A DNA stretch of 64,000 nucleotides from Rhizophagus irregularis. Lineage: Eukaryota; Glomeromycota; Glomeromycetes; Glomerales; Glomeraceae. The notes under the pieces were generated by a model. It made no database searches and was not told the origin of the DNA. It saw only the letters and a program-made list of their open reading frames with translations. The stretch covers positions 124,001-188,000 of the forward strand of contig NC_089450.1 of assembly GCF_026210795.1 (NCBI RefSeq), given 5' to 3'. Position numbers and translations under genes: made by a program. Each line of letters begins with the position of its first letter. Within the stretch, counting starts at the first letter, position 1. Shown here one piece after another: positions 1 through 64,000 of this stretch.

Positions 1-1319
1 CTTAGTAGTAATTACATTATATATCAAAATTTCGAGAGCTGAAACTATTTATTTAAACATACCAAAGCAATGCATTTTTATATTTTCATATAAAGGATTA
101 ACTAAATTCATAATCAATTAATTACCTTGTTACACCTGGTTATACTTATGGGTCAATTATCTACCAAACTGTAAGAAAGAGTCAGTCACCTTTATCTGAT
201 CTGTTAATTGGGCTTAAGCGATCACGTAAATCAAACATTTTTTTAAAAAATAAATATTATAAACTGAGCCCTATGAACTGTGCCTTAGCTGTGGCTGTAG
301 AAATTTATGTGGCTGACACAGGGAGGAGGATAAGGCTTGAAAAGGATATTGCGGATTGCGGAAGACTGACAAAAATTTCGAACGCAAAAAAGCTACCGTA
401 TATACAGTAATTTACAGTACAGTATATACTGTAAATGTTATATATGCGGATTAATTTAGTCACATGAGGAGGATCAAAAGAGTAAATTTTGCGGCAGGGA
501 CATTTTGTTTGCATTGTTGCATTGTAAAAAAAAAAAAAATAGATCGTAAGATTTGCACATCTTTAATGCCTAAGCCACCTGTCACCATATCACATGTATT
601 AGTATCATCAAAATTTTCACATGTAACAATCAAACAAATAACAAATTTGGAGAAAAAAGAAAGCCAATTTTTATTACGAAAAAAAGTTTTTTTTGCCAAA
701 TATACAAAAAAAATTGCCGATTAATAAACGAGTTTGCCGAAAGTATTTTTAAAATTTTGCCATCGAAAAAAAGAAGAAATAGAGAAAAAAAAATCGAGAT
801 AAAAATGAAAAAAAAAATGAAAAATAATGAAAAATAATGAAAAAAAAAATGAAAAAAAATGAAAAAAAAATAAATGAGAAAAAAAGAAAAAAAAAATTGA
901 AAACATAAACGTTATGAATAATAAAAAATGGTATGCTTAAATGAAATCATTTTAGAAGTTGATATGAGGGAAATGAAAAATATGCTTAACCAAAAAAAAA
1001 AAAAAAAGAAAATATTTTTTTTTTTGGAATGATGAAGGGTAGTAATTTACAAAATAAAAAGAAAAGAAAAAAAAAGCGGGAAAAGATCTTACAAAATTTG
1101 GATGATATGGAAATTATAATAAATAGTGCCAGCACTAAAGAGATAAGTTATGAAAATAATGTTTTTTTTTTACCAAGCGTTGGCACTCCCAATAAAATAA
1201 AAAAAATATATATGTACTTATATAACATATTTATAACATAGTATAGTATAGTATAGTATAATATATAAATAAAAATGTTTTTGTGAATGATAATTTACAA
1301 GAAAAAAAGGATTAATAAA
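1..1319. other. Gene-poor A/T-rich flank
   Basis: No convincing coding region is seen on either strand. The stretch is dominated by poly-A and poly-T runs (for example 770-900) and short TA-type simple repeats (1236-1265). Small open frames here are low-complexity Lys/Asn or Phe/Ser strings typical of homopolymer tracts, so they are not called as genes. Confidence 0.6.
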
Positions 1320-1793
1320 TTAAAAATCATTATTAATCTCATTTTGAATAAAAGCGAAAATAATAGCTCTAATTTTATTTTCTAAACCTAAAAAATCAAT
1401 ATTTTTCCAAAATTCATAACAATTGTCCGAATTTAAAAAATCATATAATTTATCACCATCACCAGTATATAAATATTCCAAAATAGGTTCAAAGGTTGAT
1501 GGAGATGGTAAAGAAACTATTATCATGTCACCTTCACCGACTTGACCAAGTATTTTATTAAAGTAAATAGATTGTAATTCTAAATATTCTTTATGAATCC
1601 AAAAAGATTTATCAATTCCTTCTATACGTAATTCAGCGTAAGCAGTATTTTTATCTTGAAAGTAAGTTGATCCCATTTCATGTAATTTGGCCTCAATATA
1701 CGAAGGTGGAACATATTCAGTTAATGATGATTTTGAAGAAGGAAGAATGGGAAGATTTGTTTGGTACAATTGGTCAGCGGTAACAGTAGACAT
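1320..1793 (-). CDS. Small BTB/POZ-domain protein
   Basis: Single-exon 157-residue protein. The body from about residue 45 to 150 has the BTB/POZ pattern: a strand ending AYAELRIEG, then FWIHKEYLELQSIYFNKIL, which matches the 'H+ xxL xxxS xxF xxxL' helix of BTB domains, then LPSPSTFEPILEYLYTGD, which matches the third BTB helix and the Y(I/L)Y(T/S)G signature. BTB domains dimerise and often act as Cullin-3 substrate adaptors; the role here is unknown. No BACK, Kelch or TLDc domain follows, unlike the larger BTB protein at 29.3 kb, so this is a stand-alone BTB. The ATG at 1791-1793 is the natural start: the codons after it are in frame and upstream is a homopolymer run. Intact in this sequence. 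Confidence 0.8.
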   Translation of the reverse strand: MSTVTADQLYQTNLPILPSSKSSLTEYVPPSYIEAKLHEMGSTYFQDKNTAYAELRIEGIDKSFWIHKEYLELQSIYFNKILGQVGEGDMIIVSLPSPSTFEPILEYLYTGDGDKLYDFLNSDNCYEFWKNIDFLGLENKIRAIIFAFIQNEINNDF

Positions 1794-4429
1794 TTTTTTT
1801 TTATTATTCTGTAAGAATTTCGGTGGAATGTAAAAAAAAAAATTTGTTGATAAAATTGTAAAAATTTATTATTTTTTTTTTATTTTAAATAAATTTCTTT
1901 TTTGAAATTGAAAAATTTCGAAGGGGAATCTAACGCCGTATTTATTATCTTTTCGGGATCAAATCCCTCACACATTCAACCCCACATTTCATAACTATTG
2001 TCTAACTTTCGAATCTAGGTAAACTAAATAAGAAAAGAAAAAAAAAAAAGTAAGAAAAATACAAAAAAATTGTTATTACTTTTAACATCGAATACTGACG
2101 TAGCGTTAAAAAAAAAGTGCATTGCTACACATGTACAATTGTATTAAAAAACAATAGTATGTAGATCGTGTGTCACCGACACAATAGTAATAATTCATCA
2201 TTAATATTGTCGGAAGAGAAAACTTTTTAAGTATTAATGTTTTAGTTGTTTCAAATCCTTACTTTTTTTGAAACTTAACCAAAATTTATCACTCAGATAT
2301 CCAACCCAGGAAAATAAATTGATTTGATTTACATTTTACCATGTTATTTATTATTTGGAAAATCATTAAATCTTCAAATCTAGGAATTCACTTTTAAATT
2401 AATGGATGAATTTGGTAATAAATTAAAAACATTTTTTATAAAAATGAAACGAACAATATATATTATACATTGTTTTATGTGTTTCATCTACCCTTTTCGT
2501 ATATTTGTTTATATTCCATTTTGGTTTTTATTTTTTATTTTTTATTTTTTATTTTTATTTTTATTTTTTATTATTTTTTTTTATTTTATTTTATTTATTT
2601 TATTTTATTTTATTTTTTTATTTAATTTGTTAATCCTCCTTTTTTTTTTTATTTAATTGAGTTTTATAGTGAACTCCTACTTTATACGGACAATCATTGT
2701 CTAGTTTTCTAAAAATATTCATGAATGGATTTCATGTGCATGCAAGATGCATGCAACCATGCAGCCTCTTTTAGGGAATTATAATATAATTATGGTTAAT
2801 TAATAAAAATAAAAATTCTTTTTTTGAATTAAATTCTTTTCCAAAAAATTTTAAACATGGTTTGAACTCCTTAATAATAATAGTAATAATAATAAGGTCA
2901 AACTATTTGAAATTTCAAAATAACCCCGTTCTTTTTTTTTTCTTTTTTTTTTATAAACAAGATTTATATCTTGCTTTATTGCTGGTTTTACTTATCAATA
3001 AAATGTGTTAAGCTGAAAATTAAAAACGTTACAGCCCAAGTTTTTTTTTTAAAAAAAAAAGATAATCTTTTTGACCCCTTTTTCAAATGATATCAAAAAA
3101 AAAAATTTAATTTAACGCAAGTATTTTCATATATTCATATATATTCATGTCAATGGATTATCAAACTTTACTAATATAAGTTAGATTATAAATTTTTTCA
3201 TTGAGCCACTCTAAAATCCCTTATTAGTTTTGGGTGTACAGTATCATAATCATTGAAAAGCCTTTTTTTAATTACAACCTAAAAGTTGTTATAAATAAAT
3301 ATTATATATACGTATTTATATTTATTTATTTATTTATATTTATTCTATTCTATTCTATTTTTTTTTTTTTACTATTACTTATTAAATTTTATTATAATTT
3401 CTTTGAATAATATTAAATTTAAAAAATTATCTTAGGTATTGTTTCAAAAAAACCTAAACGAAAACGGTCGATTAATTCATAAATAAGCCATTCCACGTGA
3501 TCTCTAGGTTCTTGATAATTATTTGTATATTTTCAAATTCAATTATTCTGTTCTAGCCAAATTAATTTGGACCGGAAATGTATGATAAAAACAAATATAA
3601 GCACAGCTAATTTATGGCTGCATTCACTATTTAAATTATAGAAATTTGGCTGTGACACGAAATAGAAATAATATGTTTAACTAAGAAACCTAAACGAAAA
3701 TGAAGTTAAAGAGAAAGGAAAGAACCGAGAATCAGCCCGTAGGTAGAGATATCCTATTTAGGCATTTGCTTATTTTGATATATTTTTCCATAATCGGATT
3801 TTTCACCTTTCGTGTTACCAAAATTCTAACCAATATTTAATTCCTTTCTTTTTAGATTTTTTGAATTGGAAATTAAAAATAATAAAAATACTTGCTCTCC
3901 CGTATTATCTGTATTATTATTGTATAAAATATAAATAGAAAGAGATTATCTAATTTTGTTATAATCTTTTACTTTTTTGACGCGACCCTAATTCTTTATT
4001 TTATTATTAATTTTACTTGGTTTCTAACCCTTTTCGGTATTTAAATATTATACATGCTATATCTTTTTTCCCTTTGCTCGTGTAACGTGTGTTATACTTC
4101 TTATCGTAATCCTTGATAATTAAGCTGCTCAAATAACGCGTCTACCTTACTAAAAATATAATAACCTTATTTGTAAAGCGTGTATACTTTCCAAATCTGG
4201 GAATTGATGTTTACTTTTCATCTCTCTTCTCTAACTTATTTTTTATTTAAATGGCTTGTCGATATACAATTTTATGAGTTTTTACGATTTTCGAATTTTT
4301 TTTTTCCCTTTTTTTTTTTAACATCTTTTTTCTCATCTCCTTTTTTTTCATCCTATATATCCTATATCTTAAGGAAACTTCTTTCTTTCATACGTTTCAT
4401 ATTTTTATATATACATATATATACATATA

Positions 4430-4466
<37 letters not shown>

Positions 4467-4846
4467 TCTTTTAAAAAAAATATACCTTAAAATATTTTCC
4501 CTAGTTTAAGTGTTCGAATAAAGAACAAAAAAAAATAAAAATAAAAAAATAAAGAACCAAAAAAGGATTAACCTGTGCATTTTCTTCTTTTATTTAACAC
4601 GTTTTTTTTAAAAAAAAAAAAATTGGAAAGAAAAATTATATTTTAAGGTAGGAAAGATTTTTTTTTTTACCACTTATTTTCCTTTATATTATTTTTTTTC
4701 TTTCTCTCTTTTTTTTTTTTATTTTTTTTCTCCCCTTTCTTTTTTTTTTTTTTAAAAAAAAAAGAAAAGCCTTTTTTGTAAAATTTCTATAAAAAAAAAA
4801 ATATTTATATTTAAATTAAAATAATAATAATAATAAAAAAAAAAAG
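1794..4846. other. Intergenic A/T- and pyrimidine-rich DNA
   Basis: About 3 kb with no supported gene. It holds long T and A runs, TA microsatellites (4400-4465) and, just before the F-box start, an alternating poly-T/poly-A tract (4600-4846) probably containing that gene's promoter and leader. The frames at 2402-2656 and 4180-4509 are Phe/Leu/Ile low-complexity strings and were not accepted. Confidence 0.55.
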
Positions 4847-6573
4847 ATGGACGGTCTTTCAATAGAAGTTTTACGCGAAATTTTTCTTTACCTTAAAGAT
4901 GATTATAGTACGGGCGATTTGTTCTCAGCTTTAATGGTAAACCGAAGATGGTGCAAAATTATTGTACCAATTCTTTGGGAGGCTCCATTTAACAAACAGA
5001 ATTATAACAAACATCAATCAAAATGTATTAGAACTTATTTATCAAATGCTGGTGAGAAATTAACCTCCGTATTAACTATTCATGATGTGGATTTATCTTC
5101 ATGTTCTAAAGGAACGATTTTCGATTACGCATCTTATCTACGACACCTTCCATTATTAGAATTATTTCAATACATAAAGTATTATTTTTTATCTCCTTCA
5201 ATGTTGGCGGATCCATTAAAACAACCAGATGATGATAGTTATTTCAAGAATATGTTGGTATTCGCTGTATTATGTATCTTATTCACAAAACATAGTACTT
5301 ATATTCGTACTTTACGTATTGTGAATGATCCTGATTTACATCCTTTAAATATTGTTGTGGCTAAACTTTTGAACTTATCAGGTGCTACTGATAGTTTAAG
5401 TGGTTTACAATATTTTCAATGTCATAGTTTATCTAAAGAGGATATTTCTCCTTTATATAAGGAAATGGCTGGAATTTGTAAAAGTATAATTCGATTGGAT
5501 ATTAATTCGGTGATACGTTCTGATGAAGAAGCTTTATCATCTCTTATTAAAGCTCAAAAAAATTTAAAATATTTAACTATAAAATCTGATGAGATTAATT
5601 TTATACCAGCTTTGGAATCTATTGGTTCTCAATCTTCTTCTCTTATTAGACTTAGACTTGAAAGTTTATTCTTGGATATTGCTACTGATGAAGCTTTAAA
5701 TTCAATTAAATCTTGTAAAAATTTAAGATCTCTTATATTACGAAATTGTTATGAATTAGAAAGTCCAAGAGTTTTAGAAATTTCTACTTCATTTCCTTTA
5801 CTTGAAGAATTTTATTATGGTGGATGTTTTGAAATGCCTGAAGAATTTATATCAGGAATTCTTAAAACTGCAAATAATAATTTACGAAGGTTAACTTTAA
5901 AAGATTATACACCTGGTGTTATAACTGCTATTATAACATATTGTAAAAATATTCAAGAATTATATTTATTGGAATTGGATGAGGATGATATTTTATCTAT
6001 TTTTCGTAATTGTACTCAATTAAAACATTTTACTTTTAATGGTGGGGAAAGTGTTAAAGCTGATGATTTATTTGGAAAAATGGCAAATTGTATACCAAAA
6101 ACATTGGAATATTTATGTATTTTTATGGATCTTAAAGAACATTGGGTATTTAGTTCTGAAGCTTTAAAGGATTTCTTGGATATTGCAACTGGTCATTCAT
6201 TTAAATATTTAACAGTTAATCATCGAGATTTTATTGATGATGAAGAAGAAATAAATTCATCTTTACCTGATTATGCTACCATGACAACATTCAGTAAGGA
6301 ACATTTGGAAGTAATAAAGGAAAGTAAAATAAATTTTCACACTCATTGTGGATATATGCTTATAGAATATCCGGACTTTATTACTGAAATAAATATTCCA
6401 GGTAAAAAAATTTTTTTTTAAAAAAAAGTTGATCTTTGAGAAATTAAAAATTTATAAAATATATTAAAATATAATTTATTAAATATATAGATTTACGAGA
6501 AACACCTCTGTTTCGAAGGTGGTATCATATACTAGGTCAAAGTTGGACTGAAAGATTGATTGATTCTTGGTAA
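4847..6573 (+). CDS. F-box protein with leucine-rich repeats
   Basis: Two exons, 4847-6401 and 6491-6573, encode about 545 residues. Residues 3-45 form an F-box: LSIEVLREIFLYL, then LFSALMVNRRWCKIIVPILW, with the conserved 'W' pair. F-box proteins bind Skp1 and present substrates to SCF ubiquitin ligases. The rest (roughly 190-430) has irregular leucine-rich repeats such as LRSLILRNCYELE and LEEFYYGGCFEM, giving an FBXL-like layout typical of large fungal families. The first frame runs into a stop at 6421, but a GT donor at 6402 and a TAG acceptor at 6488-6490 give an 89-bp intron and a C-terminal exon reading DLRETPLFRRWYHILG to a stop at 6571. I prefer that model because this conserved-looking tail follows in frame. 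The gene converges with the GH31 gene. The target protein is unknown. Confidence 0.85.
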
Positions 6574-7134
6574 GTTCTTTTGAATTCCATAATTATAATT
6601 TATGTTAATTATGTTACGAAATTTAAATTTAACAAATATATATATTTTTTTTTTCTTTTTTTTAATGATATTAGATGATTTTTGTATATTTTTTCCCTTT
6701 TTTCTTTTTAATTTTTTAATAGAATAGTTTAAAAAAGTATTAATAGATTTGGTTTTTTTTTAAAAAAAAGCGAACATTATGATATATCATTATGATATAA
6801 AAAAAAAAAGAACATAATAAAAATCACGCTAGGACTTGTTTTTAATAGTGTTTTAATTAATAAGATTCGAAAAAAAAAATAATAATAATATATATAAAAA
6901 TATATGTATGTATATATTTACTTAACATATCTTAATTGATATGACTTTTATTTTGTAATAAATGATAAAAAAACTAGGTCAATTTATGTTAACGTAAGAA
7001 CTTATGGATGTAATAATATTTACATAGAGAAATTTTTTTTTTTTTAAACAAAAAAATAAAAATAAAAATAAATTTATTTGATGTATAAAAAATTTTTTTT
7101 TTAAAAAAAAAACCAATTTTTTATAAATTTTTGT
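6574..7134. other. Convergent 3' intergenic spacer
   Basis: This lies between the 3' ends of the F-box gene (plus) and the GH31 gene (minus). It is A/T-rich with many homopolymers and probably holds both polyadenylation regions. No gene or repeat is recognised. Confidence 0.5.
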
Positions 7135-10100
7135 TTATAATAAACTATTCCAAGTTAAATTCCAAGATTGATTTAAACTTAAATTTAAATTATATAAAGT
7201 TAATTTTTTTATACTATCATCATCATCAATAATCCAATTATTTGCTTTTTGATATTCTTTAATATAATTTCCATTAAATAAAATCCTTCCAATATTTTTA
7301 TTCTTTAAAATTCCCATTATAATAATTTTATCCAATTTTGAATTGATATTATTATAACCACATCCATTATATCCATTATATCCATTATATCCATTATATC
7401 CATTATATCCATTATTATTATACTCATTTTGATTTTCTTCTCTTTTATATAATCTTTTCTTATGAGGAGATTCAATATCACATCGTAATATTAACGTATC
7501 ATCATTAACTATAAAAGTTAAATAAGTGAAATTTTTACCAACATCAATACTTTCCCCATCATCCAAATAAAGAGTTCCTTTAGCATATTCATCTTCATCT
7601 AATGCAATAATTAAATAATAATTATTTCTTTTAGTAGCTGCAGTTGTTAATTCAGGATATTGCATAGGTAAAATATGTCCACCTCTAATTAATATAGGTA
7701 AAATATCTAATGGTGCTGATAAATTAACATACTCCCCATCAGGATTAGTTATATTATAACTAAATTTATTTGAATAAAAATCATACCATAATCCTGGTGG
7801 TATTAAAGCTATAACATCATCAACATTTGATGATAAAACTGGTGATAATAATAATCCTGATCCAATCATGAATTGTTTATCAATTAATAATGAACTTTTT
7901 GATAATGGAAACTCGAAGAATAATGGTCTCCATACTGTTAACCCTTTTTTATGTGACTCATAAAATAATGTATAATAATATGATAATAAAGAATATCTTA
8001 TATTTATAAATTTTCGTGATATTTTTGCTACTGAAGGCCATAAATATGGTTCTTGACTTGCTTCATCTAATCCATTATGATTTCTCATAAACGGATAAAA
8101 TGATCCAAGTTGCATCCATCTTAAACATAATTCTTCAGTTACGGCTTCTTTAAATCCACATATATCTGCACCAACAAATGGAATTCCGAATAACTAACAA
8201 AAAAAAAAAAATTAGTAATAAATTGTAATTCTAAATTATCCTTCAATAATATAATCGCAAACCTGAAAGTTCAAAAGACCAGGAATAGACATGTATAGAT
8301 GATCCCACTAAATCATCATCAATGTATTTAGTACATGGTTCAATCATTATAAAAAAAATAAATGTCGAAATATTAACTCACATTTGACCAATTGTCACCG
8401 GTCCAGTGTCCAGCATATTTACCAGTACCAGCGAAAGTAGATCTAGTGATAATGAATGGTCTCTTTCCTTTCCTAATTCTCTTTGACAATACATCATATG
8501 TAATCATACTTTCCATATGACCATATAAATTATGAACATCGTATTCCAAAAACCCATTATTATGGATAGCGTCCATTGATAATGCATTATCATCCAAAGG
8601 TAACCTTATACCCCCATTATTAATCTTATATGGGGAATTTCTTAGTTTACGAGATTGATTATAGTTGTTTTGATCACCTACATATTGTGATGATTGAACA
8701 CCCGAATTTGTTTCTTCGTCATTCACACATTCTCCTCGACACCAACTAGCAAGCTCATTCATATCTATCCATATTCCATCAACTGCAACATCTCCTAACC
8801 AATTTTCAAACATATCCCCCCAATAATTAAGGGTATCCTTGTTGAACCAATCAGGAAACACTGTAAGTCCTGGCCAAACTCGTCCCACAATATTTTTTCC
8901 TCTTGAATTCTTGATGAAAACATTTCTGTTGACACCATCTTCATAAGGGTGATATCCCGCCTCAATTTTAATACCAGGATCAACAATAACAACGTAATGT
9001 TGTTCGTTCTCACGTAATTTCATAACAAAATTTTTCATTTCGTGACGTGGAAAGTTTACGGAATCCCATGTAAAATCCTTGAAATTTTCCATATAATCTA
9101 TATCTGACCAAATTGTTTCGAGTGGAATATTGTTTGATTTAAACTCTGACACCACATTTTCTAACATTGTCAAATTACTATATCCCCATCTACATTGATG
9201 ATATCCAAGAGCCCAATATGGTGGAAGCGACGGTCTCCCAATTATCTAAAAAAAAGGATTAAATTTTTTTTTAAAAAAAAGGTGAATAGATTATTTAAAA
9301 CAATTTTTTCCTCATACTGAACCTTCGTATATTGAGCAATAACATCTGAAGGTGTTGGTCCAAGAAATATATAAAAATCAAAAACTCCTCCTATGACTTT
9401 TTATAGTAAAAATAATATAAATATACATATTTCTTTCAATTACAAATAAACAGATCAATTAACTGAAATAGATCAGGGATTTACCTTTCCAATTCAGTTT
9501 AGTGGGATTTCCTGGAGTGATGGCTATATCCATTCCATTTGAATTTCTCAAAAACACACCATGAGCAGTACCATTTCTCATTTCCATATAAAATGGTTGA
9601 GCTCCATAAATATTTTCTGCAATAGGAGTTGCAGCATCTCTAGTCCAAATAGTATGAAAAGTTCCACGAGGATTTCTCCGAAGTGTATCTACCACTTCAC
9701 CTAATCCATAAATGAATGGATCTTGTGGTAGTTTAAAAGAAATTTCCATATATTGATCTTCAAAAACTAATGTATTCATTCCAGGAACATTAGTATCAAT
9801 GATCTTTTCTCCCGTACTAGTTCGTGCAACTGAAAAGGTGAATGGACTTTTATTATATACAAAAGTATAAAGCATATCATCAGTTATTGGTTCTGATTCT
9901 GGTATAGGAACAATTTCTTCCGGTATTTCAAATCTCTGCTCATTTGGATCATATATTTTTACATGCAACCGATCCTTAGTTTCATACTAATAAGTAATAA
10001 TTAATATAACGCGTTTTTTTAATGCCGTCATTTTATTAATAACAATATCAATTACCTCAACTAATAATTTCAGATGGTTTGAATCTTGTCCATAAAGGCC

Positions 10101-10607
10101 GCATCCAATTCCATTCAATTCAAGATTCGCGATAAGGACGCGATCATTATGCCGTTTTTCAATATTAACTACTTTGTAACCTTTACATGGTTGCGTCATA
10201 TAATAACAATAATTTCCGCCGATAACATCTGTGGGTTTCCAACAACAATTTAAATTGTTAACACATTCATCCTTCTGAATACCCATATATCCACAATCAA
10301 CTCTTGTAGCAGGGTCAATATCACAAGAATATGAATCCCCTTTCTTATAAAAACACCAATTATCTTCTGGATTTTTCGATGGACGCCAACAACAAAACCT
10401 TGCTTCACACTGTTCTTGTGTTATACCAAAATATCCACAGTCATATTTTATATCACTTATTGAACAAATATCTATTGAATTATTTATTAAATTATTGATT
10501 GTCGGTATTTCATTCGTTAACGAAAGATCCTTTTCATAATTCCATGATATCCATAACCATGGTGATATCACTAAAAGAATTGAAATTAACGCTACGAAAA
10601 ATATCAT
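7135..10607 (-). CDS. GH31 alpha-glucosidase with tandem trefoil domains
   Basis: Six exons on the minus strand: 10607-10056, 9986-9485, 9396-9323, 9245-8382, 8307-8263 and 8193-7135. They sum to 1032 codons in one frame with no lesion. Residues 2-22 are a hydrophobic signal anchor. Two P-type trefoil domains follow, each with six cysteines (C48-C85, C95-C134). Then comes the GH31 N-terminal beta-sandwich (LVEYETKDRLHVKIYDP) and the catalytic barrel: WIDMNE with the nucleophile near D537, HWTGDN with the acid/base near D660, then LFGIPFVGADICGF. The layout matches lysosomal acid alpha-glucosidase and sucrase-isomaltase, so the enzyme probably hydrolyses alpha-1,4 (perhaps alpha-1,6) glucosides in the secretory route, vacuole or cell surface. 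Tandem trefoils are unusual because acid alpha-glucosidase has one. The C-terminal region carries an NGY tripeptide repeat. Residue numbers come from my exon model. Confidence 0.92.
7364..7414. repeat. 9-bp minisatellite inside GH31 coding region
   Basis: About five to six tandem copies of a 9-bp unit (CCATTATAT on the plus strand) encode an Asn-Gly-Tyr repeat in the C-terminal part of the GH31 protein. A unit of three codons changes length without breaking the frame, so copy number may vary between nuclei or strains. Confidence 0.8.
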
Positions 10608-10976
10608 GGTTATTTTTTTTTTTTCAACTAAAACTGTGTATTTATTTTCTAGGGCTTATTTTTGAAATATATCCAAATTTGGAATTAGCTCATTTTCTAA
10701 TACCTTTTATGATAAACTCATTTAAGGTAAAGACATCTAGATGACGTATAATACTGTAATCCATCCGGATCTCCCAGTCACGTTACCATGATAAATTGAT
10801 AATGTGATAACCGGTGATTTTCTAGAACTCTAATCGGCTAACTTAAAGCGGATTTTAATAGTAACTCAAAAAGAACGATGGTAAAATTACTTTAAAATAT
10901 ACTTAGAAAAAAACCCTTTTCTTGACTACTTCTTCCTGTTCAATAATTTTTTCAATTACTTTCTCCTGTTTAACAA

Positions 10977-11235
10977 TTATCTCTTCTTATCAACTATTTC
11001 TTCAGCTGCTTCCTGCAATTCACCAGTTCTACCAATTATTTCTTCCTCTTCAAATATTTTTTTTTTATCAGCCATATCTACTAGATTTGCTAATCTTTCA
11101 ACAGCAGCTTGATGAGCTTTAGCTGCCATGTCTACTATAACTTCTACTTCTTTAACGAAATTTTTGAACCATGATGATTCGTCATCTTGAACATTGTTCT
11201 CTTTTACACTGTTCTCTCGTACATACTTAATATAA
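10977..11235 (-). pseudogene. Coiled-coil gene remnant, family unknown
   Basis: The minus strand reads an open, coding-like stretch (VKENNVQDDESSWFKNFVKE, then a heptad-rich segment with AAKAHQAAVERLANLVDMAD and ELQEAAEEIVDKK). It ends at a stop at 10977-10979. In another frame, directly downstream, the same Glu/Lys/Val/Ile composition continues (IVKQEKVIEKIIEQEEVV) to about 10920, which suggests one frameshift. There is no upstream ATG in frame, so this may be an exon or the tail of a decayed gene. The helix-rich composition favours a coiled coil; I do not recognise the family. Confidence 0.45.
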
Positions 11236-11339
11236 TCTATCTTCTATCTTCTTCTATATATTAAAAAACACTGCAATCACGTGGGCGTTATGTTTAGATT
11301 AACCATATAAATAAGTCATTTGAATTGTGTAACCCTACT

Positions 11340-11590
11340 CCTATTCGTCGCCAATGTTACACAAGACCAAAAAGGAAATTTTATTTCTGGCGAAAAACTG
11401 AAATTTTGAGTTAAACAAGTATTCCATAAAAGGAAATTGTCGGTTACGCGAATTTCCAAAAAAGGAAATTTTGTCTTCTGTTACTTTTCAAAAAATTGTG
11501 TTGCTCAAATTTCCAAAAAAGGAAATTCTTTGCAGATCTTTTAATTCTGGCCGGAATTACATATTAACTGTTGTCGTAGACAACAGGTGA
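11340..11590. repeat. Cluster of short perfect stem-loops
   Basis: Two identical 20-bp inverted repeats, each AATTTCC-AAAAAA-GGAAATT, lie at 11451-11470 and 11508-11527, with related half-copies (AAAAGGAAATT) at about 11379 and 11428. A third hairpin, CTGTTGTC-GTA-GACAACAG, is at 11568-11586. They sit in non-coding DNA upstream of the coiled-coil remnant (relative to its strand). They look like the end of a small decayed foldback element, but no outer boundary or target duplication was found. Confidence 0.5.
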
Positions 11591-12349
11591 ACACTAGTTT
11601 TTTAAATAACATTAATTATGATATTGTTATCTAATTTGTTATAATTAAGTGGTAATATATTTTTAACGTACTTATATCACATTCGTTATAAGGAGAGGGT
11701 AACGATTCTTTTAGTGCAATTAAATCATCATTATCCTTTTCACTATAAGGAGGAGGAGGTAGTATTACTTCACCAATCATTTTATAATTAACTAAGTATA
11801 AAAATTGAATTGAAGAGTTTTTCTAATTTTGTAATATACAGTACTATAGTGTAAAAGTTGAATTAAATTAGTTTATAATGATTACAAATAATTATAGTTC
11901 TTTATTAATATCATTATTTATAAATATTTTAACTATCATTACTAATGTCTCTCTTACTCTATTTTTTTTTGTTTTAATTATTTTATAATATATTGGCATA
12001 TTTTTTCTCATTGCTGTTGATGAAACCATTCGTATTCATAACAGTAATGAGAGTAGTGAAATAAATAAATATGGTACTTGAGAAAAACCTAAAACTAGAG
12101 GTTCTTATAAGTGTCATATTTGCAATGAAATAGAATATACAGTAATGCCATTTTTCATAAAAATGCGAGTAATAAATAATAAACCTAAGGGGTAAGAGGA
12201 ATGATTTAGTTATTACGTGATATGTTTGACTTTTTTTTCAATTTAAAATAGTGTAGCCATACGTAGATATACTTTTTTACAATATATTACATGGTTACTT
12301 ATAAACCAATAAAAATATTAAATTTTTATAAAATATATAAAATACCATA
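11591..12349. other. Unannotated stretch with a Cys-x2-Cys coding scrap
   Basis: No complete gene. Plus-strand DNA at about 12095-12195 reads GSYKCHICNEIEYTVMPFF with a CxxC pair. It could be a relic of a zinc-binding exon, but it is short, has a stop just upstream and has no recognisable partners. Confidence 0.3.
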
Positions 12350-14172
12350 CAGTTCCGAAATTAAGCAACCCCCGAAAATAAGCAACCCCCCAATAATAAT
12401 AACCTCCGAAAATAAGCAACTCACGAATTTCTGTAATAAAAAATTAATAAATGTAATAAAAAATAATCAACATTGCTAAAATTAACTTAACAATTCAAAA
12501 TAAAAGATAATTTTATTATGTATTATAAATGAAAATTATTATAAACTACAGTAGTATTATGGCTATTCATTATTAATTCACTATCACTATTCAATGATAT
12601 CATCATCGGAACTTTCATTGTCAGTAATTTCATCATCAGTTCCATCCAAGGACGTTGAAATCCTACAAGTCTGGAAAGACTCAATAACTATTTCATCTGA
12701 GATTCTGTCCCAAGCACGTTTGACCCATCCACAAACATCAGATAATCTAGCACGGCGAAAGTTACCTGATGCAGTCATTCCGGAGCCACTTCCTGCCATC
12801 CGTATTAGCATATTCCTTACGAAGATTGTCTTTAAATGGTTTATTAATGGATACATCAAGTGGTTGACATATGCTAGTTAAACCACCTGGAATAACTGCT
12901 AGATCAATACCACCCCTGTCACGAAATTTGATTTTGACCGATTCTTCAAAATGTCCTCTAAAGGAATCGTATACCATCATTGTAGGAGCGTTACGATACC
13001 CATTTTCCCCAGATTACTATTAACATAATCAACATAATCCTTCATTAGTTCAGAATCCATCCACCCATTTTGTTGAAACCAAACAATGACGCCAGAAGGA
13101 ATCTGTTCGCCATGTGATAGCCGTTTTCCCTTAAAGATACAAATTGGTGGAAATTTTGTACCATCTATAGTATAAAAAAATAGAGTAAGCGATGTTAAAA
13201 GTAAGTGATTATAAAATGATCTTACCGCGGAAACTGTCGAAAACGAACCGTGAATCAGTTTTTTTCATTGCCAGTTCTGCGAATATGAATTGTTTTTTCG
13301 CCTCTGTTATCAATAGTAAAATTCCCTGTCATGTCAAACCAAACAGGGGTTTCGTCCATATTAAGGATATTGGACATCTCAAATAATTTTTCAGTTCTCA
13401 GCCGAGTGACAAACTCTTGAAAGTTTTTCAGCAGCTCATTCGTTTGTGATGGTAGCTTTTGCAAAACTTTAGTACGCCGCCGCCAAGATAAATTATGTCT
13501 TTTCATAAATGCAGAAATCTAACGGTTTGATGTTTTAAATTCATTTATTGAATTTCCATAAAGACTTGACTACATAGTAGGTTTTTTTAAAATGTCTAGC
13601 ATTTTAACTCGTGCAATTGCATATGTGACACCTAATCCCTGCTTTCTTTGCTCAATAATCCAATCGTATAGTTCCTTTTCAGCTTCTGGGTAAAAGCTTT
13701 TTCGACCGGAACCTACCCGTTTGCTGTTTTGGTTTGTTTCGTTTACCCACTTTTCATTTAAATTAACCCAGCGACTAACCATACTCTTATCAAGTTCAAA
13801 AGACTTTAATGCTTTAATTATTCCATTTTCTTTAGCATAAGCAACAACTTGTCTCTTTTGCTCAATAGAATATGAGTTGCGATGTCGTTTGATAATTTTT
13901 TTATTAGCAACTCTTTTACTAACGACCATATTTTGTCTTCTCTTTTTTTGTAGCGGCATATCGTGTGGAGAGTTTTAGGAAAAACAAGATTGCGCGTGAC
14001 TAATTATTTATCGATCACAGTATTGTGTCACGTTATACCGATCATTTGATCATTTAAATTACAAAAAAATGAATAATTTCTTTCGTTTTCTTTGGATTTT
14101 TATTTAAAAAAAATATATAACCCGAAATTAAGCAACTCTATAATAAAAAAGTGTTGCTTAATTTCAGAACTG
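12350..14172. mobile_element. Pogo/Tigger-like (Tc1/mariner superfamily) transposon, decayed
   Basis: A 1.82-kb element flanked by TA on both sides (12348-12349 and 14173-14174). The ends are inverted: the left begins CAGTTCCGAAATTAAGCAAC and the right, reversed, begins CAGTTCTGAAATTAAGCAAC. Extra subterminal copies of the CCGAAAATAAGCAAC motif follow the left end (three copies in about 80 bp) and lie inside the right end (about 14120), probably as transposase binding sites. It carries one minus-strand transposase gene with CENP-B-like helix-turn-helix and DDE domains. TA duplication, TIR form and protein type agree with the pogo/Tigger group. Confidence 0.9.
12587..13959 (-). pseudogene. Pogo/Tigger-type DDE transposase, broken
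   Basis: The N-terminal part (13959-13570) carries basic helix-turn-helix DNA-binding segments: SYSIEQKRQVVAYAKENG, then LDKSMVSRWV, then WIIEQRKQGLGVTYAIARVK. The catalytic domain continues in NILNMDETPVWFDM (first Asp), MVYDSFRGHF (second Asp) and VIPGGLTSICQPLDVSINKP, a signature of pogo-type DDE domains. The C-terminus is acidic. Damage: two in-frame TAG codons between 13569 and 13507, a TGA near 13237, a frameshift near 13000 and another near 12790. A 61-bp GT-AG intron (13225-13165) fits exactly between conserved blocks, which is unusual for a transposase. Not functional as it stands. Confidence 0.88.
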
Positions 14173-14330
14173 TACGGTATTAAAAAGAATAAATTTATTA
14201 AATTTATTAAAAAAAAAATAGCTTACTCAGCTAACTCTAAAGTTTAAAGTTGTTCAACAATTTTTTTTTCATCTCAGGGTTAGATTTAAGTATTATACAA
14301 AAATACTAAATATAAAGATTTTTACTTCAA

Positions 14331-14449
14331 ATCACTGGGAATGATCATCACCATTGGCCAGAATTATTAATTTTTACTGGTACTATATTTTTTTAATGCT
14401 GACCAATCATCATAATTTCAGTCACCAGTAATCATCACCTCCCAGTGAT
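14331..14449. repeat. Small foldback repeat (MITE-like)
   Basis: A 119-bp sequence with ten-base inverted ends (ATCACTGGGA / TCCCAGTGAT) and weaker internal complementarity, including copies of a TGATGATTxCTGG motif. No clear target duplication and no coding content. Confidence 0.45.
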
Positions 14450-17247
14450 AATTAGAAAAATTCAAATATAAATTTATCTATAAAATAAAATTAAAGAAAA
14501 AAAATATTTTGCAAAAAAAAAAAAATTTATATATCAATTTTAAAACAAACTATAATAAAATTCTCAAGATTTGCATGAATATTAAAAAAATAGAAAAATA
14601 GAAGTGGAACTTTTAGAAATTATAGAAAATATAATGTCTATTGATTCAAGAAAGCTATTTTTTACAACATATTGTGATTCAATGCATTAGGTTGATTTAT
14701 GTTTTGGGTTGGCTTCTTGAATATGTCATTACAATATTAATCAATCTTCCCACCTTTATAGATATTCCAAAATAAATAGGCATATTACTTTTCTTATTAT
14801 ATATCAGTATTTTGATCTTCACCAAAAAAATCTTTGACTATCATTATACGTATAATAGGTATAGTGAAATAACTAGCAGTATTACAAAAATATTATCTAA
14901 TTTAATTGAATTCACATGTCTTATCAGTGCAGTAAAATTGCTGTAGCTTTTCTATCATCTAACAATAATACAATAAAAAAATCAACATATCTTCATTATA
15001 ACACAAGTATCAATAGAAAATATTGCCTTGATTCTTTCTTTTTATTTCAATTGCTAATCTTTGAATTTATGCTGTAGATTCAAAATTACTTAATTTAAAA
15101 GAGGTTTTATTTTGAAAAATATTATTTTATATCTTCTGTGTTAGTAGAAGTGATGTCAATATTTATAGGAATATTTATTTTAAAAATCTAATATAGATAG
15201 AGTCAAGAGTCTTTGTATTAGCGATAATGATAGGAAAAAAATAACTAGTATAGAAATTTATAAGAAATCCAAGAAAAAAATAATTTGATGCTAGAATTCG
15301 CACTAAATGGTTTACGATCCACGTACTCTCTTCCTCTTTAATAGTATTATACATTTCATTCACTTCTTTATCATTTTTTAATTAGCTATGTATCTGAAAA
15401 ATTAATAAAATTTCATATAATTCAGGCAAGTTTTTTTTGGCAAAGCCTAACTCTTCTAAAATATGTATCTTTTTTTTTAAAAACAAAAGAAGAGCATATA
15501 TGAGAAGACTCTGAGTCTTTTAAAAGGACTAGTGAAGTTCACTAGCATAACAGACAAGTGGGAAAACTCTAAACCTTGTAAAAGGATTAGTAGAGTTTTA
15601 TTAACATAAGCCTGATTTTTCTCTAAAATACTTCACGTATATGAATCTTTTTTTTTAAATTAAAAGAAGAATACATGTGGGAGGTTCCAGATTTTGTAAA
15701 AGGACTAGCAGAGTTTACTAGCATAACAGATAAATGGGGAGATTTTGGGCCTTGTAAAAGGACTAGCAGAGCTTACTAGTAGCCTGATTCTTTTTTAAAA
15801 TTCTAAAATGAAGTTTGAGACTATTTTTAATTACTTTTTTTGATAATGAGTTTATTTGTTAATATAACCTGATCAAATTATCTGAGAATATGCACTGTGA
15901 ATTTAAAAGTTTTTTTCAATGGAAAAGTCATGTTTCAGTGAATTCATTAAAAATATTGAGTATGACTATTTAAATATTTTATCAGAAAAAGCTTGAGATG
16001 ATTTAGAAAATACATATACTTGTTATCTTGATATATTAGAACAGATAATTTTAGATGAACATGAATCTATAGAAGATCTTTGACAAATTTGAATTGTATA
16101 TTTTTTTTACTCCTGTTAACTTGTACTAAATTTAAAATAGGTTTAATTTTTTCTTAATTATAGTCAATAAAAAAACGTATTCAAAATAATTTTTTTAATA
16201 ATTATTTACAAATAAACGAAAAACTTGCTAAAGTAAATTATAAATTGATATCTCATTTACTAATAAGAACCTTTTAATGAATTTATGGATTTGATTATAG
16301 TAAAAAGTGCAAACGATTTCTCATAGTGCCACATGTAATACTATAACAGGATTCTGGACATCACACATATAACTCATATTTGAGTTTTAGCAAATTCAAT
16401 CAAAATTAGGTTAAACTTATAATTTAGATAGAGCAAATTGATTGAAAATTAATTAATAGTTATAATTATGAGTTTTAGTAAATTGTGTTGACTTTATAAA
16501 ATTATATTTTATATTTGAGTAAATTGGTACTTTTTTTTATCCTTTTTTTTTAACTTTTATTGATAATATTTTTAAAAATATTAGTTTTGGGGTACAGGTT
16601 ATATTTTAGCCAAAATTAAGTATAATTCCAGCCAAAATTAAGCATAATGCAGGCTAAAAACCATTCAATTAGTTTTGCAACATTTTATTTTTTAATAATT
16701 ATTTATATTTAATTTATTATTTTTATTAATTATTATTTTATCTATAATCTACATAATTTTAATTATAAATTATAAAAATTAACAGCTTAATTTATATTAA
16801 TTTTTTATTTTTTTATTAATAATAAAAAAAAAGATTATTAATTTCAGTAAATTAATAATTAAATTTACCAATTTACAAATAATTTAAATAAACTAAAATT
16901 ATATTTTATTAAGCAAATTTAAACTTATATTATTTAGAATTTTACTATAACTTATATTTTGAGTTTTAGCAAATTAGTATAGATTTAAAATATGATAGGT
17001 CATAATTATCTGATTTGATCTGAATTTGACTAAATCAGATCTGGATCAGATCAAATCAAATCAGAATTCTAATTATAGTTACAGGTTTTGAATTAAAAAA
17101 CAATTTAAAATACTAATGATAGGACTCCACTTACTCCTAGTAATAAAGGTCTTCAGGAAAAATTTTAAATTTACTAGTAATTTTACCAGCAATTCTATTG
17201 GTTAATTAATCTAAAAAGGAAAAAAATCATAACAACTTAGTGTAATA
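14450..17247. other. Gene-free A/T-rich DNA
   Basis: About 2.8 kb with no supported gene. It includes a duplicated tandem block (15470-15790) and loosely repeated 'GAGTTTTAGCAAATT' segments at about 16385, 16470 and 16965. The frame at 15175-15363 has no recognisable domain and was rejected. Confidence 0.5.
15470..15790. repeat. Tandem duplication, about 165-bp unit
   Basis: Two long units each contain two copies of a shorter module with the core 'GTAAAAGGACTAGCAGAG', plus the phrases 'CATAACAGA(C/T)AA(G/A)TGGG' and 'AGCCTGATT'. The halves differ by scattered substitutions, so the duplication is not recent. No coding potential. Confidence 0.65.
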
Positions 17248-18352
17248 CAGTCAACTCTCTTTATAGTCACACATTTGGGACAGTCCATATTTGGTGATTA
17301 TAAAGAGATGTGACTATATAAAAAATTTCTTATTAGTATATCATAATTCCGGCCAAAAATTAACATAATTTTAGCTAAAATTATACTCAAAACTTTATTG
17401 TATCGTAACTCCGCCAATATTAATTGTAGAGAGATGATCTTACCGCCATTCGATTCGTCTTGATGAGACGGTTCTAATGGTATAAAATACATCGAAATCC
17501 AATCACTAGATTAATTTCCGAAATTAAAAAAATATTAATGGTTTTTGTGTAATAACTCTGCCAATATTGATCCTAGAGAGACGATCTTACCGCCATTCGA
17601 TTCGTCTTGATGAGACGGTTCTAATGGTATAAAATACATCGAAATCCAATCACTAGATTAATTTCCGAAATTAAAAAATATTAATGGTTTTTGTGTAATA
17701 ACTCTGCCAATATTGATCCTAGAGAGACAATCTTACTACCATTCGATTCGTCTTAATGCGACGAATCTAATGGTATAAAATACATCGAAATCCAATCACT
17801 AGATCATTTTCCGAAATTAAAAAATATTAAATGGTTTTTAAGTAGTAACTCCGTCAATATTGATCACAGAGAGATGAGCTTACCACCATTCGATTCGTCT
17901 TGATGAGGCGATTCCAACGAGCTATTAATCGTCTTTTTACAATCACTAGGTACTGAGAAATTTAGCAAAATGTTAAATGGCGCAGTAAACGTAAATCAAG
18001 AAATATAATAATGCCGATGCTTAACATTTTGTTGAATAACTCATCAGCCAGTGATCGCAAAAGGATAAAACTACCACCATTCGATTCATCTCAGTGAGAC
18101 GATTCTAACAAGCTATGATACATCTTTGTACGATTATTAGATGCCAAGTTATTTAATATATTCTTTATATAACTGTGATTATAAACGGTTCTTTTTAATA
18201 TAAGATTTTTGAGGATAGGTGTGATAGTGACTATAGATAGATTGTGACTATATAGGATAGTTTTTAATAATAAAGTGTTTTGAACATTCAACTGGTGTGA
18301 CTATATAGTAGAATGTGACTATAACGGGAGTGACTATAGAGGGAGTTGACTG
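17248..18352. mobile_element. Nonautonomous Tc1/mariner-like element with internal array
   Basis: A 1.1-kb element flanked by TA (17246-17247, 18353-18354). Inverted ends: the left starts CAGTCAACTCTCTTTATAGT and the right, reversed, starts CAGTCAACTCCCTCTATAGT; further GTGACTATA copies are subterminal at both ends. There is no transposase frame. The middle is a degenerating tandem array (17400-17880), each unit containing the palindromic GAGACG module found elsewhere in the window, with further copies at 17881 and 18071. TA duplication and TIR style fit a pogo/mariner MITE. Confidence 0.85.
17400..17880. repeat. Tandem array of about 145-bp units
   Basis: Three clear copies and a fourth diverged copy of a unit reading in order 'CTCTGCCAATATTGAT', 'GAGAGACGATCTTACC', the palindromic module (ATTCGATTCGTCTTGATGAG, then ACG), 'TAAAATACATCGAAATCC' and 'AATCACTAGATTA'. 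The first two are nearly identical, so the array expanded after the element formed. Confidence 0.85.
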
Positions 18353-20160
18353 TATTTCCTTTTTTAGATTTTATTTATATATAGTAAGATCTTCAAAAAA
18401 TTCTCAATTATAAATTTTATTTTAAGTTTTCAATAATCTATCTTGTAAGTAACTAAAGTAGGATCCTCCGATGATGCCTTTTAAAAACATTAAGTAAGTA
18501 AACTTATTTTAAGATTAAAACTTGAGAAATAGAACCTCCATTTTTTAACATGTTTTTTAAAAAAAGGAAGTAAAGAATTGACTTTTTCAAAGAAATATCT
18601 GCTATTGCAAATGCTTCTATAAAATCTTCAATAACTTATTTTTTTAACTCAGCTGTCACTTGAGTAGAAGCAAAAGTAAGTTGTTGTGTTTAATTTTGCT
18701 CTTCATGACTTTTCATATTTGATATATATTTTTAACTATTACAATAATTATCTATAGTAGATTTTTATCTCTATTTTACAGAAATATTAAAAAAATACTT
18801 TATTATTAATATGGAAAATATCCTTATATTTACTACATTTAGTATAAACTAATACATTTTTGTAATTTTTTTTTCTTTTCAGCATTGTAAAGTATGAAAA
18901 AAAAAAATAGATTGGATTTAATAGATTTGATAATCATAAATTTTTCTTTAACTATAGATTATGCGTTAAATCATAAAACAAATTCAAATTATGTGATATT
19001 ATATTGTGTAAAATTCAAATTATGTATTTGTCACATAATTATTCATTTTATATAATATTATACGATTATATAAAATCATCGTTCCTGATTCAGTTCAGGT
19101 TAGATTTATAATTCAAGACCAGATCAGATTAGACCAAACTGAATATTTCGGTCTGAGTTGAAGTATCAACTCAAACTGAACCAATCCTAATTTTCAATCC
19201 AGATTGCCAGATTAGAATCAAACTGATTAGAACTTTAAATAAAATTTAATGTAATAAAATTTTTTTATATAATTAAATATATACTACATTAAGGATTTGT
19301 TATATCATAAAATTCATTATATCAAAATTCACTATAGAAAAGACTGACTATATATTAAGAAAAACTCCTTTTTTTTTTCTTTTACTTTCTATTTGTTAAA
19401 CTCCTTTTTCTTTTTTCTAACTTTATTTTTTCTCATTTTTTTAGTGAAAAATAATGAACAGGAATTTTTAGAATCATCTTTAATTAAAATATTTTTTATT
19501 AAATATGCCTTTGCAAATAAAATTTTATTAAATAAGATTATTTTAAGGCTATATAAATAAATTGTTAGTTTCTCATCAGTAGCTGGATCATATAAATGTC
19601 ATGAAAAATAGTGTTTCAGGCAAAACTGAAACGTAATATCTAGCGAAACTTCTGAAATTTGGTGAGACTGATTTCATCAAATGTGCAAAATTCCAAAACT
19701 GGTAAAACTTTAAAACCTAAAAAATCACGTGTTAAACATTAAACTTTTAATTGGCTATAGTAAGGTATAATCATATGATTCCAAGATCTCATTTTTCATT
19801 AAATTATTTTAGATGTAAGGTAGAATTTTGTACAAGTCCTTATTTTTAACACTACCAAATATTAATTTCCATTTAAAAAATTTTGTCGTAATCTAATTAG
19901 TTAAAATATGATTGGATATTATAAATATGGTAAAAATATATATCATATGGGCTGATTTATAAAATTAAGTTTTTATATTCAAAAAACTAACTTTATTAAG
20001 CAAATAATGCAAATACAAGTTACATGAAAATGATAAATTCATACCAGCTGACATAAATAAAATTGATTTAATTATATTATTTTTTGATTTTTTTTAATAA
20101 TATCATTAAAATTAAAAAATTTTGGGCCCGTGATCACCAGACATTGAAGATAGGGCCTTT
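18353..20160. other. Gene-free A/T-rich DNA
   Basis: No supported gene. 19595-19730 contains 'TTTCAGGCAAAACTGAAAC'-type text that resembles, in diverged form, 23450-23590. This suggests scattered copies of one old repeat. Confidence 0.45.
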
Positions 20161-20171
20161 ATGGCTAAGAT

Positions 20172-21518
20172 TAAAGCTCCGCATGAGCCGGCTTGAGCCG
20201 AGCCACAGTCTGGCTCGGCTCAGCTTGAAAAAAAAATTCTGGCCTGAGCCAGAATAAGCCGAGCCATAAAAATTTTGGCTCAAGCTAAAGTGAAATGAAG
20301 CCGCCATGATTTTCATGGCTCGAGCTAAACCAGGCTCGAGCTTTATTTTCAGAAAAACGGTTCGCAACGTTTTTTTATTAAAGAATTAAAAAAAATGTTG
20401 CGAAACGTTTTTTTCTAAAATAATATTGTGAAAAAAATGTTTTCGCAACGTTTTTTTATTAAAGAACTTAAAAAAATGTTGTGAAATGTTTTTTTCTAAT
20501 ATAATATTGTGAAAAAAACGTTTTCGCAACGTTTTTTTACTAAAGAATTTAAAAAAATGTTGCGAAAACGTTTTTTTCTAAAATAATATAGTGAAAAAAA
20601 CGTTTTGCAACGTTTTTTACTAAAGTTAAAAAAAATGTTGCGAAACGTTTTTTCCAATATAATATAGTGAAAAAGCGTTTTTGCAACATTTTTTTATTAA
20701 AGAACTTAAAAAATGTTGCGAAACGTTTTTTCTAAAATAATATAGTGAAAAAACGTTTTCACAACGTTTTTTATTAAAGAACTTAAAAAAGCGTTGCGAA
20801 ACATTTTTTCTAATATAATATAAAAAAAACGTTTTCGCAACGTTTTTTTATTAAAGAATTTAAAAAAACGTTGCGAAACGTTTTTTTCTAAAATAATATA
20901 GTGAAAAAAACGTTTTCGCAACATTTTTTACTAAAGAATGTTTTTTTCCAATATAATATAGTGAAAAAAACGTTTTCGCAACGTTTTTTTTATTAAAGAA
21001 CTTAAAAAAATGTTGCGAAACATTTTTTTCTAATATAATATAGTGAAAAAACGTTTTCGCAATGTTTTTTTATTAAAGAATTTAGAAAAACGTTGCGAAA
21101 CATTTTTTTCTAATATTAGATAATGAAAAAAATGTTTTCGCAACATTTTTTTACTAAAGAATTTAAAAAAACGTTGCGAAACGTTTTTTCTAAAATAATA
21201 TAGTAAAAAAAACGTTTTCGCACCATTTTTTACTAAAGAATTAAAAAAAACGTTGCGAAACATTTTTTTTAATATAATATTATACAAAAAACGTTTTTGC
21301 AACGTTTTTTGTATGATACTCAGCCCAGTTTCGGAGCTGTACTGAAATTTTACATCGTTTCGGTTTTTCGTGTTCGAAATTTATCACCGGCTCGAGCTCA
21401 TTTCAAGCTAGCTCGCGAGCCACTGAGCCAATTTAATCGTGACTCAGCTCGGCTCAGATTGAAAAGCTGCCAAGCCAGCTCGTCGTGCATCCGGCAGAAA
21501 TCGAGCTTTAAATTTAAG
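20172..21518. mobile_element. Candidate nonautonomous element around a hairpin satellite
   Basis: Inverted-looking ends: TAAAGCTCCGCATGAGCC at the left, and a right end whose reverse complement begins TAAAGCTCGATTTC. Both ends are followed by G+C-richer 'GCTCGGCTCAG / GAGCCGAGCC' subterminal repeats (20185-20345 and 21385-21475), in sharp contrast to the A/T-rich surroundings. The interior is the satellite at 20357-21310. TAAAGCTC also starts the hAT-like element at 56760, suggesting the same superfamily. No clean target duplication was identified, so boundaries are provisional. Confidence 0.55.
20357..21310. repeat. Hairpin-forming satellite array
   Basis: About eight copies of a roughly 115-120 bp unit made of two facing arms, AACGTTTTCGCAACGTTTTT and AAAAACGTTGCGAAACGTTT, separated by A/T spacers (ATTAAAGAATTT on one side, TAAAATAATATAGTG on the other). 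Every unit can fold into a hairpin, and adjacent arms from neighbouring units can pair too. Open frames here (MLRKRFFHYIILEKNVSQRF and similar) are translations of the repeat, not genes. Confidence 0.9.
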
Positions 21519-21766
21519 ATGACTGTTCTTAAATAAAAGAGTCTACCTACGGAGTCAAACGATCACTTGACAGTGCACACGTGGAGTACTACCGGTATGA
21601 CAAGTAGTTTGTAGTTTAATTATATTAGAGTAGTTATTAGGAAATTTTACTTTATATATATTTTTTTATTTTTTTATTTTAATAAAACTGCAAATGCGCT
21701 GCGAAAAAAAAAAAAAAAAATTAAAAAAATTTAAATATAATTGTTATGACAAAATATTGAATAACT

Positions 21767-22306
21767 CACAGGTCGAAAAGTGAAAAATCAGACATCAATC
21801 AGTCACCAATCGGTCACCAATCAGGTAGCTGATTGGTGACCGATTGGTGACTGATTGGCATTTTCGCCAAATATCGTCACCAATCAGGCAGTTTGCTAAC
21901 TTTTAATCCAGTGATCAAAAAAAAATGAAATATAGCTCATTGGAATCATCTCAACAAGACGAATCTAATGGTAGTAAAATCATATTTTTAGGATTAATAG
22001 TTAATAATAAAATATTGAATAAAATATAAATGATACATTTTTATATTTATATTTTACTTAATTTCTCATCAAGTATTAATCCTAGAAATGCGATTTTACT
22101 ACCATTAGATTCGTCTTGTTGAGACGATTCCAATGAGCTATATTTAATTTTTTTCTGATCACTGGATCAAAAGTTAGCAAACTGCCTGATTGGTGATGGT
22201 ATTTGGCAAAAATGCCAATCAGTCACCAATCAATCACCAATCAGCTACCTGATTGGTGACCGATTGGTGACTGATTGATGCCTGATTTTTCACTTTTCAA
22301 CCTGTG
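21767..22306. mobile_element. Foldback MITE with CACTA/Plavaka-like ends
   Basis: A 540-bp element bounded by the 3-bp duplication ACT (21764-21766 and 22307-22309). Ends begin CACAGGTCGAAAAGTGAAAA and, reversed, CACAGGTTGAAAAGTGAAAA. The two halves are near-perfect inverted copies for about 230 bp, so a transcript would form one long hairpin. Subterminal DNA repeats ACCAATC and its complement many times, as do the ends of the large Plavaka-type element at 45.5-53.7 kb (CACAGGTAG... CCAATCGGG). Each arm contains one copy of the GAGACG palindromic module (21931-21980, 22095-22141). The 3-bp duplication and CAC ends suit CACTA-related mobilisation. Confidence 0.85.
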
Positions 22307-22309
22307 ACT

Positions 22310-23230
22310 TAACGTGTATGTGTGCTAGACGAATGAATTTATATTCATTAGAAAAAGATAATCAAAAGCTATCCATAAACCAAATATCGCATGAATTGAA
22401 TCACAAGTTGCTGAATAATTACGTTCAATATATTTATTTTTGACTTTTGACTTTGATCATTAATATTTTTACATCTAATAATTCAATTTGAATGATCTTT
22501 TTTTTTCAGGTAGAGTAGTTTCTGGGTTTTCATATAAATATAAATATATGTGTTTAGCATACATACATATACACTAAGATATTAATGATTTTGTTAATTG
22601 AATAAAACTCTGATACAAAAATTTTTAAAATTATAATTCTTACCAAAAGATGATCTTTACAGGTATTATTGAGCTCTTTTTACTTTACTTAATAAGGTTT
22701 TATTTGCTATTTCTATTTTAAATTGAATAAATTAATAAAATCAATTTTAAAAAGTAATTAACAAGTAGAATAAAATCAGTATAGTAAAAAACAAAAAAAA
22801 AACATCTCAAAAACTCTAAATCATAACTCACATTTTATTTTGTATATATTTTTACTAAAAAAAAGAAGGAACTAAGGTTAAAAATAAATGAAAAAAGATT
22901 TTTCTTATTAATATAAATTATTAATATTTGTTTTCTTACTTACTGATTAAAAAAAACTTGCTATATATGCCTATAAACTTTTCTAAGTCACCTAACAAAA
23001 ATCTGATTGAAAAATGATTAAAAAGTGATTGAAAAAGAAAGTAGTTGCCATTGTTATTTTTGAATAAATGTTAAAAATTTTTTTTTTATTTTTTAATAGA
23101 TTTAGATCATCTGATTATGTAACACATATAATTTAAGCTTGTGAAACATAATTCTTGTTAAAATGTGCAAATCTTTATGAAAATCTTAATTTGGCTAATT
23201 TCATGAATTGGCGGATATGTATATATATAT
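22310..23230. repeat. Dispersed long repeat, copy A
   Basis: This non-coding stretch matches 48500-49745 over most of its length at moderate divergence. Shared landmarks in order are 'GAATTGAATCAC', 'GATCATTAAT', 'TTCAATTTGAATGATCTTT', 'TTACCAAAA', 'GGTTTTATTTGC(T/C)ATTT', 'GTAACACATAT' and 'ATGAAAATCTTAATTT'. No protein is encoded and ends are not defined. It starts directly after the CACTA-like MITE. Confidence 0.65.
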
Positions 23231-26200
23231 AATTTATTTAATATTTCAATTAAAGCAAATAAAATAAATAAATATGAAAACATGAATAATAAAAAGAATT
23301 TAGATTTGCGATTTTGAAAATTTAAAATTCAATGTTAATATAAACATGTAATCTACAACTGAATTTTGGACATGAAACTTATTTAACAACCAATTAAAAA
23401 GATATGTACATGACAATTTTAGTTTTGTTAAATTTCAGAAGTTTCATCAAATTTTGGACATTTTGCCAGGTTTTGGCAGTTTCAGAATAGCTGAAACTGA
23501 AACTTAAAATGGGCAAAACGTTTCACTAATCACAAAACAGTTTCATCCAAAACATTAATCGCAAAACAGTTTCGCCTAAAACATTAATAAAAAATACACT
23601 TTTTTTATTTTTTTAGTCATATGATACCAGCTGGATCCAAAAAATTTTAAAATAAATGTTTTTTTTTTATTATTTAATTTATATTTTAAATTTTTCATGC
23701 AGATCACCAGATAGGAAAAAAATTATTAAAGATAATAAATTTTTTTTCAAATTATTAGGTAGGAAAAAAATTTATGTTTTTTTAACCAATCATATTTCAG
23801 AAATCATCTAATTTTTTTTTAAAATAAATTATTTTTCTGGACAACCAGATTACTTTTTATTATTTATATTCATAAAAAATGAACTATTTTATTTATATGA
23901 CCTATTTACAAAAAAAATTTTTTTAAAATATTTTTTGCAATAAAATTTTAAGTTTAGCCAATCAAAAATTAGTTAAATTAAAAATCAGCTGTCAGGTATT
24001 TTTAAATATTTTCTGTAATTTTCTGATGATACAATAATAAATGAAAATAACTTCTATTTTGAAAATAATAACAGTATAGCAAATTATTTTTAATTTTCTA
24101 CTGGTATATAAAATTTAACAACTAGCTTACCCTATAAAAAAAAAAAATTCTTTAAAATGTACTTAAAATATATAAGTACATTTTAAATATATTTTAAAGA
24201 ATTTTTTTTATAGGATTAATATCATTTAATTGAATTTATAAAAATAATCTTTAGTAATTTTTTAAATAATCTTCAATTTAATAATTATCGCCGTTTTCAA
24301 AATGATGTGTGCAATATTGATCATCTGATTAAAAAAAATTTCCAGATTTTCACTGAATATTTTAAACTCAATATATGTTTCGCATTCTTTTCTAACTATT
24401 ACCTAAGATTCCCTGCCAGAACTTGTGTTAATAGGTTTATTTACAGCTTTTCCTTGAGTTATAAGTCAATTTATTATATACAGTTTTGAGTTTCTTTCGT
24501 CCAAAGTTTGAGATTATTGGCAATTATTGAGTTTACCATCAATAACTAATGATTTTCTCTAAAACTTTAACGTTCTTACATTTTTTTTCTATTCACAGAT
24601 ACCATTTTCTCTCTTTTTATAATAATTATAATCAATTACATTAATAGTGTTAATAAATTTTGTAAGTAATTTTAAATTTTTTGCCTATTACATTATATTG
24701 CATTATTATAAAATAATTTAGTATTTTTGGTTAATTAAAAGGTTTTAAAAGGCTATATAAAGTTTTTCTGTAAATATTGGAATGTTTAGAATTTAGATTT
24801 ATTGAATTTTAGCGAAACTATCTAACTGTGTATGCTTATTTTTACAATTTTATAACAATAGATATTTTATGCTTCAAAACAAGTTAAAAGCTAAGTTAAA
24901 AAATTAAATAAGTTATTTAACAGGTATGGTGTTGCTTAGACTAAAGTTTTATCAAGTTTAAATGGTTATTTTAAAAAATTCTAAACATTTTTATAATAAT
25001 GATATTGACTTTGTATTTATTTTCTCTTTATCTTTACAGAAATTCTATATGAAAATTTGGAATTTTTATATTGTAAAATTGAAGCCTTATAAGGATTTAA
25101 TTTGTAATTGTATAAAGGAGAGATTGAAATTATAAAACAAATAAAATTTTAAATAAAAATTAATTTTTTCGCGAAGCAATGATTTTTTTCACTTATTGTC
25201 ACATACTCACATGACCGTTAAAATATTTGATTAGCCAATTTTATTTATTTTGATCATATGACTAATAATCATAATCAGTATTCGAATTTCATGCATGATC
25301 GAGCTGCATATACCATTTTGAAAATGGCGATAAATCTTATACTTGGATATTTTTTTATATCAAGAAAAAAGATTATAATAAATTTATGACAAAATACTTA
25401 TGTAGATAGGACTGTTTTTTTTTCATTAATTTTATTTATAAATATTTTTCTTTTATTTTTTCTATAATTTTTATTTCATTTATATATAAAATTTTCTATT
25501 TTATTTTCTTTTATATTTATATTTTTTTTTTATATTTTTATATTTTAGATTTGTAATTTTATTTTAAGTTATGTGTTTAGGTTACTTTAAAACTTTTCAG
25601 TACTTTTTTTAATACTGTATTAAGGTATCCTATAAGAATTACATTGCCATTTATATATTTAATCTTTTGCAATAATATTAAGACTTCTAAATAATCTAAT
25701 ATGAAAGTAGAAAAATTCGTGCAACTTATTAGTTTAGCTTTTTGTCTATTATATTATCTATGTCAATGGTTATTAGATCTAACAATTTGTATGCAAACTT
25801 TTATTTAAAGTAGTATATTGATGAAATAGATAAAAAAGCGATTAGATAGACTTTATTTTACAGAAACAAAAAATTTATGATATTAGATAAATTAATAGTT
25901 AATTATAATTTGGTTAATTAACTGTTATTTAACTATTGATTAATTTTATAATTTTAGTTAAAATATATTAATTTATTAGTTTAAATTAATCATATAATTT
26001 AAATTTCTTTTTTGATTAGTTAATTTATAATTAACTAAATTAATTATTAATTAACCAATTTTAGTTAAATATAATTAATCAAATTAACTATTAATTAATT
26101 ATAGTTAATTAACCCTCATTTCTATATTAGAGCATAACAGGTTCTACAATTTTTATGAACAATGAAAATAAGGCTTATCAAGTTAAGATCATTTCACTGA

Positions 26201-26638
26201 ATTTCAATTCAGTTGTTACCCAACAGTTTGACAGTGTATATGTAAATATAGTAATTAATAATGTTAAATAAACAATAAGTTTTTCTTTACTTTTGTAATT
26301 AGACTTTTTTTATATTTAATAAATTATTATATGCATTGCAAAAAAAAAAGAATTTTACTAACTTGCTTCCTAAATTAAATAATCTAGGTTAAATTACTTC
26401 CTTAAAATTTATATTTTACATTAATATTTTTTTTTTAAAAAAAAAATTATTTGTATTATTATCTATTTTACTTTATATAGATTTTATTTATTTGAATATT
26501 ATAGAGTATAATGACCAAATTTTTTTACATGTCTTTTATTTTTAGCAATTTCTATTTGTATACGGAATGTTTGAACCCGGATCATGTGATTATTGCCATT
26601 TTGACTAATAATATAAACTTCAAAATTAGTAGATAAAT
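23231..26638. other. Gene-free A/T-rich DNA with simple repeats
   Basis: No supported gene. It includes a small foldback at 24131-24214 and a low-complexity TTAATTAAC-type block (25880-26120). The frame at 24307-24489 has no recognisable domain. Confidence 0.5.
24131..24214. repeat. 84-bp foldback element
   Basis: Inverted ends CCTATAAAAAAA and TTTTTTTTATAGG enclose complementary ATTCTTTAAAATGTACTT / AAGTACATTTTAAA arms, so almost the whole segment can pair with itself. Confidence 0.6.
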
Positions 26639-26850
26639 GGATTTTTGCCTGCTTTACAAGTTTACCTAAAGCATTAAAGGTGCTTTTGAATGTCAGTTTT
26701 GACTTTACCTATGAATAATTGATTTTGCTAACGTTTCTTAAAAAAAATTTAGGAAATGATCAGCAAAGACAGTTTTTCATATGTAAGTCAAAAACAGCAT
26801 TTAAAACCCCTTTGATGCCTTAAGTAAACTTGCAAAGCAGTCAAAAATAC
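26639..26850. repeat. Foldback MITE, 212 bp
   Basis: Two arms of about 100 bp are inverted copies. The left reads GGATTTTTGCCTGCTTTACA and the right, reversed, reads GTATTTTTGACTGCTTTGCA; both continue with 'AGTTTAC(C/T)TAA(A/G)GCAT(T/C)AAAGG' and 'TTTTGACTTxACxTATGAA'. No coding content. Divergence between arms indicates an old copy. Confidence 0.75.
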
Positions 26851-27369
26851 ATATATTACATAGAAAAAGCAAAAGGGTGTGACATTGGTGTCATTATATT
26901 TCATATGACCTATATTCAAATATCTCATATAAACTTTGAAATTTCTTTATTTTTTATTGTAATCATAATTTACATTTTTTTTAAAAATTTGGGTAAAATT
27001 ATATAATTATATAAATTTACTAATGGTTAAATTATCCAGATTAAATCACATTAGATTAAAATTAATCTTATACTATATAATAATTTTATAGGTAATTATT
27101 ATAATTAAAATCCATGAAAATCTATAAAAAATCTATGAAAATACTATGAAATATTAAATTTTAGTATTTTATCTTTTAATTTTAAATATCTAAACTATTT
27201 CAGTTTAGTTAAATGACTAAATTTTTCAGTTTGACTTAGAATCACTAATAGAATATATCTTATTTATAAATAAGTTGTAAATTCATGTAACTTCTTTTTT
27301 TAAATAAAATTACCATTCTCTTTGAATATAATTTAACAATAATACTGTATAAAAAATTAATTGGATCTA

Positions 27370-27844
27370 TTCCTTAAACTGTAGGGGTTAAAATAAATTT
27401 TAAAAATTTTTGAATTTTTAAAATATCTTAAGATCTAGTGATCATAGAAAGATGAAATTATATTTGTTAGATTCCTCTTATTTAGGCGCATTTAATGGTA
27501 ATAAAATCATAACTCTAAAATTGATAGATAAAAAGTTATATTAATTTATAAATTTTTAGATTTTATAAGTTATCCTGTTACATAATATTTGTAGAAGGAC
27601 AATTTTATTTCTATCAGATTCTTCTCATTAAGACGCATCAAATGGTGGTAATTTTATATTTCTAGGTTTAATGGATAAAAATCATTAATCAAATTGAACT
27701 TTTTTTTCGATTTTTACTTAGAAAATACTATAAAATTTATTACAAAAATATTGGTTTATATAATAAAATATTTTAAGATATTTAAGTGTCTTTAATTAAA
27801 AAACAAAATTGCAGGCAAATTTGGCTGCAAAACAGTTTAAGGGA
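27370..27844. mobile_element. Nonautonomous TA-flanked element with palindromic modules
   Basis: Ends TTCCTTAAACTGT and, reversed, TCCCTTAAACTGT are flanked by TA on both sides (27368-27369, 27845-27846). The interior holds two diverged copies of the GAGACG module (27465-27510, 27610-27655), facing each other. Short TIRs and imperfect modules suggest an old mariner-type MITE. Confidence 0.6.
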
Positions 27845-29303
27845 TATATATGATCTGCAAATTCTGAATTATTAATAGATTATTTAAGATTTTGAAATTC
27901 TTTTTTATAATTATAGCAAATTACAGAATAATATTTCTAGGTTTTAACTGCTTTAATTTGTAATTAAACCAATAGAAGTTATAATTGAAATTAATTAAAA
28001 GTTAATAAAATGTTAGTAGATTTACAATTTTACTAATTCTGTTTTACCTTTTTACTTATTCTTGCTCACGTTAATGAGGATGTGTAATATTTAAAATTAT
28101 AGCATTCAATCTTTCTTAAAAAGATCTTATCACGTGATTTTCAAGGAAAATTTATTATTATTCATATTCGGGATTTTCATTTAAATTTTCATTAATATAA
28201 TCAGAATGAAAGAACTTGGTATTAGATAATCTATAATTATTATACAATGCCGTAGTAATTACTTATCATGAGATGCATAAATAAACAATTAGCGTCATAT
28301 GAATGAAATAAATAAAACAAAGCCTTTTCTAAACATTAAGCCTTAATTTATAATTTGTATGATTCATACGGAAACTGATAATTAATAAGCCCCGTAAATC
28401 CGTTCCACTCTTCTGAATTAAGGTCAGAAACTTTCTTTATAGAATTTTTAGGTAATCTTTTTTACTGTAAATCAAGCAAAACTCGAAATAATAACGTTCG
28501 AAAATCTCGGGTGAATTCTACACGCATTTTTTACTTTCGGGCATCTGCGGCTGGTCCTTTACTAACGATTAAAGAAGCAGCTAAACTTAAAAAGAATCTA
28601 AATTAGTTTCAGGAAAGGTTTAAATTCCGCCCACATATGATTATTATATTATTTATTAATCATCCAATTATCCTTATTCTTTTACTGATTTACGTAACAC
28701 TGCACATAACATTTTTTTATTATTATTTATTGTGCTTATAATTTAAACCAATAAAAAAAGAAAAAGTTCAGTACGCTATATTTAGTAAAAGATATGCCAA
28801 ATGCACTTGCGGTACATTGCTTAGAGATTACAAATATTTTGTTATTACAAAATATCTAACTCAGCTACTAAAATATTATTGATTAACAATATAATTTGTG
28901 GTTATTAAAAATGATGAAACTTGTCGTTTCAAAAATTGATGCTAGTCTTTATAGTGTGAATACAATGTGAAAAAAAAAGTTGGCTATCATTTTTACTTAT
29001 ATATCACTTTAAAGCACTATTGATGTAATATAAAGTATATAATATATTTTTATGCAAAAAAAGGTAAACAATGTCTTGATTCCGATATTCGGAAAGTATG
29101 TTGTAAATGATGCAGCTAATCATTCAAGCCGATCTCAATTTTATTCTATAAATATCATTCCATCCACTTATTTATTAAAGAATAAATTTCTTTCCTTAAC
29201 ACAACTTTTTCAACATAAAATTTAATTTTTTACTTTGTGAATTTAATTTTTTTTTTTTTTTTTTGCGGTTATCATTTCCCCTCTCCTTTCGTAAAGTAGC
29301 ATA
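27845..29303. other. Gene-free upstream region of BTB-TLDc gene
   Basis: No supported gene or repeat, apart from the candidate promoter listed separately. 28490-28600 is less A/T-rich but shows no tRNA or rRNA signature. Confidence 0.4.
29147..29290 (+). promoter_or_regulatory. Candidate promoter of the BTB-TLDc gene
   Basis: A TATAAAT box at 29147-29153 is followed by a pyrimidine-rich leader (29160-29290, ending CCCCTCTCC) before the ATG at 29304. Position and composition suit a fungal promoter, but no transcript evidence is available. Confidence 0.35.
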
Positions 29304-30835
29304 ATGTCAGAATTTTTTACTAGTCTTTCAAAAGATTTTAGCGTATTACTTGATCATTCAGACGATTATAATGTTATTATTAGAGTCGGCGATGAAAAAA
29401 ATGAAAAAACGTTTCAAGCCCATTCAGTAATTCTTAGAGCAAGATCACCATACTTTAAAAGAGCGTTATCAAATGATTGGGCTAGAAAAGAAGATGGTTC
29501 TACGGTATTTACAAAACCAAATGTTTCTCCAGCTGTTTTCGAAATAATTCTCAAGTAAGTTGTTATGTTTAAGGATGTAAAACGTTTTAAATCAACACCG
29601 AAATGAAATTAAATTTTACGATGCTTTTCTCTTTTGAAAAATTAAGGTATATATATTCTGGAACTATAGATTTAAATAATCAAGATCCGTCACATATTCT
29701 CGAATTACTTATTGCATCAGACGAGTTATTATTGCAAGAATTATTTAATCATGTACAAGATTATTTATTACATAACAAATCAGAGTGGATGAAAAAGAAT
29801 GTAGTTAGAGTGCATCGTACGATAAACCCACGTGAAGGATGTAAAAGGTTACAAGATTTTTGTTTAGAAACGATTTGTAAAAATCCTTTATTGGTGTTCA
29901 AATCTGAAGATTTTTCAACATTTGAGGAATCATTATTATTACCATTATTATCTAGAGATGATTTACAAACCGAAGAAATTGAAATTTGGGATCATTTAAT
30001 TCAATGGGGTATTGCTCAAATGAATTTTTCATCATCTGGTGAATATGATGATTGTTCTCTTGTTCCAGCTGTAAATGTTTCTAAATGGGAGAAAAAGGAT
30101 TTTAAAGAATTACAAAGAATTCTAAAAAATTGCATACCTTTAATAAGATTTTTTGAAATTTCTTCAACTGATTTTTATGATAAAGTTTGGCCTTATAATT
30201 CAATTTTACCAAAAGATTTAAGAGAAGATATAATTAAATTTCATTTTAAACCAAGTAGTAGACCTATTAGTCCATTGCATAAACCAAGATTGATTCCATT
30301 TGATTCAACATTAATAAAACAAGAACATGTAGCAAGATTGTGTGATTGGATAGATAGAAAAGATGGTAAACCTTATAAATTTGAAGATATTCCATATAAA
30401 TTTAAATTATTAGTTAGAGGTAGTAAAGATGGGTTTGAATCCGAAATTTTTCATGAAAAATGTGATCATAAAGGTCCAACTATTGTTGTAATGCAAATAG
30501 CTTATTCGGGTGAATTAGTTGGTGGTTATAATCCTATTGAATGGACGACTGGGGATTCTCGTATTACAACTCAAAATAGTTTTCTATTTAGTTTTCCTAA
30601 ACAAGGTAATATCGCGGACGCTAAATTATCAAGAGTAAGTAGACCTGGTTATGCTATACGTGTAAAAGATAAATCTCATGGCCCTTGTTTTGGTGACAAA
30701 GATTTATGGATGAAACAAAATTTTAATGCTTATGATAGTTGTTCTTCCGATAAAGATGATTATCAAGAGAGAGTTACTACTTTATCTAAATTTTGGGTAT
30801 TAGAATATGAAGTATTTCAAGTAGTTAAAAAGTGA
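29304..30835 (+). CDS. BTB-BACK-TLDc domain protein
   Basis: Two exons (29304-29554, 29647-30835) encode 479 residues. Joining AA to G across a 92-bp intron gives EIILKYIYSGTIDL, the expected end of a BTB domain. The BTB spans about residues 15-115: YNVIIRVG, FQAHSVILRARSPYFKRAL, KYIYSG. A BACK-like helical region (about 120-215) holds CLETI and FESEDFSTFEESLLLPLLSRDDL-type text. The C-terminal third (about 300-475) is a TLDc domain: LLVRGSKDGFESEIFHEKCD, TIVVMQIAYSGELVGGYNP, FLFSFP, GPCFGDKDLWM. TLDc domains are linked to oxidative-stress protection and V-ATPase regulation in other eukaryotes. This architecture is greatly expanded in Rhizophagus. Intact, with a putative TATA box upstream. 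Partners unknown. Confidence 0.93.
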
Positions 30836-31296
30836 ATAGGGGTAAAAGGAGGGAACTAAAATAGGGGAAACAGGGGTGAATAACTCCCGATTTTTATACT
30901 ATTCTACGAATAATCCATAAATGAACAATTTCAACTATTCAACACTTTTTTTGCATATATTATTCACACATATATATTGGTTTTGTTTTACTTAATTTAT
31001 TTGCTTTTAATAAATTTTTTTTTTTTAAACTATAAAACAGTCCCGGGTTAAATGTTTATAATTTGCGGAAATCTCTTACATATGTCTGATTTTTAAAGAT
31101 CAAAATCACGTGTAATTTGCGGAAATACTATGAGACTAATGCGTTAATTTTTTTTTATTTTTACTAAGGTTACTAAAAAAGTTACATTAAAAAGTTACAT
31201 TAAAAAGTTACATTAATTAATATTAATTAATAGTTATTACAAATTTAAAATAAAAAAAATGTTATATTAATAAATATATTATAAAGGAAAAAAAAA
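30836..31296. other. Convergent 3' spacer
   Basis: This is the spacer between the BTB-TLDc stop and the anoctamin stop. It contains three tandem AAAAAGTTACATT units (31175-31215) and A/T-rich DNA. No gene seen. Confidence 0.5.
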
Positions 31297-34200
31297 TTAT
31301 TGTGACTTAAATTTTTTAGTAAATCTATGAGGTAATAATAAAGAACCTTTTTCAGAAAATAAAGAAGAATCATCTTTTTTATCACTCCAATATTCATCCA
31401 ATACGGGTGATTCACCTTCTAACACTAATCTAGAAAGATAACGTTCTCTCTCTATTGCAATTCTAACTTTATTTGGTACATCCGGTATCATATACGCAAA
31501 CATTAATTTAATAATAAACACAAGATGCTTTTTGTTAAATAAAATAAATAATTAGTAAAATAAATAATTTAAAAGATACAAAAAATAATATTTTATATAA
31601 TTTACCTCAAAGGCAAGTACAAATACGAGTCTAGCAACTAACAATCTATTTTCATCATCACCTGTATATTTTTTAAATTGATTTTCCATCCATCTTGAAT
31701 GAAAAGCTATAATTACTGCATTTGTTAATACTGCTATGAATGATACTATGTTCATAATTTTTTCCCACATTCCTAAGTCTTGTGCTTGATACCCGACTGG
31801 TCTTTGTAACGTTTTAATATACTATCGAAGAGTTTTTTAGAATAAGTTATACGTTTAATAAAGACATGTAAAAATATTCTTTATTTACTTACTTTGAGGC
31901 CGTCAGATCTTATTTCTGTAGCATTATTAATCCAAGCAAACAATGGTGATAATGGAAAAGCAACCCCAAATAACGCAAGAAATCCAAATTGAATTACCAT
32001 TTCTTCATATTCGGTCCTAATGGAATCCGAAGATCCCGCCAAATGATCATCTTCTATCCATTGTGGAATTTCTTTATTCTTCCTGCCGGAATCTGCATAC
32101 TTTTTTTCCAACGATTCTCGATCCAATGCGGATTTAGCTTTATTCCATTTACTCATTAACCATCTTTAAATGAAATTTTTTCATGTTAGAAAAGAAGAAA
32201 TTTTTACTCTTCTCAAGAAATTTTAATGAAGTATACTACATACGGAATTAAAATTTCTTGAATTTGCCCAATAAGTTGTTTACCAATAAAAATAATTGCA
32301 AGTTGAATCGTAAGTAAAGTCAACCCTCTGCCCTAATTAGGAATAAATATTTTTTAGGAGATAGAAATTTAATAGCTAATAAATAAACAATATACTCACT
32401 TGTTGAATACACCTCTCGCGACATGCATCGTCCTAATAAATAGAGAAAATTATTATAAATAGATTCTAAGGGGTGAGATTAACGATTTAAGAATCTTTAT
32501 TATAAGCAACTTACATTACAATTATTTTCACATGATCTGCCCTATTTAATGGAAGAAGAAAAAAATTATAAAAACTAAATAGGGAATTTAATAATCTAAT
32601 TGTGAAGTAACTTACTCCAGAAAACATAAGATAAATCAATGCAGAATAAAAATTGATAAAGTCAAAGAGATATGCTTTAAGAATTAATGAATCTACGACA
32701 AAAAGAATTTGTTAAAAAAAGATCCCTATTTATATAAAATTCAACCTTTTAAACATATACAGTACCTTCGAACTGAGTTTCAGTTTTATGATTCTCGAAA
32801 TCCGTAAGAAATCTTGCTACATTTTTATATATCTAATCAAATAATGAACTTACAATCCAATTCATTATAATAATAATAATAGTAATAATAATAAAAAATT
32901 AAAAGAAAATTTACCAGATTTAATATAATAATAGTGGCTAAATTTATAATAGCGGTAATAACTGGTCCTACATATTTAACATTTTTAACCACTTGCAAAT
33001 TCTCCGGAAATAATAATAAAGCTCCCACAGTTACAAGTACGATTCCAATCTAAATAGGAAAATATTTGTGCATAAATATACTTTTTATACAATGAATCAG
33101 CATATGAATTTTTACTTACCGAAACTAAAACTATCGCTACTGATATAAAAATTTTTACTAACTTTTCTCTAAAGGGAAATACAATTTCTTTTTTCAAAGT
33201 AATTAAAGATACCCGAAGTGCTAAAAAACGAATAAATAAAAATTAATTTTATTATTCGATTATAAATTCTTGAATATAATAATATTAATTTACTAGTTCC
33301 GTAAAATTCGGGTCTTGGAAGTTCATCTTTTTCATAATCAATAACATCCCAATCATATTGTATTGATGCATTTACCCTTTTCCATGTTTCTAAAAAAAGT
33401 GTGGCCCAAATTGCCATAAAGAGTGCATAAGGTGCCGTGAGTGCATTGTCCCAAATTGCTGCAATTTTATCGTTATTATTTTCGAAATTTGATCTAAAAA
33501 CAAAAAAGATCTATTTATAATTTCAATTAAATATCTTAGGGCGAATGAAATTATTATAAATATTTACCTTGACATGTAAATTAATCCATGAATTACTACA
33601 ATTACACCTGCAATACTTGCTATAGATAACCATGACGTGTAAAAACCTATAATAATATTGATATGATTTCATAGTTGAGCATGATTACTTTTTTTAAAAG
33701 TATATATTAATTATATTAATTAATTATTTATTACCTAACCAAGCAAAATATAAAGCCAATTTTTCACCGAAATAAGCTCTTATTTTATCTATCGGTTGCC
33801 TCTTAAAGCCTCTTTTAACCCATTTTTCTTCTAATGTAGCTCTTGGATTATTATTTTCTTTTGAATCATCTTTATATTTTGAAGGACCATCATGAATTGG
33901 ATAAAGTTCATCATAAATGCCTTTTTTAATAAGTTTTTTAATTTCCAAACTTTCTATTTTTCTATTAACATATACCGTTTTTCCATCTGGTGAGGTTTCT
34001 TTTTTGTTAATAAGATTGGCCGTAATAATCACTCTATGAACCATTAAATTCCTCCTTGAAGTATTAAAGAAGTTTAATGCAATGTCTGCTTTGCTTTTTT
34101 TAGATTCTGCTCCCTCATAACTTCTTAAATGCTCTCTTTTAAAAATCGATGAATCTTTTTTGAGCTCTATATCATATACAAAATGTTCAATAATCTTGGT

Positions 34201-35067
34201 AAGTATAGTATCAGATGATCTAACATATTCATCAAGAATCGACAAATCACTAGGTAAACTTTCTTTCTAAATAAAGGAATAAATCATTAATACTTTTTTT
34301 TGAAAAAAAAAAATTTTAAACTTACATTTAACCGAACTTTAAGCCTTATTCGTTGAGCCATTTCACACAATGTATTAAATGGAGCAATGATTTTAACATA
34401 AGTATAAATTCCATCTGGATCAACTTCACGTTCGAGAATTAATCCAGCTTGAAGTAATAAAATCTCAAAGTTATCACGCGTTATTTGTTTTTCATTTCGA
34501 TGCTCATCTTTTTTGTCATCCTTATATCTTATAATAAAATCTGGTAACGGATAATTATATACCACTTTTGCAAGCGCATCAGAATTACGATATTTATCAG
34601 GATCTAAAAAATAATTATTTATGGATGTTAGTAATAACGTATACATTTGCTGCGCCATGGGTTTTCCGAAATCTTCCGAAAAAACTTTATCTTACCAAAC
34701 TTCAAAATTGTATCTTCAAGACTACGATTACGATCTTCTTCGTGCCATTCTTTGATTTCGTGATATAAATTTTGATCTTCTTTATTGATTAAAAGTAAAG
34801 TACGATGATCTTCAACTATCTCAGGAATAATTTCCAATTTTACTAATTCATCATCGTCATCGCCTTCAAGTGATGTTGATGAACGATTCGAATGTCCAAG
34901 AAAATTAAATATTTTATGTGTATGTTCATCTTTAGGTTTTTTTTCCTTGAAATAATGTATAAAAAATTAATATTTTGACATAAAGGTATTAGAAAAAAAA
35001 AATATCAATTCCTTACTTCCGATATTGTAATTTCTACTTGGTCATTATTTTCTTGTTTGTCTGCCAT
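31297..35067 (-). CDS. Anoctamin/TMEM16 membrane protein, one apparent frameshift
   Basis: Fifteen exons on the minus strand: 35067-35017, 34945-34326, 34266-33735, 33646-33568, 33493-33294, 33220-33120, 33049-32915, 32832-32766, 32692-32616, 32541-32515, 32432-32400, 32332-32244, 32163-31893, 31821-31606, 31527-31297. The product is about 909 residues. Family marks include WATLFLETWKRVNASIQYDW, LIYLMFSGG with a Cys-rich loop, and EEMVIQFGFLALFGVAFPLS followed by FAWINNATEIRSDG, with several hydrophobic spans. Anoctamins are Ca-gated lipid scramblases or chloride channels of the plasma membrane or ER. Exon lengths total 2729 nt, one short of a codon multiple. The frame changes near 34690-34695 (ILKFGK to DKVFSEDFGKPM), as if one A were missing in GGTAAGATAAA. 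This may be a sequence error or a very recent lesion, since all else is intact. Confidence 0.92.
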
Positions 35068-36108
35068 TTTTTTTAAAAAATTATATTTTTTTAAATTATA
35101 CGATAGAAAAAAAAGGAAAGAAGAAGAATAAGTGTTCTGAATACCTAAATCCAGGCGGTTATTTATTTCACGCAATGACTATCATTTAGGTTTTTTAAAG
35201 ATATTGTATTACTTTACGTATAGATTGTGATGCATAATAGATATTTTTTAAATTACACAAAAAAAACCATTTGTCTTCATCCGACATACTTTCGCAAAAA
35301 TTTTATTTGTTCCTAGTTCGCCTCTTCTACGCCGTAAGTCCCACGAAGTATAAATGGTTAATATGATGATGATGATGAACGGCATCAATTAATAAGCAAA
35401 ATCACATGACTAATATGCACGTTAAACATTGTTACTAAACTGTATACTGTATAGTATTAAATTTGATTCCCTTTTATATACCTCTATATTTATATATGCA
35501 GTTCAGTCCCAATTAAAAAAATGTTGATCCCATAAATATAACAAATTCGCGAAATTTAATCTTAGAATTTCTTGGTAGAAATAGGACTCGGATATAAGTG
35601 GTCAATGTATATACTGTATGCATTATTGTTGCAACGTGATCCGAGCGATTTATTCTGTGCAATAAATTTTTCGAGTTAACCGTGTATATAAATATTGTGG
35701 CTACTCATTAGATTTTATTCGAGTAAATATCATCTCAAAAAGTATCAGGTATGAAGACTTTTGATTTCTGCGAATTCTTAAAAAACAACAACATACAGTA
35801 TATGATAATTTCTAAGCCAAGTTAGTTCTGATACTCTAATATAAATCTAAACTCTTAATCCTAACTAAATAAGAATTCTTAAAAACAGCATAAATGAAAT
35901 GATATTTTTTTTAAGTTACGAAATATTTCTTTTGCAGATGTGTGCTAAAATATAAATATACATTTTTCTCAAGTATAAAGTAGCGAGTGCGTTGAGCATG
36001 AATGGCTCATGATACCTTGATGCTCGCAGACACTGTAAATATAAATCCCGTGTTCTTGTACAAAGAAATTGACAACACAGTAAATTTTCAAATAACTCAA
36101 GAGTAACC
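35068..36108. other. Upstream DNA of the anoctamin gene
   Basis: About 1 kb containing the probable anoctamin promoter (minus strand) and otherwise no recognised gene. The frame at 35916-36116 lies beside a MITE insertion and was not accepted as an independent gene. Confidence 0.45.
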
Positions 36109-36648
36109 AGGACCAAGAAATATATATATAGGGGTCAGGTGGTGAAAAATTTTTTTACTATGAGCTGTACGCAGAGACTTTTTATATGAGTAGTACGCAT
36201 AATTGACACCTGATATTGAAAATCCTGCAAAAATATGCAAATAAAATTTCAGACATTAAGTTATTAATTATTTTATCATGGCTTCTATATTATTTATAAA
36301 ACCAAATACTAATGTGAAAAAATAGAATTTACCATTTTTTTAATAATATTTTTCTAAAATTTCACTTTTTAACCCTTAGAAATTTCTTTCAATTAATACT
36401 AAATATTACAATGCGGTTAATTAAATAAGTACGTACAGTAAATATATTATATATATAAGATTAGCCAAATTTAGGCCAAAAATACGCAAACTAATTTTTT
36501 ACATATAAAAATTTTGATAAAAAATACGCAATCTTGATGACCTAACTATAGATGAAAAATTCTAAAATTGTATGCAAATCAAAACTTTACTCACTATGAT
36601 AATGACGCATCTGTGTACCCTACCGCTATATATATATTTTTGGGTCCT
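36109..36648. mobile_element. 540-bp A/T-rich MITE
   Basis: Inverted ends AGGACCAAGAAATATATATA and, reversed, AGGACCCAAAAATATATATA are flanked by a 7-bp direct repeat AGTAACC (36102-36108, 36649-36655). No coding content. The 7-8 bp duplication would suit hAT-type insertion, but the superfamily is not certain. It has inserted into a Fic-like coding relic. Confidence 0.75.
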
Positions 36649-36655
36649 AGTAACC

Positions 36656-36815
36656 TAGCTACTCTTCCATTTCTATTCATAAAAGGATGTATATATAAGA
36701 AGTGAGAGAGAAAGCACACCCCAAATTTTGTAACTTCATCAACTCTTTCCCAAATTTTTCTTGAATATTGACGGAATAGTGCTTCTATTCTGTTCTCTAT
36801 TAAATTTGGTGCCAA
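36656..36815 (-). pseudogene. Fic-domain fossil fragment
   Basis: The minus strand encodes a short relic with the Fic (Fido) active-site loop HPFMNRNGRVARLL, close to the family consensus HPFxxGNGRxxR, and an upstream helix typical of the fold. Fic proteins usually transfer AMP or related groups to target hydroxyls. Only part of the domain is present, and the locus was split by the MITE at 36109-36648. It is treated as a broken, non-functional relic. The remaining neighbourhood offers no clue to its former partners. Confidence 0.7.
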
Positions 36816-37478
36816 ATAAAATTAAAATTAAAATTAGATAAAATAGAATTCTTTAATTTTTATTTTAAATTTACTAGTGAGTATCATTAAATATCACTGC
36901 TAATAATTATTATTTTATTAGTATTAGAATAACTTAAAAAATATTATAAATTTTTATTTAATTAATACTAATATAGTGGAAAATGAAAATTAAAATTTAG
37001 CAATATCTTAAAATTATAGTTAATATAAAATTAAAGAATTTAATTGGCTAATTTATTATAAAAAAAAATATTATATATTTTTATTTTAAAAAATAGTTTT
37101 TTTTTTTGAATTCCACTATGCATTTATTAACTAAAGTAAAGAAAGTTACAAGTATATACAAATACAACTAAACTATCTAAAGCCATTAGGCCAATAAACT
37201 ACTTATTATCTAATGTTGACCATTAGATCTATATATGTACAATTGGCATAAAGCTGTATATATATCATCTAATAAAGCTGTTAAAGTTATTTGTAATTTA
37301 TTCATTACATCTTTTATAAAGTTATTATATAATGAAAATAAATAAATTGTAAGTTTTCAATTATTTTATACAACTTTTAATATATTATAAAAAATAATAA
37401 ATATTATATCTGAAATAAATGTAATGGGTATTAACTGTTATTTATAAATAAAATATTGTGATATTTAAAATCTTTATA
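36816..37478. other. Gene-free A/T-rich DNA
   Basis: Nothing recognisable beyond A/T-rich sequence and homopolymers. Confidence 0.45.
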
Positions 37479-37611
37479 AGGAGCGTACCAGAAATCAGCT
37501 GATTTGAAAGGAAATGGGAGGAGTCAAGCTTTAGATCAGATCTATATATATCACGTGACATTTATATATCTAAATATAAATGTAAGTAATTTAATTATTT
37601 TTATATAATTA

Positions 37612-37772
37612 GGGTACTGTCAGATATTACCTAATATTTTAGGGGGAGGGAGGGTAAATAAAGATCTTAGGTTATATACAATACTATATAAGAAATTATA
37701 TATAACATATCTTACCTAGGGGAGGAGGGTAAACTCTTATATTAAAGTGATATTAGGTATCTGACAGTGCCC
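37612..37772. mobile_element. Nested 161-bp MITE
   Basis: Ends GGGTACTGTCAGATATTACC and, reversed, GGGCACTGTCAGATACCTAA are flanked by TTA on both sides (37609-37611, 37773-37775). Subterminal purine runs (GGGGGAGGGAGGGTAAA / GGGGAGGAGGGTAAA) are direct repeats. It lies inside the larger MITE, so it is younger or was carried along. Confidence 0.75.
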
Positions 37773-37787
37773 TTATTATAATGCAGT

Positions 37788-38088
37788 TATCTTGACTTCT
37801 AGTGATCCAATTTTAATAAACTTTTTTTTTAATTTATAGCTCTTATTTAGCTCTACAAATATAGTATTACAAAACAAAAAAAAGTTTGTTCAAATTGAAT
37901 TACTAGAAGCCAAGATATTTGTATTTATATTATAATAATTATTATTATAATGCAATTATCTTGACTTCTAGTGATCCAATTTTAATAAACTTTTTTTTAA
38001 TTTATAGCACTCATTTAGTTCTATAAATCTAGCTTTACAAAAAAAAAAAAAGTTTGTTCAAATTGAATCACTAGAAGCCAAGATAATT
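37788..38088. repeat. Two tandem foldback repeats
   Basis: Copies at 37788-37918 and 37955-38088 are each self-complementary: the left arm ATCTTGACTTCTAGTGATCC pairs with the right arm ending CACTAGAAGCCAAGAT, and AATTTTAATAAACTTTTTTT pairs with AAAAAGTTTGTTCAAATT. The two copies are about 90% alike, so one duplicated recently. Confidence 0.8.
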
Positions 38089-38224
38089 ATATAATACTAA
38101 TTATTATATATAATATTTAATATTTAATAGTAATAATTTTTTTAGCCAATCAGATTTCAATCAGGTAGGGGTGGGGGTTAAGGCTACTAATTGAGAGAAA
38201 TTAGCTGATTTCTGGCATGCTCCT

Positions 38225-40532
38225 AAAGATAATATAATTAGTATTAAAAATTTTACAAGAACTATATTAATATTTGATAAAATTGAGAAGAAAAATAAGG
38301 GTTTCAATTGTTAAATATTTTAATTTAATATTTAATAATTTATAATACTTTGCTTTTTCTTTATATTTTTTATTAATAGCTTTTTCTACATCACAAAGTG
38401 TACTTACAGAATTTAATGATTTGTTAATTATACTATTAAAAGATTCTATACTTTAAATACTTTGAATGCTATCATTAAATTGAAATGATAAAAATGCTTT
38501 AATTTTAATTATCTTAATTTAAATATAATATTCTAGTCATATAACTTTTACTTTCTGAAAATATTATTACTATATATTGCCAGCATTATTTAAATAATTT
38601 AATATTTAGAATATTTCTACATAAATAAATGCTTTAATAAATCATAATTAAAAATTTTAGCCTAATTTATTTAAAGTATTTAATTATATTTTGCTGAATA
38701 TAATAAAAGCATTTCATTTTTTACTAATTTAGATCTTTATTATTTTAGAAAATTTGCTATTCAAAGTTATATTTTAAGCAATACTAATATATAAATACAT
38801 CAACTGAAAACTAATTAAAACTATTTTTTACAATAAGATTGTATTGATAATTATTAAATTACTCTAAAGTATTAATATCTTCATCAAATTTAATTTAATA
38901 GATGATTCAAAAGATAATTCAAAAGGTAACTCATAGCTTAGAAGGTAATAAAAATAGTTTAGAAAATAATTTGAAAAGTAGTTTAAAAGTAACTTGAAAA
39001 GTAATTTAAAAAAAAATTTAAGGGAGATTTAGAAAATAATTTAAACAGTAAGTCTAAAAGTCTAAAAAATAATTCAGATAATTCAGATAAAAAATTTATG
39101 TTAAAAAATTAAAAATATAGCAAAAGGTTTTTATTATAAAAAAGTTTAAAATATGGCAAAAAAAGTTTATTGTGACATATATTTATTATTTAAATAAAAA
39201 GCTAATAGTTTTATATTATCCATTTATTATTAAAATAAGAATTTTATTATTTAAAAAATACAAAAAAAAACAAAAGAAGTGAAATAGTATTTTTTGTATA
39301 TTAGGTTAAAATATTAAATTTTTTATATTATAAAAAAATTATATAATATATATAAAAATTAATGTAATATATACTAGTGTTATTGTCTGAAACTTATTTA
39401 ACAATAAAATTCAAAAATCTGAAATTTAAAACTTTATTTTAATGAAAAAATTGGTAAATCTGAAATTTTTCTAAATTATAATTAGTTTCAGAAAAGTATA
39501 AAAACAGTTTAGGCAATTAATTTTATTATAAAAAATAGTTTCAGATTGAATTTTGATTAAACTAAAATTTTGAAAAAATAGTTTTAGCAAGCATCCTTAA
39601 TATATATTAGTGAATTTCATTACAATATAAATTTACAGAGAAATTCACTTTAATGAATTTTTTTAAGTTTATAGAAAATTAATATTAAATTTTTTTTTTT
39701 TTTTTTTGCAAGGTAGTGCAATTCATAAATTTATTAGTTATATAGAATTACAGATATTTCTACTATAAACATAACTAATTTATTAAAACTCCAAACCGGT
39801 TTTCTATCCTATAGATTGCTTTCATGTCCTATCATCACCAATATAAAATTTACCTACATCAGTAAATTTTTTATGCTATGGATCCTTAAGGATCATCAGC
39901 AAGTTTTAAACAGGCGTATAAAATGTTGAAAAACGCCATGTATTGCTCAACGCCAAAAAACGTAGGGAAACGAACCTTTTATCAATCAACGCCACCTAAA
40001 AACGTTGAAAAACGCGTAAAACAACACCAATTTAAATGTAAAACAACATACAGTAAAACAACGATAGTTTAAAAATGTGTATACAATGTATAAAAACGCG
40101 TATATTGATATTAAAAATGCGTAAAGCAATGATTTTATTGTATATTATTAATATATATATTATATAAAATATATAAATTTATTTATGATAAAATACATAT
40201 CAATTTAAATACATTATCTAATGTAAATTCCTCTTGTTATAATTGGATTGCCGCGGATTTTTAAGCGATCAATGTACTAAATTTCCGTTGACATAGCGCC
40301 TCTGGTGACACAACCATAACAAGGTGGGAATGTGATTTGTACAACTAAATCACTTGATTGATCTTTCTACAAACTGAAACGCGATAATTATATTAATATT
40401 ATGAACTGAATGATATTGCTAAATTGCAATTGATACATAATATAATGCATACTAGAATAATACATATAGATTAGAAGACAAAAAATGATAACAACGAATA
40501 ATATCAAATTATACTAAAAGTCACGTGAACTT
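38225..40532. other. Gene-free DNA with degenerate short tandem repeats
   Basis: No gene supported. 38890-39090 is a degenerate array of 'AAAAGTAATTTGAAAAGTAGTTT'-like units of about 14-16 bp. 39930-40140 contains spaced ACGCCAAAAAACG / AACGCGTAAAACAAC motifs, somewhat richer in CG than the surroundings. Confidence 0.45.
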
Positions 40533-42703
40533 TTATTGCTCTTCTTCTAAATCAGCAACTTCTAAATCAGCTGCTTGATTATCGTCCGTCGTATGCTCAT
40601 CATAAACATCATCAACACGATTATCAACTCCAATGATTTCATCATCATCGTCAATAGGTGTTATAGGTGTTTTGGGCGAAGACTCACATTCACATTCTTC
40701 AGAATCCTAAATAAAGAAATATAATATTACTAGTAATTTAATTTAAAACATTACATACAATTCAGTTGAGTACTTACCACGTCTGTATCTGTTATATTTC
40801 CGGTCCATGAATCGACAATGTTTGCATCGATTTTTGACGAAAGGTGTTTCTTGTCAAATATAACTTCTAATACCAACTGAATCCAAATGGCGTTTTCATT
40901 TGTACGCTCTTTATCAGATGCAAAAACCGATTTAATTATTAACGAAATATAAGTATCAGATGACGGATCATTTGAGTCGCTCGGTTTGTATAAATCTTCA
41001 TGGACCTGTTGAACGTTTTTACTTGCTTTCCATGTTCGCATCTGTTGTTTGCTGAAATTATCTTTGAATGGCGTTATTCTATTAATACTGAAAGTACTTT
41101 ACAAACTTTCTTTCAATTTTCTAATGTAGTAACCTTTTTTAACGCGATTTGCAGCAAGTAACTATATTTAATAAAATAAACAAGTTGTTATAAATTTGGC
41201 AATTAATGACTAATATATAATACAAATACTACTTACTTGTGAATGCATTCTATCATCCCACAAATAATCGAACGAAACTCCTTTTCTGGACAACTTTATG
41301 AGTATTTTGACAGATGTTTCATCATTTTCTAATTTTTCTTTAAGGCGATTTTTCATTTGTCAGTCGGTTACTCGTCAATGCTCATAAAATAATTCATAAG
41401 AAAGATCTTTAATCGCATCCTTAATACATACAAATTGTTATATTTAGTAAATAATATAAAGAAATACATAACTTTAAATCATATATTTACGTGATAAAAT
41501 TCATCTGAGTTTTTGTCTTTCTTTTTCGTTTTACCCTTTTTTTTAACCTTGACTTCAGTTTCAACGTTGCGATGAGAATCTAATACCGACATTATATTTG
41601 AAATCTGGTCTTTTTATTCATTTAACATAGCTTTAAATCTTTCTTAATTATTAATAATCGTGTTGAGTTTTGATGCTGTTTTTTGATTAATTTGTATTAA
41701 TTTGGCAAATTCACCAGAACTAACTGCTATAAATTATCGTTAATAAGAATAATAAGAACCAATTTGATAATTTATTAACAAAACAACAATGAACAAACAG
41801 TATATATCATATCTAACCTTGATCCGTTACTTTAGATGATGATGTTGTCGCATTATTATCTGATGGCGATTCTTTACTAATCACTGCCTTAACGCTGGAT
41901 GATGATGATTTACTAGAACCGGATGCTGCTTTACCAGATGCTTTACCAGACGCTATTTTACCAAATGCTGCTTTACCAGACGCTGCTTTACCACCAGATG
42001 CTGCTTTATCGGACGATTTGCTTTACCGTCAGAATACTGCTTTATCAGATATCGTTGTTTTAATAGAGGAAGGAGGAGAGAAGGAAGGAGGAGAAATTAC
42101 CACCGAAAAGATATAAGAGGATATTGTTGATGATTCATTTATTGCCTGATGAAAACAATAAAATGTATTTAATAAACTAATAATGAATAATATAAACAAT
42201 AACAAAATTGATAACTGATATTACTTGAGAAGATCCTTTGGTAGTTTTATTGGTACCGATAATAATCTCATCAATATCTCTATCACGAAATAAATCTAAA
42301 CTTGCAATTTTCGTCTTTTTTGGAGTCTCTATTTGTGAAGCGTCTGAAATTGTTTGATGATTGGCTTCGGTATCTGTTAATTATAATGTATTTTTAGATA
42401 TTCGTTCACACAAGTTCAAAAAAAAACTAAAATAAAACCTTTCAAATTATTTTGTTCGTTGATCTAAAAGATATTAATTATATAAGTATATTTATACAAT
42501 CATAATAATTTACAACCAAATATATATAATAATTTAAAGTTAAAATAATTACTTCTTATATTCATACTCGTTGACGATCTAGTAGATCTAGTAAACCTAG
42601 TACTAGATCTAGTAGTAGGTTTTGGGCGTTTTAAATTATTAAAATCTAAAGAGCGTTTGCCGCTGGTTTTATTATTATTATTTTTGTTATCGTCGTTATC
42701 CAT
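40533..42703 (-). pseudogene. Multi-exon acidic/Ser-rich gene, probable transposon partner, decayed
   Basis: Coding-like exons on the minus strand, in order: about 42703-42550 (MDNDDNKNNNNKTSGKRSLD), 42374-42226 (TPKKTKIASLDLFRDRDIDE), about 42170-41815 with SGKAA repeats, about 41750-41510, 41345-41240 (KILIKLSRKGVSFDYLWDDR), 41161-40778 (RITPFKDNFSKQQMRTWKAS, then FDKKHLSSKIDANIVDSWTG) and 40706-40533 (acidic tail ending LEVADLEEEQ). Several exons contain in-frame stops, for example near 41100. I know no named domain. It is divergent from the Plavaka-type transposase at 43.9-45.5 kb, exactly as the 45.9-47.9 kb gene is divergent from the 50-53 kb transposase, so I infer an accessory gene of that element. 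It could instead be an independent host gene. Confidence 0.55.
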
Positions 42704-42853
42704 TGATAAAAAGATGACTGACAAGAGAGAATTAATTGATTATTAGAATGTGAGAATGAGAAAAAAAAAATATTAGAATGTGAGAAAAAAAAGTAATCAT
42801 TTTTTAACTCTATGTGCGATGATCTACTTCGATTTACTTATACGTAAGATCTT

Positions 42854-42880
42854 TAAGTATACTAATGATTAGTATACTTA
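42854..42880. other. 27-bp palindrome in divergent promoter region
   Basis: TAAGTATACTAAT-G-ATTAGTATACTTA is a perfect inverted repeat with a one-base centre. It lies about 150 bp upstream of the minus-strand gene and 1 kb before the plus-strand zinc-finger frame, a plausible place for a dimeric protein site. Confidence 0.6.
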
Positions 42881-42989
42881 CTTAGTGTCCAGTGTAACTT
42901 GTAACAAACATAATTAATGTAATTACTTAACTAGATGTTACTTTAAGACTAAATTGCGGCGCAATGTCACGTGTTACAATGATTCATTC

Positions 42990-43200
42990 GAATTTCAACG
43001 CCCACATCGCAAAAAAGTATTAATCATGTCACATGTTACAACGACAAATCTGATTCATTTCTTCACTTCGAATTTCAATGCCCACATTGCAAAAAAGTAT
43101 TAGTCATTGTTCATCACATTGCAAAAAGTATTAATCGTTGTTCTTCCTTACGAAATCATGTGATGTTTCAAATTGAATTTCTGCTGATGAAGTAGACGTG
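42990..43200 (+). pseudogene. Repeated C2H2 zinc-finger relics
   Basis: Three partial copies encode pieces of one finger: FQRPHRKKVLI (Cys lost) at about 42995, FQCPHCKKVLV at about 43070, and SSLRNHVM at about 43145. The intact-looking homologue is the finger of the downstream frame at 43874 (YPHCERVFSRRASLRNHVKT). They look like abortive tandem duplications of the transposase N-terminus. Confidence 0.55.
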
Positions 43201-43873
43201 ATGAGTAACTATGGACAGCTAGAAATGAAAGCGTTTAACGATGAACAGAACAATTAGTAGAGGTGAGCAATAAAGAGAAGGAAGAGATTAAATCTGAAGA
43301 AGAGAGAAAATTTTAACGGGAAATTGTAAATATCGAGGATGTAAATTTTAACAAGTGAAATTTCCAACAAAATATAATTACCTTCATCCAACGCTCGGTT
43401 TTGCTTTTGGACGTTCCAGTTTACTGTGCCGTATTAATTAATCCTTTATTTTATTCGTCGTAAAAGTACTAATAATAATAATTATGCGTTAATTTCTATG
43501 ATATTTGTTGTGTTTGTTGACACCTTAAATGTGAATATTTTCATCAGTATCATTACGCAGTTAACTGATGGTATCATTTGATATCCTCACCTAAATATTT
43601 AAACGACACGATGATTGATTAATTTAATGTATGTATTACTTGATTGATCGTAATCAGTAACACTAACTGTTAACATTGTGTAAACCGTGCAATACGTCAA
43701 GCAATACTGTATTGTTAAGTATTGTTAATATTATTGAGGCACATAGTCAATTTATTGTTAAACAAGTTAATATAATAAATCAACATGTAAAAAACCTTAA
43801 TGTTTTTATATAAATTAACCTACTTTGTTAACGTCAAATAAAAAACTTATTCACCATAAATCAACTTCAAAAA

Positions 43874-45496
43874 ATGGTTATATACTCGTATCCACATTGT
43901 GAAAGAGTCTTCAGTCGTCGTGCTTCTCTACGAAATCATGTGAAAACTCACGATGATATAATTGATAAAGTTCTTAGAAAAATTGCTGAAGAAGTAGAAT
44001 ATGAACAAGAGAAAGTGGGTGACGACGAACAACTTGAGAAGGCGAGCTACGAAGAGGGAGAGGAAGAGAGGGGAGTACTAATAATGATGAAGTACAAGAG
44101 GAGGTGAGCTACGAAAAAGAAAGTGAAGATAATGATGAAGTACTAGAGGATGTGAACTACGAAGAAGAAAGGGAAGATAATGATGAAGTATTAGAGGATG
44201 TGAACTACGAAGGGGAAGGGGAAGATGAAGGGGAAGAAGAAGAGGAAGGGAGCGATAATGATGAACAACTAGAAGAGATGAGCTATGAAGAGGAAGAGGA
44301 AGAGGAGGAAGAGGAAGAGGAGGTGAGAAATCAACGTTAAATGAAATTAAAATAATTTATACTTTTGTATGCGTCTATATATGTCTATATATAGAAAGCG
44401 ATCGACATATTTATCAAGTATTTATTGTCTATTAAGTATTAACATCCATATATAGGAAGTGATTGACAAATCAAGAGACATTGAAATCGAATATTCGCTA
44501 ATTGATGTTGAACTAATCCCAACCTTCGAATCTCTTGATATTAGAGTAACAAATATACCAGAATTTTCAAGCGAAGAGTTTGGAAATTTTACGGAGTTGC
44601 TTACTAAATGGAATTTGTCTGATGCATGTGGTAACGATATACTTAAATTTTCAAAAAAGATTTGCCGCGATAATGTAATTTTACCTACGTCGGTAAAAAA
44701 AGGTCATCAATTGTTGGATCAAATTGTTGTACCACATATTTCTTTTAAAAAAGCACATATCATGACATATAAACGAAACGTATTATCTTATTTATCGTCC
44801 GATTTTTGACGTTATAAAGGAATTGTTGAGCAATAAGGATATATTTGCCCATTGTACTTTTAAATTTACCTATTAAATCATAACGGAGCATAAATCTTGA
44901 ATATATCATAACGAACAATATAATGGACAATAATAGTAAAAGTAAAGTCAAAAATCACTTCCTAATGGTGCGAAATGTATTGTCAGTAATTTTATATTTG
45001 GATACTACGACACGTGATCACTTAGGAAAGACCAGCAAACATCCCATTTATTTGACACTTGGTAATATAGTTAGTTGGCGCAGAAATAGGCCTGATGCCA
45101 AAATACTTTTGGGTTATCTGCCGATCCTAAAGGCAAAAGATATTTCACAAAAGAGGTCAAAGAGTTTTCAGTTAGCCAAGCGAGTCCTTTATCAATATGC
45201 TTTAAATATATTGATATGATCATTACTTGACTATAATCGTGGATTTGATCTTCAAATAGATAATGGTATAAAGTGATGTTTTCCGTTTATTTCCGTAATG
45301 TTAGGAGATTTACCAGAAAATGCTGCGGTAACTTTAACATTTAACTCTGTTAATTGTCACCACCCTTGTCATAAATGTTTAGTAGAGCGTAAGAAGCTGA
45401 ACAATGTGGAGTTAACAAACGATCAAATTATCTTAAGAACACCAGAAAATATAAGATGTCTTGTTGAACAAAATTCTGCACAACAATATTCTCTAC
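43874..45496 (+). pseudogene. CACTA/Plavaka-type transposase, truncated and broken
   Basis: The N-terminus has a C2H2-like finger (YSYPHCERVFSRRASLRNHV; the first Cys is Tyr here), then a very acidic Glu/Asp tract with tandem NDEVLEDVNYEEE units (44104-44335). Core transposase text follows in pieces: NVILPTSVKKGHQLLDQI (44660-44730), then TTTRDHLGKTSKHPIYLTLG with WRRNRPDAKILLGYLPIL (45000-45130), then LGDLPENAAVTLTFNSVNC and HPCHKCLVERKKLNNVELTN (45300-45440). These are characteristic of Plavaka/KDZ elements related to CACTA. At least three in-frame stops or frame changes lie between 44340 and 45300. The gene stops abruptly at 45496, where another element of the same class begins, and no C-terminal half is found downstream. 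Confidence 0.75.
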
Positions 45497-45514
45497 CACC
45501 GGTCAAATGATGAC

Positions 45515-45577
45515 AAATAGGGGACCAATAAGATGGAAATCGGATCACCTGATTTCCATCTTATTGGTCCCCTATTT
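45515..45577. repeat. Perfect 27-bp stem hairpin at element end
   Basis: Arms 45515-45541 and 45551-45577 are exact inverted copies (AAATAGGGGACCAATAAGAT, then GGAAATC) around a 9-base loop GGATCACCT. Perfect pairing in a heavily mutated element implies recent formation, gene conversion or selection. Confidence 0.9.
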
Positions 45578-45903
45578 TTTTTGTTTATTATCAATCGGGA
45601 GAATCCTGATTGCTACCAAAAAATGGTGCAATAAGAGTACATTAGGGTTCCAATCGGGATATTTAAATAGAGTACAATCGGGTTACAATAGGCCATTTAC
45701 TATTTGACATATCAGTATACCGATTGTTAACTTTCAACCAATAAAAAATCTTCCGATTGCCATACATTTTTATTTTAAATTTACAGTTTTATTAATTATA
45801 TTTTGGTTAGTTTACTAAATACGATTATATATTAATTATTAAAATTATAAAAATCGGTTTTACAGAAATAAATTTATTGCTAAATTATTATTATATAATT
45901 GAA

Positions 45904-47928
45904 TCATCCCACCGATTTACTACTATCACTACTATCGTATTCTTCTGAAACAAGACTTATACTTCTCTTTTTCCTTTTTTTCCTATTGTCCACTTCTTCA
46001 TCCTGCTCTTTTTCCTGATCTTCGTTCTTTTCTCCGCCGGTTGCATCATCATCTTCCTGGCTTTTATCATCCTCTACCTCTTCGCGATTAGCACTATATT
46101 TTTTCACTAAATGTTTCAATAATCCTTTGTAACCAACTTTTGCCCATTTGGGGGCATTAACGGGTGCACTGTACTCATTAGGAGCGTATTCAGTATCATA
46201 CACCCGTTTTCTTACACGTTGAGCATTTGATGCCGCATTATCGACATAATTTCGTAAAAAAGAGCGTAGCTATAAAAAAAAAGAATAATAAAAATACGAA
46301 TTATTATGCACTGATTGGTAAAAATTATTCAAATACTTACGGTAGCTGATTTCCATTTGAGATCCCGTATGACGATCTTTCACTTATTAGGGTTATCGCT
46401 ATCGGTCTCCGATACCTCTGAACTGTGGTATTGATTATCAGTCTAAAGAGGCTGGAGCTCGTTGGTATGAAACTTATTTATCAATCAATCTTTTAATTTT
46501 TTTAACTTGTCGATAGTTTTATTTCGTCTTTCCCGCTTCTAAATAATTAATAGAAAATTATAAGATAAGGTAATATAAAAACAACGATTTAATATTTACA
46601 TCACTTTGTCTTGAATTTGCATGCTTTCTTCTTTTTTTGAGATCTTTCCAATTGGCATCCCTCTCGCTATTGAGTAGTAGCTCTCTCTGGTAACGATGTC
46701 TCTCATGCACGATATGCTTAATCACACCGTCGGATACAGAGAATATATTCTTATTGATCATTTTTTGTACTACCGGAATTATGTTATTTTCGACCAACTT
46801 TTGCTGACTATCAAAAGTTTTCCTAGTATTTAATGCTTTGTCTTCCGGAAGTCGGTCCATAATTCGGCAATTTCGTTCTAATCGTAAGAATATCAACTGA
46901 TTAGCAAACAATCTGGGGAATTAAACTGAACTAAAAAAAAAATAATTACTCTTAAAGCAGTCTTTAGATCCCGATCCATTTTCTCGTAATGAAGAAATGA
47001 TGAATTTGAGGATGAAAATGAGGAGGATGGGGATTGAGATGGAGATGGAGATGGGGATGAGGATGACGATGATGATGACGATGACGATGAGGATGGAGGC
47101 AGAGCACTTTTTGATGATCTGGCAACTCCATATTCTTTTGATGATCTGGCAATTCCATAAGCTTGGATATATCGGTTCTTTTTCGGTGATCGGGATACGT
47201 ATTGGCTCTTTTCTAAAGAATCTGAGGTTTCTACTCCCGACCAGTTAATAATCATATCTTTCAGATTTGCTGCTTTTTGTTTACCTTTCGTTATTTTCTG
47301 GATCAACCGACTCAATTCTTCGACCTGCTCCTAGAACGCTAAAAAAGAAAAATTGTGATAAAATTGATAAAATTTGATAATCTTATTATAATATACTTAT
47401 AATATATACATTAATAACATATTGGTTTGATCATTATCTCTCTCATCCTGTTGAATCGGATCATCATCATCATCGTCAACTAAGTCAATTACACTGAACT
47501 TTCGGCCTTTTTGGCCTTTCATTAGTTCCGATTGACGTCTTTTTGTTCGTTTTTTTTTATTGAGTACTTTAAATTCATAATCATTAGGTGATATAATAAA
47601 TTCGGGCATGATTATATAAATATATCGAAATATACCAATATTTCTTTCTTCGTCTTCAACAAAGTCGATTAAAGTGGGCTTTTGTCTTTTCGTTGGTTTA
47701 ATATTAGGTATCGATCGCTAATAAATCGAGAAATTAAAGAATCTGACGAAAATCAAATAAATTAAATTACCGTTGTTTGTCCATTTGTTTCTTTGGAACC
47801 ATTTTATTGGTCTTTCGCACTTTAGCTTCAGATTTTTCGCTATCGGAGGATTCTATATCCGAGTGGTACCGTTTTCCAAATTTTTTCTTCTTTTCATGTT
47901 TTTCATGTTTTTTATGTTTTTTAATCAT
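45904..47928 (-). CDS. Multi-exon gene inside the Plavaka-type element
   Basis: The minus strand reads a basic N-terminus (start 47928; MIKKHKKHEKHEKKKKFGKR), then PTKRQKPTLIDFVEDEE (about 47650), IDLVDDDDDDPIQQDERDND (about 47450), KKNRYIQAYGIARSSKEYGV with a run of Ser and Ser-Pro (47130-47030), a helical block NRKTF-like with LFANQLIFLRLERNCRIMDR (46911-46600), and a final exon WAKVGYKGLLKHLVKKYSAN with an acidic tail (46260-45904). Probable GT-AG introns of 60-100 bp separate them. I recognise no catalytic domain; nuclear-signal-like basic clusters and acidic tracts suggest a nuclear DNA-associated protein. Two stops near 46440-46490 hint at decay of one exon. Position and orientation suggest a transposon accessory protein. 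Confidence 0.6.
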
Positions 47929-48499
47929 ATTTAATTATAATATTTCAGTAAGAATATGTTTCAGTAAATTTACAGATAGAAAAATATAGGGTTATGTTAC
48001 AAAAATCGGTAACAAGCGAGAAGAAAAAGTCGAGTCTAAATTAGCTAATATATATATTCCCGATAGTTTATTTTAGCTTAAATAGACTGATTTAATTAAC
48101 TGTTACTATTGATATATTTAAAAATAAAAATAAACTGATTTAATTAACCGTTGCAATTAATATTAAAAATAGTAGCGATAGTGATTTTCTCGCAATTTCT
48201 CTGATTTATACGTTCATATGATTAATTGATACATAAAATTCATTTGTTCAATCATGATTGATATTATTATTTTTTAATTAATTGCAATAACATATGGGCC
48301 GATCCTTGGAATCTAATTTTTTTACACAAAAATAATTTTATTAAAGCAAATATAAATTATTATTTATATAAGAATAATAAATTTATACCAGATAATGCAA
48401 AAAAAACTAATTAATTATATAATTTTTAATTTTTTTTTAATATAAGATATCATTAAAATTTAAAAGATCAAATATAACTCTCATGACAAAATCATTGAT

Positions 48500-49745
48500 A
48501 ATTCTTCGTAGAAATAAGCTATACAAATAAATTTACATTCATTTGAAAGAGAAAATCGAGATCTATCTAATGAATCTAAAATCAAGTGAATTGAATCACT
48601 AGTTGTTCAGTAATCACGTTCAGTATATTATTGAATTTTATCTAAATTTGATCATTAATTACTCACATATAGTGATTCAATTTGAATGATCTTTGCTCCC
48701 TAAGGTGATGCCAACTTTTATCTTTAAAATAAATTTAAAATAATTCGTTTAATATATGTAAATGTTTAGGAATTATCAATTATATTATTAATATAAAATT
48801 TTATAAGTTTGATAAAATCTGATATAAAAAAATTTATTAAATACCTGTAGATGCAAGCTACACGAATGAAATTATATTCATTTAAAAGAGAAAATTGAGG
48901 TCTATCTAATAAGCCTAAAATCGAATGAATTGAATCACTGGATTGTGAATAATTACGTCTAATATATTTATTTTTAATTTTTAAATTTGATTTGACTTTG
49001 ATCGTTAATTACGCCTCATCCAGTGATCCAATTTTCCTGATCTTTGATTCTTACGATAGAGCAAAATCTCTGCTTTCAAATGAATGTAAAATGATGACGT
49101 TAGCATATCTCCAGGAATAATAATGCACGATTTTGTCACCTGCATAAAGTCCGATCTGAAAATTTTATTTCTTACCAAAAAATGCTTTCATAAGAGAATC
49201 CCAAATTCTTTTACTTTATTTAAAAGATTTTATTTGCCATTTAAGGATTTTAGTAGAATAAATCTAATAAAATAATTTTAAAGATAAAAAACAAATATAT
49301 AATTAGTTATTTTGAAAAAAAAGAATATCTTATTATTCATTTTACAACTATTTTACATCATAATTATTTTTTATTTGCATGTATTTTTTACAAAGAAAAA
49401 ACAATAAATTAAAGCTAAAAATTATGAAAAAATATGTCTTATCTATGTATATAAAATATTAAGTTTTTTCTTTTACTTACCACTTAAAAATAACTGCTAT
49501 ATTTGCTTATAAACTTTTTTGTCATATTTAATAAAAGTGAATAGAAAAATGATGGAAAAGTGATGGGAGTGATGGGGAAAAAAAGTGGTTATTACCGTTA
49601 TTTTTGAATATTGATTAAAAAAATTTTTATTAAATCTGAGTTACGTAAATATGTAACACATATTTAATTTAGATTTGTGTAATGTTAATCTTACTAAAAT
49701 ATTAAATTTTTATAAAAATCTTAATTTAGACTAATTCCAAAAATT
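48500..49745. repeat. Dispersed long repeat, copy B (internally duplicated)
   Basis: It corresponds to copy A at 22310-23230. The first third occurs twice (48520-48700 and 48850-49050), each with 'GAATTGAATCACT', 'GATC(A/G)TTAATTAC' and 'AGTGATxCAATTT' landmarks. These also form a weak inverted repeat (GAATTGAATCAC / GTGATTCAATTT). Its location inside a transposon suggests insertion into it. Confidence 0.65.
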
Positions 49746-49752
49746 GGCACAT

Positions 49753-49942
49753 ATGAGATAACTGATTGATATATTATTTTTAAGAATTTATTTAATCAAC
49801 TAAATGAAATAAGCTAACTGATTGATATGGAAATTTTAAGTATTTATTTAATCAACTAAATGAAATAAATTAATTGATTGATATGGAAATTTTAAGAATT
49901 TATTTAATCAACTAAATGAAATAAGTTAACTGATTGAGAACT
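49753..49942. repeat. 58-bp tandem repeat, about three copies
   Basis: The unit reads 'AACTGATTGATATGGAAATT', 'TTAAGAATTTATTTAATCAA' and 'CTAAATGAAATAAG'. Copies differ at few positions. Non-coding, immediately upstream of the transposase. Confidence 0.85.
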
Positions 49943-50041
49943 AATTACGATGAATTTTATAAACAAACTTCAAAGTTATTAAATCAGGTTATTTAAATTT
50001 AAAATAAAATTGGGTTGGTAAATATTTATATCAAACCAAAT

Positions 50042-53000
50042 ATGCCAAGACCAAGAAAATATCGTGTTAATAGAGATCGTTCGAAAGTAACTAAAAGTGG
50101 TCCTAAAACTAGAAATTTGGTTGAATGTAAATGTTTATTGCATTGCGGAGGTAGTAAATTGGTGGATCCCAGAACATTTGAGAGACATCGCAAAGAAATA
50201 GAACAACTCCAAGCCATCGCTACCAGATCTCAAGCTTCTTGATTAAGAGGAACCGGCAAAAAACATAACATTTCTAAAGAAAGAAAAAAAAGCAATTCTA
50301 GCAACAGTTCTAAAGAAAGAAAAAAAAGAAGAACTAGAGTTGTTGAGAATTTATCAGATACCGATGATGATGAAGAATCAGAATGAAATGATGATGATGA
50401 ATTGGAACGAAGCGATGATGAAGAATCGGAATGAAACGATAATGGTGAATCAGAATGAAACGATGATGAAGAATCGGAACGAAATGATAATGATGAATTG
50501 GAACGAAATGATGATGATGAAAACGATAATGAAACTGATAATGAGCCGATTGATGGACCGAAAAGATGAAAACGCCACAATAAGTTTCGTGATGTAAATC
50601 TTGAACAACCTAATAAACTGAAACCAGTTCAACTTGAAGATAAAGTACCGAGCGATGATGATGGAGCTTCCTACTACGATGAGGACGATGTTCAATTGAA
50701 GAATTTACCGCTCCTGATTTTAATGATCTTGAGTCAGACCATGAATATTTTGACATGAACATTAATTTTAATGATTCGTGGATACTTCTGTGGATATTCA
50801 AATACCAAGCGAGATTTCGTGTTCCGGATGTTGCTATTAAGTCACTTATTAAGTTTTCAGGATGGTATTATTGGATACTGATCAAACACGTTTTGAAAAT
50901 TTCCCTACAAGTTTTTATATGGCAAAAAAACTTTTAGGAATTAATAAACGAGATAGGACATGTGCGGTATGTCGAATGCGAACAAAATATCAGAAATTTT
51001 GCCAGGGAAATGCAATCAAACACCAGGATTCCGAATGCCTTTACTAGTGGAATTTCCTAACTATCCTATGCATAATAAAAGGCGGATATGTGGAACAGAA
51101 TTAATTAATAAAGTCCCAGTAGTTAATGGATTTATCTGAAGACCCAGAATGTTATATCCGATACCATCTTTGAAAAAGCAATTGACTGTGATGTATTAAC
51201 GCCCAGGCTTTGAAGAATCACTTCAGAAATGGACAAATTGGAGAAATGAACCAGGCTTATACACCGATATTTACGATAAAGATGTATGGAAAAGCTTTCC
51301 ATTTTCCTTAAACAACCTGGATACTCGATTTTTTACAAATGAGACGGCCAATTCTAATCTTGGGATCATGATTAATTTAGACTGGTTCTAGCCATTTAAT
51401 TCGTCAGCTTACAGTTCTGGTGTTATCTATGGGGTCATATGTAATCTTCCCTGTGATATTAGATTTAAACAAGAAAACATGCTATATCTTGGACTTCTCC
51501 CAGGACCGGAAGAAGTAAAATTACACAAGATTAATCATTTTCTTAGTCCAATTGTCAACGAATTGTTAGAATTCTGGGATGGTGTCGATCTACCATCTGG
51601 TAAAAGAATTCGGATGGCCGTAATTTGCTGCAGAAATGACATACCAGCTGCTAGAAAATTATGTGGACATATTTCGGCACTGGTCGGTTGTCATTGATGC
51701 TACAAAACAGCCAATAGCAGCGGAAGAAGGTTTAATTTTGGTGGGTTTGACGATATGGATGATTGGTACATTTCCAGAGATCCAAATGAGCATTGACGAA
51801 ATGCCGAACTTTAGAGACAGTGCAGAACTCAGGAAGAAAGAAAAAAACATGTTTCCGACACTCACGTGCAGTGGTCGGAAATGCTAAGATTGCCTTATTT
51901 CAATCCGATAAGACATCTTATTGTCAACCCAATGCACTGTTTATTCCTGGGGATTGCTCATTAGATCGTAAAGAAATTATGGATAGATAGCAGAAAAATC
52001 ACTAAAAAGGACCTTGAATTAATGGAAAGAAGAGCAAAAGCTCTTAAAGTACCAGCAGATATCGGAAGGATTCCGTATAAAATAGCAACTGGGGAAGGGT
52101 TTTCTGGATTTATGGCCGATCAATGGAAATCGTTTATTTTAATTTACGAGACTCCATTGATGTGGGATCTCCTAGATACTTCTGATCGTGAAATATTAGC
52201 AAATTTTGTAAGAGCTTGCTCTTTGCTTGTCTGTCGAATTATCACCACCAATGCATTGCGCGAAGCTCATAGCCGATTGCTTTAGCTCATTTAATTGAAA
52301 CGTATTACGGAAAAGAGATGATAACTCCAAACATCCATTTATCACTCCATATTGTCGATTGTTGCCATGATTATGGCCCATTATATTTTTTCTGGTGTTA
52401 CTCGTTTGAAAGAATGAACGGATTATTAGGTAAATATACTGTATATATAAATCAGTATAAGTTATCAGTATAAGTTAAATTTAATAAATGGTATAAATGA
52501 ATTAATTTATTTATCATCTTGCTGTAGGTTCTTTTCCAAATAGTAAGCGAGCTATTAAACTAGAATTGATGCGAATCATCACGCAAAATTCACAGTGTTT
52601 CCTGAGCAAAACTTCTGCTCGATTTAAATTGCCTAATATCCGCCCAATCAGATAATCCAAAATTGATGGAAGCATTATCTCTGGTACAAAATAGGCCAAC
52701 TACTGGAAGTTTAGCGGCTTACGATGGGTTCGATTTTGCTGAACTTTACCGATTTATGCGAACCTTTCATCAAAATATTGACGTTACAATTACCAGTTGT
52801 GAAGAATTTTCCGGAGAAATGATTACCCAAAAAAGCAAGTATCGTTACCAGATACTATATATGAACTTCTGATAAAATATTACAATGATACATACAATAG
52901 GGATTTTGTATCAATTGTCGAATTTGTTTCAAATAATTTAACATCAAGCAATTCTGAAAATCAACCAATCGTTGTATCGCCCAATGTGTCTCAATTCGGT

Positions 53001-53189
53001 CATATTCAGATTGCTACTGAAATCTTTGGATCTGCACTTGCACCTCGATATCAAAGAAGTTCATATATCACAAGCAAGTTTATACAAGATGATGAATCTG
53101 TCGATATTTTGAAGCAAGTGCAGTTTTATTTTGAGCACACAGTTAACACTTCCAACCGGTGCGAAAACAGCATTGACTTGCTTTTATAA
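50042..53189 (+). pseudogene. CACTA/Plavaka-type transposase, heavily broken
   Basis: The N-terminus (50042-50242) begins MPRPRKYRVNRDRSKVTKSG and holds a Cys/His cluster VECKCLLHCGG...TFERHRK resembling the zinc motif of this group; I chose the ATG at 50042 because it directly precedes this basic segment. A Ser/Asp/Glu-rich region with a minisatellite follows. Catalytic-region text includes LGLLPGPEEVKLHKINHFLS with LPSGKRIRMAVICCRNDIPA (51485-51660), then IGRIPYKIATGEGFSGFMAD (52055-52115), FERMNGLLGSFPNSKRAIKL around an interruption (52405-52560), and a C-terminal part to 53189. These blocks match tnp2/Plavaka transposases. More than ten stops or frame changes occur, including TGA codons in the acidic region, so it cannot be active. 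Confidence 0.85.
50380..50540. repeat. Acidic-tract minisatellite in transposase
   Basis: Five to six imperfect copies of a 27-30 bp unit (GATGATGAAGAATCGGAA, then CGAAATGA or TGAAACGA) encode Asp/Glu/Ser repeats. Differences between CGA and TGA turn Arg codons into stops in some units, consistent with C-to-T decay. Confidence 0.7.
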
Positions 53190-53735
53190 AATGGTATATG
53201 TGGGTACCGAGGGAAAAAACAAGATTTCATTGTAGAATCGACAATGAGGATGATAAAGCTGTAATATTAAATTGTGGAAAGATTATTTTCACGAATTATT
53301 AAGAGATTGTATTATACCGATTCATAATATATATAGCCGATTTTTACCTTGTAAATTTACAATAGGCAACCGAAAACCGATTACTTACATGGCAGTCATA
53401 CCTATCAATAGACAATTTCATTTGTAATAATGTTATGATTAGTTTTAAATCGGTAAATTCATATTTCTAGTAATACTGATTAATAAATTTAGTTTCAATA
53501 TAATTAAAACATTGTTTATAAATTTATAAATTATAAAATTGGTAATTTTAAATTTAAACAGTACAATAGAAATCAATCGGTAAATTTAAACTAAACAATA
53601 GTTATCAATCGGGTAATAACCTGATTGGTACCTGATCGAAAGTTTACCCATTTCTAGCTTATTGAACAAATCAGGTGCTATTTAAAAAAAGTGACCAATC
53701 GGGATGGTACCCGATTGGTCAGCTTTCTACCTGTG

Positions 53736-56147
53736 ATATCTACCTTCTATGCTTTCCTCATCATCATGATCTAAACTGCATAACGGACATGATGTCTTAT
53801 CAGTAATGCCATAATAATCGAAATTTTCACTACTAAATTCTCTATATAAATTAGGATATTGATCCAATGTTTTGCTACGAAAATAAGAGCGGTCATAAGT
53901 TGGTTTAGATTGGACTTGTACATTAGTCTGATTGGTTTTTGATGTAGGTGGAGTGCTTATCCCTAGAGATGCGATCCGGATGAAATTTTACAATCCGTGA
54001 TCCGCACAGATCAATCCGGATTATCATAGGATTAAATCCGGATAATCCGAATTAACTTCAAATTTTTGGGTATCTTTGCATCCAACGATCGTATAGAGAT
54101 GCACTATAGCTCATTCGAATCGTTGCATTTAGACGAATCGAATGAGCTATAATACATCTCTGTACGATCACTGGATGCCGAGATAATTGGCAAAACGTGA
54201 AACATCAGCATTTTTATTTTACGATTATGCAAAATTTTACGTTTTGCCGAATATCTCGGCATCCAGTGATCGTACAGAGATGCACAATAGCTCCTTCGAA
54301 TCGTCTCAATGCAACGAATTGAATGAGCTATTGTACATCCCTGTACGATCGTTGGATGCCGAGATATTCGGCAAACCGTCAAAAATCGATAGTATCGTAA
54401 ATAAAAAATGCCGATTTTTGACATTTTGCCGAATATCTCGGCATCCAACGATTGTACAGGGATGCACTATAGCTCATTCGATTCGTTGCATTGAGACGAT
54501 TCGAATGAGCTATTGTACATCTCTGTACGATCACTGGATGCCGAGATATTCGGCAAAACGTAAAATTTTGCATAATCGTAAAATGAAAATGCCGATGTTT
54601 GACGTTTTGCCGAATATCTCGGCATCCAGTGATCGTACAGAGATGCACAATAGCTCATTCAAATCGTCTCATTACGACGATTCGAATGAGCTATTGTGCA
54701 TCTCTCTACGATCATTGGATGCTGTTTCGAATTAAAACGGATATCCTTAATCCATCCGGATGCATCCATTATCCGTTCGGATCGGATGGATTGGCGGATG
54801 ATCTGAATTTTCGGATTTCGGATCGCATCTCTACTTATCCCGACATCTGGTGATCCAGACTTGTTTGATTCTGCTGGTAGGTCACGTGCACGTGAACAAT
54901 TGTTCATGCCGATCAATTTTTGAGATTTGATTAGTTTATCAGTATAAAGATTTATTATATTCTGGATTTGTGCATCAGTTAGCCTAGAGATTGCATCAGC
55001 ACTAGATGTAACTACTCCAATTTTATCTATTCCTATTCCTTTGAACAATGTATGGATGCTTTTGGCCTTTTGAGTCATTTTGCGTAAATACTCTCTTTTT
55101 TTACCAGGGAGATACAGCTCCATTTCATCATAAATTTGCGTTCTTGCCATTTGATCGCTAATATTATTTTCGGAACTAAGGGTTACAACCTTTTTTTCAT
55201 ATTCCTCACTATAGTAATACCATTGTAATTTTTCTTTCCGACCTGTTTTTTCAGCCTTATCAAATAAATGAGCTAAATGAAGTACAGAATCTGGAGTTAA
55301 ATCAGCGTTGACTGGAACATCTGAAATATATTTGCTAGATATAGAATTCGGTAGGGGTGTAGAATCATGTCATCTAATAAATTCAAGTAATTCACATATT
55401 AAATCTTGTTCTACTTTCTGATTATAGGGGATTTTCGCCTCCTTGATCTCTGATAAATTAACCTGTTTTTCTTCTATCTTCTGGGGTTCCATATGAACCA
55501 AGAAGGATTCCTTTGGAGCCGATTCTTTGACTACCTGTTCCGGGAGATTATGTTTAGTGTTAGTCATGGAGAGATCTGCTTCACGGTGAAGCGATTCAGA
55601 AGTAGTTGAGGATGATTGGCTAAGTTTCTTTTGATTCTGTGTCTGCATTCACTAATAACTTTTAACATGCGTCGTAGAAAGCGTCCGTTTCCCTATCTTC
55701 GGGTAATGAAGTATCCACCAATGGTTTCTCATAATGCGTTATCGTGGGCACCTGATCTGCATCCGAATTGAAGTTAGATGAAGTGTTGTTAGAAAAATTA
55801 TCAATTAGCGACTGGTTCTGTTCCACTTTTGTGATTCTATCTCTAAACTCAGCATTCTCAGACTCGAGTTTAGTGGTAACTGTTTTATTTTTCTCTAGTT
55901 CCTCGATTCTGGCCTTAAGTTCGGCATTCTTAACATCACGTCTTTTACTCTCTTCCACAGCCTGTCTTAAAAGCTCAGCAATCCTGGCCTTAAGCTCAAC
56001 TTTCTCGGACTCAATATCAGCAAACTTCCTTTTAAGATCAGGGATCTCAGCATTCTTATCCTTAAGCTCAGTATTCTCCTTCCTAAGCTCAGCAATCTCA
56101 GCTAAGAGCTTGGCATTTAATTCTCTCAATGAATCAATAGATTGCAT
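53736..56147 (-). pseudogene. Coiled-coil family gene split by a hAT MITE
   Basis: It starts at 56147 with a long heptad coiled coil of about 120 residues (LRELNAKLLAEIAELRKENT, then ELKARIAELLRQAVEESKRR). A Ser/Thr-rich linker follows (55640-55380). The conserved core is LQWYYYSEEYEKKV, then MARTQIYDEMELYLPGKKRE, KSIHTLFKGIGIDKIGVVTS and LTDAQIQNIINLYTD (55250-54930). The C-terminus reads YDRSYFRSKTLDQYPNLYRE, then TSCPLCSLDHDDEESIEGRY with a CxxC pair. From memory this is a large gene family in Rhizophagus with no assigned function. Damage: a frame change and stops near 55660-55645, a TGA near 55370, the MITE at 53964-54833, and loss of the 3' end at the element junction 53735/53736. Removing the MITE plus one duplication leaves the frame open across that point. 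Confidence 0.75.
53964..54833. mobile_element. hAT-like MITE with perfect 8-bp duplication
   Basis: An 870-bp element flanked by CTTATCCC on both sides (53956-53963, 54834-54841). Inverted ends TAGAGATGCGATCCG and CGGATCGCATCTCTA; subterminal GGAT/ATCC repeats (ATCCGGATAATCCG type). The interior has four copies of the GAGACG palindromic module (54105, 54281, 54465, 54648) separated by 'GAATATCTCGGCATCCA' and 'ACGTTTTGCCGAATATC' spacers in alternating orientation. No transposase. An 8-bp duplication with 5' TAG ends fits hAT. The perfect duplication indicates a fairly recent insertion. Confidence 0.92.
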
Positions 56148-56759
56148 GTTCGATAATAATTTTTTATATAAAACGTATTAATTCAAAAGCTCGTTAGCAT
56201 AGATAAAAAACTGTGACAAAATGTCACGATCAGAATTGATTTATTGATGTAAAAAAATAAATTACAAGATTCGAAAATATATAAACGTTTTAAGTAGAGT
56301 CTCTATACTAATGCCTGCTGGTGTTTTGTTCATCTAAGCTATCTATATACTAACACATCTCAACGTTAACACGATTTCATTTGTCACCAATATCGATATT
56401 CTGGATAGAATAAAAGCGTAGAACATGCAGAGTCAGAAATAAGTTAACAGTATTGATCTTACCAAAAATTTATGTCCTCCGCTTAATAAGGTCTTCGAAA
56501 TTTCTGAACAAAAAATAGATATAAGCTTTGCAATCCCCGAGTCGCTTCCTTGCAAATGTCTGAAAAATATACTTCATTCATATTTTAATTGCGAAATGTC
56601 TCATCTGTACTTTAATAATTTTTTCGTCAACACTTTTTAAACTGCAAGGTTCATGCTCAGAGAAAATAGCACGACGGCTTGAGGTCGGAATAAGAAAAAA
56701 AAAGTGATACTGCATCAGAGAAAACGCCTTAATTACACCAGATCTAATTTAGTTATGAC
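56148..56759. other. Intergenic DNA
   Basis: Upstream region of the coiled-coil gene, somewhat less A/T-rich than average. No gene or repeat recognised. Frames here are not coding-like. Confidence 0.45.
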
Positions 56760-57887
56760 TAAAGCTCCGAACAGTTCCAGTTTGAACCGGGAACCGATCC
56801 GGAACCGGCAAAAAATTCGGTTCGGTTCTCGGTTCGGTTTTGGACTTGGAACCGTCCGGTTCGGTTCGGTTCTATCCGAAATTAAGAAAAAATGCGAAAA
56901 AACGAATATACGACTATCCAGTGATCGTACAAGGACGAGCCATAGCTCGTTGGAATCCTCTCATCGAGACGCGTCGAATGGTAGTAAAATCAAGTCTCTA
57001 GCATCGATAGATCACGAGATAGCACATGGTGAGTGTTTCTTAAAAAATTTGCATTAGAAAACGATCCATTGATGCTAGAGACATGAATTTACCACCATTC
57101 GACGCATCTCGACGAGACGAATCTAATGAGCTATAATTCGTCCTTTTACAATCACTGGATGGTCGTGTATTCATTTTTTCGCATTTTTTTTTAAATTTTC
57201 GAACGTCAAAAATTAAAATTCCGATACAAGCGATTAAACGCCATCTATTGATCACACAAAGACGAATTTAGCTCATTAGATTCGTCTCACTGAGACGAGT
57301 CGAATGGTGGTAAAATGATGTCACTAGCATCGATAGATCGTTTTCTAATGCGAATTGTTTAAGAAACACTCACCATGGGCTATCTCACGTTCTATCGATG
57401 CTAGAGACTTTATTTTACCACCATTCGACTCATCTCAGTGAGACGAATCCAATGAGCTAAAATTCGTCTTTGTGTGATCAATAGATGGCGTTTAATCGCT
57501 TGTATCGGAATTTTAATTTTTGACGTTCGAAAATTTAAAAAAAATGCGAAAAAACGAATACACGACCATCCAGTGATTGCAAAAAGACGAATTATAGCTC
57601 ATTAGATTCGTCTCGTTGAGATGCGTCGAATGGTGGTAAATTCATGTCTCTAGCATCAATGGATCGTTTTCTAATACAAATTTTTTAAGAAACACTCACC
57701 ATGTTTTATCTCGTGATGTATCGATGCTAGAGACTTGATTTTACCACCGTTCGACGCGTCTCGATGAGAGGATTCCAACGAGCTATGGCTCGTCCTTGTA
57801 CGATCACTGGATGGTCGTGTATTCATTTTTTCGCATTTTTCTTAATTTCGGATAGAACCGAACCGAACTGACCCGTTCGGAGCTTTA
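56760..57887. mobile_element. hAT-like MITE, 1.13 kb
   Basis: Flanked by the perfect 8-bp duplication GTTATGAC (56752-56759, 57888-57895). Inverted ends TAAAGCTCCGAACAG and, reversed, TAAAGCTCCGAACGG; subterminal GGTTCGGTTC / GAACCGAACC repeats. The interior consists of three alternating inverted pairs of a block of about 150 bp with the GAGACG module (about 56940, 57095, 57265, 57415, 57595, 57740), each flanked by 'ATCCAGTGATCG' or its variants and 'TCTAGCATCGATAGATC'. No transposase; the open frames on either strand are translations of these repeats. Confidence 0.92.
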
Positions 57888-58030
57888 GTTATGACATAAT
57901 TTAAAATTAATTTTATTGGCTACTAATTATTGTTGTACAATCGATGAATTAATAAATACCTCATGAATGCAATCTGAGTAATGATAAAATCGTATGAATC
58001 ACTCTTTTTCGCTTGCCGACAAGTTAATTT

Positions 58031-58135
58031 TATAAACTTTTTTTTTACTATGCTTATATCATTATATAAACTTTTTTTTTACTGTGCTTATATCATTATA
58101 TAAACTTTTTTATATTATGCTTATATCATTATATT
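58031..58135. repeat. Short tandem repeat, three units
   Basis: Three copies of a roughly 40-bp unit (ATAAACTTTTTTTTTACT, then ATGCTTATATCATTAT) lie in the 384-bp gap between the hAT and Tc1-like elements. Nothing else is recognised in that gap. Confidence 0.75.
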
Positions 58136-58271
58136 ATATTTCGTGTCACCAATTAAGAGTTTATAAAGATCATTTTATAATTAATCATGATGTATTCAGA
58201 AAAGTATATAAAGTATATATTATATATATCTTAGACTTTCTTGAAATTTTTTAACTTTTTCTAAAAAGCTA

Positions 58272-59180
58272 CAGAAGGCGATCAAAATTATCCGGCCAGT
58301 TTATTTTGCTAAAATTTTGTTGATCATGATGTGTTAATGTAATATAAATAAGATATAACTTTGTATTTATAATCACAATAAACAAATTCCAATGCTTCAT
58401 ATTTTTCGAAAATATGAAGTCACCCTATAGTATGAATTTTATAAATTTTACAATTTTGTGTAAACAAACTTAAAAATATTAAAAATATCATAATTTCGCC
58501 AATATCGATCTGATCGACCTGTGCTTACCACCATTCGAATCGTCTCAATGAGACGGATCAAAAGAGCTATAAATCGGAAAATTTCAATCACAGGATCAGA
58601 AAATATCATAGATGACATTTAGGCTTTTAGAGCGTAATCATGTGATGAATATCGATCCTACAAACATTAAATTATTACCATTCAAATCCTCTCAATGAGA
58701 CGAATCTGATGAACCCAAAATTTCAAAATTTCAATCACTAGATCTCAAAATAACCTTAACATACAATTTTAAATTTTAAAATTTGCGAATTTCGCAAACT
58801 CGAAAAATTTATAATTTACATAGTATTACATTTGCATAATACCTGTAATTAATATGTAATATAATGGCATAATACTTTTTCAACATTATGCTTGCATACC
58901 TTATTAAATTTTCTGATAAAACCACTTGAAAAGTACTATGTTAAAGTTGCATTGAAAGGTATTACTCCAGAATATTATAAAAAATCTATCAATAGCATAT
59001 CTCTGTGAATTGGGGAGTTATTTTTGCAAATGGAGATAGAATTTATTATTAAAATTTTATCTGAATTAGTAAACAAAGACATAATGAATTTGTTTAACTT
59101 AAATTTTTATTATTGCTATATTATATATATATAAATTATTTCAACTTGAAAAGTGGCCGGATAATTCTGATCGCCCTCTG
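58272..59180. mobile_element. Tc1-like MITE abutting the Crinkler gene
   Basis: Flanked by TA (58270-58271, 59181-59182). Ends CAGAAGGCGATCAAAATTAT and, reversed, CAGAGGGCGATCAGAATTAT, followed by CCGGCCA on both sides; this is a classic Tc1-type terminus. The interior holds an AT-rich hairpin (TTCATATTTTTCGAAAATATGAA, in two halves, near 58397-58420) and two copies of the GAGACG module (58525-58575, 58670-58720). No transposase. The right end lies 22 bp before the next gene's start codon. Confidence 0.9.
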
Positions 59181-59202
59181 TATTTACTCTTACAGAAACG
59201 AA

Positions 59203-62122
59203 ATGTTATTTTCACTTAATTGTTTGGTTTCAGAACAAACTCCTAATGATATTCTCAATGTACCTATTGGCAAATCTTTCACCAGGGAAGGAAAGGTCAA
59301 TATCAAATTTACTGATATGACTGTTGCAAACTTTAAAGAACAACTTTATCGCACAAAAGAAGTTAAAGAAGCTAATATAACTAAAATGAATATTTATAAA
59401 GTCGAACTTGAACTTGATAGCCTTGAAGATGATAAAACTTATACCAAAGATGACATTAATGGTACAATAATGAAACCTGGGCATGATCTTAATGAATATT
59501 TTAATGATGCCGGAAAAAAGCCTAAAAAAGGCCATCTTCACATCTTCATAATCCCCACCCCTACTGGTAAGTGTCTCCCAACGTTTTACCTCTCGAATAA
59601 GAAATTTGCAGTAACAAAATATCGAGTTTGGTCTGATCTCCTTTTTTTTTATTTATTTTTAGCTACTGGACAAAAACGACACGCAGATTCAGGTATGTTT
59701 TTGACACAATGATGAGCTCAAAACATTAGAATATACTACTAATGGTTGATGACATTCGCAACTATAGAATCTGTTGACATAGAATTTGTTGACACAAAAC
59801 CAAAACGAAAAAAGGATATCCCTACGCTTGAAAGTTTGATTGTCGACTTTGAAGAGAAAATCCCTCTTGACAGACCCCCAGAACTTTACTCTATTTCTAA
59901 TATTGCCGGGCGTTTCTACAAAAGAGATATACCAATTAGCAGTAAGGAATATGTAGATATGCGTTTAGATGTAGAGACTACTGATACGGGCAGAAAGCTT
60001 ATCAACAATTTAAAAAATGAAACCAAAGCTTGCTATTTCCTTTATGCCGTTTCTGGAGCTGGCAAAACTAGAGCAATTTTTGATATGTCTATGAATGAAA
60101 ATGGTATCTACGTAGTGTATGTGGAGTGTAGGCCATCTTCAGATATTAATCGGAATTATGAGCCAACAGCGGATCGTAATTTTGCACAGCTTGTTGCATC
60201 AATAGGTTCAGCCTTTGGACCATATAACGATACTATTAATAACTCTGCTAGAGAAGAAGCAAAGCGACTTATCATTTTAGAATTTACTGCACGAGTTCTC
60301 TATCTCATTCTTCTCAAAAAGAAGTTTCCAGGTATTACACCTCGTGACTATCTTCTATCCCAGCTCAACGGCAGACAAGAATGTATCGCAAGTATTAGAA
60401 ATGAATTGAGGCTTTTTGGATGTGACTTTGATGACCTGATTTCAATTATTTCATCTGCTTTAAAACACTTAAAGGTAATAATCTATTGATTAAATTAATG
60501 TTACTCTTATAATGTACATTTTAATTTATTTGCAATATATATAACAGGATAAATTACCCGGTCAAAAATCACTTATTTTTGCCATTGATGAATCTAATGT
60601 TGCCAGCAATAAACTTTTTAGTGGTTATTTTCGCAATATAAACAATAATCCACGTGGTTTATTAACGCCAATGATTGAGATTCTTAGACTGTTTGAAATT
60701 TCAATAGTAATCGCTGGCACCGCATTTACTCTTAAACAGGGCAGTAATATCCAAAGAGATATCGGCAAAGGAAGTAAGGCAAAATATATAATTAACTTCA
60801 ATACAACAGATAGTAAAGGTGTTGAAGCCTACATTATGCGTTATCTTGAATTGTCAGACTGTAAAATTGACGATATTGAAGATAGTAAATATCTTGTTGG
60901 TCGTCCTCGTCTGATGGCTCGCCTTATAAAGGAAATAATAAATGCAGAAAAAGTATCACAAGAAAACAAACAAATGGTGCTTGAATACGCTGTAAATAAG
61001 ACAGTGCAGTCTATCAAGAATGATATGATGGACCATCTTGAAGTGATAGTAAATAAAGCATATGAAAAGGAAGATTGGGAGAATGCAGAATTATGAAAAA
61101 TCTTGATGACACTCTTTATTAACTGCTGGTATGTTCTTGACATATTTATTGTTTATTCATAAACTGATAACTCACTATAGTAAAATGATATTTCAAGGTT
61201 CTTTGATGGTTATGTATCTAAAAGTGAAATAGATGATGATTCAGCAAAATTAGTCGACTGTGGCATTGCTTCATTGAAATCAGACAAAGATGAAAAATTT
61301 TGGCAAGTCAAAGAACCTTTAGCGATAGATGTTGTTAAAATTGTCCTTCGTTCCCGGTACAACAAACCTACTGAACCACTGATTGAGAAACTCTTATATG
61401 AATTACGACAATCTGCTTATTATTCAAATATATCTAAAGGCTTCATTTGGGAGTATCTTGTCATAGGAAGATTAATGGATTTTAATGGTAAAATGGTCTC
61501 TGAGTTTGTTAATGAAATTTATGGTGACGATCAACCACATATGCCAGATTGGGCTGGAGAAGCAATAATCAATATTGAATCATATGGAGATTTAAAAATG
61601 CTTTCTCGACTTGATGCTAAATTGAAAGATGATGTGGATGTTATTGAGAGTCTTTTATATGAATCAAAATTTTCAAAATATATGTTTAAACCTGGACATT
61701 TAGTACGTCCAGATGGTATTTATATTAGAAAGCTGGATAGAGTTACTTACTGGACTTTACTCATTAGTGCAAAAATGTATACCGATAAATTGTCAGGTAC
61801 AGATGTTAATGATGACCAACGTTCAACAAATTGGAACCTTCTGTATCACAAGAAGAATGGCGAAGCAAATCCTAAATGCTATAATAAAAAGGAAAGACTT
61901 AATGATGTGTGCCACAAAGATTTTACCTGTAAAGGTTCATTGCGAATTCATTATATTTTTCCCGGTGTAGCTAAAGAATGCACTTCAAATCAGTCAGAAC
62001 CATCAATTAGAGGTGGTTGCTATACTGAAAATAATGATATCATTATGTATATTGACAAAGAGTTGTTGGAACATTATTTTAAAAAAGAGGATGCAGATAT
62101 TTTAAAGAAAATTCTTACATAA
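59203..62122 (+). pseudogene. Crinkler (CRN)-type effector locus, nearly whole
   Basis: The start at 59203 gives MLFSLNCLVSEQTPND, the expected opening of the CRN ubiquitin-like header, which runs about 120 residues (to YFNDAGKKPKKGHLHIFIIP). Next come a short Lys-rich linker and a P-loop NTPase module: Walker A AVSGAGKTRAIFD near 60050 and Walker B LIFAIDES near 60575. The C-terminal part (61270-62122) contains RPDGIYI and LLISAKMY, fitting the restriction-endonuclease-like fold found in many CRNs. In the family, such proteins enter host cells and act in the nucleus; in a symbiotic fungus the role is open. Several short GT-AG introns are seen, as is usual. The locus looks almost whole, with about one interruption, so I treat it as possibly inactive. 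Its upstream region is a Tc1-like MITE. Confidence 0.85.
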
Positions 62123-62839
62123 AATTTAATGTAATATTCTAGAACTTCTTATCCAACCAATATCCTACTGCAATGCTTTAAATTTGCTCATTAGTGTTAG
62201 ATAATGTAAAATAATGTATAATAAGAAAAAATCTAAATCAAAAATGTGTAAGCGAAATAAATTTATTATTAAATTGCATAATCTGAATCAAAATTTTATT
62301 TATTCATACATGAGTTAAGATTTAGGCCCAATGTAAATAATTTTTAAATTTGGATATGAGCGAAAAATACTCTTAGAGGCAAGAGAAATACATGATATGC
62401 TTTCAAGAGTAATGCGACACCTGAGTCATATTATTTCTTTGCTTTCTTACAATCAATTTTTTTATCGCCGGTACGATACTGCGCCAAACATTGATTGTAC
62501 TGCGTAAGATTTTTGCTGTGCCGTTGCATGTGATGAGATTCATGTGAACAATTTCACTGTCGGAAAGATCAAAATGTCAATATATAACAAAGAGTATTAT
62601 GTCCTTTTCGAGTATGTGAGAAGTCGACTCCGCCCTATGATCAAAGATTTATTTCCATGCATCATCACATCATAGGTGCAACCGTGAAGAATCTTCACGA
62701 TCAAAAATCACGTGCACGTGAACAATTGTTCCCGCCGATTACTTTTGCCAAGAAAAAATTTTTTATTAATACATGCAAAAATAAATACAAATGTTCAGGA
62801 CTTAGCCCGTGATACATGACGTCTATCTAATATACATGA
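62123..62839. other. Convergent spacer with double palindrome
   Basis: This lies between the Crinkler locus and the SAM gene, whose 3' ends face each other. It contains at 62708-62731 two adjoining palindromes, CACGTGCACGTG and GAACAATTGTTC (sharing the G), identical to a copy at 54882-54905. No gene recognised. Confidence 0.6.
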
Positions 62840-63968
62840 TTATTTTTTCTTAATTATCTCTTCTACACAGCGCTTCTTAGTTGCGGGTTCCTCACTACCT
62901 ACTGCTCTATTCTTTAATAATCCTACGATCACTTCTAAAACCCTCTTCACATTCTTACGCAATTCTGTATCATCTTTGAGAGCGTCTTCTGTAAGTGAAA
63001 TTCAATACTCGGTCCTGCTCGTACTATAGATACCTTCAGTGCTGTGAAGAATGAAGTACCAGTCAGTTCCAGTACTGACTATACTATAGACGTAGTCGTA
63101 GTCGGGATCGAATGCATCATCCACCTTTCTTTTTTTCTTGTTCATATTTATATTCATCTGAGGGAAATAGAGAAGTAAATTAGCAATAGCCCATGATCAT
63201 CCTATAGCGAGTGAGCTAGTAGAATCTGTTATACTTACATCGCAAGCACTTCGGCATTGTAGTAAGTTTTGGCAGATACCTATAGTTGCTTGATTCTGTT
63301 TGCCTTCGGTTATGCAAATTATTTCCTCCAGCATCTCGCTGATAATTTTTTTGATGGCATAGTCGACACGGCCTGTGTTTTCTTCACCAATTATATTTGC
63401 CTGAGGTGTGATTACCAAGTCGCCGAGAATACTTATAGCCGTATGTAAGATCGTTGAAATATATTCGCATCGCATAGCTTTGTTACTATCTACAACTGGT
63501 CCCATATTTTTTATTCTACGAAGGATATCATCAATGCATAGCTTAAATTCGGAGGCGCTTTCGTTGATGTTGTGGGTGGCTATATTATAATATGTGAGCT
63601 CGAAATATATAAAAAAAACCCTTTAATCTGATATTACTTACGTGGTATGAACTGTGGAATGCGAGTTATATCCCCGCTAACAATCCCATATTTAGCACCT
63701 CACCCAACTCTTTCTTAGTCTTGTACGAGGAGAACGACCTCAACTTTTTATCTTTACACTCCTTAACGAACTTCACGAGTCTCATAGCAGGTCCCAAGCC
63801 TAAGCCAACACTGCGAAGCCATTCTTCGGTCAAGTCAAACAAGTCCCCGCCATTAAGCTCTTCCTTCTCTAAAATTTTGATAGCCGTTTCACTAAGCTCC
63901 AAGTTTTTCTGCCCCTGCAAATATTCTATAAGTTTGGCCGTATCATATTTTTTAATTTCATCTGCCAA
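62840..63968 (-). pseudogene. SAM-domain family gene with two apparent lesions
   Basis: Three exons: 63968-63642, 63579-63239 and 63157-62840. Residues 8-75 form a SAM domain (DTAKLIEYLQGQKNLELSET, then GLGLGPAMRLVKFVKECKDK), a helical protein-interaction fold. The rest is a conserved region I associate with Rhizophagus: FKLCIDDILRRIKNMGPVVD, YISTILHTAISILGDLVITP, ENTGRVDYAIKKIISEMLEE, then DYDYVYSIVSTGTDWYFILH and a Lys-rich C-terminus. Function unknown; the GRVDYAI / TDWYF blocks resemble a nuclease-like or effector-like fold only loosely. Two defects: a one-base loss near 63690 (LNMGLLAG should continue as KYGIVSGDITRIPQF), and an in-frame TGA near 63005 (TEY stop ISLTEDALKDD). Either may be a sequence error. 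The start codon is 32 bp from the window edge, so the promoter is not visible. Confidence 0.82.
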
Positions 63969-64000
63969 CGAGACCGTCTCATTTCCAGCAACAGAGATAG

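What the first reader, a model, noticed from the sequence alone, without database searches (positions are those of the whole stretch)
17441..58720. One palindromic module inside MITEs of three different superfamilies
A module centred on TCGTCTCAATGAGACGA, flanked by AGCTCATT-GAA on one side and TC-AATGGTAGTAAAATC or GAATGAGCTAT on the other, occurs about 20 times. Sites: 17441, 17589, 17735, 17881, 18071, 21931, 22095, 27465, 27610, 54105, 54281, 54465, 54648, 56940, 57095, 57265, 57415, 57595, 57740, 58525 and 58670. Every copy lies inside an element with its own TIRs: TA-flanked (17248, 27370, 58272), 8-bp hAT-like (53964, 56760) or 3-bp CACTA-like (21767). The terminal sequences are unrelated, so common descent of the MITEs does not explain the shared core. 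Possibilities are a second-order mobile module that inserts into MITEs, a host-protein or replication site that favours MITE success, or repeated template switching. I know of no described element class with this property.
Basis: partly seen in the sequence, partly recalled or inferred. Interest (0 to 1): 0.9.

Follow-up and report, generated by a model that had tools for sequence, protein, structure and literature searches.

The report
Shared palindromic module in fungal MITEs
In the genome of what appears to be a root-symbiotic fungus, short "cut-and-paste" DNA parasites with unrelated ends carry the same small palindromic DNA module in their middles, and in one family (with weaker support from two others, and none from a fourth) the module is preserved while the parasites multiply but decays freely once they have landed, as if it helps them spread.

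Summary
In detail: 21 modules (42 homologous arms) in six elements with TIRs and target-site duplications. The genome fits Rhizophagus irregularis DAOM197198. I found two more host families, making eight TIR families and three TSD lengths (TA, 3 bp, 8 bp). The module is not inserted into established MITEs: copies chosen by their ends carry it at a fixed place (E7 37 of 40; E6a 13 of the 17 ends tested). Nor do unrelated ends exclude common descent: E1, E4 and E8 also share the spacers between modules, so module arrays have been combined with different terminal shells. The main new result is in E5 (21 copies): mutations seen in one copy only are spread evenly, but variants shared by copies are rare in module cores (4 shared: 36 single, against 87:90 elsewhere). 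E6 lineages agree, E2 weakly; E1 does not. I read the module as a cis-acting pair of inverted half-sites, probably bound by a host protein, that favours the success of MITE shells carrying it. Factor and benefit are inferred. Coral CMITEs are a real precedent (different TIRs, conserved interior), with a single TSD type. New variant of a known kind.

The parts
17248..18352 (.). Host E1: TIR CAGTCAACTCYCTYTATAGTCAC, TSD TA; five modules centred 17463, 17610, 17756, 17903, 18094
   Evidence: TIR/TSD; arms; other two-ended copies
21767..22306 (.). Host E2: TIR CACAGGTYGAAAAGTG, TSD ACT; two modules centred 21954 and 22119
   Evidence: TIR/TSD; arms; three further copies with other 3-bp TSDs
27370..27844 (.). 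Host E3: TIR TYCCTTAAACTGT, TSD TA; two degraded modules centred 27482 and 27628
   Evidence: TIR/TSD; arms; 40 left-end matches among 102 candidates
53964..54833 (.). Host E4 (hAT-like by TIR and 8-bp TSD): TIR TAGAGATGCGATCCG, TSD CTTATCCC; four A-A modules centred 54128, 54309, 54491, 54672, spacing 181-182
   Evidence: TIR/TSD; arms; 33 left-end matches
56760..57887 (.). Host E5 (hAT-like): TIR TAAAGCTCCGAAC, TSD GTTATGAC; six A-B modules centred 56964, 57110, 57290, 57438, 57616, 57764, spacing 146-149 and 178-180
   Evidence: TIR/TSD; arms; 10 of 11 E5-type loci scanned show a different 8-bp TSD each
58272..59180 (.). Host E6: TIR CAGARGGCGATCARAATTATCCGGC, TSD TA; two modules centred 58548 and 58695
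   Evidence: TIR/TSD; arms; relatives L007, L089, L093-L098
57232..57349 (.). Example module (A arm then inverted B arm): outer box ATC.ANTGATC, inner half-site CATTNGANTCGTCTCA, centre CTCACTGAG
37773..38092 (.). Two tandem 168-base units, probably a type II relative: box-like TTATCTTGACTTCTAGTGATC ends around a different core; not part of the type I module
   Evidence: weak profile hits; assignment by eye

Best explanation
The module is a cis-acting DNA element shared by descent among MITE families whose ends are unrelated. Each unit is a pair of inverted, imperfect half-sites (inner CATTNGANTCGTCTCA, outer ATCCAGTGATC or a B-type variant), repeated in alternating orientation. Arrays of such units became combined with different terminal shells, probably by exchange of ends or template switching during repair, and were then inherited vertically inside each family (shown: fixed position within E7 and E6a; shared spacers in E1, E4 and E8; the route of exchange is inferred). 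In copies that go on transposing, the core is held by purifying selection (clear in E5, supported in E6, weak in E2, not seen in E1). Because hosts differ in ends and TSDs they presumably use different transposases, so the likeliest reader of the module is one host DNA-binding protein that keeps the element accessible, aids synapsis or copying, or shields it from silencing (inferred, untested).
For: E5, 21 copies, query stretch excluded: single-copy variants 8.4 per kb in core, 10.2 in arms, 7.3 in spacers, 9.6 outside the array; shared variants 0.020, 0.064, 0.155, 0.177 per site; core 4:36 against 87:90, p 2e-6. Allowing for linkage: distinct carrier sets p 0.0003 against spacer plus outside, 0.003 against spacer; 3 of 1128 circular shifts of the core mask do as well. 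E5 subfamily consensus divergence 0.14-0.17 core against 0.30-0.31 spacer in the two deep comparisons, 0.045 against 0.113 in the third. E6: window against L007, 11 core and 43 spacer differences, within-lineage old copy L095 15 and 10, p 0.0008; L089 p 0.01; L098 p 0.02. E2: 3:9 core, 20:12 spacer, p 0.04. Vertical inheritance: E7 37 of 40 left ends, E6a 13 of 17 tested; 8 of 8 interiors fetched by end position have arm hits. Shared spacers E1/E4/E8. Arm subtypes A and B older than the families: nearest arm of another family has the same subtype for 81 of 98.
Against: E1 shows no depletion, if anything the reverse: 17:46 core against 47:239, p 0.07; 4:9 against 13:37 in five well-aligned copies. 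In E2 the region outside the array is about as poor in shared variants (7:11), so core against spacer plus outside is p 0.11. E6 lineage L096 gives p 0.42. E5 copies were the best hits to one module, not a random sample. Between most families spacers are not alignable, so descent of a whole array is shown for three families only. No protein, expression, binding or mobility data.
Confidence: 0.5

Rival explanations
1. Neutral shared filler: a satellite-like palindromic array was caught between unrelated TIRs by repair or template switching and has no function.
For: Spacers are shared by E1, E4 and E8; unit numbers vary between copies; E1 shows no core depletion.
Against: Core depletion of shared but not single-copy variants in E5, with E6 and weakly E2. 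The six cores within an E5 element differ from each other, so homogenisation is an unlikely cause.
Confidence: 0.25
2. Chromatin platform: the arrays set nucleosomes, or act as a boundary, at fixed spacing, and no sequence-specific factor is needed beyond that.
For: Of 197 centre spacings in 69 arrays, 119 are 144-150 and 64 are 176-182; 146-149 recurs in E1, E3, E5, E6 and E7 although their spacers score like shuffles.
Against: E2 (159-164) and L007 (133) depart from it; most of the 197 spacings come from E5; the strongest conservation is at the core half-sites, not in the spacing; no chromatin data.
Confidence: 0.12
3. Hairpin or cruciform, or double-stranded RNA from read-through, is the conserved property.
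For: Near-palindromic arrays: arms of 253-311 bases 92-95% complementary in E2, E4 and E5; strong single-module folding in E4, z -13.
Against: Folding is not shared: z -3.8 E7, -2.7 E5, -2.6 E2, -1.1 E6, +1.6 E1. Arms of one module match each other no better than arms of different modules in most of 12 arrays (rough).
Confidence: 0.08
4. Second-order mobile module: the unit is itself a mini-transposon, its outer box being its TIR, and it inserts into MITEs.
For: Box-like ends also bracket two unrelated cores (types II and III), as MITEs with a common TIR do.
Against: Fixed position in end-selected copies; no TSD or empty site of its own seen; most arrays hold whole pairs of arms (57 of the 64 multi-arm arrays run from a + to a - arm).
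Confidence: 0.04

Closest known systems
CMITEs of Acropora corals (PMC2872659; passages and one section read)
   Same: MITE families with different TIRs share a conserved internal region (75 bases), better conserved than the TIRs; they can form tandem arrays; the authors speculate that the interior matters for transposition.
   Different: All CMITEs have TTAA TSDs (piggyBac type) and about 100 bases; here hosts have TA, 3-bp and 8-bp TSDs, the module is an inverted half-site pair repeated with quantised spacing, and a shared-versus-single variant test supports constraint.
mPing and its relatives: internal sequences that tune mobility (PMC9921582; abstract and outline)
   Same: Internal MITE sequence, not only the TIR, affects transposition.
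   Different: One element family with one transposase; no module shared with other superfamilies.
Tetris, foldback transposon of Drosophila virilis (PMC4079207; abstract and outline)
   Same: Non-autonomous inverted-repeat element with internal tandem repeats of about 220 bases.
   Different: Its repeats lie in its TIRs and seeded satellite DNA; not reported there as shared by unrelated TIR families.
TFIIIC-bound B-box clusters (S. pombe boundary repeats; recalled, no call)
   Same: Clustered inverted copies of a short site; arms contain TTCGANTC in part.
   Different: The C of the recalled B-box core is C, A or G in these arms (CATT[C/A/G]GA); no tRNA or Rfam match in the window.

Membership tests
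MITE (the hosts) | Terminal inverted repeats with a target-site duplication | tested here: met
   Six of six window hosts; E7 and E8, each from one insertion event
MITE (the hosts) | Short, many copies, no transposase gene | tested here: inconclusive
   About 0.5-1.1 kb; at least 33-40 end matches for E3, E4, E6, E7; an ORF list was made but no domain search of the hosts was run
MITE (the hosts) | Mobilised by a known autonomous partner | not tested
   No transposase search was run; superfamily labels rest on TIR and TSD
CMITE-like MITEs | Families with different TIRs share a conserved interior | tested here: met
   Eight TIR families with the same module
CMITE-like MITEs | Common TTAA TSD (piggyBac type) | tested here: not met
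   TSDs are TA, 3 bp or 8 bp
Independent mobile module | Own TSD or empty site at its boundary | tested here: not met
   None seen by eye in the arrays read; fixed position in families; not an exhaustive search
tRNA or TFIIIC B box | Invariant GTTCRANNC core (consensus recalled) | tested here: not met
   G and C positions vary among arms; no tRNA or Rfam match in the window
Protein-binding cis element | Sequence constrained beyond neutral surroundings | tested here: inconclusive
   Met in E5, supported in E6, weak in E2, not met in E1
Protein-binding cis element | A protein binds it | not testable with these tools
   Needs pull-down or DAP-seq

The most novel reading that the evidence does not exclude
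One exchangeable 'passport' module: a host DNA-binding protein recognises the paired half-sites, and any non-autonomous transposon shell that acquires the array, whatever its transposase, gains in spread; unrelated MITE superfamilies therefore share and trade the same internal module, with nucleosome-length spacing as part of its design.
Probability: 0.25. Interest if true: 0.88.

Novelty: new variant of a known kind. Interest (0 to 1): 0.64.

Why it matters
MITEs are usually explained by their ends. Here an interior part is shared across end types that should need different transposases, and in one family it is measurably constrained in propagating copies. If confirmed, it gives a direct way to ask what besides a transposase makes a MITE successful, and a handle on the unclassified repeats of arbuscular mycorrhizal fungi (about two-thirds of their TEs, PMC11075540, passages). 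The shared-versus-single variant comparison can be run on any MITE family.

Tried and rejected
TFIIIC B box: rejected because core positions vary (consensus recalled) and no tRNA or Rfam family matches in the window. Hairpin as the conserved property: disfavoured. L003 as a further host (TA, CAGTCAAACTTCGA): rejected, it is an E5-type copy nested in another element. Constraint in E1: looked for, not found; two E1 copies had been picked by the exact 17-mer, which biases that core, and module number varies. L006, L077 and L090 as solo units: rejected, they are right parts of E1 with a break at one point of module 5; in L065 that point holds an insertion. L091: four arms, no host TIR pair found in 1.4 kb, beside an E4-like end. 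Exact box: 126 forward and 115 reverse sites; only the first 100 places are listed; they form 40 clusters on C1-C11, of which 4 are near E4 left ends and 23 near E8 left ends, 13 unassigned. E8 copies L101 and L102 share their flanks, so they count as one insertion. The first E5 profile used a reversed reference and was redone; the TIR coordinates were about 8 bases off, so their TIR figures are not used. In one search three arms of an old E5-like copy next to an E1 copy were labelled E1.

Literature searches (listings of an open-access library) gave coral CMITEs as the nearest precedent; I saw no description of this module in them.
Full report
WHAT IS THERE. The window is C22:124001-188000 of a 146.7-Mb assembly in 32 contigs. 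Contig C13 has 5,085,394 bases, the scaffold N50 given for the 32-scaffold R. irregularis DAOM197198 assembly (PMC10234402, passages), so I take the organism to be that fungus (inference). Twenty-one modules lie at the stated places, each of two homologous inverted arms; a profile made from those arms finds all 42. Two further weak single-arm hits lie outside the hosts (48565, 48905).

ANATOMY. An arm has an outer box (best form GAATATCTCGGCATCCAGTGATC), a middle part and an inner half-site CATTNGANTCGTCTCA. Two subtypes, A (TAGCTCATT) and B (TACCACCATT), combine as A-A, A-B or B-B. The nearest arm of another family has the same subtype for 81 of 98 arms, so the subtypes look older than the present families. 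Spacing of module centres is quantised: of 197 spacings in the 69 arrays found in held sequence, 119 are 144-150, 64 are 176-182 and 14 differ. E5 supplies most, but 146-149 also occurs in E1, E3, E6 and E7; E2 has 159-164 and L007 133.

HOSTS. All six window hosts have exact TSDs and TIRs. Elsewhere, 10 of 11 E5-type loci scanned showed an 8-bp TSD, each different, and 3 of 4 further two-ended E2 copies a 3-bp TSD, each different (of loci L009-L038 six of 30 were scanned). Two more hosts were found: E7, TIR TAAGGATGGTCATC, TSD CTGAACTA (L076), and E8, TIR TAAAGTTGCCTGCC (one base differs at the left end of L101), TSD GTTATAAT (L101, L102, same flanks). Left-end searches, which score at most 40 candidates, gave 40 matches for E3 (of 102 candidates), E6 (67) and E7 (107), 33 for E4 (33) and 43, three of them second pieces, for E8 (154). 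Eight TIR families with TA, 3-bp or 8-bp TSDs result. Superfamily names rest on TIR and TSD only.

NOT A MOBILE INSERT. Copies picked by their ends carry the module in place. In E7, 37 of 40 left ends have a module hit (up to 3 mismatches in 37 bases) 280-700 bases inside (first hits 366-387 or 509-517), and 50 of 58 such hits in the genome lie within 1500 bases of one of those ends. In E6, of the 40 matches I tested the 17 closest to the window form or cut short: 13 have the E6a module at 180-420 bases, one of the other four (C14) carries a decayed one by sequence (L095), and all 14 module hits lie within 1500 bases of one of the 17 ends. Eight interiors fetched at predicted places (six E6, two E2) all gave arm hits, the weakest being L095 and L096.

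SHARED DESCENT OF THE INTERIOR. Between most families only the module, about 48 bases on each side of the centre, is alignable; spacers score like shuffles. But the spacer between A arms is homologous in E1, E4 and E8 (61 to 65 identical of 89 to 96 columns, z 8.5 to 14.9), whose ends are unrelated and whose TSDs are 2 and 8 bp. There a piece longer than the module has been combined with different ends.

CONSTRAINT. Twenty-six six-module E5 arrays were aligned; five divergent copies were set aside, 21 kept. Variants in one copy only, which mostly arose after insertion, are as frequent in cores as elsewhere (8.4 per kb in cores, 10.2 in arms, 7.3 in spacers, 9.6 outside the array). Variants shared by copies, which were mostly passed on by transposition, fall from 0.177 (outside) and 0.155 (spacers) per site to 0.064 in arms and 0.020 in cores (the BLAST query stretch left out). 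Core 4 shared to 36 single against 87 to 90: p 2e-6; arms 18:60, p 1e-4. Linked variants inflate this: distinct carrier sets give p 0.0003, or 0.003 against spacers alone, and 3 of 1128 circular shifts of the core mask do as well. The six cores of one element differ from one another, so homogenisation is an unlikely cause. E6: window against L007 differs at 11 core and 43 spacer sites, the old within-lineage copy L095 at 15 and 10 (p 0.0008); L089 p 0.01; L098 p 0.02; L096 p 0.42. E2, eight copies, three of them partial: 3:9 in cores, 20:12 in spacers, p 0.04, but 7:11 outside, and p 0.11 against both. E1: no depletion, 17:46 against 47:239, p 0.07 the other way, and 4:9 against 13:37 in five well-aligned copies. 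The test stands on one strong, one moderate and one weak family, with one that does not show it.

HOW IT WORKS. Shown: presence, vertical inheritance in E7 and E6a, spacers shared under different ends in three families, core constraint in propagating E5 copies. Inferred: that the constraint reflects a protein-bound pair of half-sites. Base pairing is a less likely target: folding against shuffles ranges from z -13 (E4) to +1.6 (E1), and in most of 12 arrays arms match within modules no better than between modules (a rough measure). That hosts use different transposases is inferred from their ends; a single host factor is then the simplest reader. What it gains the element is unknown here.

WIDER CLASS. 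Box-like ends also bracket unrelated cores: type II in L088 200-345 and probably window 37773-38092, type III twice in L004 670-970 (by eye). Of 40 clusters of the exact box on C1-C11, 13 are not explained by E4 or E8 (one of them is the type II unit). More hosts and unit types probably exist.

KNOWN KINDS. Coral CMITEs show interiors better conserved than ends and shared by families with different TIRs, within one TSD class. mPing shows that internal MITE sequence can tune mobility (abstract); Tetris shows internal repeats in a foldback element (abstract). A Stowaway MITE with a transposition-enhancing interior is recalled, and is what the coral paper cites. I saw no report of one module shared by MITEs of different superfamilies in nine searches of an open-access library. 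The two R. irregularis papers were consulted by passages only.

Noticed in passing
L065 1964-2976 (C1:177598-178610); similar break in L077 and L090: A 973-base insertion in module 5 of an E1 copy, flanked by an exact 20-base direct repeat. Its start looks like a tRNA-derived retroposon by eye, but ARAGORN finds no tRNA in L065, L070 or L090.
   Followed up: partly
L088 200-345; L004 670-970: Units with similar outer boxes but unrelated cores (types II and III); the type II unit lies in a piece inserted into an E2 copy.
   Followed up: partly
window 37773-38092: Two tandem 168-base units that look like type II; host ends not looked for.
   Followed up: no
L003 352-2063: An E5-type hAT-like copy nested inside a TA-flanked element with ends CAGTYAAACTTCGATATACCGA.
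   Followed up: partly
L083 254-2706: An E1 copy inside a larger inverted repeat with 206-base arms.
   Followed up: no
window 20353-21310: Tandem units of about 80 bases built on AAAACGTTTTCGCAACGTTTT, themselves partly palindromic; not a type I module.
   Followed up: no
L004 about 1000-1320: Looks by eye like the end of a Tc1-type transposase gene beside the type III units; not searched.
   Followed up: no
L001 238-437: A short element of about 200 bases with E1-like ends and no module.
   Followed up: no
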